47,703 bases of DNA from Trichormus sp. M33_DOE_039 (lineage in GTDB: Bacteria > Cyanobacteriota > Cyanobacteriia > Cyanobacteriales > Nostocaceae), in assembly GCA_015296085.1 (NCBI GenBank), contig DVDT01000066.1:1-47703 (forward strand). The letters run 5' to 3'. Shown here piece after piece: positions 1 to 47,703 of this stretch (its first letter is position 1; each line of letters begins with the position of its first letter). Position numbers and translations under genes: made by a program. The notes beneath the pieces were generated by a model. The model did not search any database and was not told the DNA's origin. It saw nothing but the letters and a program-made list of their open reading frames with translations.

Positions 1-1
1 A

Positions 2-460
2 GCCCTAGCTGATTTCAACCAAGCTCTGAAAATTAATCCTCAGTATGCTGATGCTTACATAGGTCGGGGTCTTGTTTACTCTAAGCAGGAGAAATGGGAA
101 TTAGCCCTGGCTGATTTTAACCAAGCTCTGAAAATTAATCCCCAGTATGCTGATGCTTACTACAATCGGGGTGTTCTTTACTCTAAGCAGGAGAAATGGG
201 AATTAGCCCTGGCTGATTACACCCAAGCTCTGAAAATTAATCCCCAGTATGTTGATGCTTACTACAGTCGGGGTCTTGTTTACTATGAACAGAAAAAAGG
301 GGAATTAGCCCTAGCTGATTACACCCAAGCTCTGAAAATTAATCCCCAGTATGTTGATGCTTACATAGGTCGGGGTCTTGTTTACTCTAAGCAGGAGAAA
401 TGGGAATTAGCACTAGCTGATTACACCCAAGCTATTACAATTAATCCTCAGTTGGCTGGA
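2..460 (+). repeat. 102-bp tandem TPR-coding repeats
   Basis: Successive units of 102 bp encode one 34-residue TPR each. They differ by only a few bases per copy (for example GATTTTAACC versus GATTACACC in helix B). The uniformity suggests recent unit duplication or gene conversion. Confidence 0.85.
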
Positions 461-613
461 GCATATGGAAATAGAGGATTAGTTTACGCCCAGAAAGGGG
501 ATAAACAAAAAGCCATTCAAGATTTACAGCAAGCAGCCCAACTTTTCAAAGCTCAAGAAAATACTGCTGGTTATGAAATGGCTATAAATTTCTTAAAACA
601 GTTACAAGAATAA
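2..613 (+). CDS. TPR-repeat protein, C-terminal part (5' end outside window)
   Basis: The reading frame is open from the window edge to the TAA at 611-613. It encodes 34-residue tetratricopeptide repeats with the core ALADFNQALKINPQYADAY, four to five copies, each written in a 102-bp DNA unit (for example from 2 and from 104). It ends in a divergent repeat with GDKQKAIQDLQQAAQLF and the tail FLKQLQE. That tail closely matches the C-terminus of the tandem-trypsin/TPR protein at 6374-10054, so the missing N-terminal part may also carry trypsin-like domains; this is inference. TPR arrays form protein-binding solenoids. The gene points towards the CHAT/WD40 gene at 857 and may be transcribed with it (gap about 240 bp). 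It is 5'-truncated by the window only; no internal defect is seen. Confidence 0.85.
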   Translation, partial: ALADFNQALKINPQYADAYIGRGLVYSKQEKWELALADFNQALKINPQYADAYYNRGVLYSKQEKWELALADYTQALKINPQYVDAYYSRGLVYYEQKKGELALADYTQALKINPQYVDAYIGRGLVYSKQEKWELALADYTQAITINPQLAGAYGNRGLVYAQKGDKQKAIQDLQQAAQLFKAQENTAGYEMAINFLKQLQE

Positions 614-856
614 TCATTTTTTACTAGCAATAAGACTTTCTTGGCATCAAAGCACTTGATTTAATAAAACAGCCATAGTAGACCTGAGACTTGCTTTTGA
701 TTCTGGTTCAAGTTTAGCATCACAGTCTTACAGGCTATGGGATATGGTTAGGCGATCGCTATCCACTATCACAATCAACTTTTGTAACAAACTCAGCCAT
801 TCGCGTAAAATACTCCCAAGCGTAGCGAACTCATAATAGAGGAATTATGCAGAGGT

Positions 857-3800
857 ATGAGTGTGGCAAACAATAAGTTAGTTGTCCTCAAGCTGGATGG
901 TGATTTCCATGAAGGGTTTCGCGCAAGTTTAACAATTAGCGTCGAGGGTTCGTTTCCCGACATTGAGCTAAGTGACAACACATTAAAATTACCGCCACTT
1001 CCTACCCTACCTGAGATATATCAAACTTGGTCGAAAAGTTATCGCAGTCTGGATGGATACCGCATTAAACCCAAAAAAGACCAAATTACTAATGTCAGGT
1101 TTCAATCTCTGAAAACAGAATGTCACACTCAAGCAGACATTCTCAAACAGCAATTTCTCAATTGGTTACAAGCAGATTCCTTTCGGCGCATCAAAGAAAT
1201 ATGTTTATCACAACTAAACTCTGATGATGAAGTGCGAGCAATTATTCGCACCAATGAAACGCAACTGCGAAAATTACCTTGGCATTTATGGGATTTATTT
1301 GGGTATTATCCTCATGCAGAATTAGCGTTAAGTTCCCTATCATCCCAACGCATAAAACTTAGTAACCGCTCCAATATCCGCATATTAATTATCCTGGGTA
1401 ATAGCGAAGGAATCAATGTAGCCGAAGATGAAAAACTCCTGAAACAATATTGCCAAGCAGCCGAAATCGTCGTTTTAGCTGAACCTTCACCAGCCGAACT
1501 TAACCAACATCTTTGGGATGAAACAGGCTGGGATGTCATCTTCTTTTCTGGTCATAGTCGCACAGAATCAACACAAGGTAGAATCTTTCTCAACCGCACC
1601 GATAGTTTAACAATGGAGCAGTTGCGGTATGGACTGCAAACTGCTGTCAGCAAAGGTTTGCAGTTAGCGTTTTTTAACTCCTGTGATGGCTTAGGAATCG
1701 CCGCCGAGTTAGAAACATTGCACATTCCGCAAGTAATTGTGATGCGCGAACCTGTACCGGATAAGGTAGCCCATCAGTTTTTAAAAGACTTTATTCAACA
1801 GTTTACAAGCAACAAATCCTTCTATCAATCTGTTAATATTGCCCGCAAAAAATTACAAGGTTTAGAAACAGAATATCCTTGCGCTAGTTGGTTGCCAATA
1901 ATTGTACAGAATCTGTTAGCAACACCCCCCACATGGCAAAGTCTGGGGGCTATAAAAAAGTGTCCCTATAGAGGTTTAGCTGCATTTCAAGAAGAAGATG
2001 CAGCTTATTTTTATGGGCGAGAAACGGTGACGCAACAGTTAGTAGCGGCGTTGAAAACAAAGCATTTGGTAGCTGTGGTTGGGGCTTCTGGAAGCGGGAA
2101 ATCTTCAGTGGTGTTTGCGGGATTAATTCCGCAATTAAAGCGAGATAGAAGCCATCATTGGCAGATAGTATCTTTTCGTCCAGGGAATAACCCGTTAGAA
2201 TCATTAGCGATGGCTATGCCCGCCGCAGGCATCGCACTTCATCAAGGACTGAAGACTAGGGAGAGGTTGCAAGAGTTAGAATTTGAGGTAGGGTTGAGAG
2301 AGAGCGATCGCACTTTACAAAACTTCCTAGAATCCCTCCATACTGCTGCACCCAAGTCTCACCTAGTTCTGATTGCCGATCAATTTGAAGAACTATATAC
2401 TCTGTGTCAGGACAGCGAAGAACGTCAAATCTTTCTAGATCATCTCCTGAAGGCGGTAAAAACTGTTCCCAACTTCACCTTAGTTTTAACCTTACGCGCA
2501 GACTTTTTTAGCGAAGTATTATCTTACCGTCCCTTGAGTGATGCTTTGCAGGATGGACAAATCAACTTAGGGGCGATGAACGCCACAGAATTAGCCGCAG
2601 CGATAGAAAAACCCGCCCATAGCCTGAATATACAGTTAGAACCAGGATTAACTCAACGTCTGATTGACGTAGTGTTAACATCTCCCTCTTACTTACCCCT
2701 GCTGGAATTTACCTTAACCCAGTTGTGGGAAAAACAACAGCAAGGATGGCTAACTCATCAAGCCTACGCAGACATTGGCGGAGTAGAAATCGCTTTAGCC
2801 AACCATGCAGAATCAATTTATGCTCAACTGAATACAGCAGATAAAGATAGAGTGCGACAAATATTTATTCAATTAGTGCAACCCACAGACAAAAATGTAG
2901 ATAGCCGCCGTTTAGCGACTCGTGAAGAAGTAGGAGAAGAGAATTGGAAATTAATTGCACAGTTAGCAAATGGGCGATTAGTAGTTACAAATCGCCATGA
3001 AATGACTAATGTTGAAACCGTAGAAATTATTCATGAGGCATTAATCAAAAATTGGCGCAGATTAAAACAATGGATGGAGAGCGATCGAGAATTCCGCCGT
3101 TGGCAAGAGCAATTAAGAGTAGTCATACGACAATGGGAAAATAGTAATCAAGATACTGGTGCATTGTTGCGAGGTAAGCCGTTAATTGATGCTGAAGAAT
3201 GGTTACGCCAACGCCCTACAGAAATTAGTGCTAATGAACAGAGTTTTATTAATTATAGTTTAGAACTACGGGATAAAGAAGAAAGCCAGAAGAATGCAAT
3301 TAAACGACAAATTATTATCAGCTTATCTACTGGGTTACTAGCAGCATTAGTGTTATCAGTATTTGCTTTATCTCAATGGCAACAATCAGAACGTCTGAGA
3401 CAGGAGAATCAAATCAGTGAATTAAAATCACTCAGCTTTTTAAGTTTAAATAACAATCAAATTCAGGCATTAATTCACACTATTGATGTACTAAATAGGT
3501 CAGATAAATTAAATAAATTAGATACACAAAAAAAGATAGGTGTATTAACTCCCGTTGTAGAAAATCTCCGGCAAATTAGAGAATACAATCGGCTAGAAGG
3601 TCATACAGGCGAAGTTACCAGTTTAAATTTTAGTTCTAATGGTCAGCTTTTAGCATCAGCAAGTGAAGATGGAAAAATTAAAATTTGGCAAAAGAACGGA
3701 CTGTTAATCCAGACACTCACCGGACATAAACAGAGTGTGTTTAGTGTTATGATGAGCCATGATAGCCAATTACTAATCGCTGGAAGTTTTGATAACACTG

Positions 3801-5428
3801 TCACTATCTGGCGATATAATTCAGCAACAGGAGTATTTGAAACTCATCCTTTTGTAACTATTGCCGAACCAGATGGATTATTAGCAACTCGCTTAACTCC
3901 TGATAATAGAATGTTAGCGACTGCCAACGAAAAAGGTCAAGTTAAATTCTGGGCATTGGATGGTAAATTAATTAAAACAATTGCTGCCCATAACCAAAAA
4001 ATCTGGAGTTTGAGTTTTAGTCCTGATGGTAAAACCTTCGCTACAGCTAGTGCTGATAAAACTGTTAAGATTTGGACTCTAGAAGGGAAGCTTATCAAAA
4101 CCTTATCAGGTCATAGTGAGGAAGTATTAAGCGTTAATTTTAGTCCAGATAGTCAGAAATCGGTTACTGCAAGTGCAGATAAAACAGTGAAACTTTGGGA
4201 TGTCACAGGTAAATTATTACATACATTTAATGGTCATGAAGATGAAGTATTAGATGTACGTTTTAGTCCTGATGGTAAATTAATAGCTAGTGCAAGTGCA
4301 GATAATACAGTCAAAATTTGGAGTATTGACACTAAAACACAACTCTACACATTGTCAGGACATGGGCGTAAAGCATCAGAAGTGAGTTTTAGTCCAGATA
4401 GTCAAACTATAGCTACTGCAAGCGCAGATAATAGCATCAAACTATGGCGTTTAGAGGGTATGTCACCGAATTTTACTGGTAATCATATTAGTGTTAGCCC
4501 TGATGAAAAAACTATCGCAATTAGCGATGAACAAGGTATTATTACCCTCAGAAAACGTGATGGAAGTTTACTTCACAGCTTTCCAGCACATCAAGGAGAA
4601 ATCATCAAAGTTATTTTTAATCCTGTTGAGAAAAATTTTGTCACTATCGGTAAAGATAATCAGATTAAAGTTTGGGATTTGTCAGGAAAATTATTAAAAA
4701 ATTGGCAATTAAACCACAGTTTTAGTAATTATATAGATGTAGTTGATGAGATTCGAGATGCGAGTTTCAGTCCAGATGGTAAAATACTAGCGACTGTTGG
4801 CGGACGCGAAAACAACATTAAACTATGGAATCTCGATGGTAATTTATTAAAAACTTGGCAAGATCAGACTAATTTAGTCACAACTATCCAATTTAGTCCA
4901 GACGGTAAAACCTTAGCAACTAATAACGATAAAACTGTAAACTTGTGGAATTTACAGGGCAATTTATTAAAAGTAATATCTGGGCATAACGAGAATATCA
5001 CATCTGTAATATTTAGTTCTGATGGCAAAATAGTTGCTACAGCTAGTCTAGATAAAACCGTGAAACTTTGGGATAGTCATAGCGGAAAGTTATTACGAAC
5101 TTTAGAGCATCAAGATAAAGTTTATGATATTAGCTTTAGTCCTGATAGCCAAGTGCTAGTTTCAGCCAGCGCAACTCAAGTTAATTTTTGGAATTTAGCA
5201 GGTGAATTACTCCATACCCTACCAGGATTTACTAATAATATTAAGGAAGTTAATTTTAGTATCAACGGTAATATTATTACTTTAGTAGATGTTCAAAACA
5301 ATATCAGATTATGGGATTTAAATATCCAAGATTTACAACAGCGTAGTTGTGATTGGTTACAAGATTACCTCACTACCAATCCCAATTTAGGTATAGAAGA
5401 ACGCCGCCTATGCAGCCAAGATAAATAA
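857..5428 (+). CDS. CHAT peptidase - STAND NTPase - transmembrane - WD40 (14 repeats) protein
   Basis: This 1523-residue protein combines four parts. A caspase-like CHAT domain (about 120-350) has candidate catalytic His233 in FFSGH and Cys276 in FFNSCDG. A STAND-type P-loop NTPase follows (about 370-700), with Walker A GASGSGKSS at 409-417 and Walker B LVLIADQFEE ending near 512. A single hydrophobic segment lies at about 816-838. From about 910 to 1510 there are 14 WD40 repeats, enough for two seven-blade propellers. Known families: CHAT domains are cysteine peptidases, STAND NTPases are ATP-driven oligomerising switches, and WD40 propellers sense partners. The ATG at 857 is preceded by AGAGGA at 838-843. 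The membrane segment would put NTPase and WD40 on opposite sides of the membrane unless it is a buried helix. The small TPR gene follows 19 bp later, probably in the same transcript. Domain calls are strong; the target is unknown. Confidence 0.92.
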   Translation: MSVANNKLVVLKLDGDFHEGFRASLTISVEGSFPDIELSDNTLKLPPLPTLPEIYQTWSKSYRSLDGYRIKPKKDQITNVRFQSLKTECHTQADILKQQFLNWLQADSFRRIKEICLSQLNSDDEVRAIIRTNETQLRKLPWHLWDLFGYYPHAELALSSLSSQRIKLSNRSNIRILIILGNSEGINVAEDEKLLKQYCQAAEIVVLAEPSPAELNQHLWDETGWDVIFFSGHSRTESTQGRIFLNRTDSLTMEQLRYGLQTAVSKGLQLAFFNSCDGLGIAAELETLHIPQVIVMREPVPDKVAHQFLKDFIQQFTSNKSFYQSVNIARKKLQGLETEYPCASWLPIIVQNLLATPPTWQSLGAIKKCPYRGLAAFQEEDAAYFYGRETVTQQLVAALKTKHLVAVVGASGSGKSSVVFAGLIPQLKRDRSHHWQIVSFRPGNNPLESLAMAMPAAGIALHQGLKTRERLQELEFEVGLRESDRTLQNFLESLHTAAPKSHLVLIADQFEELYTLCQDSEERQIFLDHLLKAVKTVPNFTLVLTLRADFFSEVLSYRPLSDALQDGQINLGAMNATELAAAIEKPAHSLNIQLEPGLTQRLIDVVLTSPSYLPLLEFTLTQLWEKQQQGWLTHQAYADIGGVEIALANHAESIYAQLNTADKDRVRQIFIQLVQPTDKNVDSRRLATREEVGEENWKLIAQLANGRLVVTNRHEMTNVETVEIIHEALIKNWRRLKQWMESDREFRRWQEQLRVVIRQWENSNQDTGALLRGKPLIDAEEWLRQRPTEISANEQSFINYSLELRDKEESQKNAIKRQIIISLSTGLLAALVLSVFALSQWQQSERLRQENQISELKSLSFLSLNNNQIQALIHTIDVLNRSDKLNKLDTQKKIGVLTPVVENLRQIREYNRLEGHTGEVTSLNFSSNGQLLASASEDGKIKIWQKNGLLIQTLTGHKQSVFSVMMSHDSQLLIAGSFDNTVTIWRYNSATGVFETHPFVTIAEPDGLLATRLTPDNRMLATANEKGQVKFWALDGKLIKTIAAHNQKIWSLSFSPDGKTFATASADKTVKIWTLEGKLIKTLSGHSEEVLSVNFSPDSQKSVTASADKTVKLWDVTGKLLHTFNGHEDEVLDVRFSPDGKLIASASADNTVKIWSIDTKTQLYTLSGHGRKASEVSFSPDSQTIATASADNSIKLWRLEGMSPNFTGNHISVSPDEKTIAISDEQGIITLRKRDGSLLHSFPAHQGEIIKVIFNPVEKNFVTIGKDNQIKVWDLSGKLLKNWQLNHSFSNYIDVVDEIRDASFSPDGKILATVGGRENNIKLWNLDGNLLKTWQDQTNLVTTIQFSPDGKTLATNNDKTVNLWNLQGNLLKVISGHNENITSVIFSSDGKIVATASLDKTVKLWDSHSGKLLRTLEHQDKVYDISFSPDSQVLVSASATQVNFWNLAGELLHTLPGFTNNIKEVNFSINGNIITLVDVQNNIRLWDLNIQDLQQRSCDWLQDYLTTNPNLGIEERRLCSQDK

Positions 5429-5447
5429 ATTTTATTAATTACCAATT

Positions 5448-6302
5448 ATGAAGCTACCTGTTACTTGTTTTAGCCTGACAATTACTATTTTTACTACCTT
5501 TGGGGTGATGTTACCAAAAATCGAAGCATTACCAACGCCAACCCCAACAAACCAAACAGCTACCAACTGGTTTTTACAAGGGATACAAAAGTTAAATCAG
5601 CGAAATTATCCAGATGCAATATCAGACTTTACCCAAGCTATTCAAATTAATCCCCAATATGCCGAAGCTTATTATCAACGGGGTTTAATTTATGCTAAGT
5701 ATGCTCAAGGAGAACCTTTAAACCCAGATGGAACTGTACCAGGATGCAAAAAAATCGATGCTTATAGAATTGTTTGTAGTGTGGAAGTAAGAGCCAGAAC
5801 TGAAGAGAATAAACGTCTAGCTATTGCAGATTTCAATCAGGCGATTCAAATTAACCCTCAATATGCAGAAGCCTATCGTCAGCGAGGGTTAATCCAAGAG
5901 GAAAATGCACAAAAGTTAGCAGATTTTCAAGTAGCAAAAGAGCTTTATTGGCAAAAAAGTTTAGTGGCTTTAGAACAGCAAAAATTAGCTGAGTTTGATA
6001 AATTTTTAGAAAATGTTAAGCAACTGGATGCGGAAATTAAATCGCTGACTAAACTGGTTTTATTACCGGAAGATCCAGAGTTAAGAAATCCCATAGGTTC
6101 TTCTACATTTTCCCCTGATTCTATAGAAGAGTTAGAAAATCAAGCTCGTGCAGCTTTGAGGAAAAAAGATATACAAATAGCACTTCAGAAATATAGAGTA
6201 TTAGCTCGTAAACTATACGAACAGAAAAACTATCAAAGATATGAGCAAATACAGTTAATTATCGTAAGGCTGGAAAATCTCCGAAGGCAATTAGGTAAGT
6301 GA
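5448..6302 (+). CDS. Exported TPR protein
   Basis: The 284-residue product starts with a signal-peptide-like stretch (MKLPVTCFSLTITIFTTFG, then a Pro/Thr-rich mature start). It has two canonical TPRs with NYPDAISDFTQAIQINPQYA and RLAIADFNQAIQINPQYAEA. Between them a 35-residue insert contains two cysteines (GCKKIDAYRIVCSVE). The C-terminal 120 residues are helical and charged with no recognised domain. It begins 19 bp after the CHAT/WD40 stop, so the two are likely co-transcribed. A role as exported adaptor for the WD40 part or for the facing trypsin/TPR proteins is inference. Its TPRs resemble those in the neighbouring giant proteins but are not near-identical copies. Confidence 0.85.
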   Translation: MKLPVTCFSLTITIFTTFGVMLPKIEALPTPTPTNQTATNWFLQGIQKLNQRNYPDAISDFTQAIQINPQYAEAYYQRGLIYAKYAQGEPLNPDGTVPGCKKIDAYRIVCSVEVRARTEENKRLAIADFNQAIQINPQYAEAYRQRGLIQEENAQKLADFQVAKELYWQKSLVALEQQKLAEFDKFLENVKQLDAEIKSLTKLVLLPEDPELRNPIGSSTFSPDSIEELENQARAALRKKDIQIALQKYRVLARKLYEQKNYQRYEQIQLIIVRLENLRRQLGK

Positions 6303-6373
6303 AGATTACGAAAATTTAGATACTCTAATTTTTAGAAAGAACCTTCCTACTAATGCACCCTGCTAACTAATTC

Positions 6374-9300
6374 CTATTGTTGTAATTTTTTTAAGAAATT
6401 CATAACAGTTTCATAAGAAACATTATTTCCTTGATCTTGAAAAAGTTGGGCTGCTTGCTTTAAATCTTTAATAGCTTTTTGTTTATCTCCTAGATTAACG
6501 TAAACAGATCCTCTACTTGCGTAAGCAAAAGCATAATCAGTATTAATCTTAATAGCTTGGTTGTAATCAGCTAGAGCTAAATCCCATCTTTTCTGGTCAT
6601 AGTAAAGATTACCACGATTGTAGTAAGCTTCAAAATACTGAGGATTAACGGCAATGGCTTGGTTGTAATCAGCTAGAGCTAAATCCCATCTTTTCTGGTC
6701 ATAGTAAAGATTACCACGATTGTAGTAAGCTTCAAAATACTGAGGATTAACGGCAATAGCTTGGTTGTAATCAGCTAGAGCTAAATCCCATTTTTTCTGC
6801 CTATAGTAAAGAACACCCCGATTGTAATAAGCTTGAGTATACTGAGGATTAATCGTAATGGCTTTGATGTAATCAGCCTCAGCTAAATCCCATTTTTTCT
6901 GGCTATAGTAAAGAACTCCCCGACTGTAGTAAGCTTCAGCCAACAGAGGATTAATTACAATGGCTTGAGTATAATCAGCCAGAGCTAAATCCCATTTTTT
7001 CTGGTTATAGTAAAGAACACCCCGATTGTAGTAAGCTTCAACCAACAGAGGATTAATCGCAATAGCTTGAGTATAATCAACCTCAGCTAAATCCCATTTT
7101 TTCTGGTTATAGTAAAGAACACCCCGATTGTAATAAGATTGAACATCCTGAGGATTAATGGCAATCGCTTGAGTATAATCAGCCAGTGCTAAATCCCATT
7201 TTTTCTGGTTATAGTAAAGAACACCCCGATTGTAGTAAGCTTCAGCCAACAGAGGATTAATAGAAATGGCTTGAGTATAATCAGCCTCAGATAAATCCCA
7301 TTTTTTCTGATTATAGTAAAGAACACCCCGATTGTAGTAAGCATCAACATACTGAGGATTAATCGCAATGGCTTTAGTGTAATCAGCCAGAGCTAAATCC
7401 CATTTTTTCTGGTCATAGTAAAGATTACCCCGACCCTTGTAAGCATCAACATACTGAGGATTAATCGCAATGGCTGTAGTATAATCAGCAAGAGCTAAAT
7501 CCCATTTTTTCTGGTCATAGTAAAGAATACCTCGATTGTTGTAAGCAGTAGCACCTTGAGGATTAATCGCAATGGCTTTAGTGTAATCAGCCAGAGCTAA
7601 ATCCCATTTTTTCTGCTCTTTGTAAAGAACACCCCGATTGATGTAAGCAGTAGCACCTTGAGGATTAATGGCAATGGCTTGGTTGAAATCAACAAGAGCT
7701 AAATCCCATTTTTTCTGGTCATAGTAAAGAATACCCCGATTGTTGTAAGCATCAGCATACTGAGAATTAATTATAATGGCTTGATTGAAATCAGCGAGTG
7801 CTAAATCCCATTTTTTCTGGTCAGCGTAAAGATAACCTCGATTGTAGTAAGCAGTAGCATTTTGAGGATTAATGGTAATGACTTGATTGAAATCAGCGAG
7901 TGCTAAATCCCATTTTTTCTGGTCAGCGTAAAGATTACCCCGATTGTTGTAAAACGCAGCGCGTGGATTGATTTCAATTGCTTTATTAATTGCTAATTCT
8001 GCTTCTGCATATCGTTTTAAATTATCTAAGACTGTCCACTTTTCGTTATAAAGGTCTGGGTTTTTTGGCTGGAGTTGAATAGCTTTTTCTATTGCTACTA
8101 ATGCCTTCTCTGGCTGCTTTAATACACGATAGACTAGACTTAGTGTTTGCCAAGCAGTCACAAAATCTGGTTTGAGTTTGGTTGCTGACTCAAATGCAGC
8201 TATAGACTCTTGATGTTTTCCATCCCAACTTAATGCCAAACCCTTGCCATAATAAGCTAAATAAACGAATGCAGGTTTCAGCTTAATTGCTTCATCAAAT
8301 GCTTTGACTGCTTCTGAATCACGACCCAACCTCCACAATTGATTTCCTCTTTCTAACCATTGGCTGGCTGTGGCATTTCCTTGGGAGATATCTATTGATA
8401 GTACCGCTTCTTGAATCGACTTGACTTGTTGGATATTTAGTGGCGATGCTGGATTCGTTTCTACATGAAGTGCTTGCACACCAAATCTTTTTGCTAACCC
8501 TAAAAACGTATCCACAGGAATACCTAAACTATAGCCTAGTTGTACTTTTCCTCCACTACTACCCCTATCTCCTGTTTTCTCATCAAAGACTTGTTCTCCC
8601 TCTGCGCGTCCATGAATCCCAATTACTCTTCCTTGGGAATCTAATACAGCCCCACCACTCATCCCCCCATAAGTAATGCTAGTGTAAACTAATTCATATC
8701 CTCCGTTTGAGGAACTTGCTGTTTGTAATTTTCCAGAACTGTCAGTTTGAAAATCTGATTGTCTAGATTGTAGTAATCCCTGTTCTTTCTCAAAAGTCTG
8801 CCCCATTGTCAGCCGCCAAGGTGAACTATTCCCTAGCCTGGGATAGCCAGCAGTAAACATATAATCCAAATTGTTGGGGTTATAGTTGGCTAGAGTAGCT
8901 ACTTGATAATTCTGATTAGGTGCAGTAAATTTAACAATCCCTAAATCTACACCCTCTTCTGTTTTAATCGTGCTTTTCTCTACAGGATATTGTTTCCCAT
9001 CTGGGGCAAGTATTTGATATTTAAAATTACCACATGGCTGAGTGTAATCTTGTCTCTCACAGACAACATGTGCTGCTGTTAAAACTGTGTATGTATCCCC
9101 ATCTTTAGCAATAATGATTCCTGAACCATTAGCGTTACTATTGCTATCAATTCTGATGCTATCAATTCTGACGCTGATTTGTTTGGCTTTTTGTTCTAAT
9201 TCCTCTAACCATCCGGTTAATTGTGTTGTGGGTACATTAGGTTGTGATTGTGGTAACGGTAAGGAATAAGCTGTGAGAATATCTGGTTTCACCTGCGCTA

Positions 9301-10054
9301 AGAAGGTAGAAATAGGTATTCCCCAACTGAGTTGACGCATTTGCTGAATTTCTGCATCACTGGGACGCGAACCATCAGGATAGACATAACCTGTGTTTAA
9401 TATTGGGTACGCACTTCTACCGTTTACCCCGATTATTTGTCCTACAGAACTGAGAATTACACCACCACTCATTCCCTGTTCGATGTCGCTGGTGTAACCA
9501 ATTTGATAGCCTTCTTTGAGTGGTATATCCCAAATTTTCTGCACTGTACCTGTGCTGAATACTATTTCGCCTTTAGCAGAAGAATATCCCGCCGCTATGA
9601 CTTGTGTATCGCTATCGGGGAGGAAATTTGCTATTTCTTGGAGACAATAGTTTTGATTGGTTTGGAATTGTAGTAAGGCTAAATCAAATTTTTCAAAGTT
9701 GGTATTGGGGACTATTTGTGCGGAATATATTTTACCATCAGATGTTTGCAAGTTAATGCTTTTAACTCCGCGAATTACGTGAGAGTTTGTCAGCACTAGG
9801 TAGGTATTCCCTTGTTTACCTAGTAATGTTCCTGAACCCCCATTTTTATCTCCTATTACCCTAACTGTAATGCGACTTGCTAGGGTTTTGAGTTGCTGGG
9901 TTGAATATTCTCCGGTTTCTCCATTTTCTGCTTTGCTTTCACATGAAGCAGTTTCTATTGCTGCTTTTGTAACTAATGGAGATAAGGTTACAAAACTAAA
10001 GCTAGAAGATAGGAAAAATATTAAGAAAGTGATAATAGCTGAATTTTGATTCAT
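6374..10054 (-). CDS. Exported tandem trypsin-like / long TPR-array protein (first copy)
   Basis: I start this at the ATG at 10054, not 10132. The upstream 26 codons run through an intergenic hairpin, while from 10054 a clear signal peptide follows (MNQNSAIITFLIFFLSSSF). The 1226-residue product has two trypsin-like domains. The first has His92 (TNSHVI), Asp124 (KFDLALL) and Ser196 (GMSGG); the second has His329 (TAAHVV), Asp370 (GVDLGIV) and Ser466 (GGMSGG). Both triads are intact. About 19 TPRs follow, 14 of them variants of YYNQKKWDLALADYTQAIAI. It is likely an extracytoplasmic serine protease whose TPR solenoid selects partners (inference). It is convergent with the + strand TPR gene and lies downstream of the COP23 and trypsin/PPC genes. 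A paralogue is at 12484-16308. Confidence in the domains is high; the function is not known. Confidence 0.9.
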   Translation of the reverse strand: MNQNSAIITFLIFFLSSSFSFVTLSPLVTKAAIETASCESKAENGETGEYSTQQLKTLASRITVRVIGDKNGGSGTLLGKQGNTYLVLTNSHVIRGVKSINLQTSDGKIYSAQIVPNTNFEKFDLALLQFQTNQNYCLQEIANFLPDSDTQVIAAGYSSAKGEIVFSTGTVQKIWDIPLKEGYQIGYTSDIEQGMSGGVILSSVGQIIGVNGRSAYPILNTGYVYPDGSRPSDAEIQQMRQLSWGIPISTFLAQVKPDILTAYSLPLPQSQPNVPTTQLTGWLEELEQKAKQISVRIDSIRIDSNSNANGSGIIIAKDGDTYTVLTAAHVVCERQDYTQPCGNFKYQILAPDGKQYPVEKSTIKTEEGVDLGIVKFTAPNQNYQVATLANYNPNNLDYMFTAGYPRLGNSSPWRLTMGQTFEKEQGLLQSRQSDFQTDSSGKLQTASSSNGGYELVYTSITYGGMSGGAVLDSQGRVIGIHGRAEGEQVFDEKTGDRGSSGGKVQLGYSLGIPVDTFLGLAKRFGVQALHVETNPASPLNIQQVKSIQEAVLSIDISQGNATASQWLERGNQLWRLGRDSEAVKAFDEAIKLKPAFVYLAYYGKGLALSWDGKHQESIAAFESATKLKPDFVTAWQTLSLVYRVLKQPEKALVAIEKAIQLQPKNPDLYNEKWTVLDNLKRYAEAELAINKAIEINPRAAFYNNRGNLYADQKKWDLALADFNQVITINPQNATAYYNRGYLYADQKKWDLALADFNQAIIINSQYADAYNNRGILYYDQKKWDLALVDFNQAIAINPQGATAYINRGVLYKEQKKWDLALADYTKAIAINPQGATAYNNRGILYYDQKKWDLALADYTTAIAINPQYVDAYKGRGNLYYDQKKWDLALADYTKAIAINPQYVDAYYNRGVLYYNQKKWDLSEADYTQAISINPLLAEAYYNRGVLYYNQKKWDLALADYTQAIAINPQDVQSYYNRGVLYYNQKKWDLAEVDYTQAIAINPLLVEAYYNRGVLYYNQKKWDLALADYTQAIVINPLLAEAYYSRGVLYYSQKKWDLAEADYIKAITINPQYTQAYYNRGVLYYRQKKWDLALADYNQAIAVNPQYFEAYYNRGNLYYDQKRWDLALADYNQAIAVNPQYFEAYYNRGNLYYDQKRWDLALADYNQAIKINTDYAFAYASRGSVYVNLGDKQKAIKDLKQAAQLFQDQGNNVSYETVMNFLKKLQQ
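6537..7965 (-). repeat. 14 x 102-bp tandem repeat array (TPR-coding)
   Basis: Fourteen consecutive 102-bp units encode QKKWDLA-type TPRs. The two units at 6555-6656 and 6657-6758 match at 101 of 102 positions by eye, so that duplication is recent. Such an array can expand or contract by recombination or slippage without breaking the frame. Confidence 0.9.
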
Positions 10055-10077
10055 ATTAATGCTCAAAACTTTTTGAT

Positions 10078-10140
10078 TATTGCAGGTTGATGAAATATTA
10101 ATTTTGGTGGGCTGGATAAAGCCATAACCCACCCGATAGG
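10078..10140. repeat. Inverted repeat upstream of the trypsin/TPR gene
   Basis: GGTGGGCTGGATAAAGCC and its partial complement GGCTTTATCC/CCCACC lie just 5' of the chosen start of the 6374-10054 gene. They can form a hairpin in its leader. This overlaps the N-terminal extension of the longer frame, which is one reason for rejecting that extension. Confidence 0.5.
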
Positions 10141-10146
10141 GAACTA

Positions 10147-10722
10147 TTAATTTTTCAAGAGAGGAGAATTATTAAAAATTTCTTTCACGGAAATATACAA
10201 TTGATCGCCTGAATTTTGGAAAATTGGCTCGGCACTTTTACCTTCTGCAATGTCCATTATTCTTTGTATTACTTCCCTTGGGTCACTGCCGGATTTAACA
10301 GTAAATAGCTGATTGATTTCGTTACAAGTTTCTCCTTGATTAGCAAAGGCACAAATCACAGGATTGCCGTTACGCTTTCCGTAAGATAGGTAATTTAAAC
10401 GACCTTGAGCATAAAATTCTTGGAATTTTTTTGTAACTTCTTGACAGCGTTTCTCTGGTGTCCAGCCACTTTTATTAAAGTATTCCGATTTCCAACCAAT
10501 GAAACGTACATGACCTTTCCGTTCAGGAATCCAAGCTACTGTAGCGGGAATTCTCTCACCACTTGCTGCATCAAACATTGGCTGACAAAAGAAGGTCACT
10601 TTATCCGGTTGAGATGTAGCAGCATTTGATTGGCTGAAACTAGGAGATAAGCTCACAACTAAACTGGTTAAAGATGTGACAACGGTTAGTCCTAAACTGA
10701 TGATGAATGATTGTTTTTGCAT
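10147..10722 (-). CDS. COP23-domain exported protein
   Basis: I chose the ATG at 10722, which has AGGA about eight bases upstream and begins a signal peptide (MQKQSFIISLGLTVVTSL). The longer frame from 10812 adds 30 non-conserved residues. The 191-residue product carries the COP23 (circadian oscillating protein 23) pattern. It shows FFCQ near the start, a WIPERKGHVRFIGWKSEYF stretch, a later RCQEV, then VICAF and TCNEI, giving four conserved cysteines likely to form disulphides outside the cytoplasm. COP23 was first described as a membrane-associated, rhythmically abundant cyanobacterial protein; its biochemical role is not established. It sits 90 bp downstream of the trypsin/PPC gene and upstream of a trypsin/TPR gene, so co-expression is plausible. 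Confidence 0.82.
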   Translation of the reverse strand: MQKQSFIISLGLTVVTSLTSLVVSLSPSFSQSNAATSQPDKVTFFCQPMFDAASGERIPATVAWIPERKGHVRFIGWKSEYFNKSGWTPEKRCQEVTKKFQEFYAQGRLNYLSYGKRNGNPVICAFANQGETCNEINQLFTVKSGSDPREVIQRIMDIAEGKSAEPIFQNSGDQLYISVKEIFNNSPLLKN

Positions 10723-10812
10723 AGATTTGATCCTTGAAATTGATAAGTCAGTGAAAATGTAATAGGTAGAGGAGACAACAGAAGAAATCTTCCCCCAATC
10801 CCCATTCCCCAA

Positions 10813-11967
10813 TTAAGGTTTGACTGCTGCACGCAAACTGTAATTTCCTATTTCTCCTCGTTCATTAGAACTGGCAACTATTAAATAAAACCCATCTGCT
10901 GGTAAAGTGGTGGCAATCTGAGCATTTAAATCATTAGCTCCTCTATCATCGTTTTCGGCTATTTTTATAAATTCTCTACCTTCAGCAGATTCACTCACTT
11001 GATACAAACTTAGAAATGAATTAATCTTCTGACTGGTCATGTCAATGACTACTTGTTGGTTAGCTCGACCTTGAAATTGATAGAGGTTGATAAACCTACC
11101 ATCGGCAAGGGTGCGATCGCCTGCTGTTAAACTGTCATTAATTAGTTGACCATTGAGTGAAATAGTGGCTACAGTCGGTTCTTGTCTGCGTTCTAAGGTA
11201 GATTTACTGGCAACTCGTCGGTTCTGTACGTCTGCTATAAAAGATTTGACGTTGCTGACAGCAAGAGCCAAATTAATCCCAGTACCACTGGGTGTGCGAG
11301 CCACTAAATTACCTGCGCCATCAAAAACTGGAGCTAGAGCGACCCAAGAATTCACACCAATCACATCTCCCTGAGCATTTAATAAAGGCCCCCCAGAGTT
11401 ACCTGGATTAGTGCTGGCTGTATGTTGAACGCTGCCATCTTCTCGAATTCGGCTAATATAACCTTGAGTGCAAGTATCCCGATTATCTGGGTCTAACGGA
11501 CTACCAATAGCAAAGACGCGATAACCAACTTTGGCTGAACCTGGACGGGCTAAATTAAGATGCGGTAGACTTTTGCGGTTTTGGATTTTTAATGCAGCTA
11601 AATCTACACCTCCATGAGCAAAACCAATCACATCTGCGGGAGCTTGCTGACCATCTTTAAAAACCACTGTGACAACGCTGGGACTACCTTGGACAACGTG
11701 AGCATTGGTAATAATTAATCCGTCTTGACTAACTAGAAAACCGCTACCGTGTCCTTTACCATCTTTAACGGTGACGACGGCTTTGCTGGCTTTCTCGCAA
11801 ACTCGGTTCGCTTCTTTTTCCTCAGATGTTTGCGCTAATGCACGGTCAGAGCGTTGTCCATGTTGTGTGTGATCAGATAATAGCTGTTCAACGCTGACTA
11901 CTCCTGTAAAAGTCAATGTAGTAGATAGCGTTAAAGTTACCAATTTAAAGAATTTGCTGTTCATCAT
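10813..11967 (-). CDS. Exported trypsin-like serine protease with pre-peptidase C-terminal domain
   Basis: The 384-residue product has an N-terminal signal peptide (FFKLVTLTLSTTLTFTGVV). A trypsin-like domain of the HtrA/DegP fold covers about 55-250: His in TNAHVV, Asp in GGVDLAAL, Ser in NPGNSGGPL. The C-terminal about 110 residues (from TISLNGQLINDSLTAGD to GNYSLRAAV) match the bacterial pre-peptidase C-terminal beta-sandwich, which is usually a secreted-protease accessory domain. There is no PDZ domain, unlike HhoA/HtrA. Two adjacent ATGs (11967 and 11964) could start it. It heads a - strand gene run with COP23 and the trypsin/TPR gene. It is likely periplasmic or secreted; the substrate is unknown. 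Confidence 0.9.
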   Translation of the reverse strand: MMNSKFFKLVTLTLSTTLTFTGVVSVEQLLSDHTQHGQRSDRALAQTSEEKEANRVCEKASKAVVTVKDGKGHGSGFLVSQDGLIITNAHVVQGSPSVVTVVFKDGQQAPADVIGFAHGGVDLAALKIQNRKSLPHLNLARPGSAKVGYRVFAIGSPLDPDNRDTCTQGYISRIREDGSVQHTASTNPGNSGGPLLNAQGDVIGVNSWVALAPVFDGAGNLVARTPSGTGINLALAVSNVKSFIADVQNRRVASKSTLERRQEPTVATISLNGQLINDSLTAGDRTLADGRFINLYQFQGRANQQVVIDMTSQKINSFLSLYQVSESAEGREFIKIAENDDRGANDLNAQIATTLPADGFYLIVASSNERGEIGNYSLRAAVKP

Positions 11968-12387
11968 CGCTTTATATATGTTGTTACAGGGAGGAAAATC
12001 CCAAAATGAAGAATATGAGCAAAAAATGTTTTGCGGTCAAATTTTAATGCTTTTGCATCCGTGTAAGTGCTAAAGATTAAGTGAAGTTTGTCAAAATTTG
12101 ACTAAGGAATCGATGTCAGGAGCGAAATCCACCACTGGATATGAGAACCCCGTGGAGCTAAAGTTGGCTGTGTCATTGTCGAATGATATGTTTGCTTCTA
12201 TTGGGGTTTCGTTAGCAGTCTGTGGTTTTTACGCAGAAAGGTAAGCTTGTTACAAAACTTTATATTTATGATGTGTGATGTCTACGACTGGCTACGCCCT
12301 TGGCTCTAATATGGATAGAGTGCGATCGCCTACGGTGTGCAAAATGCGATCACTCTTCTCTAAAAAGATAACTAGCCTAAATTATTT
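11968..12387. other. Intergenic stretch, no gene seen
   Basis: No credible ORF was seen. It contains one HIP1-type GCGATCGC at 12322 and presumably the promoter of the trypsin/PPC gene near 11970-12060 (AT-rich, no clear -35/-10 pair picked). Confidence 0.5.
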
Positions 12388-12429
12388 TTGAAAAAAATAT
12401 CCTCGACTTTTCTAAAAAGTCGAGGATAT
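12388..12429 (-). terminator. Rho-independent terminator of the second trypsin/TPR gene
   Basis: Arms ATATCCTCGACTTTT (12397-12411) and AAAAGTCGAGGATAT (12415-12429) pair perfectly over 15 bp around a 3-base loop. Read on the - strand the hairpin is followed by a run of T. It lies 55 bp after the stop of the 12484-16308 gene. Confidence 0.85.
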
Positions 12430-12483
12430 GAGTCTTTTGCTTCTGATAAAGTGTCTAAATTAACTCACGGATTTTGTTTTAAA

Positions 12484-15400
12484 TTAACGCATCTGTGAAA
12501 GTAAGCTTTGAATTTGAGGGCTAGAGAGTAATTTTTGAGCATCAGCAATTAAATTTTCACCCCAGAGATTTTTTTTCAAAAAGTTTATATCAGCGAAGTT
12601 TTTGTCTAACTGTAAAGCAGTTTGAGCTAACTTATAGGCTGTTTCTTGTTCCCCTTTCTTATATAAAGCAACTGCAATAGCTAGATGTGGTTCAGCAGAT
12701 TTATTATCTAAGTTTATGGCTTGTTGCCATTGTTTAACAGCTTCGTCAATCGCTCCCTGTTCATATTTAATCAAGCCAATATTATTAATACCTAGCAGTA
12801 ATTTTTCATCTTTAGCTAGTGCTTGGTTGTATTCTGCAAGAGCTAAAGTATATTTATTTTGCTCATGGTAAAGAATACCTCGGTTGATGTAACCTTGAGC
12901 AAAATCAGGATTAATCTTTATAGCTTGGTTGAAATCATCCAGGGCTAATTCCCATTTTTGAAGCTTTTTGTAAACAAGACCCCGACCTATGTAAGCAAGA
13001 ACATTCTCAGGACTAATTTTCAGAGATTGGTAGAAATCAGCCAGAGCTAATTCCCATTTTTGAAGATCATAGTAAAGACTACCTCGAACTATATAACCTT
13101 GAGCAAAACCAGGATTAGTCTTAATAGCTTGATTGAAATCATTCAGGGCTAAATCCCATTTCTTCTGCTCATAGTAAAGGCTACCCCGAACTATATAACC
13201 TTGAGCAAGATCAGGATTAATCTTGAGAGCTTGGTTGTAATCAGCTAGTGCTAATTCCCGTTTATTCTGGTCATAGTAAATAATACCCCGAACTATATAA
13301 CCTTGAGCAAAATCAGGATTAATCTTGAGAACTTGGTTGTAATCAGCCAGGGCTAAATCCCATTTATTCTGGTCATAGTAAATAATACCCCGACTGTAGT
13401 AAGCATCAGCAAAATCAGGATTAATCTTGAGAACTTGGTTGTAATCAGCTAGTGCTAAATCCCATTTCTTCTGCTCATAGTAAATAATACCCCGACTGTA
13501 GTAAGCATCAGCATAATCAGGATTAATTTTGAGAGCTTGATTGTAATCAGCTAGTGCTAAATCCCATTTCTTCTGCTCATAATAAATAATGCCGCGACTG
13601 CAGTAAGCAAGAGCAAGAGCAGGATTAATCTTGAGAGATTGGTTGAAATCAGCCAGTGCTAAATCCCATTTCTTCTGCTTTTTATAAAAATTACCCCGAT
13701 TGTAGTACGCATCAGCAAAATCAGGATTAATCTTTATAGATTGGTTGAAATCAGCCAGTGCTGATTCCCGTTTCTTCTGCTCATAGTAAATAATACCCCG
13801 ACCTATGTAACCTTGAGCAAAATCAGGATTAATTTTCAGAGATTGGTTGAAATCAGCCAGAGCTAATTCCCATTTTTTCTGCTCTTTATAAAGATTACCC
13901 CGATTGTAGTAAGCTTCAGCCAAATCAGGATTAATTTTAATAGATTGGTTGTAATCAGCTAGAGCCAATTCCCATTTCTTCTGGTCATAGTAAAGATCAC
14001 CCCGATTGTTGTAAGCTTCAGCCAAATCAGGATTAATTTTGATAGCTTGGTTGTAATCAACCAGGGCTAAATCCCCTTTCTTATGCTTTTTATAAAAATT
14101 ACCCCGATTGTTGTAAGCATCAGCATAATCAGGATTAATCTTGAGAGCTTGGTTGTAATCGGCCAGTGCTAAATCCCATTTCTTCTGCTCATAGTAAAAA
14201 ATACCCCGATTGTTGTAAAACGCAGCACGGGGATTGAGTTCAATTGCTTTATTTATTGCTGTTTCTGCTTCCGCATATCGTTTTAAATTATCTAATACTA
14301 CGTACTGTTCGTTATAAAAGTTTGGGTTTCTTGGCTGGATTTTAATTGCTTTTTCTATTGCTACTAATGCCTTCTCTGGCTGGTTTAATTTACGATAAAC
14401 TACACTTATTGTATCCCAAGCAGATATATAGTCTGATTTGAGTTCGGTTGCTGACTTTAATGCAGCTACAGCCTCTTGATATTTTCCATTCCATCCTAAT
14501 ACCAAGCCCTTACCATAATAAGCTAAATAAACAAATGATGGCTTCAGCTTGATTGCTTCATCAAATGCTTTAACTGCTTCTTCATAACGACGCAACCGCC
14601 AGAGTTGATTCCCTCTTTCTAACCACTGGCTAGCTGTTGTATTGCCTTGGGAGATATCTGTTGATAATATTGCTTCTTGAATAGACTTGATTTGTTGTGC
14701 ATTAAGTTGAAGTGGAACAGTAGTTTCTACTTTTTGCGCTTGTACTCCCAATCTTGTTGATAATCCTAAAAATGTACTGGTGGGAATGCCTAAACTATAA
14801 CCTAGTTGTACTTGACCTCTACTACTACCCCTATCTCCCGTTTTCTCATCAATGGCTTGTTCTCCCTCAGCACGTCCATGAATCCCAATCACTCTTCCTT
14901 GGGAATCTAATACACCACCGCCACTCATTCCACCATAAGTAATGCTGGTGTAAACTAACTCATATCCTCCTGTTAAGGAACGTGCAGTTTGTAATTTGCT
15001 AGAATCGTCAGTTGAAAAATCTGATTGGCTAGATGCTAGTAATCCCCGTTCTTTGTCAAAAATCTGCCCCATTGTTAACCGCCAAGGCGAAGTATCCCCT
15101 AGTTTGGGATACCCAGCAGTAAACATATAGTCACCAGTATTAGGGTTATAGTTTGCTAGGGTCGCTACTTGATAATTCTGATTAGGTGCAGTAAATTTTA
15201 CAATCCCTAAATCTACACCTGACTCTGTTTTAATCGTGCTTTTGTCTACAGGATATTGTTTGCCGTCTGGTGCAAGGATTTGATAGTTATAGTTCCCGCA
15301 TGGCTTGGCTGCATCTTCTCTTTCACAAAGGACGTGTGCGGCTGTTAAGACTGTATAGGTATCACCATCTTTCGCAATAATTATGCCTGAACCATTAGCA

Positions 15401-16308
15401 TTGCTACTACTATCAATTCTCACAGTAATTTGTTTGGCTTTTTGTTCTAATTCTCCTAACCATCCGGCTAATTGCGTTGTTGGCACTGTGTAGGTTTGCT
15501 TTGGTAAAGGTAAGGAATAAGCTGTTAATGTTTGGTTGTTCACCTGCGCTAAGAATGTGGTGATAGGTATTCCCCAACTCAGTTTTCGCATTTGCTGTAT
15601 TTCTTCATCACTCGGACGTGAACCATCAGGATAGACATAACCTGTATTTAATATTGGGTACGCACTTCTACCATTTACTCCTATTATTTGTCCCACAGGA
15701 TTGAGAATTACACCGCCACTCATTCCCTGTTCGATGTCGCTGGTGTAACCGATTTGATAGCCTTCTTTGAGTGGTCTATCCCAAATTTGCTGCACTGTAC
15801 CTGTGCTAAAAACTATCTCTCCTTTAGCAGAAGAATATCCCGCCGCCATGACTTGTGTATCGCTATTGGGTAGAAAATTCGCTACTTCTTGTAGACAATA
15901 GTTTTGATTACTCTGAAATTCTAATAAGGCTAAATCGTAATTATCAAATTTAGTATTTGGTGTAATGGCTGCATTATATGTTTTTCCATCCGCCGTTTTG
16001 ATTTGTATGGAATTCACTCCTCTAATTACATGATGATTAGTGAGAACTAAATATTTATTTCCTCGTTTAGCAATCAGTGTTCCTGAACCGCCGTTTTTAT
16101 CACCAATTACTCTGACCGTGATCCGATTCGCTAGTGTTTTTAATTGTTCTGCTGAAAACTCTCCAGTATCTCCATTTTCCGCTTTGATTTCACAAGCTGA
16201 ATTATCAGCCACTACTTGAGGAATAGTGGAAGGTGTAGATTTCTGCACAGCCAATACAGGAAGTTGTAAAAATAATATGGAAGCAATAATTGCAATCTTT
16301 CTGCTCAT
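12484..16308 (-). CDS. Exported tandem trypsin-like / long TPR-array protein (second copy)
   Basis: The 1274-residue paralogue of the 6374-10054 product has a signal peptide (KIAIIASILFLQLPVLAVQ). Trypsin-like domain 1 has His93 (TNHHVI), Asp in NYDLALLEF and Ser197 (GMSGG). Domain 2 has His in LTAAHVL, Asp in GVDLGIV and Ser462 (GGMSGG). Both triads look intact. Four divergent TPRs precede 14 repeats of the YYEQKKWDLALADYNQALKI type, followed by about three more divergent repeats and a unique tail ending SLLSQMR that the first copy lacks. The protease halves are very similar between copies while the TPR halves differ in helix sequence (INPD versus INPQ), as expected if the arrays diversify independently. 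The ATG at 16308 is preceded by a 5' region of short tandem repeats. A strong terminator follows. Function unknown. Confidence 0.9.
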   Translation of the reverse strand: MSRKIAIIASILFLQLPVLAVQKSTPSTIPQVVADNSACEIKAENGDTGEFSAEQLKTLANRITVRVIGDKNGGSGTLIAKRGNKYLVLTNHHVIRGVNSIQIKTADGKTYNAAITPNTKFDNYDLALLEFQSNQNYCLQEVANFLPNSDTQVMAAGYSSAKGEIVFSTGTVQQIWDRPLKEGYQIGYTSDIEQGMSGGVILNPVGQIIGVNGRSAYPILNTGYVYPDGSRPSDEEIQQMRKLSWGIPITTFLAQVNNQTLTAYSLPLPKQTYTVPTTQLAGWLGELEQKAKQITVRIDSSSNANGSGIIIAKDGDTYTVLTAAHVLCEREDAAKPCGNYNYQILAPDGKQYPVDKSTIKTESGVDLGIVKFTAPNQNYQVATLANYNPNTGDYMFTAGYPKLGDTSPWRLTMGQIFDKERGLLASSQSDFSTDDSSKLQTARSLTGGYELVYTSITYGGMSGGGVLDSQGRVIGIHGRAEGEQAIDEKTGDRGSSRGQVQLGYSLGIPTSTFLGLSTRLGVQAQKVETTVPLQLNAQQIKSIQEAILSTDISQGNTTASQWLERGNQLWRLRRYEEAVKAFDEAIKLKPSFVYLAYYGKGLVLGWNGKYQEAVAALKSATELKSDYISAWDTISVVYRKLNQPEKALVAIEKAIKIQPRNPNFYNEQYVVLDNLKRYAEAETAINKAIELNPRAAFYNNRGIFYYEQKKWDLALADYNQALKINPDYADAYNNRGNFYKKHKKGDLALVDYNQAIKINPDLAEAYNNRGDLYYDQKKWELALADYNQSIKINPDLAEAYYNRGNLYKEQKKWELALADFNQSLKINPDFAQGYIGRGIIYYEQKKRESALADFNQSIKINPDFADAYYNRGNFYKKQKKWDLALADFNQSLKINPALALAYCSRGIIYYEQKKWDLALADYNQALKINPDYADAYYSRGIIYYEQKKWDLALADYNQVLKINPDFADAYYSRGIIYYDQNKWDLALADYNQVLKINPDFAQGYIVRGIIYYDQNKRELALADYNQALKINPDLAQGYIVRGSLYYEQKKWDLALNDFNQAIKTNPGFAQGYIVRGSLYYDLQKWELALADFYQSLKISPENVLAYIGRGLVYKKLQKWELALDDFNQAIKINPDFAQGYINRGILYHEQNKYTLALAEYNQALAKDEKLLLGINNIGLIKYEQGAIDEAVKQWQQAINLDNKSAEPHLAIAVALYKKGEQETAYKLAQTALQLDKNFADINFLKKNLWGENLIADAQKLLSSPQIQSLLSQMR
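12820..14220 (-). repeat. About 14 x 102-bp tandem repeat array (TPR-coding)
   Basis: This is a second array of 102-bp TPR units in the paralogue. It is more varied than the array at 6537-7965: QKKW, QNKW, QNKR, LQKW and KKHKKG variants occur, so it is probably older or under different selection. Confidence 0.85.
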
Positions 16309-16330
16309 ATGTGTTCTTCAATAGGGACTC

Positions 16331-16369
16331 TTGATTGGGGACTAGGGACTAGGGACTAGGGATTGGGGA
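16331..16369. repeat. Short tandem heptamer repeat (STRR type)
   Basis: Heptamer-like units GGGACTA / GGGATTG repeat about five times in the leader of the second trypsin/TPR gene. Similar G-rich heptamer tracts occur at 37448-37581 and near 34350-34425. These repeats are typical of heterocystous cyanobacterial intergenic DNA. Confidence 0.75.
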
Positions 16370-16586
16370 TGAGAAATTCCCCCAAAGCGATCGCCCTCCA
16401 TTCAGGTTTCGTTCCTGAATGGTCAAATTTACGCAAATCACTCAAAAAGTTTTGCTTGGCTACAATATCTCAAAAGCCAGCCAAAAAGTGAAGATTGTTA
16501 GATAGTGGGCGATCTCTTCTAGTGCAGCGAAGCCACCGCCAACTTGTTCATCCCGCCTGCTTCCCATATCTGAGCATTATCATTGG

Positions 16587-16632
16587 GCGATCGCCAATCA
16601 ATAGTTTTTAGTTTGGTATCCCGGCGATCGCC
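16587..16632. repeat. HIP1-flanked dispersed repeat, copy 1
   Basis: Two HIP1-type GCGATCGCC sites bracket a conserved core AGTTTGGTATCCC. A second copy is at 20104-20150. The 32-base right part differs at one base between copies. No gene is seen in the rest of the 16309-16685 gap apart from further HIP1 sites. Confidence 0.8.
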
Positions 16633-16685
16633 ATCACATTCAAGCCTTGAAACACCTTGATATTCTGCTGTTTTTACTAGTCGAA

Positions 16686-17120
16686 TCAATCCCATGAGCG
16701 CGTTAAAGGCTCAATTGGTATATCTGGATCAATTTCAATCACAGTGATATTGGCATTCTCCACCACCGTATTGCCCATAATTGTATTTTGCAGTGCCTCA
16801 AACTTCGATTCTTCTTCAGCAATGCGTTCGTAGTGGAGAATTACATGGTAATGCTTGGCAATTGGCTCTCCAGTGTCCGATCGCTCTACAGTGTCCCAAC
16901 TTATGTTTTGTTGTTCTTCCGCTATCTGGCGATACTCATCGGCTAGCTGTTCTAAAGCTATGGCGAGCGCGTGTTCCTTAGTTTGGCCGTAGCACTGTAT
17001 ATCCTGTCTACAAGAATCACTCAGAGATGGCAATATTTGACAAACATACTGTCCATTTTCTTGAGGTAGTACAGCGATAGTAATTGTTCCAGTAATGCGA
17101 TCAGAGTTCACGTCAGTCAT
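16686..17120 (-). CDS. Hypothetical protein, possibly HicB-like fold
   Basis: The 144-residue acidic product is not confidently recognised. The first 75 residues (TITIAVLPQENGQYVCQILP, then YGQTKEHALAIALEQLADEY) have the beta-beta-beta-helix look of HicB-type antitoxin or partial RNase H folds, including the GxTxEhAL-like turn. The second half (HYHVILHYERIAEEESKFEAL) has no known motif. No HicA toxin is adjacent. The ATG at 17120 is the first in frame. The gene is alone between repeats and lies downstream of another unrecognised gene on the same strand. The coding call rests on length and protein-like composition. Confidence 0.6.
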   Translation of the reverse strand: MTDVNSDRITGTITIAVLPQENGQYVCQILPSLSDSCRQDIQCYGQTKEHALAIALEQLADEYRQIAEEQQNISWDTVERSDTGEPIAKHYHVILHYERIAEEESKFEALQNTIMGNTVVENANITVIEIDPDIPIEPLTRSWD

Positions 17121-17220
17121 ATTAACTGCGCTGAAAAATTAGGAGAATATGCTCGTGGATAAATTGTAAGCGATCATTATTCTCTCTAAGTCCCTTCAGC
17201 CTCGGCATTCTTTAAGGGAT

Positions 17221-17275
17221 GAGGTATACCCAAGCCCTATAGATAAATTATTTTAACTTTAGGGGTATACCTCAA
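17221..17275. repeat. 12-bp inverted repeat between two hypothetical genes
   Basis: TGAGGTATACCC (17221-17232) and GGGTATACCTCA (17264-17275) are perfect complements with a 31-base AT-rich spacer. It sits just downstream of the 237-codon frame on the - strand and could act as a weak terminator or be a small mobile-element remnant. There is no T-run next to it. Confidence 0.7.
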
Positions 17276-17290
17276 AACAAGCCAATAAAC

Positions 17291-17974
17291 CTATTCATTC
17301 TTCTGCTGAGTTAGATATGAATCTAGCTCATCCTTTGTTCTGAACCAGGGTATCCAGCAATGGTTAACGCTATCCCAAGCTTTTCCAGTTAATTCGCTCC
17401 AAGACTTTCTTCCAAATACACGAATTTTAGGCTTCTTAATATCTTCATTGATCGGACGCTGCATAGAATCTTCGTGAATGGGTGCGCCCAAATCAAAACG
17501 CCACTCTCTTCTGTACTTGAGATATCCTAAAAAGACGGCATTGTAGATAATAACAACGTTACAGCCTAAGTGTTCTGGTAATAATTCTCTTTTATCTTGT
17601 TCGTTTAGCTCCTCTTCCAGAACTTCATAAACCAGAAGCATTCGCCTATAGTTAATCTGCTTATATACGGGGATTTGCCTTGTCTGGTAAATTCCTGGTT
17701 CAAAATCAAATAAGGAAAGATAATTTCTGAAAAATTCTCTAACACCCCAATAACTATGGCGGGTACAGGAGATACCCCAGTGTTTGCTCAAATACTCAAC
17801 AGCATAGGTACTGGGAAACGCATTTTCTAACTCACCTATATCGGCGATCGCCACCATCTCTTGTAAGCGTGCAAAATCTATTTCGTACTTGAACGATTCA
17901 TTATTCGGATTTTTGAGTATTGCTTCCCAATCCTTTGCTGTCAAATATATATACATATTTAAGCATCCCATCAT
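17291..17974 (-). CDS. Hypothetical protein
   Basis: The product is about 228 residues and not recognised. It is rich in aromatic residues (HSYWGVREFFRNYLSLFDF, IYNAVFLGYLKYRREWRF) and ends in a segment with GRKSWSELTGKAWDSV and a Trp-rich NHCWIPWF. No membrane segment or signal peptide is seen. Start choice is uncertain: the frame opens with a TTG at 18004, ATGs occur at 17974, 17971 and 17956, and none has a convincing ribosome site. It lies in the accessory region, upstream of the 144-residue hypothetical on the same strand. The coding call rests on length and natural composition. Confidence 0.55.
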   Translation of the reverse strand: MMGCLNMYIYLTAKDWEAILKNPNNESFKYEIDFARLQEMVAIADIGELENAFPSTYAVEYLSKHWGISCTRHSYWGVREFFRNYLSLFDFEPGIYQTRQIPVYKQINYRRMLLVYEVLEEELNEQDKRELLPEHLGCNVVIIYNAVFLGYLKYRREWRFDLGAPIHEDSMQRPINEDIKKPKIRVFGRKSWSELTGKAWDSVNHCWIPWFRTKDELDSYLTQQKNE

Positions 17975-18004
17975 TTGTAAGATGCGGCGTTCTTTTAATT
18001 TCAA

Positions 18005-18671
18005 ACTTTTGATGAGTTGCCTGATTTGTTATTTTTGTCTTTTAGCCTCAGAGACTGTAGAGATGAGTGGGGCAGGTTGGAATTGTGGACGAACACTTGC
18101 GGGAGGAACTCTAAAAATATATTTTTTGCCTTCTGACTCAATTAGTTTGTGCGAACAGTAAAATTCTTGATCAAACTCGTACATAAGATTTTTAAAATTA
18201 TCTTTAACTTATTCCACATCTAGGCAGACTTACTTGAATTGATTATCTCTAATGCCGTTTTGATCAAACGGCACCAGGAAATTTTATTTGAATCAGTGGA
18301 TGCACACTTAAAACTAAACTAATTATAAAGAATAATAGTACAAAAATACTAATAGATTGAAAAGTATACAAATTTATTAATAATCTTTCCCTTTATAGTT
18401 CTTAAGTTTTTAAGTGTGCTACCAGTAAATAAAAGCTGTAGTGAAACTATATCTTGGTGATTATCCTTAGATATTTCACCTGTCAGTACAATCTCATGGA
18501 AACTCAATACATAGATAATCAAGCTACCTAATTTTTATTGATTTTTATCGTTAAAACAGTAATCTTAGTTTTCTACTGAGTAATTAAAGAATATCAATTT
18601 TACTTGATACGAACTGTGAGTTATCTAAAACTTACCCCAATTGGATTGGAATATCCGATCGCTATCTATCT
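18005..18671. other. Long AT-rich intergenic stretch, no gene seen
   Basis: This is almost entirely non-coding on both strands. A perfect hairpin TGCCGTTT / AAACGGCA lies at 18253-18273 without a T-run on either strand. It presumably contains the promoter of the 17291-17974 gene. Confidence 0.55.
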
Positions 18672-18734
18672 ATTGATTAATTCAATGAATAATCCATTGA
18701 TTAATTCAATGGGTAATCCATTGATTAATTCAAT
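18672..18734. repeat. 24-bp tandem repeat, 2.6 copies
   Basis: Units 18672-18695 and 18696-18719 share ATTGATTAATTCAATG and TAATCC, differing at two bases. A third partial unit covers 18720-18734. Each unit carries the near-palindrome ATTGATTAATTCAAT, so it could be an iteron-like or regulator-binding series. No replication gene is seen nearby. The remaining sequence to 18883 shows nothing. Confidence 0.85.
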
Positions 18735-18883
18735 CTAAAGGTGATACCAGCATCCGTTACTGTTGGCGAAATATTCTTGAATGACCTGAAAATGCTATGA
18801 ATTTATCGTTTCCTAGTCGAAAATGAGCGATTATTAAAAATAAAGCTTTCGTTTACATTGCTTGTCGGGCGATCACCGACAAT

Positions 18884-19267
18884 TTAATCCCAAACAAACT
18901 GTTTCCAGTTGACAGGGATTAAACCTTTCTTGACCAGCTTATTTCTCATGCCATCATGCTTGCGGTCAAGCCGAAGCGCATGGCATACGGGGCAAAGAGT
19001 TCTCAGATTAGAAGCATGGTTACTGCCACCAGATGACAAAGGGCGAATGTGGTCGATGTGAGCAGTCTTTAAGCTGACTGTTCTTTGACACAATCCATTG
19101 ACTTTTGGTGGTTGGTTATCTGGACTTTGACACAATCCCTCGTCTCTGGTGTAGATACACTGCCGAGAAATCTTCCATTGTTCAAGCGGTTGACGCTTCC
19201 ATTGGTAAACAGGCAGGTTTGGATGTTGGCGTTTTTGCTTGACTTGTTTGTAAAGTTCAACAGACAT
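18884..19267 (-). CDS. HNH endonuclease
   Basis: The 127-residue protein has the HNH core with zinc cysteines. It shows AHIDHIRPLSSGGSN, then NLRTLCPVCHALRLDRKHDG, preceded by a Cys-rich stretch (RDEGLCQS, GLCQRT). Known family: HNH nucleases cut DNA with a beta-beta-alpha-metal site; free-standing examples are homing-type, phage or restriction nucleases. No intron is seen around it and no partner methylase is adjacent, so its biological role is open. The ATG at 19267 gives the first in-frame start. The 206-residue protein at 19352 is directly upstream on the same strand (gap 84 bp), so they may share a transcript. Confidence 0.85.
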   Translation of the reverse strand: MSVELYKQVKQKRQHPNLPVYQWKRQPLEQWKISRQCIYTRDEGLCQSPDNQPPKVNGLCQRTVSLKTAHIDHIRPLSSGGSNHASNLRTLCPVCHALRLDRKHDGMRNKLVKKGLIPVNWKQFVWD

Positions 19268-19351
19268 GACTTAACTCGACTTAACAAAACATGACATGAC
19301 GAGACGGAAGGTGACGGGACTCGCCTTAACGAAACCTGACGAACCAAATAT

Positions 19352-19972
19352 TTAAAGAATGCTAAATTCCTTTAGCTCAAATCTGCCGTAACCAATGCTT
19401 CCTCTACCATCGCCAACACCTACCAATGTTCCAGCGTTGACGATCGCTGTCTCTAGTGACTTTCGATCAACAACAACCGAATCCCAAAGAATAGTAAACG
19501 AACATCGCCATCCAGGTTTCACCGCCACACGGTAACGAATGTTCCTTGCTTTAGTGGATGGGTTACGTACACCAATCACTTCGACATAGCTATCAGGTAG
19601 TTTCTCACTTTTGGTAGTTCCTGCTTCAATGACTTGGGGTGGATCTGGTAACTGAATTGGCCCGTCTTCATTACAGATATAAATCTGGTCGTCCATGACT
19701 TGCAGGGTGCTGGCAATGTCTGCAAGTAAGTTACCTTTGCCCCGTTTTACCGTTTTACCACCATACTTGATGCAGCCAAAAAAGTATGTTGGCAGCAGAA
19801 ATAACTGGCGTTCTTCATCCATGAGGACGGTCTTTTTCCACTCGTTGGGACTATTACCAGCGACACCCTCTTTTTCTTTAGCTTCTAGCGGTAAAGCATC
19901 AACGCCAAAGTGGTGTATGGCAAGTGTTCTAGTTCCCTCAATTGAAACTTTTGCTTGCAGAATGTTGGCCAT
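19352..19972 (-). CDS. Hypothetical protein with C-terminal Gly/Arg-rich loop (mobile-element type)
   Basis: The 206-residue product is not tied to a named family with confidence. Its end, AGTLVGVGDGRGSIGYGRFE, resembles proteins of unknown function seen in phages and integrative elements. It also superficially resembles the glycine-rich loop of RAMP-type RNA-binding proteins such as Cas6, Cas5 and Cas7. The middle has a VRNPSTKARNIRYRVAV strand pair and WRCSFTILWDSVVV. No catalytic motif is obvious. The ATG at 19972 is used. It sits directly upstream of the HNH nuclease gene; the two may act together, but no CRISPR array or other cas gene is in the window. Confidence 0.65.
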   Translation of the reverse strand: MANILQAKVSIEGTRTLAIHHFGVDALPLEAKEKEGVAGNSPNEWKKTVLMDEERQLFLLPTYFFGCIKYGGKTVKRGKGNLLADIASTLQVMDDQIYICNEDGPIQLPDPPQVIEAGTTKSEKLPDSYVEVIGVRNPSTKARNIRYRVAVKPGWRCSFTILWDSVVVDRKSLETAIVNAGTLVGVGDGRGSIGYGRFELKEFSIL

Positions 19973-20103
19973 ATTCAGACAGTAGGTGTAAATTCAGCAA
20001 AAATTACGGGAGTATGTTTCAGTTTGAAACCTCCTTGGTTGACTTTGATTTGTTAGTTGTCAAAAATTCGTCCTGAGTGGCTATGGTGTTCTGCCCACTG
20101 TTG

Positions 20104-20150
20104 GCGATCGCCTGATTCATAGTTTTCAGTTTGGTATCCCGGCGATCGCC
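20104..20150. repeat. HIP1-flanked dispersed repeat, copy 2
   Basis: Matches 16587-16632: GCGATCGCC, a variable 5-6 bases, ATAGTTTT, one variable base, then AGTTTGGTATCCC and a closing GGCGATCGCC. It lies in a stretch whose small open frames I do not accept as genes. Confidence 0.8.
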
Positions 20151-20278
20151 TACCTTCACAGCAAGCTGAGTAATGCTGCGACAGGATTTTTGATGCTGGT
20201 ATGCGATCACGGATCACAAAAATGTGGTTTATTCGGATCGCTAGGATCGCTCAACACGGATCATTGATATTGTTGATT

Positions 20279-20473
20279 TCAAGCAGTTAGGTTTTGCGGT
20301 TCTAACGGCACATCGAAAATCAGTCTAAAACTGACACTGGGAATGAGTCGGCGCAAAACTTGTAGATGAGCTTCGGCATCGCTGCGGCGACGAAAACGAG
20401 CGACAATCCGGTTCTGCATATTAGGTAACAGCCGGACTATACACCAAGGATTGAGCTTTTCAAGGTATGTCAT
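20279..20473 (-). CDS. Small hypothetical protein (64 residues)
   Basis: I start at the ATG at 20473 because AGGAGA lies seven bases upstream; the frame itself is open to 20551. The product (MTYLEKLNPWCIVRLLPN..) has a compact beta-alpha-beta look, with NRIVARFRRRSDAEAHLQVL then SVSFRLIFDV. This is the pattern of small conserved cyanobacterial proteins with a ferredoxin-like or SPOR-like fold; it is not recognised further. Its leader contains a hairpin (20514-20539) similar to the one in the leader of the 20927-21484 gene. Confidence 0.65.
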   Translation of the reverse strand: MTYLEKLNPWCIVRLLPNMQNRIVARFRRRSDAEAHLQVLRRLIPSVSFRLIFDVPLEPQNLTA

Positions 20474-20508
20474 CAAATTCTCCTGGTCATTATCTGTAAT
20501 TTCCAAGA

Positions 20509-20539
20509 CAAAAGCCAGCCTACTGTGAAGGTGGCTGGC
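20509..20539 (-). promoter_or_regulatory. Leader hairpin of the 64-residue gene
   Basis: GCCAGCC (20514-20520) and GGCTGGC (20533-20539) pair around a 12-base loop, about 40 bp upstream of the chosen start. The motif ACAAAAGCCAGC also opens the hairpin at 21511-21554. A shared cis-regulatory or small repeat element is possible. Confidence 0.5.
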
Positions 20540-20573
20540 AAGAAATATCATTTTGATATTGCAATTAAATGCC

Positions 20574-20635
20574 GTAGGGACAGGTTGACAAATACCCTCA
20601 TTTAACCTTAAACATATCTATGAACCCGCCCCTAC
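20574..20635. mobile_element. GTAGGGGCGGGTT-type short inverted-repeat element, copy 1
   Basis: The arms GTAGGGACAGGTT (20574-20586) and AACCCGCCCCTAC (20623-20635) pair with two mismatches. Related elements are at 21881-21930 and 22282-22345. This copy runs into the 3' end of the HTH gene and supplies its last codons and stop. Confidence 0.75.
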
Positions 20636-20930
20636 TTTCGTCCGGGAAACACAGGTTCTGCAACAGTTCTTGGGGAATCTCTTCAAAGTGTTCCAGTAGA
20701 AAGTTCATCAGTGCTAGGTGGCGTAAATCGGCTGGCATGGGACGGCGGTAGTTTTTACCTCTAGCAAACCAGCGTCGCACAGTGGAAAGGGAGCGATCGC
20801 AAATCTGCGCCATTTCTTCATAACTCACCTGCCATTTGGTGTAAAACTGCTTGGGAGTCATACCCAACTGACAATAAATGTACAGTTGCATCAAATCTTG
20901 CTCTCGCTGCTTGAGTGGATGAGGATTCAT
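20598..20930 (-). CDS. Helix-turn-helix protein, C-terminus formed by a repeat element
   Basis: The start at 20930 overlaps the stop of the upstream gene as ATGA, so translation is probably coupled. The 110-residue product begins MNPHPLKQREQDLMQLYIYC. It has a helix-turn-helix of the form MTPKQFYTKWQVSYEEMAQI followed by DRSLSTVRRWFARGKNYRRP, a typical DNA-recognition helix with basic flank. It is probably a regulator. The last about 13 residues (around RGGFIDMFKVK) are encoded by the inverted-repeat element at 20574-20635, implying that an insertion replaced the original C-terminus. The longer frame to 20993 would overlap the upstream gene further and is not preferred. Confidence 0.75.
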   Translation of the reverse strand: MNPHPLKQREQDLMQLYIYCQLGMTPKQFYTKWQVSYEEMAQICDRSLSTVRRWFARGKNYRRPMPADLRHLALMNFLLEHFEEIPQELLQNLCFPDESRGGFIDMFKVK

Positions 20931-21484
20931 AAATATGCCTCCTCGCTCATTGGTTCTAAATCTTCTTCCCATGCAATATCCGCAGATGTCCAAGCTGCAC
21001 TAGGGCAATCTTTGCTCAACCAAATCAGGTAGCACCAACTCCAGGCGCAACGGTGGGAAGCAAAGCTATAAAATCGACCAATGACAATACCCCAGTCAGT
21101 ATCGCTTTCATTACTAAGCCAACGCAAGCGATCGCCATATAAAAATCTGGGTGTTTTGGCGACATTAGGAAAGTTAGCGGGAAGTTGGATAGATGCGTCT
21201 GGGTATTTGAGGTTAATCAAACCTGGGGCTATATCTTGGTGATTGTGCCGGATGAGATGGAGATAAGCAGCAAGCAATTTACCATTGATGCTGTGAGTTA
21301 ACGCAGAAATCAGAATTGCCGCTAGAGTTTCTAGTTCTTGCTGCTGGAGTTGCATCCAGGTGCTATCAAAGTCTGCGTCAGAGTAGTTTTTGAGCTTTCC
21401 TAGTAATTCTGTAATGCCGAAATCATCTAAAGCTTGTTGATCAGCTCGATGTTCTTCTGTTTTATAGCGAACAGGGTTTAACAT
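20927..21484 (-). CDS. Hypothetical protein, coupled to the HTH gene
   Basis: The 185-residue product is not recognised. It is rich in helices up to about residue 90. A compact part follows, with RFLYGDRLRWLSNESDTDWG, GRFYSFASHRCAWSWCYLIW and a Trp-rich acidic end. The RFLYGDRLRW...DWGIVIGRFY segment looks like a small beta-barrel of the kind found in cyanobacterial plasmid and island proteins. ATG at 21484 with AGGAG nine bases upstream supports the start. It overlaps the HTH gene by four bases. The leader carries a perfect 12-bp hairpin (21511-21554). A two-gene unit with the HTH protein as regulator is inferred. Confidence 0.65.
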   Translation of the reverse strand: MLNPVRYKTEEHRADQQALDDFGITELLGKLKNYSDADFDSTWMQLQQQELETLAAILISALTHSINGKLLAAYLHLIRHNHQDIAPGLINLKYPDASIQLPANFPNVAKTPRFLYGDRLRWLSNESDTDWGIVIGRFYSFASHRCAWSWCYLIWLSKDCPSAAWTSADIAWEEDLEPMSEEAYL

Positions 21485-21510
21485 TGTATATGACTCCTGA
21501 ATAGAGGGGC

Positions 21511-21554
21511 CAAAAGCCAGCGTCTGCCGTAGGAAAGTGGATCGCTGGCTTTTG
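21511..21554 (-). promoter_or_regulatory. Leader hairpin (12-bp perfect stem)
   Basis: CAAAAGCCAGCG (21511-21522) and CGCTGGCTTTTG (21543-21554) pair perfectly around a 20-base loop, 27 bp upstream of the 185-residue gene start. No T-run follows on the - strand, so it is not a standard terminator. Confidence 0.65.
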
Positions 21555-21570
21555 ACTTATCAGTAATTAT

Positions 21571-21595
21571 ACATAAATACGATGTACATTTATGT
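21571..21595. promoter_or_regulatory. Candidate operator in divergent promoter region
   Basis: ACATAAAT (21571-21578) and ATTTATGT (21588-21595) are perfect complements with a nine-base centre. The site lies between two divergent small genes, one encoding a ribbon-helix-helix protein, as expected for an autoregulatory operator. Confidence 0.55.
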
Positions 21596-21655
21596 TAATT
21601 TATGCGTCTTAGTGTGTTTAATGTAAAAATACACAATGCACTGTATAATCTTGAT

Positions 21656-21817
21656 ATGGGAAAAGTAACTGTAACTATTTACATGGAAGAAACAGACAAA
21701 GAAGCCCTGCAACAATTGGCTGATGCAGAGGAGCGTTCTTTGTCTCAAATGGCAGTGTTAATTTTGAAACGAGCGATTAGACAAGCTCAGAATGACGGGA
21801 CTATTACACCGAAATAA
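21656..21817 (+). CDS. Ribbon-helix-helix (CopG/Arc-like) DNA-binding protein
   Basis: I start at the ATG at 21656, giving 53 residues (MGKVTVTIYMEETDKEALQQ...). The pattern is a short beta strand (VTVTIYM) followed by two helices (TDKEALQQLADAEERS and LSQMAVLILKRAIRQA), the ribbon-helix-helix fold of small antitoxins and plasmid-copy regulators. The longer frame from 21602 adds a stretch lacking homology. A TATAAT lies at 21644-21649, only six bases before the ATG, so either the transcript is leaderless from another promoter or that match is chance. No toxin gene follows. It probably binds the dyad at 21571-21595. Confidence 0.7.
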   Translation: MGKVTVTIYMEETDKEALQQLADAEERSLSQMAVLILKRAIRQAQNDGTITPK

Positions 21818-21880
21818 TTTGTAGTTGGTTGAAGAGGCGATCGCTTCTCTACAAAACCTACCCCGCATTTTTCACAAGCA

Positions 21881-21930
21881 GTAGGGGCGGGTTAACCAAG
21901 ATAGTGGTGAATGAGTAAACCCGCCCCTAC
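21881..21930. mobile_element. GTAGGGGCGGGTT-type short inverted-repeat element, copy 2
   Basis: Arms GTAGGGGCGGGTT (21881-21893) and AACCCGCCCCTAC (21918-21930) are perfect 13-bp complements. The element has no coding capacity. It lies between the ribbon-helix-helix gene and the 81-residue gene. Confidence 0.8.
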
Positions 21931-21966
21931 AACCTCTGGAATCCATCATTGGCGATCGCTTTTCAG

Positions 21967-22212
21967 TTAGGAGAGAAGCTGAAGGCATTCCTCGAAGTCG
22001 TCTCCCTGCCATGTATTTGCAAACTTGAGTAAATCTTTGGCTTTAGAACCACGCAAAATCGGCTCTCCCTCTGTTTGAGGAGTTTCTTGAGATAAAGTCT
22101 GAGGTTTCTGTTCTCTGGTTTTGAGATATTCGAGATAATTAAGGGTTTGCTCTAAAATCGGATCTGGTACTGTTTCGATCGCTTCGATGAGTTTTGCTTT
22201 GATTGAGGTCAT
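21967..22212 (-). CDS. Small DUF2281/antitoxin-like protein
   Basis: I use the ATG at 22212 rather than the TTG at 22230. The 81-residue product begins MTSIKAKLIEAIETVPDPIL, followed by EQTLNYLEYLK. This is the N-terminal helical pattern of DUF2281-type small proteins, often antitoxins in cyanobacteria. The C-terminal half (GSKAKDLLKFANTWQGDDFEECLQLL) resembles the toxin-binding tail of VapB/Phd-type antitoxins. No toxin gene is adjacent: downstream lies the divergent small RHH gene and upstream the hsdS 3' end. It is therefore an orphan antitoxin or a stand-alone regulator. Confidence 0.65.
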   Translation of the reverse strand: MTSIKAKLIEAIETVPDPILEQTLNYLEYLKTREQKPQTLSQETPQTEGEPILRGSKAKDLLKFANTWQGDDFEECLQLLS

Positions 22213-22281
22213 GATCGGCTTGAGAGTCAAATGTCAGGGCTAATATCTTAATTTTGCCTGATCGTAAGTCTAAACACGGTT

Positions 22282-22345
22282 TGTAGGGGCGGGTTCACCC
22301 AGATCATCATCAATAATCGAGCATATTTGTCAACCTGCCCCTACA
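22282..22345. mobile_element. GTAGGGGCGGGTT-type short inverted-repeat element, copy 3
   Basis: TGTAGGGGCGGGTT (22282-22295) pairs with AACCTGCCCCTACA (22332-22345) with one mismatch. Its right half shares TATTTGTCAACCTG with copy 1 read on the - strand. It lies 11 bp after the hsdS stop and may end that transcript. Confidence 0.8.
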
Positions 22346-22356
22346 GAAAATGCCTA

Positions 22357-24102
22357 TTAGGCTGTTAATACCTGTTTTGCTGCGACTTCCATCAGTTTCT
22401 CGCTGCTGTCTCGCCCTTGTTTCAATTTGGCTTCTAGAGTATCGCAGAGAGACATCAGGCGATCGCACTTCTCTACAATCCGTTTTTGTTCTGCAAGTGG
22501 TGGAAGGGGAACAGGAGTTGACCTCAACTTAGCTTGAGAAATATTCATCTGGCTTTCAGCCATACCAGATTTCTGAGCCTCTATGTGAGTTTGAGAAAAA
22601 CCAGAATTAAGGCTAAGAACGACAAACTCTGGACAAAGAAGCTTTTCTACCAAGTGAAAACGAATAATCTTATCTGAGATCATTAGTCTAGGTCTTGTTT
22701 CTTTGACAAGGCAGCAAATACCAACACGATTCTTAGGCCCTGCACGAGTAATCAATATATCACCTTGTTTAACTTCATACTCTGGACGTGGTTTTAAACC
22801 TTTAGGCAGTTCTTTGTGATCTAACCATTGATAACTAAGAGCTTGTACCGCAGTTGTTTTTAATACGCCCCAATCATCTAATCCATTTGTAGGATTTGGA
22901 TGGCAAGCAGGACTCCAACCTGAGTCCATAAACAAAACTACTTGATCTAGTTGCACCCAACACCAAGTTTCTGGAAGTTTATAGGGTAATTCACCTATAG
23001 TTACTTCCTGCTCCAAAATTCCTTTTTTATTAAACGTTTTTCCAGTTAAATATTGTTTTTCTTTAATAATTCTTTCTAACAAGCTAGTTCCTGGCTCATC
23101 ATTTGGATCTTGTCTTACAAGTTTACCCTGCACAGCCAATTGCAAAATCGCCTGACGCAGCTTAGGAATTGTTTCAGGAATGCTGTAGAGTAGGTCAAAA
23201 TTATTGCAAATGCGCTGCCAGTGTTGGTGGAAGTCGTCGGGATTTTGGGAGGAGAGGAGTTGAGCGATCGCACTCTCATTCATCCTCACAATGCTCTCTT
23301 GCCTTTGCTGCTGCCGTTTTTCGATTTCGTCGCAGATGGAAAGCAGGCGATCGCACTTCTCTACAATCCGTTTTTGTTCTGGTATTGGAGGTAGGGCGAA
23401 TGGTGCATTCTTAACAATACTTGTGTTTAAGTTTAACTGCGCTCCTCCAAATGCTCGTTTTTTTAGCTCTGTTTGAAAATGAAGAAAGTAATAATATAAG
23501 TATTTTTTGTTTAGATAGTTTTCATTTAGATAAGGGAAAGCTAAATAACCATCATGAATACAGCCCCCATTTATACCTAGAACAATAGGTACACCTATAG
23601 TAGCACTGTTTGTTAATATTAATGTTCCTTTTTCAAGGATAACACTTTTCTCTGCTCCTTCCTTAGTTAAGAATTCATCGGTATCTGTTAGAATAATTCC
23701 TTGTGAATACTTACGTATATCGGAAATTTTAATCCAGTGATATGGAGTTCTTTCAAGTGAAAAATATTTAGGATCTCCTTTAGGTCTTGGAGATGCTCCT
23801 CGTATTACATTCAATATATCCCCTAAGCAAACTAAAACCCAATTATGAGGTAATTTATAGGTAATTTCATTTTTTATATTTGTTGATACTTTTTTATCTT
23901 CTCTAACTTTCTTTTCTTGAATTAATGCCTCTTTTTCTGTCTTTATTTTCTCTAACAGAACTGAAGCTGACTCATCATTTGAATCTTGAGGCACAAGCTT
24001 ACCCCTGACAGCCAATTGCAAAATTATTTCACGCAATTTTACAATTGAATTCGGCGCATCAGTCAACAATTCAAAATTATCGAAAAAAGTTTCAAGCTTC
24101 AT
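22357..24102 (-). CDS. hsdS: Type I restriction enzyme specificity subunit
   Basis: The 581-residue HsdS sets the DNA target of the type I complex. It has two target-recognition halves, each ending in the conserved LPPIPEQKRIVEKCDRL / LPPLAEQKRIVEKCDRL helix pair. Each is preceded by a similar spacer (LREIILQLAVRGKLVPQD and LRQAILQLAVQGKLVRQD), showing the internal duplication typical of HsdS. It is somewhat longer than the usual 400-450 residues because of the N-terminal spacer block and the central linker. The start overlaps the hsdM end by 11 bp, so translation is likely coupled. It is complete with no frameshift. The target sequence cannot be read from the protein by eye. Confidence 0.93.
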   Translation of the reverse strand: MKLETFFDNFELLTDAPNSIVKLREIILQLAVRGKLVPQDSNDESASVLLEKIKTEKEALIQEKKVREDKKVSTNIKNEITYKLPHNWVLVCLGDILNVIRGASPRPKGDPKYFSLERTPYHWIKISDIRKYSQGIILTDTDEFLTKEGAEKSVILEKGTLILTNSATIGVPIVLGINGGCIHDGYLAFPYLNENYLNKKYLYYYFLHFQTELKKRAFGGAQLNLNTSIVKNAPFALPPIPEQKRIVEKCDRLLSICDEIEKRQQQRQESIVRMNESAIAQLLSSQNPDDFHQHWQRICNNFDLLYSIPETIPKLRQAILQLAVQGKLVRQDPNDEPGTSLLERIIKEKQYLTGKTFNKKGILEQEVTIGELPYKLPETWCWVQLDQVVLFMDSGWSPACHPNPTNGLDDWGVLKTTAVQALSYQWLDHKELPKGLKPRPEYEVKQGDILITRAGPKNRVGICCLVKETRPRLMISDKIIRFHLVEKLLCPEFVVLSLNSGFSQTHIEAQKSGMAESQMNISQAKLRSTPVPLPPLAEQKRIVEKCDRLMSLCDTLEAKLKQGRDSSEKLMEVAAKQVLTA

Positions 24103-25531
24103 CTCGTTCCAACGCTTCCATTAATTCAAATTTCAACTTACTCCGCACGTCACCCAACTCTGCCATGAGTTCTTGATGTTCTGCTAACATCTCATCTAAA
24201 TCAGCGTGTTCTACATCAACTTTGTGAGGATTCTTAATATCTAGGTTGTAATTATTCGCTTTCAAATCAGCAATTGAAACTTGCCAAGCAAATTCATTTT
24301 CCTCGCGGTTATCCCACCATTCTTGCTCAGGTGCAAATTCCTCAAAGCGAATAGGTTTAGTTTTCGAGTATGATTTATACCCTGCTGGATAAGGGTGTTC
24401 ATAATACCAAATTGTCTCTGTTGGTTCCCCTTTGGTGAAAAATAGCAGATTAGTTTTAATACCTGTGTAGGGATTAAATACGCCATTTGGTAAACGAACA
24501 ATTGTATGTAGATTACAATCTTGCAGCAGTTTTTCTTTAATCCGCGTTTTTACACCTTCCCCAAACAGCGTACCATCTGGTAAAACTATTGCGCCTCTTC
24601 CGCCTTCTTTGAGCAGTTTGATAATCAGCACCAGAAATAAATCCGCCGTTTCTCTTGTCCGGAAAGCGGGAAAATTGTCCTCAATTCCATCTTCTTCTAT
24701 TCCACCAAAAGGCGGATTTGTAATAATTACATCGACCTGTTCTTGAGGACTGTAATCACGTAATGGTCTTGCCAAAGTGTTATCATGTTCTGCTATTGGC
24801 ACATCAATACCATGTAAAATCAAATTCGTTATACAAAGGTTATAAGGTAACGGCTTTTTCTCAGTACCGCGAATCGTGCGTTGCAGAATTTCTGGGACAT
24901 CAGCACTTTGAAAATGTTGGCGAATGTAATCAATTGCTGCTGTTAAAAAGCCACCTGTACCGCAAGCTGGATCAAATACAATTTCGCCTAATTGCGGCTT
25001 GATTCTATCGACAATAAACTTTGTCACCGCACGGGGAGTATAATATTCTCCGGCATTTCCCGCACTCTGCAAATCTTTGAGAATTTTCTCGTAAATTTCG
25101 CTGAACTGTTTTTTCTGGTCTTTTTTATTAAAATCAACTTCATTGAGCTTATTAATTACTTGGCGGATGAGAGTGCCATTTTTCATATAGTTGTAGGCAT
25201 CCTCAAACACTTTACCAATCATCTGCCCACGGGCATCAGTTGCCGTAGTTCTTAGTTCTTTGAGGGTTTTAAATAAAGCATTATCGACAAAATCTAGTAA
25301 ACCATCTCCTGTGATACCTTCGGAATCTGCTGCCCAATTTCGCCAACGCAATCCTTCAGGAATCGGAGATTTGTAATTATCTTCTAACAGTTCATATTCT
25401 TCTTCACGGGCATCAAAAACTTTGAGGAATATCATCCAAACCAACTGGTTAATGCGTTGCGCGTCACCATCAACGCCCGCATCTTTCCGCATGATATCTT
25501 GAATAGTCTTAATTGTAGTGCTGATTGACAT
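24092..25531 (-). CDS. hsdM: Type I restriction enzyme methylase subunit
   Basis: The 479-residue HsdM is an N6-adenine methyltransferase. The SAM-binding motif I FDPACGTGGF is near residue 186 and the catalytic motif IV NPPFGG near 272. An N-terminal helical domain (KTIQDIMRKDAGVDGDAQRI) binds HsdR/S partners. It methylates the site chosen by HsdS to protect host DNA and is also required for restriction. It lies between hsdR (71-bp gap) and hsdS (11-bp overlap), one operon on the - strand. Both motifs are intact, so modification should be active. It belongs to a different subfamily from the broken hsdM remnant at 47249. Confidence 0.95.
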   Translation of the reverse strand: MSISTTIKTIQDIMRKDAGVDGDAQRINQLVWMIFLKVFDAREEEYELLEDNYKSPIPEGLRWRNWAADSEGITGDGLLDFVDNALFKTLKELRTTATDARGQMIGKVFEDAYNYMKNGTLIRQVINKLNEVDFNKKDQKKQFSEIYEKILKDLQSAGNAGEYYTPRAVTKFIVDRIKPQLGEIVFDPACGTGGFLTAAIDYIRQHFQSADVPEILQRTIRGTEKKPLPYNLCITNLILHGIDVPIAEHDNTLARPLRDYSPQEQVDVIITNPPFGGIEEDGIEDNFPAFRTRETADLFLVLIIKLLKEGGRGAIVLPDGTLFGEGVKTRIKEKLLQDCNLHTIVRLPNGVFNPYTGIKTNLLFFTKGEPTETIWYYEHPYPAGYKSYSKTKPIRFEEFAPEQEWWDNREENEFAWQVSIADLKANNYNLDIKNPHKVDVEHADLDEMLAEHQELMAELGDVRSKLKFELMEALERDEA

Positions 25532-25602
25532 AATAATAAGTGAGTGCGATCGCCGATTGGCACGATTAACCTAGAAGAGAAATCATATCCTATTCCAGCT
25601 AG

Positions 25603-27936
25603 TCAAGATACTCGATATAGTTCTTCCTTAAGAACCGACAAAGCTTGTAAGTAACCTTGCTTACCACCAAAAATCTTAATTATCTCTAACGGAGTGCCTA
25701 AATCGCTGATAGGTTTAACTTTCAACACATCCAGACTTTCAATATCTTCAATCCCCTCATCAGCATATTTATCCAACAAAGCATTTAAAACCGTTCTGGC
25801 TTGTTCGCCATACTTGCTAAAGTAGTTACGCTTGCGGACATTGTTCGCCCTTTCTTTGCGTGTTAGTGGCGGTTGGTCAAATACAACATGACAAATCAAA
25901 TCTAAAGGGTCAAAATCCTTACCAATCTCTTTTTCTAACCCTTCCAAAGGCACACCCAGTTCTTGTAACTCTTGGATAATAGCCTGCTTCTGCTCGCTAG
26001 AGTGCCATTTCTTCAAGAACGCATCTAACGAAGCATACTCCTGACTAACTGTTTTGCGAGTATAGTCCTTAATCGATTCTGTAATCAGCTTACCGTCCTT
26101 GCCGTGGTACTGCTCGCGAATAAATGCAACCGCCACCTCTTCATCTGCAATTACATACTTTTCTCGCTTCTGCTTGCGGGTAAGTTCACCATCATCTATG
26201 ACTTGTTCATCATCCCCATTATCAGGCGGATTAATTGAGTCATCCGGTTTGGGTTGATAAATTTGTACAGGTTCACCATCAAAATCAGGGTCAGCAAATA
26301 ACTGAGTTGCTTTTTTAAAATCGATAATGGTGAAGAACATTTTGCCATAGTCTTCATCAATGCGAGTTCCGCGACCAACAATTTGCTTAAATTTAGTCAT
26401 AGACAGGATGCGCTGATCTAAAACAATCAACTTGCAAGTTTTAGCATCAACACCAGTCGTTAGTAATTCAGAGGTAGTAACGATAGTGGGATATTTACTT
26501 TCCGGGTCGATGAAATTATCCAGTTCAGCCTTACCCTGAGCATCATCCCCAGTAATTCGCATAATGTAGCGGCTATTCTCCGCCACCAAATCAGCATTCT
26601 CATTCACCAACGCCACCCGCATCCGTTCTGCGTGGTCAGTTGTCTCACAAAAAATGATAGTTTTGGCAAAGCGATCGCTTGATTTGAGATAATCAGAAAT
26701 AATCCGTGCGACTAACTCGGTACGCTTCTCTAAAACCAGAGTTCTATCAAAATCTCGCTGATTAAATACTTGGTCGGGAATTTCTTTACCATATTTATCC
26801 CGTTGTCCTGGCTTGGGTTTCCATCCACTTAAGTCTTTATCAAAGTCAATGCGAATAACTTTGTAGGGAGCTAAAAAGCCATCTTCAATCCCTTGTTTGA
26901 GTGAATAGGTAAAAATTGAATCGCCAAAATAAAGACTATTAGAAACTTCTTCTGTTTCCCTTGGGGTAGCCGTCAAACCAATCTGCGTTGCACTACTAAA
27001 ATATTCCAAAATCTCTCGCCATGCCGAATCCTCATCCGCGCTTCCCCGATGGCACTCATCTATAATAATTAAGTCAAAAAAATCTGGTGAAAATTGGCGA
27101 TAAATATTTTTCGCCTCTTCATTTCCCGTTACCGCCTGATACAGCGAGAGATAAATTTCATAAGATTTATCTACCTGTCGCTGCTTAATTTTGGTCATTC
27201 TTGAGCCAAAGGGTTTAAAGTCATTGACTCTAGTTTGATCAACCAAAATATTGCGGTCAGCCAAAAACAGAATACGCTTTTTCGCCCCCGACTTCCACAA
27301 CCGCCAAATAATTTGAAAAGCCGTAAAAGTTTTACCTGTACCCGTCGCCATCACTAACAGAATGCGGTTTTGTCCCTTAGCGATCGCTTCAATTGTCCGA
27401 TTAATGGCAATCTGTTGATAATAGCGTGGCTGTTTTTTATCAGGGCTGGGATAGTAATCTTGAGAAACAATTGGCTGAATTTCCGAGTCAATTCCCTTCC
27501 AATCACAATATTTTTGCCAAAGTTCGTCCGGTGTCGGGAACTGATTGAGGGGGATTTCCCGTTCTCGCTGTCCTTGGGTAATGGTACAGTCACACATCAT
27601 AAAAGCGTCGCCATTCGAGCTAAAGATGAATGGTACATCAATTAATTCACCAGTAGCGATCGCTTGTTGCATTCCCGCGCTGACACTGTGATTATTATCC
27701 TTAGCCTCAATGACAGCCAGTGGTACACCAGGTTTGTGATACAGCACATAATCAGCGCGTTTCTGCTCACCCCGACTAGCAAGTTTACCCCTAACAATCA
27801 CCCTACCTTTTGTCAGCGTTACTTCCTCTCGAATCTGAGTGTTAATATTCCAGCCCCGATTAACTAAAGCAGGTGTAATGTACTTTGTACAGATATCACG
27901 TTCACTCAAAGATTTCTTGTCAATAGCTTCTGACAT
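25603..27936 (-). CDS. hsdR: Type I restriction enzyme endonuclease/translocase subunit
   Basis: The 777-residue HsdR cuts unmodified DNA after ATP-driven translocation. N-terminal nuclease: RADYVLY and VIEAKDN, the PD-(D/E)xK site, at about residues 61-80. Superfamily 2 helicase: Walker A MATGTGKT near 197, DECH near 293, motif III LTATPR, motif [12 protein letters not shown]. The C-terminal part binds HsdM. Length and order fit the EcoEI-like subtype. It is the first gene of the hsdR-hsdM-hsdS operon. The 280-bp upstream gap holds HIP1 sites and a 39-bp repeat at 28152-28190. No frameshift is seen, so the system looks complete. Confidence 0.95.
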
Positions 27937-28151
27937 AAAAGGGTCGATTTAGAGTTGAGGAGTATAGGCAGTGAAATTACATAGCCTACCGTAGAGAATG
28001 TTAGGTATGTAACTTGTATTATGCTATATCTCAACGTCTGGATGTCAAATTAGCTACTAATATTGTTGATGGATGCGTTGGTTTAGCTGGTTGCTGCCAC
28101 TGTATACTAATGGGCGATCGCCCAAATGCAATATTACTTTCGGCAAAGTCA

Positions 28152-28190
28152 AAATAAGCTGCAACTATTGTGAATAAAGCATTTCATATA
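28152..28190. repeat. 39-bp direct repeat, copy 1
   Basis: Begins AAATAAGCTG. It matches 31043-31081 at 33 of 39 positions with no gap. The other copy abuts the tRNA-Gly fragment. Between them lie a pRiA4b-like gene and toxin-antitoxin genes. Confidence 0.7.
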
Positions 28191-28215
28191 CCCTGTAAAT
28201 GAGAGTTGAAATTAG

Positions 28216-29493
28216 ATGATGAGACGACTTTTCTCCGTTCCCAATCATCTGCGAGAACAACTTCCCACCCTGACGGAAGATAACAAGCAAATCATACGAA
28301 AGCAAAACATTAGCCAAGATTCCCCAGGAAAAATTCTGCGGGACTTTCAAACCGTCCTAGAATTTCTCCAAGCAGACGGCGTTGAAGTCAGCAGCACGTA
28401 TCACCAATTCTCTCTCAAATACCTCCAGCAACTTAATTCTCGCTTGAGTTACCCCATTCAAACTAACCTCAAGCGTCCTCAACAAAAATCCTACCCCTAT
28501 ATTCACGGACTATATTTTGTCCTTCGCGCATCTGGACTGTCTCAAGTTATCACCCAAGACAAAAAAACCAAATTAATATTAAACGAACAACGCCTCAAAA
28601 TTTGGCAAGGCTTCAACCCAACTGAACAATATTTCACACTCTTAGAATCCTGGCTAATTTGGGGAGAAGGCGAACTCTTAGGCGAATCTAGAGACATATA
28701 TAGACCATTATTTCGCTGCTGCCAATTTTGGCGAGAAATTCCAGATGAAAGTTTAACCGTTAACAGTTACCAAGAACAAGATAAATTAGTCTATTATCCA
28801 GGCTTCCACAATCTTAGCCTGTTGCATTTATTTGGTTTTCTTGACCTCATTCCAGGAGAACCAGAACCCGCTAAAGGATGGCGTATCACTACTGTAAAAC
28901 GCTGTCCCTGGGGAGATGCCATGATAGGTTTGCTCTCTGAAATTTATGATGAAATTGAACGACACCCAGAAGATGAAGAAATATCTCTAGATTTCCGCAT
29001 CGCTTTTGAAAAACTCAAACCATATCTCCAACAATACTTTCCTGAATGGAAACAAACCTTAGTCATCGCCAACGGAGAGTTTAAACAGGCAATTTATACT
29101 TTTAAAGTTAAGCTGTTAGATGCTTGGCGACGCATCGCCATTCCTACCAACCTCAATTTTGATCAAGTAGCCGCCGCAGTTGTTGAAGCATTTGATTTTG
29201 ACTTTGAACATCTCTACCGATTCATTTACAAAGACCATATAGGACGAATTTTTGAATTTACTCATCCCTTTGTTGATATTCCCCCAAATACTGGTGATTT
29301 TCTCTTAGGTGAATTACCGCTTGAGTTGGGAAATCATCTGCAATTTACCTTTGATTTACTGGATGAGTGGGAGTTTGATTTGCAGCTAGAAAAGATTGAG
29401 CCTGCCAATGCCAAAATGAAAAATCCCAAGATTCTTGAATATCATGGCGAACCACCAGCACAGTATGGTGAAGAGGGAGAAGACGAGGAATAG
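28216..29493 (+). CDS. Plasmid pRiA4b ORF-3-like protein
   Basis: The 425-residue product has the pRiA4b ORF-3-like domain in its C-terminal 130 residues. It shows IYTFKVKLLDAWRRIAIPTN, then a helix with FDFDFEHLYRF and LGNHLQFTFDLLDEWEFDLQ, ending in an acidic tail (GEEGEDEE). The N-terminal 280 residues (FQTVLEFLQADGVEVSSTYH...) match the companion domain often found with it. The family is common on plasmids and islands; its biochemical function is not established. The start at 28216 has two ATGs in a row. It is divergent from hsdR and flanked by the repeats at 28152 and 31043, consistent with a transferred cassette. Confidence 0.85.
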   Translation: MMRRLFSVPNHLREQLPTLTEDNKQIIRKQNISQDSPGKILRDFQTVLEFLQADGVEVSSTYHQFSLKYLQQLNSRLSYPIQTNLKRPQQKSYPYIHGLYFVLRASGLSQVITQDKKTKLILNEQRLKIWQGFNPTEQYFTLLESWLIWGEGELLGESRDIYRPLFRCCQFWREIPDESLTVNSYQEQDKLVYYPGFHNLSLLHLFGFLDLIPGEPEPAKGWRITTVKRCPWGDAMIGLLSEIYDEIERHPEDEEISLDFRIAFEKLKPYLQQYFPEWKQTLVIANGEFKQAIYTFKVKLLDAWRRIAIPTNLNFDQVAAAVVEAFDFDFEHLYRFIYKDHIGRIFEFTHPFVDIPPNTGDFLLGELPLELGNHLQFTFDLLDEWEFDLQLEKIEPANAKMKNPKILEYHGEPPAQYGEEGEDEE

Positions 29494-29638
29494 CTTGACT
29501 GTGGTGATGGTCTATCCTTCCACTTCTGTCACTGATTGAGTAATATTCAACTTTTAGCAATTTTTATCTTTGCACTACCAAATTACATCAACAGGATACT
29601 GTGTGATTTTATTATCTACTGGGTATCAAGTAATGCTC

Positions 29639-29890
29639 TCATGCTTCTGCATCTGTTGGGTTGATAAAAGCATTTAGCACCTCATCGGGGAGGGGAGCAT
29701 CAAAGTCTGGGGAAATTGTTACCTGGCCACGGTCTAAACCTGGAATTCGAGGTAATTTCTGTTCAGCAATTGGGACTATACGTGCGATAGGAGTGCCTGC
29801 TTGAGAAATAATCACTTCTTCTCCTTCTAGCACTCGACGGAGTAGTTCCGCAAATTCAGCTTGACCTTCTGGAATTTCTAGGCTGTACAT
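29639..29890 (-). CDS. Orphan Phd/YefM-type antitoxin
   Basis: The 83-residue protein has the Phd/YefM N-terminal DNA-binding pattern. It begins MYSLEIPEGQAEFAELLRRV and continues GEEVIISQAGTPIARIVPI. A variable C-terminal tail ends in the toxin-binding type segment PLPDEVLNAFINP. Family members repress their own promoter and neutralise a PIN or Doc toxin. The usual toxin gene directly downstream is absent: the next 145 bp hold no ORF before the end of the 28216-29493 gene. It is therefore an orphan or the remnant of a pair. A 16-bp palindrome at 29906-29921 lies just upstream and is a likely operator. Confidence 0.8.
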   Translation of the reverse strand: MYSLEIPEGQAEFAELLRRVLEGEEVIISQAGTPIARIVPIAEQKLPRIPGLDRGQVTISPDFDAPLPDEVLNAFINPTDAEA

Positions 29891-29905
29891 ATATAGTTAA
29901 TGTCA

Positions 29906-29921
29906 AGGATATTAATATCCT
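29906..29921. promoter_or_regulatory. Palindrome, candidate operator of the Phd-type gene
   Basis: AGGATATTAATATCCT is a perfect 16-bp palindrome centred about 24 bp upstream of the antitoxin start. That matches the placement of Phd/YefM autoregulatory sites. Confidence 0.6.
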
Positions 29922-30089
29922 GGCATAGAGTTGTCATGGCGATCGCACATTAGAAAAGTGTCAGAATTGGTCATGCGATGGCGTAACCGCCCAGCGTAGC
30001 TGATCGCTCTTATCAAATAAGAGTAAGGGAAAAAGTGGGCGATCGCCTAATCACATATTTTGAAGCTAGGTTTTTTTGCTGAGTCATCA

Positions 30090-30479
30090 CTAAGGCTGCT
30101 TGACTTCACAGGTAGTTAGCCCCTTAGCCCTTTTCACAAATTTATCGTCAAAAGTGTAAAATTCTGCATGATTTTGACTTTGGGCTAGATGAAAAGCGTC
30201 AGCAAAATCTAAGCCTAATTCATGCCATTGCAACGCCTGAAACACTACGCTAGCATTACTCAGATGGACATTTGGCAACCCGAACAGCTTTCTTAACGCT
30301 GTACAGATTTCAACAGGTTTAAACTTATAAGCAAACCTTAGTACCCACTCAGTTTCTAGAATTACGGTATCTGGTATAAAAACATTTTGGTTTTGAAAAA
30401 TTTCTAGACTCTTTTGGTACTGTAATTCATCATCTTGAGTCAATAGACGCACAATGATATTAGTATCAACTGCCACCAT
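30090..30479 (-). CDS. vapC: PIN-domain toxin (VapC-like)
   Basis: The 129-residue PIN-domain RNase toxin has the conserved acidic residues: Asp in VAVDTNIIVRLL, Glu in ILETEWVLRFAY, Asp in GLDFADAFHLAQS and a final Asp in FYTFDDKFVKRAK. VapC-type toxins cut specific RNAs when freed from their antitoxin. The gene overlaps the upstream AbrB-type antitoxin gene by 14 bp, the normal arrangement. All motif residues are present, so it is presumably active. Confidence 0.92.
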   Translation of the reverse strand: MVAVDTNIIVRLLTQDDELQYQKSLEIFQNQNVFIPDTVILETEWVLRFAYKFKPVEICTALRKLFGLPNVHLSNASVVFQALQWHELGLDFADAFHLAQSQNHAEFYTFDDKFVKRAKGLTTCEVKQP

Positions 30480-30729
30480 GCCATGATTCCTCTATACCTT
30501 GACGGATGGCATCATTCATATCTTCTAGAGATTTGGGTGCGCCTTGATATTTTAAACAGCCTGCAACATCATTTAATGTAGTTTCTGCAAAGGGTTTCTT
30601 GGGCTTGAGAAGAATCCCATCACCCATATTAATTGCTATTAATTCCTGTCCGATTTCCCAGCCAGAGGCTTTTAGTAATTCTTCAGGAAGAATCACTTGT
30701 CCTTCATTTGATATTTTGGTTATTTCCAT
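30466..30729 (-). CDS. vapB: AbrB-type antitoxin (partner of the PIN toxin)
   Basis: The 87-residue protein has a swapped-hairpin AbrB/SpoVT DNA-binding N-terminus (MEITKISNEGQVILPEELLK, then GWEIGQELIAINMGDGILLK). Its C-terminal tail (LEDMNDAIRQGIEESWHGG) should wrap the PIN toxin. It starts upstream of, and overlaps, the toxin gene by 14 bp. The short inverted pair TTTCC / GGAAA at 30723-30741 spans the start codon and could be its own binding site. Confidence 0.9.
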   Translation of the reverse strand: MEITKISNEGQVILPEELLKASGWEIGQELIAINMGDGILLKPKKPFAETTLNDVAGCLKYQGAPKSLEDMNDAIRQGIEESWHGGS

Positions 30730-31042
30730 ATATTACGGAAATTTGATGATTATAAATTGGCAATTTGTTTACTCTTATTTTTACATTTTTCATTCCTCAA
30801 CTGCGCCAAGTGCTTTGATGGTAGCGATTTCAGATGAGGTTAAACCCTTAACCCTTTAATATTCATACGGGCGATCGCTTTTACTATTCCAGTGTCAAGA
30901 ATGTGTGGCGATCGCCCAAGCACACCTTAAAAACAGCTCATATTTAACTACATTTGTCAATACTGTAACTATAATTAGAGGTGATAAGTCAGGAAATTTT
31001 GATATTGTCCTTTTGGGTGTAAATTGGGTGTAGAAATTGTAC
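30730..31042. other. Intergenic stretch, no gene seen
   Basis: AT-rich, with two HIP1 sites near 30870 and 30909. No credible ORF. It leads into the repeat and tRNA fragment at 31043-31124. Confidence 0.5.
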
Positions 31043-31081
31043 AAATAAGCTGAAAATATTGGAAATAAAGGATTTTATATA
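31043..31081. repeat. 39-bp direct repeat, copy 2
   Basis: Matches 28152-28190 at 33 of 39 positions. It ends within the 5' arm of the truncated tRNA-Gly anticodon stem. Confidence 0.7.
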
Positions 31082-31124
31082 GCCTTCCAAGCTATTAATG
31101 CGGGTTCGATTCCCGCCGCCCGCT
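31079..31124 (+). pseudogene. tRNA-Gly(TCC) 3' fragment, probable island attachment site
   Basis: The anticodon arm is complete: stem ATAGC/GCTAT with loop CTTCCAA, anticodon TCC at 31086-31088. It is followed by a perfect T-arm (GCGGG-TTCGATT-CCCGC) and the 3' acceptor strand CGCCCGC plus T. The D-arm and 5' acceptor strand are absent; the bases upstream do not contain GCGGGCG. A tRNA cut at the anticodon arm with an intact 3' end is the typical remnant (attL/attR) left by an element that integrates into a tRNA gene. No intact tRNA-Gly is in the window. Confidence 0.88.
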
Positions 31125-31133
31125 TAAGAACTA

Positions 31134-31172
31134 AAACCCTTGTGCAGTAAGCTTTACAAGGGTTTATTTTAT
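31134..31172 (+). terminator. Terminator behind the tRNA-Gly fragment
   Basis: AAACCCTTGT (31134-31143) and ACAAGGGTTT (31156-31165) pair over 10 bp and are followed by ATTTTATT. It probably served the original tRNA-Gly gene. Confidence 0.8.
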
Positions 31173-31215
31173 TGCTTGAATAGCAAGTAAATAGTATTTA
31201 TGTACTAAAAACAGA

Positions 31216-32409
31216 TTAAAGGGTAGACTTAGCAATTACCCCCAACTGCAATCCTGGCGGATAATTACCCTCTTGCTTGATGCGCTTAATTTCACCATCA
31301 TTAATTTGCAAGCCTAACTTTTGTACTAAAGTCTGGACAATATCTCCTCGGTCAATTATTCCTCCCACAGCACCCGCAGGTGTTAGGACAGTTACACGCG
31401 CTAAGTTTTCGGTTTCTAGCTTGTTGATTACTTCAGCTATAGAAGTTGACTCAGCAACCGTGGGTATTTTTGTCAGAGGATGGACAATACTCTGTAGAGT
31501 TTGGGTTTCCCATTCACTTCTTTCTACTAAGCGCAAATCTTCAATGGCGACCATTCCCCGGTAACGTCCATCGGAAGCAGCAAAATAAACTTCTGGTGCA
31601 GTGATTTCCAATAAATACGCGTCAGCAAAAGAACGTAAAGTCTGGTCAGCATCGATCACACGAAAATCACGAGTCATCGCATCGGCGGCTGTCACCTTTA
31701 GCAAGGTTTCTTGTAATGTGGTCATCCGGTCGTAGGTATTGGCGTTACGCACAGCAAACCAACCTAACAACGCAATCCACAAACCAGTGACTAACTCTCT
31801 AGTAAAAAAATCTACCGCAAAACCCAAGGCGATCGCAGCATAACCTAAAATCTGTCCCGCTCTTGCTGCCCAATGTACAGCTTGAAAGCGATTACCTGTG
31901 ATTTGCCATAGTGCAGCTTTTAATACTTGGCCACCATCTAAAGGTAAACCAGGAATCAAGTTAAACAAGGCGACGACTAAGTTAATTCTCGCCAAATCAC
32001 CCACCATCATACTGATTGGGCTAGTGTCGGGGACAATATTACCCCCTAATCGCAGGAGTAAAAACAACCCAATACTTACCAAAGGCCCTGCAATAGCTAC
32101 CTGAAAGGCTTTTCCCGGCGTTTTCGATTCTTCTTCAATCGCTGCAATCCCACCAAACATAAATAGGGTTATAGAATTAACTTTAATGCCTTGCGATAGT
32201 GCCGCTAAACTATGACCCAATTCGTGTAGTAATACCGAAGCAAACAGCAGCAGCGCCATAATTATTCCTGCACTCCAGGCTGTCACAGTTCCCAATTCCT
32301 GGTAAGCTACACCAAAATTCAAAGTTGCCAAACCCAGAATGACAAACCACAAGGGGTCTAAAAATAGGGGAATGCCAAATAAAGACCCGATTTTCCAATT
32401 TGTTTGCAT
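31216..32409 (-). CDS. Site-2-type M50 metalloprotease with CBS domains
   Basis: The 397-residue membrane protease has the zinc motif HELGH (His62, Glu63, His66) in a membrane segment and the second motif LPLDGGQ near 160. About six hydrophobic helices lie before residue 220. Two CBS domains follow (AADAMTRDFRVIDADQTLRS and SIVHPLTKIPTVAESTSIAE), which usually bind adenine nucleotides and gate activity. Family members cut membrane-anchored regulators inside the bilayer. It is the first core gene right of the tRNA-Gly fragment. A 430-bp gap separates it from psaK. Confidence 0.93.
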   Translation of the reverse strand: MQTNWKIGSLFGIPLFLDPLWFVILGLATLNFGVAYQELGTVTAWSAGIIMALLLFASVLLHELGHSLAALSQGIKVNSITLFMFGGIAAIEEESKTPGKAFQVAIAGPLVSIGLFLLLRLGGNIVPDTSPISMMVGDLARINLVVALFNLIPGLPLDGGQVLKAALWQITGNRFQAVHWAARAGQILGYAAIALGFAVDFFTRELVTGLWIALLGWFAVRNANTYDRMTTLQETLLKVTAADAMTRDFRVIDADQTLRSFADAYLLEITAPEVYFAASDGRYRGMVAIEDLRLVERSEWETQTLQSIVHPLTKIPTVAESTSIAEVINKLETENLARVTVLTPAGAVGGIIDRGDIVQTLVQKLGLQINDGEIKRIKQEGNYPPGLQLGVIAKSTL

Positions 32410-32792
32410 GAGATTATCCTGAAACTAGATATTTTCAGCAGACATACCGTTGATGGTATGAACCTTTTTACATATAAATTTGTTATTTTTGCCTGGGAGA
32501 TACGACAAAAGCAGTCATCGCTACTTGATCCGCCCTAAATTCTAGAATAGACAATTGGGACAACTTAAGAGTTTAAAAAATAGAAAAATACAAATTTCGC
32601 GTGTAAGAGTGACTGGAGAATAGGATGAAATATTTTTATCCTTAGCTGCGGAATTTCCCTGTTTACAGCTAACTTTCAATTACTGCTATTTCTTTTTAGT
32701 TATATTTTTTACTATCATTTTATTGGCTCGAAATAAAATTTGAATACTTATCAATTTTCACTCTTAACAAAATCATCAAAAAACTAAGATAA
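32410..32792. other. Intergenic stretch, no gene seen
   Basis: AT-rich and non-coding. Presumably holds the promoter of the M50 protease gene at its left end. Confidence 0.5.
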
Positions 32793-32824
32793 GAAAAAGG
32801 GAAATAAGAAATTTTTTATCTCCC
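32793..32824 (-). terminator. Terminator of the downstream psaK gene
   Basis: GGGAAATAA (32799-32807) and TTATCTCCC (32816-32824) pair with one G-U in RNA. On the - strand a T-run follows. It lies 16 bp after the psaK stop. Confidence 0.75.
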
Positions 32825-32839
32825 CTTTAATCGAAAAGT

Positions 32840-33118
32840 TTAAAGGATACCCAGATTTGTCAACCCCAAAACGGCAGCAACACCAATAATATGACCGAAG
32901 CTCATAGCTGCTAAAAATGTCGCCACACTAGGATTATTAAATAAAGAAGGGAAAGGTAAAGGCATTTTGGGGCCTACATGGGGATACCAAACTGACCAAC
33001 CAGCAATTAAAAGGACTAATAAACAACTGCCAATAATAATCGGTGTTCCTGCCCAATTCCAGCTTGTACCAGTGTTAGGGACAGTGACTTGAACTGCTAA
33101 CAGTGTTAATGGAAACAT
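32840..33118 (-). CDS. psaK: Photosystem I subunit PsaK (second copy)
   Basis: The 92-residue thylakoid protein has two transmembrane helices ([15 protein letters not shown] and the C-terminal [20 protein letters not shown]). The conserved loop has [15 protein letters not shown], and it ends in the PsaK signature GHIIG..LGLTNLG. PsaK sits at the edge of the photosystem I trimer and helps energy transfer from antennae. AGGAGA lies before the ATG. It is 250 bp downstream of another psaK gene. The sequence differs from that copy throughout the N-terminus ([10 protein letters not shown]), so it is not a recent duplicate. Confidence 0.93.
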
Positions 33119-33207
33119 AGTTCTTTCTCCTGCATGAGTACAATTTCTTGAAGCTATGAGTTAATAGCCCAGTCAATACTCCACTAACAGAAGTTGTATA
33201 ATCCTCT

Positions 33208-33239
33208 CTCAAGAGAAAGGTTTCGCCATCTCTCTTGAG
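33208..33239 (-). promoter_or_regulatory. Hairpin between the two psaK genes
   Basis: CTCAAGAGA (33208-33216) and TCTCTTGAG (33231-33239) are perfect 9-bp arms in the leader of the second psaK. There is no T-run, so a regulatory or processing hairpin is likelier than a terminator. Confidence 0.45.
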
Positions 33240-33369
33240 TCGAGTCGGTAACGTCAAAATGAGCCGCACTCATGTATCAAGTCTCATGGCTGGAGAAAGA
33301 ACGGAAATTAGTCTTGAGAGTTTTGAAGTCAGTAATACATCAGATATGACGTATGACTAATGTTCCAAA

Positions 33370-33624
33370 CTATAGACGACCAATATTAGTCAATCCTAAG
33401 ACAATACCAATACCGATCACATGACCAAGAGCCATTGCACCAGCAAACGCGGGGATACTTAGGGGTAGTCCAGGTAGTTTGGGGCCGACTAGAGGTTTTT
33501 CAATTCTGAGAGTTAGCAAAAGAGCTACTACACTGCTGGCACTGATGATAATAGCTACAGTTGGACTCCATTCGGGTGTGACTGGTACGGTTGCAGCAGC
33601 AGCCAATAGATTTGGTGTAATCAA
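33370..33624 (-). CDS. psaK: Photosystem I subunit PsaK (first copy)
   Basis: The 84-residue PsaK has two transmembrane helices (VAIIISASSVVALLL and the C-terminal FAGAMALGHVIGIGIVLGLTNIG) with the loop KPLVGPKLPGLPLSIP. The start codon is TTG at 33624, preceded by AGGAG with eight bases spacing; no ATG in frame fits the family's N-terminus. It is first of the psaK pair on the - strand and divergent from trpF. Two different psaK genes are usual in cyanobacteria and can differ in expression with light. Confidence 0.93.
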   Translation of the reverse strand: MITPNLLAAAATVPVTPEWSPTVAIIISASSVVALLLTLRIEKPLVGPKLPGLPLSIPAFAGAMALGHVIGIGIVLGLTNIGRL

Positions 33625-33736
33625 GCTTTTGTCTCCTAAATATAAAGGTCAAATTTAATGTAGACCTAGAAAATTATAGAGTTAGTTAGGACATCACCGA
33701 AATTCGGTTTTTCAGTTTGCTGTATTTAAATTTTCT

Positions 33737-34369
33737 ATGCGTGTAAAAATTTGCGGTATTACTCAACCACAACAGTCAGTAGCGATCGCCTCTTTAGGTG
33801 CAACTGCACTAGGATTTATTTGTGTACCTACTTCGCCTCGTTATGTCACTATCCCGCAAATTCAAGCTGCGGTGGCAGATTTACCGGAAAATATTGACAA
33901 AATTGGCGTTTTCGCAAACGCCAGTATTGCCGAAATTACTCAGATTGTTTTTAGTTCTAAGTTGACTGGTGTACAGTTACATGGAGACGAAACGCCCGAA
34001 TTTTGCTCCCAACTGCGTCAGGCTTTACCCCAAGTAGAAATTATTAGAGCAATCAGAATCCGCAATTTTGAGCATTTAGAGCAAGCAATTATTTACACAG
34101 AATACATAGATACTTTATTACTTGATGCCTATCACCCTCAGCAATTAGGTGGTACAGGTCAAACTTTAGATTGGCAGATGTTACAAAAATTTCGCCCTAG
34201 TTGTCCTTGGCTACTAGCAGGTGGACTCACTCCAGATAATATTCTAGAAGCCTTGAGTCAGGTTAATCCTGATGGCATTGACTTATCTAGCGGTGTAGAA
34301 ATTAAGCCTGGAGATAAAGATTTAGAGAAAGTAGCGTTACTGTTTCAGAGGTTAGGGACTGGGAACTAG
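33737..34369 (+). CDS. trpF: Phosphoribosylanthranilate isomerase
   Basis: The 210-residue TIM-barrel enzyme isomerises phosphoribosylanthranilate, a step in tryptophan synthesis. Catalytic Cys is in MRVKICGIT and Asp in TLLLDAYHP. Phosphate-binding strands are [11 protein letters not shown] and GIDLSSGVE. Length is normal. It is alone on the + strand, divergent from psaK and convergent with folE, so it is not in a trp operon; scattered trp genes are usual in cyanobacteria. Confidence 0.95.
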
Positions 34370-34427
34370 GAAAGCAAGGGGAACAGGGTAAGGACAATCC
34401 AATGCCCCATCCCCAATGCCCCATTCC
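34370..34427. repeat. Short G/C-rich heptamer tract between trpF and folE
   Basis: GGGACTGGGAACTAGG just inside and after the trpF end, then CCCCATCCCCAATGCCCCA before the folE end. The two tracts could pair as a weak hairpin between the convergent genes. Confidence 0.55.
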
Positions 34428-35135
34428 CTAGAAGAATGCTGCTTGATGACGAATCAAGTTAAAGAATTCTTCACGAGTTTTTTGGTCTTCTTGGAATACG
34501 CCCACCATTGCGCTAGTTACAGTCCAAGAGCCAGGTTTCTGCACACCCCGCATCACCATGCACATATGGGTGGCTTCCATGACTACTGCTACTCCCTGCG
34601 GTTCTAAGATAGTTTGGATTGCTTCGGCAATTTGACGGGTTAGTCTTTCTTGTACTTGCAAGCGACGGGAATACATCTCGACAATTCGGGCTAGCTTACT
34701 TAATCCCACTACTTTTTGGTTAGGGATGTAAGCAACGTGCGCTCTACCCATAAAGGGCAACATGTGATGTTCGCAGAGGCTAAAGAAGTTAATGTCTCGG
34801 ACTAGTACCATCTCGTTATGGCCTTCGTCAAAGACTGCTCCGTTGATGAGTTCTTCTAAGGATTGGTTGTAGCCACTGGTTAAAAACCGCATTGCCTCTG
34901 CTACACGCTTGGGAGTTTTCAATAAACCTTCCCGTTCTGGATCTTCACCAACACCTACTAATATTGATCTGACAGCATCCATCATTTGTTCCATGTGTTC
35001 ATCAGAAGGTGGATGCAATTCTGCCTGTCGCCCGTTGTGGGTATTGCGGTCTGGTCTGGTGTTGATGGCTTCTGCTAAATCGGGAATTAGAGGTGATTGT
35101 GAGCGATTAGAACCGTTGGAACTTGCAATAGTCAT
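34428..35135 (-). CDS. folE: GTP cyclohydrolase I
   Basis: The 235-residue enzyme converts GTP to dihydroneopterin triphosphate, the first step of folate and pterin synthesis. Zinc and active-site residues are in [20 protein letters not shown] and in the Cys/His segment [16 protein letters not shown]. The fold-typical [20 protein letters not shown] helix is present. The N-terminal 60 residues are a variable, Ser/Asn-rich extension. It lies upstream of trpF's convergent end and 250 bp downstream of the dehydrogenase gene. Confidence 0.96.
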
Positions 35136-35381
35136 GATGTCAATACTTGGTTATGGTTGAATTTTGTTTGATTAGACTTCTTGCATAAATACTTTGGTGT
35201 TGCTGACAAGATGATTTCCCAGCTCACGCAAAGGCGCAAAGAAGAACGCAGAAAAATAACTATGGAAGTTATGTATTCGGATGGTTCAATTATTTTTGCA
35301 AGAGGTCTATTAGTGATTAGTCATTAGTTATTGGTCATTTGCTATGGATGAAGCACAAATGAGCAGCAACAAACAACTAAA

Positions 35382-36107
35382 TTAGAGTGCGCCAGCACTG
35401 GGCATCAGAGTCAATTCGTCGATAACTGCTTGCGGTGGTAACAAGGCAGTATGCAGAATTGATTCAGCCACCATTTCTGGGGTGAGCATTTGGGAACGGT
35501 CAAAGTCAGCATGAACGGTTTCTGTGTCCCATAGTTCAGTGTTAACAGAGCCAGGGCAAATAGTAGTGACACGAATTCCGTGGGCGCGTTCTTCCTGTGC
35601 CAGCGTTTGAGACAGAGCCAGTAAACCAAATTTACTTACACAATAAGCACCCCAGTTAGGAAAGGTTTGTTTGGCAGCTATGGAGGCGACATTGATAATT
35701 GTCCCTGTACCTCTAATCCGCATTCCAGGCAGAATTCCTTGAATACACTGCAATACGCTGGTCAGGTTCAAGTCAATCACTTTTTGCCAGTCTGCAAGAG
35801 GGGTTTCACTTAAGGTGGCTGTGTAACCCATGCCCGCATTGTTGACCAAAATATCTATATCTCCAAAATCTAGGGCGATCGCCTGCATTTTTGCTTTTAC
35901 TTGCGATACTTCCGCTAAATCTACAGCGTAGGCTTTGGCTGTCACTCCAGAATTTTGTGTTGCTGCGGCTACAGCTTCTAACTTATCTAGAGAACGGCTC
36001 ACTAAAGCTACATCTATGCCTGCTTTGATAAAAGCCAATGCTGTTGCTTTGCCAATTCCACTACTTGCCCCAGTAATTAAAGCGCGTCGTTTCTGCTCCA
36101 AACTCAT
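35382..36107 (-). CDS. Short-chain dehydrogenase/reductase
   Basis: This is an about 241-residue NAD(P)-dependent oxidoreductase. Cofactor motif ALITGASSGIGKATA is followed by NNAGMG, the catalytic Ser in NVASIAA, and YCVSK with Tyr and Lys. The ATG at 36107 has GGGAGA just upstream; an ATG at 36149 would add 14 residues and cannot be excluded. The substrate is unknown. It lies between accA and folE on the same strand; the same order is recalled for Nostoc relatives, so a link to fatty-acid or alkane metabolism is possible but unproven. Confidence 0.92.
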   Translation of the reverse strand: MSLEQKRRALITGASSGIGKATALAFIKAGIDVALVSRSLDKLEAVAAATQNSGVTAKAYAVDLAEVSQVKAKMQAIALDFGDIDILVNNAGMGYTATLSETPLADWQKVIDLNLTSVLQCIQGILPGMRIRGTGTIINVASIAAKQTFPNWGAYCVSKFGLLALSQTLAQEERAHGIRVTTICPGSVNTELWDTETVHADFDRSQMLTPEMVAESILHTALLPPQAVIDELTLMPSAGAL

Positions 36108-36373
36108 GCTGTCTCCCAATTTTTTGGCAGTTTTGCCAGCTTTGTCCATCCCATTATGAAAATCTTTCGGCGGAAGTAGATTAAATTAATCTTAAATTCC
36201 GATGATTTTCTTTGAAAAATGCTACTATTGTTTGTTATTATTAGTGTCCTAATTAAGCGTTTCCACCACAGGACAAAGAATAATAGCCTGATACATCAGG
36301 TCACGTCATTAAAGTTAGTTAAGGAATAATGCACAAACCTCTCACTAAGAGTGGATTTGCCATAGATACATAA

Positions 36374-36421
36374 TGCCTGTGGCTGTAATTGATTGTTAAA
36401 AATCATTAAGAGCCACAGGCA
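36374..36421 (-). terminator. Hairpin after accA
   Basis: TGCCTGTGGCT (36374-36384) and AGCCACAGGCA (36411-36421) are perfect 11-bp arms about 45 bp beyond the accA stop. There is no clear T-run, so terminator function is likely but not certain. The rest of the gap 36150-36466 shows no gene. Confidence 0.55.
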
Positions 36422-36466
36422 ATTATAACATTGCAATTGTGTCAATGAGCTATTTTCTAACGCTTG

Positions 36467-37447
36467 TTAATGAGCAACTTCCGTAAAAACGCCAATTTTG
36501 CGGAATTTTTCATAGCGTAGTTGCCGCCTTTCTTGAGATGTTAAACGATTTAGATCTTCTAAATTATCTAGTAGTACTTGTTTGAGGGTATTAGCGGCTT
36601 GCAGAGGCTCGGTATGTGCGCCACCAATAGGTTCAGGCAGAATTTGGTCAATGATGCCCAAGTTTTTTAGGTCATGGGAGACGATTTTCAAGGCTACGGC
36701 GGCTTGGGGAGCTTTACCAGCGTCCTTCCATAAAATTGCGGCGCAGGCTTCGGGGGTAGCCACAGTGTAGACGGCGTGTTCAAACATTAAGAGGCGATCG
36801 CCCACACCAATACCCAAAGCACCGCCAGAACCACCTTCGCCGATGACTGTACAGATAATGGGTACATCCAGGGAGAACATCTCACGCAGATTATAGGCGA
36901 TCGCTTCCCCTGCACCTTGGCGTTCTGCGACCACTGTGGGTAAAGCACCGGGTGTATCAATAAATGTCAAAATCGGCATACTAAACTTATTGGCATGTTC
37001 CATCAGGCGCATCGCTTTGCGATAACCCCCAGGAGTAGCCATACCGAAATTTCGAGCGATATTATCTTTGGTATCGCGTCCTTTTTGATGACCCAACATC
37101 ACCACAGGTTGACCACCTAAACGAGCCACACCACCAATTAAAGCCGGATCATCACTGCCAGAGCGATCGCCATGTAATTCCATCCATTCATCACTAATAG
37201 CCTGAATGTAATCTAAGGTACTAGGGCGGCGGGGATGACGGGCAACTTGCAGGCGTTGAGCAGGAGATAGAGTGCTAAAAATCTCCTCTCGCAGTTCCAT
37301 AGCGCGTGTTTCCAGCTTGCGAATTTCCCCAGAAACATCAACACCATTCTCCTCTGCCAGTTGCCGAATTTGGTCAATTCGGTTTGCTAGTTCTGCTAAA
37401 GGCTTTTCAAAATCCAACAGTAAAGGTTTACGCTCGGTAGTAGCCAT
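36467..37447 (-). CDS. accA: Acetyl-CoA carboxylase carboxyltransferase alpha subunit
   Basis: The 326-residue AccA transfers the carboxyl group from biotin to acetyl-CoA, giving malonyl-CoA, the entry to fatty-acid synthesis. Typical segments are [40 protein letters not shown] and the glycine-rich [18 protein letters not shown]. It normally works with AccD, AccB and AccC, none of which is in the window. It sits just downstream of aar and ado, placing precursor supply beside alkane synthesis. A heptamer-repeat spacer separates it from aar. Confidence 0.97.
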
Positions 37448-37581
37448 AAGTTAGGGATTGGGTATTAGGGATTGGGTATTGGGTATTGGGGACTGGGTAT
37501 TGGGTATTGGGTATTGGGTATTGGGAATCATCTTTTCTTCTATTCCCCCAGTCCCCAGTCCCTAGTCCCCAGTCCCCAGTC
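37448..37581. repeat. STRR heptamer tract between accA and aar
   Basis: About 11 copies of TATTGGG-type heptamers (with GATTGGG and GACTGGG variants) fill the left half. CCCCAGT-type heptamers fill the right half, so the two halves can fold into a long hairpin. It is the most extended repeat tract of this kind in the window. Confidence 0.9.
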
Positions 37582-38601
37582 TTAAACCAGCAGTGGTCTA
37601 AACCCATGTTTGACTGAAGCTCGACCAATCTGCTCCATTTTGTCTACGGTAATCTGATTGCGCCCCCAAGAAAAGTTCGTGTATAACTTCTCAAATTCCA
37701 GCAGCATCGATTCAGCAAAACAAGCGAATAACTGGCGTGCTGGCACGTCCATATTGACGATTTTCATAATCTTCCAGTCAATATCTAAAGAATGCTCAAC
37801 AATGCCCCCATTCAGGACATACACACCAGGATGCTGTACTTTAGTTGCTAGGTTTTTGGGATAGCCACCATCAATTAACAAGCAAGGTTTTTTCAAGGTT
37901 ATGGGATCAATTTCTACACCTTTGGGCATACTAGCTACCCAAACTACAATATCAGCTTGGGGTAGGGCTTCATCCAAAGTCATGATTTTTCCCCGTCCCA
38001 GTTCTGTTTGCAATTCCTGGAGACGTTCTTGGTTACGGGCTATGAGCAAAAGTTCTTTGACATCGGTTTTAGCATCTAGCCAACGAGTCACAGCAGAGCC
38101 AATATCACCAGTAGCCCCACATATAGCTACTGTGGCTTGGGAAAGGTCAATTCCTAGTTGTTGTGATGCCGCTTCTACTTGGCGGCAGATAATGTAAGCT
38201 GTGTGAGTATTACCTGTAGTAAAGCGTTCAAACTCTAGCTTGATGTTACGGACTTGTTGAAACTGTTCCAAGTTAAAGTTTTCAAAAATGATTGAGGAAA
38301 AACCACCTAAAGCCGTAATATTGATGCCATGCTTTTGTGCATGAGCCATAGCGTTAAGAATTTTACGCGTTGCAGCTTTAATCCGCCGATGTGCTAGCAT
38401 CTCTGGTAAAAAGCAAGACTCTACATACTTGCCTTCAATGACTTCACCAGTAATACTGGTGACTTTAATGTGATCGACTATTTGCGGTGGTGCGCTACAC
38501 CAAAAATCTAGCCCTTGATCAGCGTATTCTGGGTAGCCCAATTCTTGGGCCACCGCTTGAGCGTGTTCTAAACTTGTCAGATGTCCAATTAGACCAAACA
38601 T
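37582..38601 (-). CDS. aar: Long-chain acyl-[acyl carrier protein] reductase
   Basis: The 339-residue AAR reduces fatty acyl-ACP to fatty aldehyde with NADPH. The nucleotide-binding loop is [14 protein letters not shown]. The catalytic cysteine is Cys294 in RQLFACFAE, the same number as in the characterised Synechococcus enzyme. The N-terminal [18 protein letters not shown] is characteristic. It pairs with the ado product (39046-39741), which turns the aldehyde into an alkane. The genes are on the same strand, 445 bp apart, with a large hairpin between them, so they may be separately regulated. Confidence 0.97.
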
Positions 38602-38852
38602 GTAGTGATATATTAGGCGTGTGCTGTGCTAAAAGCGTGAAATTTGTGGGTAAGAGACTATACCTAACTCTTAAAAATACTATACAAAGTGTCAGCAGCG
38701 AGTGCTGTTAGTGCTAACGAGAGTTAAGCAGCGTACTGAATTGTCAGTTTTGAGTGATATCTAGGAATTTTTGCTAAATCTGTGCTTAGGTAATTGAGTA
38801 CAGAAATTGTTGTCCTAGGTGTTGCATATTTGCAGGATGATTTTGATAGTTT

Positions 38853-38915
38853 TGTGGGATGGGCCGGACAGCCCGTCCCTCGAATGTTTGGGCGGGCTGT
38901 CCGGCCCACCCCACA
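38853..38915. mobile_element. Long GC-rich inverted repeat between aar and ado
   Basis: TGTGGGATGGGCCGGACAGC.. (38853-38878) pairs with 38890-38915 over 26 bp with about two mismatches and an 11-base loop. It is strikingly GC-rich against an AT-rich gap and has no coding capacity, so a small non-autonomous repeat element is likely. It could also stop or stabilise the ado transcript. The rest of 38602-39045 shows no gene. Confidence 0.8.
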
Positions 38916-39045
38916 GGCATCATCTCTTCATTCAGCAATGCTTGTCCTAGCTGAATTTTGGTAGTTCACTGTGAGTTAAAATACATAGCAAGTATGATTT
39001 ATACTACACAGCAATAACTACACCCCGCTACACTCACAGCACTAT

Positions 39046-39741
39046 TTAAATAGTTGCCAGTCCATAAGCTGACAAGCGCATGATATCTCTGGTAGTGAAG
39101 CCGATATTGCTCAAGGCTTCTCCATACTGAATCATAAAATCTTCCACTAGGGCATCTTTTTCCATAGCGAGAGTTGCTGCATCTGCTTCTACTTGGTTGA
39201 GCATTTTCCAAACTAAGGGCAGATTTTGACGGTTAGCTGCTTCTAACTCTGCTTTTGAGTCGGCAAAATGTTCTTTGAGCCAAACTTCCCCAAAGTTGAG
39301 GTGACTGTATTCTTCTTTGACTACTCCCTCAGTGATTTTGCGAGCAAAATCATCAGCTACGGGGATATAGATGTTGTATGCTGCGATCGCAAAACATTCA
39401 ATAATCAAAGCTTGAATTAACAAACAAGTAACTACTTTACCTTCAGCTGCTGCTACTTGGAAATTGCCATGCAACCCAGCAAAAAACTCCTTAGCAAACT
39501 GCATATCTGGAGCGACTTCCAGATTACGTCCACAAGCTTCAAACCCTTTCTTATGGCGATTTTCCATCTTGGAGAGACGAATCAACTCATCTTTATGTTC
39601 TGGCAGCAGTTCAGCTAGTGTGATGTAATTTTCATGAGCTTCTTGTTCACCTTCAATCACGATCGCATTGATGCGGCTATAAGCATCTTTGTATGTTTCG
39701 CTCTTGAAATCAATTTCTAAATCGGCTGCAACCTGCTGCAT
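39046..39741 (-). CDS. ado: Aldehyde deformylating oxygenase
   Basis: The 231-residue di-iron, ferritin-like enzyme splits fatty aldehydes into alkanes and formate using oxygen. The two iron-binding ExxH motifs are visible: [15 protein letters not shown] with [13 protein letters not shown], and [12 protein letters not shown] with [13 protein letters not shown]. The C-terminal [20 protein letters not shown] is typical. Length is standard. It lies upstream of aar on the same strand and is divergent from an ABC permease gene. Confidence 0.97.
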
Positions 39742-39969
39742 AATATCTTTTCTCCTGTAACCTGAATCATTTGATACCGAAATCTAACTTACCCCATGAT
39801 TTTAGGGTAATGCCTATCGTTGTTTAATTTTACTTAACAAGCCACTATGTTATAGATTAGCTTTTGCTGGGTGTGATAGCTCTACCAATTTAACCAATTC
39901 AATAGATCATGACTAAAATTATTTAAATTTGTGGCAGTAATTCCTTCAAAATGGGAATTGAGAAAGCAG

Positions 39970-40013
39970 TGCGTTGGGGAGACACTGCGTTGGGGAGATA
40001 CTGCGTTGGGCGG
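39970..40013 (+). repeat. 16-bp tandem repeat upstream of the ABC permease
   Basis: TGCGTTGGGGAGACAC, TGCGTTGGGGAGATAC, then a partial TGCGTTGGGCGG. Translation through this repeat produces the artificial N-terminus of the long permease frame. The rest of the 39742-40136 gap shows no gene. Confidence 0.85.
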
Positions 40014-40136
40014 CAATGCCCGACTTGTAGCAACTGCCATCATTGGGCATTGGGTGCTAGGGTTAACATCTCGCTTGTCTCCTTTGTCTCTCTTATCTCT
40101 CCTAAACTTCTATCCCCTTACACCTCTACTGATCCC

Positions 40137-40964
40137 ATGTTTGACCCAAACAGGAGCCTAAAATTCGCTAATTTTTTGAGCCTAGCAGGATTAATACTGG
40201 GGGCTGTGATTGTGCTTTCACCACTATTGGTGGTTTTTCTCACATCCTTTGCACCTCCGGGTGCAAACATAGAAATTTTGCCCAAAAATAATTGGTCTTT
40301 CGCTAATTACCGCGATGCTTGGCACAGAGGCAAATTTTTATTAGCATTTGCTAATTCTACCTTGGTAGCGATCGCAGTGACGGCATTTCAAATTGTGACT
40401 TCGGCTTTGGCGGGTTATGCTTTGGCGCGGCTGAAGTTTCGCGGTAGACAAGCATTATTGTTAGTAGTTTTAGCTACCTTGGTAATTCCGTTTCAATTGT
40501 TGGTGATTCCCATTTTCTTGGTGCTGAAGTGGGGACACTTAATTAATACCTATGGAGCGTTAATTCTACCCACGGCCGTTAACGGTTTTGGAATTTTTCT
40601 CTTACGTCAATATTTCCAAACAATTCCCGTCGAGTTAGAAGAAGCAGCAACTATTGATGGGGCAAACAGACTACAAATTCTCTCTTTAGTCATGTTACCC
40701 TTAGCGCGTCCGGCCTTAGTGACGCTGTTTCTATTTACATTCATCGCGGAATGGAACGATTTATTTAAGCCGCTAGTATTTACAACCAGACCAGAATTAA
40801 GAACTGTACAGCTAGCATTGGCAGAATTTCAAGAGCAGTTTACCAACAATTGGCCTTTAATGATGGCGGCGGTAACAATTGCCACTGTGCCAGTAATGGT
40901 GTTGTTTCTGATTGGTCAGCGTCAGTTTATCAGAGGTATTGCCACCACTGGTATTAAGAATTGA
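40137..40964 (+). CDS. Carbohydrate-type ABC transporter permease (MalG-like)
   Basis: I start at the ATG at 40137. The 62 codons before it in frame run through tandem repeats and lack membrane character. The about 275-residue product has six membrane helices, beginning LAGLILGAVIVLSPLLVVFL. The ABC-contact loop is EEAATIDGANRLQILSLVML (EAA motif), and the end FLIGQRQFIRGIATTGIKN is typical of MalG-type subunits. It should pair with a MalF-like permease, a binding protein and an ATPase; none is adjacent. The substrate is probably a sugar or glycerol-phosphate. A MITE-like element starts 22 bp after the stop. Confidence 0.92.
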   Translation: MFDPNRSLKFANFLSLAGLILGAVIVLSPLLVVFLTSFAPPGANIEILPKNNWSFANYRDAWHRGKFLLAFANSTLVAIAVTAFQIVTSALAGYALARLKFRGRQALLLVVLATLVIPFQLLVIPIFLVLKWGHLINTYGALILPTAVNGFGIFLLRQYFQTIPVELEEAATIDGANRLQILSLVMLPLARPALVTLFLFTFIAEWNDLFKPLVFTTRPELRTVQLALAEFQEQFTNNWPLMMAAVTIATVPVMVLFLIGQRQFIRGIATTGIKN

Positions 40965-40985
40965 TCTGCCTTCATAAATAGAGAT

Positions 40986-41127
40986 CAGGACTTACGCATG
41001 AGTAACGAAAATCAAGGGTTTGGAGAAAGGGTGTAGGGGTATAGGCGTTCAAAACCCCTACACCCTTACACCCCTACACCCCTACACCCACCCGGACATA
41101 GCAAATAGTCTCTTTGCGTAAGTCCTG
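40986..41127. mobile_element. MITE-like element with 13-bp terminal inverted repeats
   Basis: CAGGACTTACGCA (40986-40998) and TGCGTAAGTCCTG (41115-41127) are perfect inverted ends. A 3-bp GAT flanks each side (40983-40985, 41128-41130) as a possible target duplication. Inside, GGGTGTAGGGGT (41029-41040) and ACCCCTACACCC (41054-41065) form a perfect 12-bp stem, followed by CCCTACA-type heptamers. It is 142 bp with no ORF. The end sequence is one I recall as frequent in Nostoc-group genomes. Confidence 0.85.
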
Positions 41128-41278
41128 GATATATCTATAGTCTTGAGAAAGAAAAACACCTCAAGACCAAACTTTGTAAACTAATGTTACGAAATGCGTA
41201 ATCCTTCCTATACACACTGAAGAATTTATTATCACATCACAACTCAATTACATATACACCCAAAAAGAGGCAACATTT

Positions 41279-41509
41279 ATGGAGATTCCATTCATAAAAG
41301 ATTTATTAAATGAGTTGAATACAATTGAGAACAACTCGGAAACAGAAAATGTGAGTGCAGATGTTGCCTCAGAAAATAACCAAGAATTACAAGATAATCT
41401 AAATAAAGGCGGTAATCAGGTAGAATTAAATGTTAATAGTAACAACATAGAAATTCAGAATTTTGGTGGAATATGTTGGGAAGAAGATGGACGTAAAATA
41501 TGTATTTAG
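41279..41509 (+). CDS. Small peptide with Gly-Gly site and two-Cys tail, possible RiPP precursor
   Basis: The 76-residue product is acidic and Asn-rich for the first 60 residues (NNSETENVSADVASENNQEL). It then has NFGG followed by the 12-residue tail ICWEEDGRKICI, with Cys at tail positions 2 and 11. A leader, a double-glycine site and a short Cys/Trp core is the layout of peptide precursors exported by C39-peptidase transporters. No modification enzyme or transporter is in the window, so this is a hypothesis. AAAGAGGC lies about eight bases upstream of the ATG. The gene has its own downstream hairpins. Alternatively it is a small unknown protein. Confidence 0.6.
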   Translation: MEIPFIKDLLNELNTIENNSETENVSADVASENNQELQDNLNKGGNQVELNVNSNNIEIQNFGGICWEEDGRKICI

Positions 41510-41543
41510 TTATTTCATCTTTATATTGCCTACATAGCTTTGT

Positions 41544-41592
41544 CTTAATTAGTTAGTTGAGAATCCAGATAAAAATAACCTAACTAATTAAG
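41544..41592 (+). repeat. 13-bp inverted repeat after the small peptide gene
   Basis: CTTAATTAGTTAG (41544-41556) and CTAACTAATTAAG (41580-41592) are perfect complements, 35 bp beyond the peptide stop. It could protect or end that mRNA. Confidence 0.7.
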
Positions 41593-41779
41593 TCTAACAA
41601 AATGATTAGCACTTACCCAAACCATCATACTTGATACCATTTTTGTATGAAGCTGCATAAAATGATAAACCCAAAAATTTTGCTTAGTAACTCTTTCAGT
41701 CTTTCCTTAATTCATGCAGATTCACAATAATTAGATATTAAATATTCACCATTGTAATTAATCAGGATACAGGTTGTTG

Positions 41780-41826
41780 ATACGGGCATAAATAATTCTA
41801 TGCCCGTATTATGTTTTTGTATTTTA
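41780..41826 (+). terminator. Rho-independent terminator upstream of the haemagglutinin-type gene
   Basis: ATACGGGCATA (41780-41790) and TATGCCCGTAT (41799-41809) pair perfectly, followed by TATGTTTTTGTATTTT. It separates the small peptide gene from the 41938 gene. No other gene is seen in 41510-41937. Confidence 0.85.
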
Positions 41827-41937
41827 AAATGCTATAAGCTTTAGTAAATATTCAAAAGTACATTGCTGTTTTAATTTAGTGTATTCTGACAGTTATTGAG
41901 TAACCAGTAATTCTTTGGAAAAGGTGCAAAATCTGGT

Positions 41938-44265
41938 ATGAGTATTCTTGGGGTTTGGTTTCAACGTCTAGGATTGACAGCAATTGGCATAACATTTTTC
42001 TCTACAAATTTCGTTAGTGCCGAAGTCATTCCAGATAATACTCTACCTATTAATTCTCAGGTAGTACGACAGGGTAATACCAGAATTATTGAAGGTGGAA
42101 CTCGGTCTGGAAACAATCTTTTCCATAGTTTTAAAGAGTTTACTTTATTGAATGATAGTAAAGTTGAGTTTAGAAATAGTAGTGATGTGAGAAATATTAT
42201 CACTCGAATTACAGGGGGATCTGCTTCTACAATTGATGGCATCCTGAAAGCTCAAGGTACAGCCAACATATTTCTAATTAATCCCAACGGGATTATATTT
42301 GGTTCTAATGCAACTTTAGACATTGGTGGTTCATTTCTAGCAAGTACAGCAAGTAGTCTGAACTTTGCTGATGGTAATAAGTTCAGTGCCGCAGATCCAC
42401 AAAAGACAACTCTGTTAACAGAAAGCGTCCCCATTGGTTTACAATTCGGAGCTACTGCGGCACCTATTCGCAATTACTCCCAAGCAAATCCAAATAAAGC
42501 CAATAACCCCGTTGGTTTACGGGTCCAACCAGAGAAAACTTTGGCACTCATCGGCGGCGACATAGTACTCGAAGGCGGAAACATAACCGCAATATCGGGG
42601 CGAATTGAGCTAGGAAGTGTTGGTGCTAATAGTTTAGTTAGCCTGAATCCAACGACCCAAGGTTGGTTTTTGGGATATGAAGATGTCCAGAATTTTCAGA
42701 ATATTCGACTAATTCAGCGAACTGTTAACGGTACTAATATTGGGTCTCTGGTAAACGCTAGTAATGAAAATGGTAGTGCAGGCAATATTCAAGTGCGAGC
42801 AAACACTGTCGAACTAACGGGTGTTTCTACTCGCGTAATCACTCAGGCTATAGGTACAGAAAAGGGCGGAGATATAACAATTGATGCTAGAAAATTAATT
42901 CTTCGAGACGGTGCAGAAGTATCTACCCTTACTAGGGGACAGGGTGATGGAGGACAGCTGACTTTGAATGCGTCCGAGTCTGTAGAATTGATTGGTGCTT
43001 TTACTAACCCAGATAACGGGCAGACTATATCCAGTAGATTATTTAGTTCAACTAGTGTTGCTGGAAAAGCAGGTGATATAACTATCACAACTAGAAGGTT
43101 ATTGATCCAAGATGGAGGAGAAGTAGCAACAGATTCCCTAGTACGGAGAGTCAATGGACAATTTATACCGGGTATAGGAGCAGGAGGCAATATAACAGTG
43201 GATGCCACTGAGTCTGTAGAACTAGTGGGAAGTGCAGAAAGAAATAGAAATGTTACCAGTGGTTTATTTGCTTCCACTAGCACTCCTGGGAATGCAGGAA
43301 AAGTGACGGTCACTACAGGGAAATTGATAATTCGCGATCGCGCTGAAATAAGTGTAATTAGTCAAAAGTTTCCATTATTAAGTAACCCTTACCAGCTAGG
43401 GAATGCAGGTGAGATAAATGTCACTGCTAACTCCATTGTGTTAGATGACAAAGGAAGATTGACATCTAATAGTGATGCCGGTAGGGGTGGAGATATTAAC
43501 CTACAGGTGCGAGACTTATTACTGATGCGCCGTGGTAGTCTCATATCTGCTAATGCAGGTACACTACAGACTCCTGGAGACGGAGGTAATATCAATGTCA
43601 ATGCACCTAAAGGTTTTATTGTTGGTGTTCCTTTAGAAAATAACGATATCACTGCCAATGCTTTCGCTGACACTGGTGGTAGAGTCACAATTGAGGCTAA
43701 GAGCATTTTTGGATTTGTGCCGCGTAGTCGTGCTGAATTAGTGAGATTGTTAGGAGAAGACCCAAACAAGTTAAATCCTAATAACCTACCAACCAACGAT
43801 ATTACAGCTATTTCACAGCTAAATCCTTCATTAAGCGGTATCGTAGAAATTAACACCCCTGATGTTGATGCCAGCCAAGGTATAGTAGAACTACCTACAA
43901 CTCCAGCTGATGTTTCTCAGCAAATCACTTCCGCTTGCAGCCCTGGAAAAAATGCCGGCAGAAGTTCATTGATTGCTTCAGGTCGCGGAGGTATTTCACC
44001 GACTCCTATGGATACATTGACAGATGATGCAGTGCTAACAGACTGGATTCAATTACCAGTAAATAGAGAAAACAATTCTGCTAAGATTCAGCCCCATATA
44101 GAACAAGATACAGTGAGTGGGAAATTAGGCGATCGCTCTGAGCAAATTATTGAAGCTCAAGGTTGGGTATTAGCTCCTAATGGGAATGTCGTCCTCGTTG
44201 CTCAATCGCCCAATGTTACATCCCATAGTACTGCACTTAAATCGGCGGTTTGTGTCGTGGATTAA
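41938..44265 (+). CDS. Filamentous haemagglutinin-type secreted protein (two-partner secretion)
   Basis: The 775-residue product has a signal peptide (FQRLGLTAIGITFFSTNFVS) and a two-partner secretion domain at about 30-250. It shows RTITGG-like ITRITGGSASTIDG, then FLINPNGIIFGSNATLDIGG. Beta-helix repeats of the type GGDITIDARKLILRDGAEVS follow up to about 600. The C-terminal part ends with AQGWVLAPNGNVVLVAQSP, a pattern common to cyanobacterial members. Such proteins are exported through a TpsB/Omp85-type pore, often for adhesion or contact functions. No TpsB gene is in the window. It is shorter than pathogen homologues and its target is unknown. Confidence 0.92.
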   Translation: MSILGVWFQRLGLTAIGITFFSTNFVSAEVIPDNTLPINSQVVRQGNTRIIEGGTRSGNNLFHSFKEFTLLNDSKVEFRNSSDVRNIITRITGGSASTIDGILKAQGTANIFLINPNGIIFGSNATLDIGGSFLASTASSLNFADGNKFSAADPQKTTLLTESVPIGLQFGATAAPIRNYSQANPNKANNPVGLRVQPEKTLALIGGDIVLEGGNITAISGRIELGSVGANSLVSLNPTTQGWFLGYEDVQNFQNIRLIQRTVNGTNIGSLVNASNENGSAGNIQVRANTVELTGVSTRVITQAIGTEKGGDITIDARKLILRDGAEVSTLTRGQGDGGQLTLNASESVELIGAFTNPDNGQTISSRLFSSTSVAGKAGDITITTRRLLIQDGGEVATDSLVRRVNGQFIPGIGAGGNITVDATESVELVGSAERNRNVTSGLFASTSTPGNAGKVTVTTGKLIIRDRAEISVISQKFPLLSNPYQLGNAGEINVTANSIVLDDKGRLTSNSDAGRGGDINLQVRDLLLMRRGSLISANAGTLQTPGDGGNINVNAPKGFIVGVPLENNDITANAFADTGGRVTIEAKSIFGFVPRSRAELVRLLGEDPNKLNPNNLPTNDITAISQLNPSLSGIVEINTPDVDASQGIVELPTTPADVSQQITSACSPGKNAGRSSLIASGRGGISPTPMDTLTDDAVLTDWIQLPVNRENNSAKIQPHIEQDTVSGKLGDRSEQIIEAQGWVLAPNGNVVLVAQSPNVTSHSTALKSAVCVVD

Positions 44266-44641
44266 GAGTTTAGGGGAAAGAATGAATATAAATTATTTCC
44301 CCTCCTACTCCACTCATACTTCTCTTTGTTAAGAAACGTAATATTAATTAACTTGGTATTTGTATAGAATTAGGTTTATGCAACAATCTTAATTAAATCT
44401 TAATAAAAAAAATCAATAAAATTATCCTAGCTTGCAAATGCGTTTTAACCTTCACCCTGTAGGATTTGTTAAGCTTATTGCTATTCACTTGCCTAGATTT
44501 CTGATAAGAATTAAAGAAAGACTCAAATATAGTAAGCAAGGGACAAAAATAATTCGCTTTAGGCACTAAAAATATTTTATACCAGCGAAATTCATCAAAT
44601 AGTGCCTTAAAGAGTCATTAACACCAGACAGGGACTCTCGC
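44266..44641. other. Intergenic stretch, no gene seen
   Basis: AT-rich and non-coding on both strands. It presumably contains the promoter of the histidine kinase gene, since the kinase ATG is at 44642. Confidence 0.5.
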
Positions 44642-46903
44642 ATGAATATGAATTCAGTAGAATTTTCGGTCGAGTTGGCACAAGAATCTCATGCTCGTCT
44701 TATTTTCGGCACAGTAGTAGATGACAACAGTAGTGCTGAACAGTTACTACTAAGTATGTATGACTCTGTGCAGACATCTATCTTTGTAGTCGATGTTTTA
44801 GAGAATGGGGATTTTTGTTATGTGGGACTCAATCCCACCCATGAACGTTGGATAGGTATTCGTTCCCAAGATTTGCGGGGTAAAAAACCAGAGGATATTC
44901 TTACTCCTGTAGATGCCATCAAGGTGCGTCAGCATTACACTGATTGCGTGCGCTTGGGTAAAACTATTGCCTATGAACAATGTTTACAATTTCAGGGAGT
45001 TCCAACTTGGTGGAGTACCACACTTACACCCTTACGGGATGCTAACTCTAGAGTTTATCGCATCATCGGGACTAGTAGTAATATCACCCCTAATAAACAG
45101 ATAGCTCAAGCCAAGGAAATTCAAGCCGAACGAGAGCAATTATTAGCGACAGTAGCCCAAAGAATTCATGATGGTTTCGATTTAGATGTAATTTTCCAGC
45201 AAACTGCCCAGGATTTACGACAGTGTTTAAATTGCGATCGCATTCTGATCTATCAAATCTCAACTAGCGGTAATGGCGTAGTCACCGCTGAAGCGACAGT
45301 CACACCTGATATTTCGCTACTGGGTAAACATTTCCGTGATCCTTGCTTACATCACCAGTATCAAGAACATCGTGGGCGATGTTGTCATCAAATTGTTACA
45401 GATATTTATGCAGATGGGGTCAAGGCTTGCCAAAGAGACTTCTTACACTCCATGCAAGTCAGAGCGCATCTAGTCGTCCCCATTCTATTCCGACAGAAGT
45501 TGTGGGGGTTATTAATTGCTCAATATTGCCATGAACCGCACCAGTGGCAGCAAATCGAAATTGATCTACTCCAACAAATAGCCACTCAACTAGGAATAGC
45601 TATCCAGCAGGGGGAGCTACAACAGCAAATTAAACAACTTAAAAACCAACTAGAATTACAAAAGCGGGAACATCAAACTCAGTCACAGCAGACAAAAAAC
45701 TTTCAAGCCTTAGTGTTACGCATTACAGAACAAATCCGAGATCATCCCCAGGAACAGCAAGTTTTTGCCTATGTTACTCAAGAGTTAGCCAAGTTACTGC
45801 AACTAGAATCTTGCTACATCGAACTCTACAACTCTGATTGTTCTGTCACCAGCGTAGTATATGAGTATGCGGCTACCCAGCCTACATACCAGGGATTGAC
45901 CAGAAAGCCGCAAGACTTGAGCGAAATTTATCAACCACTCCTGCAAAAGCAACATTTCCAGTCTGTGGAAATAGTCCCTGGATGGCATCCCAAATTACTG
46001 GTAATTACTCAGCTAGCTTGTCCTATTTATGATGAGCAAGGAATTCTAGGCAATATTTGGCTGATTAAACCTACACAGCAGATGTTTGATCAGTTAGAAA
46101 TGGACTTAGTCCAAATTTTAGCCCATGAATGCGCGATCGCTATTCGGCAAACAAGGCTAAATGCCAGCAAACAAGCCAAGATTAAAAAACTAGAGAACAG
46201 AGAACGCCTAACTCAAGAGTTCCTCAAGAACCTCTCCCACGAACTGCAAACACCCATAACCAGCATTAGTCTTGCAGCTCAAACCCTTGAAAGTCTGTTC
46301 TTACCCAATGACACATTAGACACTGAAATAGTACCCCAACTCCTACAGATTCTACATAAAGAGTGTAGTCGAGAAAGCCGACTAATTAACGATCTGCTCA
46401 CTCTCATTCATCTAGAAGTAGAACCTGAACCCCCAACATTAATCACTATTGACTTACAAACTTGGCTTCCTCCCATCATCGCCTCTTTTTTAGACCTTAC
46501 CAGCTGCCAAGGACAGCAATTAAAACTCAATATTGCTACTACTCTCACACCCTTAGCCACCGACATCACTGAACTAGAGCGAATTCTTACCGAACTCCTG
46601 AGCTATGTGTGCAAATACACACCATCTGGAGAATCAATTACAGTCTCCGCTCAGACAACAGCAGACTCACTACAACTGAGTATTAGCAATTCGGGATTAG
46701 AAATTTCCGCTCACGATCAAATTCGCATCTTTGAGCCGTTCTACCACATTTCTAAAAATGACCCCTGGAAATATAGCGGTACAGGTTTGGAAATGGCATT
46801 AGTGAAAAAAATGGTCAGACATTTGGGTGGTTCAATTTTGGTAGAAAGTGCAACCGGTCACACTACCTTCATCATCAAATTCCCCAAAGCTACTACAATG
46901 TAA
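44642..46903 (+). CDS. PAS-GAF(-GAF) hybrid sensor histidine kinase
   Basis: The 753-residue sensor kinase has a PAS domain (about 38-150; SIFVVDVLENGDFCYVGLNP) and a GAF domain (about 185-325) of the phytochrome/cyanobacteriochrome type (DIYADGVKACQRDF then LVVPILFRQKLWGLLIAQYC). A coiled coil (about 325-350) and a second, weaker GAF-like region (about 360-510) follow. The HisKA has His533 in LSHELQTPI. The ATPase domain has NSGLEIS, IFEPFYHIS and YSGTGLEMALVKKMV. Cys263 sits where bilin-binding Cys lies but is followed by Gln, not His. The N-box, normally LLNNAxKYTP, reads LLSYVCKYTP (Ser654, Tyr655), so the metal-binding Asn is missing and kinase activity may be weak. No response regulator is adjacent. 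Confidence 0.92.
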   Translation: MNMNSVEFSVELAQESHARLIFGTVVDDNSSAEQLLLSMYDSVQTSIFVVDVLENGDFCYVGLNPTHERWIGIRSQDLRGKKPEDILTPVDAIKVRQHYTDCVRLGKTIAYEQCLQFQGVPTWWSTTLTPLRDANSRVYRIIGTSSNITPNKQIAQAKEIQAEREQLLATVAQRIHDGFDLDVIFQQTAQDLRQCLNCDRILIYQISTSGNGVVTAEATVTPDISLLGKHFRDPCLHHQYQEHRGRCCHQIVTDIYADGVKACQRDFLHSMQVRAHLVVPILFRQKLWGLLIAQYCHEPHQWQQIEIDLLQQIATQLGIAIQQGELQQQIKQLKNQLELQKREHQTQSQQTKNFQALVLRITEQIRDHPQEQQVFAYVTQELAKLLQLESCYIELYNSDCSVTSVVYEYAATQPTYQGLTRKPQDLSEIYQPLLQKQHFQSVEIVPGWHPKLLVITQLACPIYDEQGILGNIWLIKPTQQMFDQLEMDLVQILAHECAIAIRQTRLNASKQAKIKKLENRERLTQEFLKNLSHELQTPITSISLAAQTLESLFLPNDTLDTEIVPQLLQILHKECSRESRLINDLLTLIHLEVEPEPPTLITIDLQTWLPPIIASFLDLTSCQGQQLKLNIATTLTPLATDITELERILTELLSYVCKYTPSGESITVSAQTTADSLQLSISNSGLEISAHDQIRIFEPFYHISKNDPWKYSGTGLEMALVKKMVRHLGGSILVESATGHTTFIIKFPKATTM

Positions 46904-46964
46904 ATCTTTTGTTGACTAAATATTGACGAATTAACTATAATTTTGTTATTATGATTGTTTGTGT

Positions 46965-47036
<72 letters not shown>

Positions 47037-47248
47037 TTTACTTTATCTGTCTGTACATTAACTAATTATAACCAGCAATTGCTCAAACCAAAGCAGTCTA
47101 ATCTGTCATTCTAGTATGGTTGGATACGCAGCGCGAGCATAGCCAGCAAGTTGCAAGATTAGGCTTAAGCAATTTAAAAGTGTATTGGAGCGTCTGTCAA
47201 CAAGATATGTACTGGCAAAGCATTAGTCTCGGAATCTCAGTATCTACT

Positions 47249-47500
47249 ATGGGCAAACTCACACTGCCGCAACTAGAACATCATCTTTTTTCGGCTGCGG
47301 ATATTCTGCGGGGAAAAATGGACGCTTCAGAGTTTAAAGAAACATCTTCGGGATGCTTTTTTAAACGCGCCTCGGATGTGTTTTGACAGACGTATTAAAA
47401 CATATTGATTTCAATCGTCAAGGCGGTAAAAATCGGATTCCTGATGTCAAGTTGCGGGAACTGATTAAACACTTCAATAAATTTGCTTTGAGGAGAACAG
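47249..47500 (+). pseudogene. hsdM remnant (type I restriction methylase), disrupted
   Basis: [20 protein letters not shown] followed by [11 protein letters not shown] is the conserved N-terminus of a type I methylase. The expected IFGMLFLKRASDVF is reached only through two compensating shifts: a stretch reading ATCTTCGGGATG lies in another frame. A TGA follows ASDVF. Out of frame from 47392, VLKHIDFNRQGGKNRIP and LRELIKHFNKFALRR match a later part of the same family, so an internal segment is deleted. The methylase catalytic part is gone. It is of a different subfamily from the intact hsdM at 24092. It starts 212 bp after tRNA-Lys. Confidence 0.82.
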
Positions 47501-47503
47501 TTA

Positions 47504-47686
47504 ATGGTGATGCAGTTAGAGCAAGTTGTCCCTTTTGGTAGGTCTCTTGATGAGTACGTCAAGACTGTCCGTTCGCTGATTTTCACCTCAGAAAAAGGAA
47601 TTAAGTCTTGCAGAGTAATGGTTCTAGCAAATAAAGAGAGAAAGGCATTTTCATGGCGGAAAGAATCTGTTTTTGAAGCTGATTAA
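47504..47686 (+). pseudogene. Probable decayed methyltransferase-like gene, N-terminal remnant
   Basis: MQLEQVVPFGRSLDEYVK looks like the conserved start of a cyanobacterial SAM-dependent methyltransferase-type family. After that the frame becomes unlike any protein (SEKGIKSCRVMVLANKERKA), and traces of the expected sequence appear in other frames. GAGGAG lies at 47490-47495, seven bases before the ATG. The family assignment is from memory and weak. It could instead be a short, real, unknown gene. Confidence 0.4.
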
Positions 47687-47703
47687 GAGGCGTAATAAAA
47701 ATA

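Follow-up and report, generated by a model that had tools for sequence, protein, structure and literature searches.

A recurrent cyanobacterial cassette of exported double-trypsin/TPR proteases, COP23 and a membrane CHAT-STAND-WD40 protein: a possible outside-in protease relay

Most of a cassette of some 16 kb stands at the start of a contig of Trichormus sp. M33_DOE_039. Its gene set recurs in several cyanobacteria and on a transferable plasmid, so the genes probably work as a single system and are not neighbours by accident. The stretch analysed here (47,703 nucleotides, called the window) begins at base 1 of contig C62; the cassette genes for an ECF-type sigma factor and a DUF1822 protein are on contig C13. 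The gene order is sigma, DUF1822, double-trypsin/TPR, CHAT-nSTAND1-TM-WD40 and small TPR, converging on double-trypsin/TPR, COP23 and trypsin-PPC. The cluster consists of two modules, an exported S1C-type trypsin-PPC/COP23/double-trypsin operon and a CHAT-nSTAND1-TM protein with 14 WD40 blades accompanied by a small exported TPR protein. We propose, with a probability of roughly 0.4, that the cassette is a protease relay acting from the outside onto a STAND/CHAT receptor.

Results

Layout of the cassette

The ORFs reported by the first-pass annotation of this DNA were confirmed at their coordinates in the ORF list of the window (Table 1). Contig C13 probably adjoins C62: the end of the reverse complement of C13 and the start of C62 can be read in phase as one 102-bp unit. 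The two contigs share no exact overlap (0 bases), so that repeat phase and synteny are the grounds for placing them together. ORF 2-613 has a C-terminus resembling, by eye, that of the 6374-10132 gene and probably represents the 3′ portion of a third double-trypsin gene, with the 993-aa ORF running off C13 (G000:C13:3-2981-) as its 5′ part. On C13, DUF1822 was recognised by Pfam (1.9e-67) and sigma70-ECF scored 43.6 bits for a cut-off of 42.9, Pfam region 4 being below its own cut-off. Homologues of these two genes adjoin each other in genomes G094, G058 and G021, in loci L030 and L033 and in Aulosira.

Gene 10813-11967 is probably the first of an operon running from 11967 to 6374, and gene 12484-16308 probably forms its own transcription unit. 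The terminator-like hairpin that separates them is a weak boundary mark; over positions 1-17000, terminator-like sites were not above shuffles (10 versus 12.8), and promoter-like sites, fewer than in shuffles (39 versus 48.6), were ignored. The two modules, the genes on C13, the plasmid copy and the probable extracytoplasmic position of the WD40 array described below go beyond the first-pass annotation.

Table 1. Coordinates of cassette features in the window
Feature	Position	Strand	Basis
ORF truncated at contig edge, with TPR units only; probable 3′ end of third double-trypsin/TPR gene	2..613	+	C-terminus comparison
N-terminal region of ~170 aa, CHAT, nSTAND1, one TM, WD40 array; 1523 aa	857..5428	+	Pfam, hydropathy, pattern
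CHAT domain	1388..1891	+	PF12770, 4.7e-11
nSTAND1 NTPase domain	1964..3157	+	Pfam, 1.5e-120
Predicted transmembrane segment, aa 819-837	3311..3367	+	Kyte-Doolittle
WD40 array, 14 blades	3572..5326	+	Strand motifs by pattern
Small TPR protein, N-terminal hydrophobic signal, 19 bp behind CHAT gene	5448..6302	+	Pfam, hydropathy
Double-trypsin/TPR protein, export signal, likely start 10054	6374..10132	-	Trypsin_2, TPR, hydropathy
COP23, export signal, four conserved Cys, likely start 10722	10147..10812	-	Pfam, 5.5e-41
S1C-type trypsin with PPC-like C-terminal part	10813..11967	-	Pfam trypsin, 3.4e-31
Terminator-like hairpin, 15 pairs and T tail, 3′ of gene 12484-16308	12397..12429	-	Consensus scan
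Second double-trypsin/TPR paralogue in window	12484..16308	-	Trypsin_2, TPR, hydropathy

The exported proteases

Each of the two double-trypsin/TPR proteins of the window has two Trypsin_2 stretches (1.5e-41 and 2.3e-42) and 14 strong 34-aa TPR units, with weaker ones in addition. H93/D125/S197 and H325/D366/S462 (numbering of the 12484-16308 protein) are invariant in 14 aligned sequences, the two of the window included, and from the motifs we read these as the putative catalytic residues of both triads. The earlier description of two paralogues, each with two intact trypsin triads plus TPRs, thus holds. By eye, the probable starts of the 6374-10132 and COP23 genes are ATG codons, not TTG/GTG. 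The solved structures nearest to the protease pair were of DegP/DegS type, for a model with a pTM of only 0.47.

A hydrophobic stretch within the first 60 residues was found in 112 of 116 double-trypsin ORFs and in none of 23 CHAT ORFs, which agrees with the first-pass view of proteases that appear to be exported, unlike the CHAT/NTPase protein. The third trypsin announced there was recovered, with a PPC-like tail that scored 21.5 bits and so stayed below the Pfam cut-off of 25.9. This protein passed no hydropathy threshold; judged by eye from its N-terminus, it is likely to be exported. As for the TPR proteins also said to be exported, 5448-6302 has the signal, and export of ORF 2-613, cut by the contig edge, cannot be judged.

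The window proteases carry an S1C chymotrypsin-type domain with its triad. In the complete Pfam output, none of the three trypsin proteins has a PDZ domain; TPR or a PPC-like part is present instead. The quoted HtrA/Deg definition allows zero to four PDZ domains behind the protease domain, and the window trypsins score far below the NCBIfam Deg cut-offs; they are classed as S1C-type, not Deg.

COP23 is linked to the proteases

The COP23 protein named by the first-pass annotation was confirmed at 140 bits (PF14218, curated cut-off 27). COP23 lies within 3 kb 5′ of the double-trypsin gene, on the same strand, for 78 of 103 such genes in 57 of 62 genomes and in all 17 family groups (median gap 200 bp). 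About 0.17 linkages were expected by chance, calculated from at least 421 COP23 matches in 65 genomes; this total is a sum of match counts in which six genomes stand at 13. Only ORFs covering at least 330 of the 487 profile positions were counted, so that shorter or contig-cut copies, and with them G077, G251 and G256, were left out of the 65 genomes with double-trypsin matches. The named loci stand outside these counts (L043 and L083 are probably one record), and L044, with 30% identity, was dropped as a spurious relative. A further trypsin/PPC gene lies 5′ of the linked COP23 in 33 of the 78 cases (four censored). The 25 double-trypsin genes without COP23 include 12484-16308 and most CHAT-adjacent copies.

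COP23 is present in 274 of the 291 genomes of the order. Among 20 sampled COP23 loci of genomes without double-trypsin matches, a trypsin was found within two genes in 15, the exceptions being L173, L185, L186, L189 and L191; the sample is biased, since high-scoring loci among the matches listed were taken. The same was true of two of the four COP23 genes of the Trichormus genome itself. The protease operon also occurs on a Stanieria plasmid; overall, it is widespread and the CHAT-STAND unit is rarer. A COP23 structure model (mean pLDDT 74.8) matched no PDB fold at E ≤ 0.001 (best 0.13), and no relative below E 0.07 was found among PDB sequences. That COP23 is a protease inhibitor or propeptide is a guess. 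Kinase-like genes were also frequent around double-trypsin genes (37 ORFs, from 32 genomes or named loci), a raw count on which we base no claim.

The CHAT-nSTAND1-TM-WD40 protein

The CHAT peptidase, STAND NTPase and 14 WD40 blades previously assigned to gene 857-5428 were all recovered (Table 1). His233 (1553-1555) and Cys276 (1682-1684) of the CHAT domain are invariant in eight aligned sequences, and we take them to be the catalytic His/Cys dyad of the caspase superfamily. The preceding region of about 170 aa is conserved and shared with CHAT-CHASE2 proteins (37% identity over this region and CHAT); it had no Pfam match up to E 5. The nSTAND1 stretch had no PDB sequence match at 0.001 (phmmer). 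The 14 blades probably form two propellers.

A TM segment separates STAND from WD40 in all 13 CHAT-STAND-WD40 sequences. In the window protein, five Lys/Arg stand on its N side versus two on the other (per 15 residues). Lys/Arg are commoner on the N side in 12 of the 13 sequences; net charge favours that side in nine, is equal in two and reversed in two. Behind the TM, the only cysteines of the window protein are a C-terminal pair (aa 1498/1519), and exactly two cysteines, 21 residues apart, were found in 11 of the 13. Taken together, hydropathy, charges and the lone cysteine pair suggest an extracytoplasmic location for the WD40 propellers. A homologue of the small TPR protein adjoins the CHAT-STAND-WD40 gene in G094, G058, L029, L030, L032, L033, L042 and Aulosira (46-60% identity) and lies beside it in G021 (L079_001, 33%).

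Recurrence and mobility

The cassette is unbroken and in the same gene order in G094 and in Aulosira laxa NIES-50, where a conjugative plasmid carries all of it. In G058 the CHAT/TPR unit is inverted; in G021 all genes are present in a different order; in the Trichormus genome the cassette is spread over two contigs; and parts of it are present in L029, L030, L032, L033 and L042. The flanks are mostly unlike: ORFs of at least 100 aa shared between them amount to one of 164 aa (G094 and Aulosira) and a few weaker matches (25-47% identity), all to G021. This recurrence and the COP23 linkage bear out the first-pass proposal that the genes belong together; homologues scattered with no repeated co-localisation, which it had named as refuting the idea, were not what we found.

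A double-trypsin gene stands between DUF1822 and the CHAT gene in G094, G058, L030, L033, Aulosira and, across two contigs, the Trichormus genome. The three closest relatives of the CHAT-STAND protein in 291 genomes (80, 79 and 64% identity) all lie between or beside double-trypsin genes. More generally, 14 of 285 CHAT-type matches (summed per-genome counts, 65 genomes) were within 8 kb of a double-trypsin gene, versus 1.13 expected if all were independent. These 14 come from few lineages, six from one genus and three from the family of the window, and one or two could be due to chance. CHAT proteins beside these proteases are found in five family groups. With unlabelled ORFs under 100 aa ignored, a CHAT protein lies directly 5′ of the double-trypsin gene in six genomes of one genus (CHAT-CHASE2 in the one run against Pfam), and CHAT proteins of other architectures directly adjoin double-trypsin or COP23 in G095, G262, G236, G257, G221, G283 and G151.

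A nearby CHAT gene is lacking in most double-trypsin clusters (86), so the exported arm can occur on its own. In G058 both double-trypsin genes have a frame break, at the same position in each, and broken CHAT genes are seen in L042 and G283; the unit therefore does not always stay intact. In a CHAT tree whose far rows were the best-scoring loci and not a random sample, the near/far label required 5, 4 or 3 changes depending on how two rows were counted, one of unknown state and one 16-24 kb from a double-trypsin gene. Because the count hangs on these rows, repeated separate origins of the CHAT-protease association are not established.

Discussion

Proposed mechanism

The relay takes as its computed basis the gene content, its recurrence with mostly unlike flanks, the plasmid copy, the intact catalytic motifs, the export signals and the TM segment. 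Sensing would be the task of the exported S1C-type proteases on the extracytoplasmic side, aided by COP23 and the TPR arrays, which would serve in recognition or regulation. The CHAT-STAND protein would span the membrane, its CHAT and NTPase domains facing the cytoplasm and its WD40 propellers the exterior. A ligand or a proteolytic event outside might be signalled through the propellers, whereupon the STAND module would oligomerise and the CHAT peptidase be switched on in the cytoplasm; the ECF-type sigma factor and DUF1822 would provide a transcriptional or death output. Topology, protein contacts, step order, oligomerisation and a role in defence or stress death are parts that we infer.

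Weighing of alternatives

Alternatively, the mobile island may unite two independent systems, an envelope-protease operon (COP23/S1C) of housekeeping-like kind and a sigma-DUF1822-CHAT-STAND conflict system, whose proximity would aid transfer only. We consider this possible, though somewhat less probable than the relay. It fits the breadth of COP23 in the order, the presence of COP23 beside trypsin without CHAT in most loci, as well as in the sampled loci without fused double-trypsin, and a CHAT tree that is not proof of repeated independent linkage. However, the position of the double-trypsin gene between DUF1822 and CHAT in six instances, and the other-architecture CHAT proteins that adjoin double-trypsin or COP23, argue against it.

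An NLR-like layout consists of a STAND NTPase, C-terminal repeats and an N-terminal effector. All three are present here, and the window trypsin domains score to the PADLOC LmuA and RT-Protease models, as would suit a usual STAND immune sensor whose cytoplasmic WD40 binds a phage protein, the exported proteases being secondary effectors. This is unlikely in view of the TM between STAND and WD40 in every sequence, the cysteine pair behind it and the export signals of the proteases. Secreted antagonism, with the proteases directed at competitors or grazers and the CHAT-STAND protein as their partner in immunity or regulation, would account for proteases that are exported, multi-copy and mobile with differing TPR arrays; we judge it very unlikely, as Pfam recognises no dedicated secretion or immunity gene among the cassette genes. 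An accidental neighbourhood of expanded repeat-protein families was rejected as extremely improbable: the TPR, WD40 and CHAT families are numerous, with 84 CHAT-STAND-WD40 matches in the Trichormus genome, but such a neighbourhood is at odds with the recurrence between mostly unlike flanks, including on a plasmid, and with the COP23 linkage.

Comparison with known systems

The relay reading can be set beside the DegS/RseA/sigma-E pathway and other S1C-protease-to-sigma relays. As there, the genes for an ECF-type sigma factor and a membrane protein accompany that of an S1C-type protease acting outside the cytoplasm; unlike there, two protease domains are fused to TPR and not PDZ, the membrane protein is of STAND/CHAT type and the cassette has no recognised anti-sigma factor. 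PADLOC gave no system-level match, and the LmuA and RT-Protease matches, which span the protease domain, were not counted as evidence of membership.

EACC2-caspase systems, in the parts of Kaur et al. 2021 (eLife 70394, PMC8195603) considered here, join a constant N-terminal alpha/beta domain and a caspase domain to a C-terminal part that varies (TM with CHASE2, STAND, repeats, trypsin), have ECF sigma and DUF1822 neighbours, and are proposed to be activated by autoproteolysis. The cassette resembles them in its CHAT plus nSTAND1-TM-WD40 (or CHAT-CHASE2) protein, its intact caspase-superfamily dyad, ECF sigma factor and DUF1822; sigma, DUF1822 and a caspase-type protein together are the already published EACC2 pattern. 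In front of CHAT, where the EACC2 domain would be expected, the window protein has the conserved region of about 170 aa for which Pfam gave no match. The cassette differs by a second, convergent module in which exported double-S1C/TPR proteases are joined by COP23 and trypsin-PPC; the main text of that paper, one of three main texts searched for COP23 with the same outcome, does not mention it. In the nuclease-protease pairs (Hachiman, AVAST and others) of the part of PMC12799240 used here, a nuclease is activated by a protease fused with other defence enzymes, and caspase-nuclease loci are also described. The cassette proteases, in contrast, look exported, and Pfam recognises no nuclease in the cassette.

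As the first-pass annotation had noted, the domain set (STAND NTPase, trypsin, caspase-like peptidases, repeats) resembles the predicted NTP-dependent conflict systems of multicellular prokaryotes, as far as PMC7159879 was consulted; its main text has no occurrence of COP23 or DUF1822. In contrast to the vWA-MoxR-VMAP ternary systems, no Pfam match to MoxR, vWA, VMAP or NucA was found among the ORFs scanned (20 of the 30 window ORFs of at least 100 aa and four C13 ORFs), the WD40 protein being judged on the best 25 of 59 matches. The suggested tie to multicellular self-recognition found no support, given COP23 in most genomes of the order and the protease operon on the Stanieria plasmid.

In Synechococcus RF-1, COP23 was described as a circadian membrane protein (Chen 1996, as cited in PMC6315102). 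The protein of the cassette likewise belongs to a membrane-associated family, but stands in a protease operon, a partner unmentioned in the account of PMC6315102 used here.

Significance

COP23 is tied to S1C-type proteases in all family groups with a fused double-trypsin protein, and because of this tie its role as inhibitor, chaperone, substrate or adaptor is now testable. It is conceivable, though less likely than not, that the whole is an outside-in NLR-like receptor mobile among cyanobacteria, in which an extracytoplasmic WD40 sensor on a STAND/caspase-type protein would be triggered by a dedicated exported double-S1C cascade; COP23 would act in it as a cofactor or regulator, and the ECF-type sigma factor would deliver the output. 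In that case the COP23 family would also gain a functional partner, S1C-type proteases, across the order. The usual view of STAND immune proteins is that of cytoplasmic sensors. A mobile unit linking a STAND protein across the membrane to exported proteases would be a version that senses the extracellular side, with a logic comparable to that of protease-triggered receptor pathways in animals.

Gene content of the window and its neighbouring contigs

The first-pass annotation had described a cluster of CHAT, STAND, WD40, trypsin, TPR and COP23 proteins at the start of the window, which corresponds to contig C62, from base 1, of a 7.0-Mb genome. ORF calls and Pfam domains located all of its genes where it had placed them. 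The His, Asp and Ser residues of both triads of the double-trypsin proteins are invariant in 14 aligned sequences. Beyond 16.7 kb, no window ORF of at least 100 aa matched the other cassette loci, with the single exception of a 775-aa ORF having a 42% match in genome G021.

Cassette genes and other features of the window
Feature	Position	Description
CHAT-STAND protein, 1523 aa	857-5428 (+)	CHAT, nSTAND1, one TM segment, 14 WD40 blades
Small TPR protein	19 bp 3′ of the CHAT gene	
Double-trypsin/TPR protein	6374-10132	two Trypsin_2 domains, 14 strong 34-aa TPR units
COP23; trypsin with PPC-like tail	between the 6374-10132 and 12484-16308 genes	
Double-trypsin/TPR protein	12484-16308	two Trypsin_2 domains, 14 strong 34-aa TPR units
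HsdS, HsdM, HsdR	22357-27936	type I restriction-modification, complete-looking, ~6 kb from the cassette
Tandem repeats	37457-37581; 41054-41089	heptamer and octamer units

Double-trypsin genes number four in this genome: the window has two, and a second contig, C13, has the other two at its start. The first C13 gene runs off the contig end and the window start falls within TPR repeats; at the printed ends of the two contigs, one 102-bp unit fits in phase, with no exact overlap. Beyond its double-trypsin genes, C13 carries a DUF1822 gene (1.9e-67) and a gene with a sigma70-ECF score just above the cut-off. A 45-aa scrap beyond the other double-trypsin gene, 91% identical to residues 67-111 of the CHAT-STAND protein, is probably the remnant of a duplicated protease-CHAT pair. 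Near the sigma gene lies a Prim-Pol/AAA_25 protein (8705-11608 of the fetched C13 locus), a replication gene of a kind occurring on mobile elements.

The cassette recurs in other genomes and on a plasmid

Among 291 genomes of the order, the three closest relatives of the CHAT-STAND protein (80, 79 and 64% identity over the CHAT-STAND part) all adjoin double-trypsin genes; they belong to genomes G094, G058 and G021. A single contig of G094 carries, in this order, sigma, DUF1822, double-trypsin/TPR, CHAT-STAND-WD40 and small TPR genes, followed by double-trypsin/TPR, COP23 and trypsin-PPC on the opposite strand. G058 has the same set with the CHAT/TPR unit inverted, and G021 the same gene kinds in a different order, sigma and DUF1822 immediately preceding CHAT-STAND-WD40. 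In G058, the reading frame of both double-trypsin genes is interrupted at one and the same point between the protease and TPR parts (~5700-5900 and 17050-17250 of its locus), which may reflect gene conversion, programmed frameshift or decay.

A CHAT-STAND-WD40 gene was present at 6 of the 15 double-trypsin loci found in a named collection, several others being contig-cut; the carriers are Scytonema hyalinum, Calothrix, two Nostoc, Richelia and an uncultured cyanobacterium. Eight cassette genes lie within ~16 kb on plasmid2 of Aulosira laxa NIES-50 (AP018309.1), typed as conjugative in PLSDB, with identities to our genes from 49% (trypsin-PPC) up to 73% (sigma). When ORFs of at least 100 aa were compared across cassette loci, the cassette genes matched whereas the flanks mostly did not, except for a 164-aa ORF next to trypsin-PPC common to G094 and Aulosira and a few 25-47% matches to G021. 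In the same comparison, G094 and three collection loci (L029, L030, L042) shared a small ORF of 142-168 aa that looks exported and lies either between the double-trypsin and CHAT genes or beyond CHAT; it was not seen in the window. Parts of the cassette also occur elsewhere: consecutive S1C protease, COP23 and serine protease genes on Stanieria PCC 7437 plasmid pSTA7437.01, a double-trypsin gene on a Stanieria NIES-3757 plasmid, and the COP23 operon on contig C2 of genome G103. Overall, the cassette is a real, mobile, multi-gene unit.

Double-trypsin genes are linked to COP23

Fused double-trypsin proteins were detected in 65 of the 291 genomes (E <= 1e-60) and COP23 in 274 (E <= 1e-8). We took 99 stretches around double-trypsin places and called ORFs by script. 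For 78 of 103 double-trypsin genes, in 57/62 genomes and 17/17 family groups, a same-strand COP23 gene lay at most 3 kb to the 5′ side, as compared to ~0.17 pairs expected from COP23 density. The median gap was 200 bp, 59 of the 78 being at most 500 bp, and a trypsin or PPC gene stood 5′ of the paired COP23 in 33/78 (4 censored). The 25 genes without COP23 include 12484-16308, both C13 genes and most CHAT-adjacent copies.

In genomes without fused double-trypsin, 15 of 20 sampled COP23 genes had a trypsin within two genes. Unfused loci often comprise COP23, trypsin and trypsin-TPR as separate neighbours, likewise in our genome on contig C115; therefore, the double-trypsin protein may be a fusion of a neighbouring gene pair. 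The C115 set (9464-12494 of its fetched locus) consists of COP23, two trypsins and a 239-aa exported-looking protein that has no Pfam match; a kinase-like gene is close by.

Near double-trypsin genes, 37 ORFs in 32 genomes or named loci (L025-L043, L074-L172) were read by eye as kinase-like. WD40 proteins directly adjoin COP23 or double-trypsin in loci L127, L128, L135 and L140, their N-termini by eye being three AAA-like and one kinase-like; L127, L135 and L140 also have a 430-aa HTH/AAA-like gene in the vicinity. COP23 domains also occur in 618-639-aa proteins without trypsin neighbour (L173, L185, L189, L191).

CHAT proteins near the proteases

The 65 double-trypsin genomes yielded 285 CHAT-type matches, of which 14 are no more than 8 kb away from a double-trypsin gene (1.13 expected). 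The 14 are spread over 13 genomes and five family groups, but these links are not independent, six coming from one genus and three from the family to which the window belongs. In a quick tree built from 36 CHAT regions, in which several branches are long, the near/far label requires 5 changes with all rows as compared to 12.4 in shuffles, 4 without one row of unclassified state and 3 without a further row 16-24 kb away. The label is clearly clustered; the tree gives no firm number of origins. The CHAT-STAND-TM-WD40 architecture is found in the window's relatives and genome G250, CHAT-CHASE2 in a six-genome genus (Pfam on one of the six), and shorter CHAT-TM proteins in G151, G021 and G075.

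Predicted compartments

Within their first 60 residues, 112/116 double-trypsin, 81/107 COP23, 21/30 trypsin-PPC and 0/23 CHAT proteins have a hydrophobic stretch, versus 150/570 other ORFs of at least 200 aa, fractions that are rough because ORF starts were mechanical. COP23 has four cysteines, each of them conserved in 104 or more of the 105 sequences aligned. The 13 CHAT-STAND-WD40 sequences have 3-10 cysteines before the TM segment and, in 11, exactly two behind it, 21 apart; the other two are L029, with one at a different position, and L042, whose broken gene has none. Before the TM, Lys/Arg are commoner than behind it in 12 of the 13 and equally frequent in one; net charge points to this side in 9 sequences, to the other side in 2 and to neither in 2. 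The distribution of cysteines and charges thus suggests an N-inside, C-outside topology.

Comparison with known systems

Caspase-type/STAND systems with sigma and DUF1822 are already known, and the cassette belongs to that kind. In the portions of Kaur et al. 2021 (PMC8195603) covered here, these systems have a constant alpha/beta plus caspase N-terminus and a C-terminus that varies, and their genes lie next to ECF sigma and DUF1822. The cassette conforms to that pattern in its caspase-type domain, C-terminus and neighbours; at the position of their EACC2 domain, in front of CHAT, it has a conserved region of about 170 aa that gives no Pfam match up to E 5. The protease pair is like DegP/DegS in sequence and fold, but double-trypsin proteins have TPR in the position where Deg proteins have PDZ.

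Within the literature searched, no description of the exported protease/COP23 arm was found: COP23 has zero occurrences in the main texts of PMC8195603, PMC7159879 and PMC10907252, and titles and abstract openings of open-licence PMC literature yielded no description of a COP23-protease operon. Judged from the predicted proteins, the mechanism best suited to the parts is one in which exported proteases would sense the outside and act through the WD40 propellers on STAND/CHAT inside, with the sigma factor and DUF1822 as the putative output.
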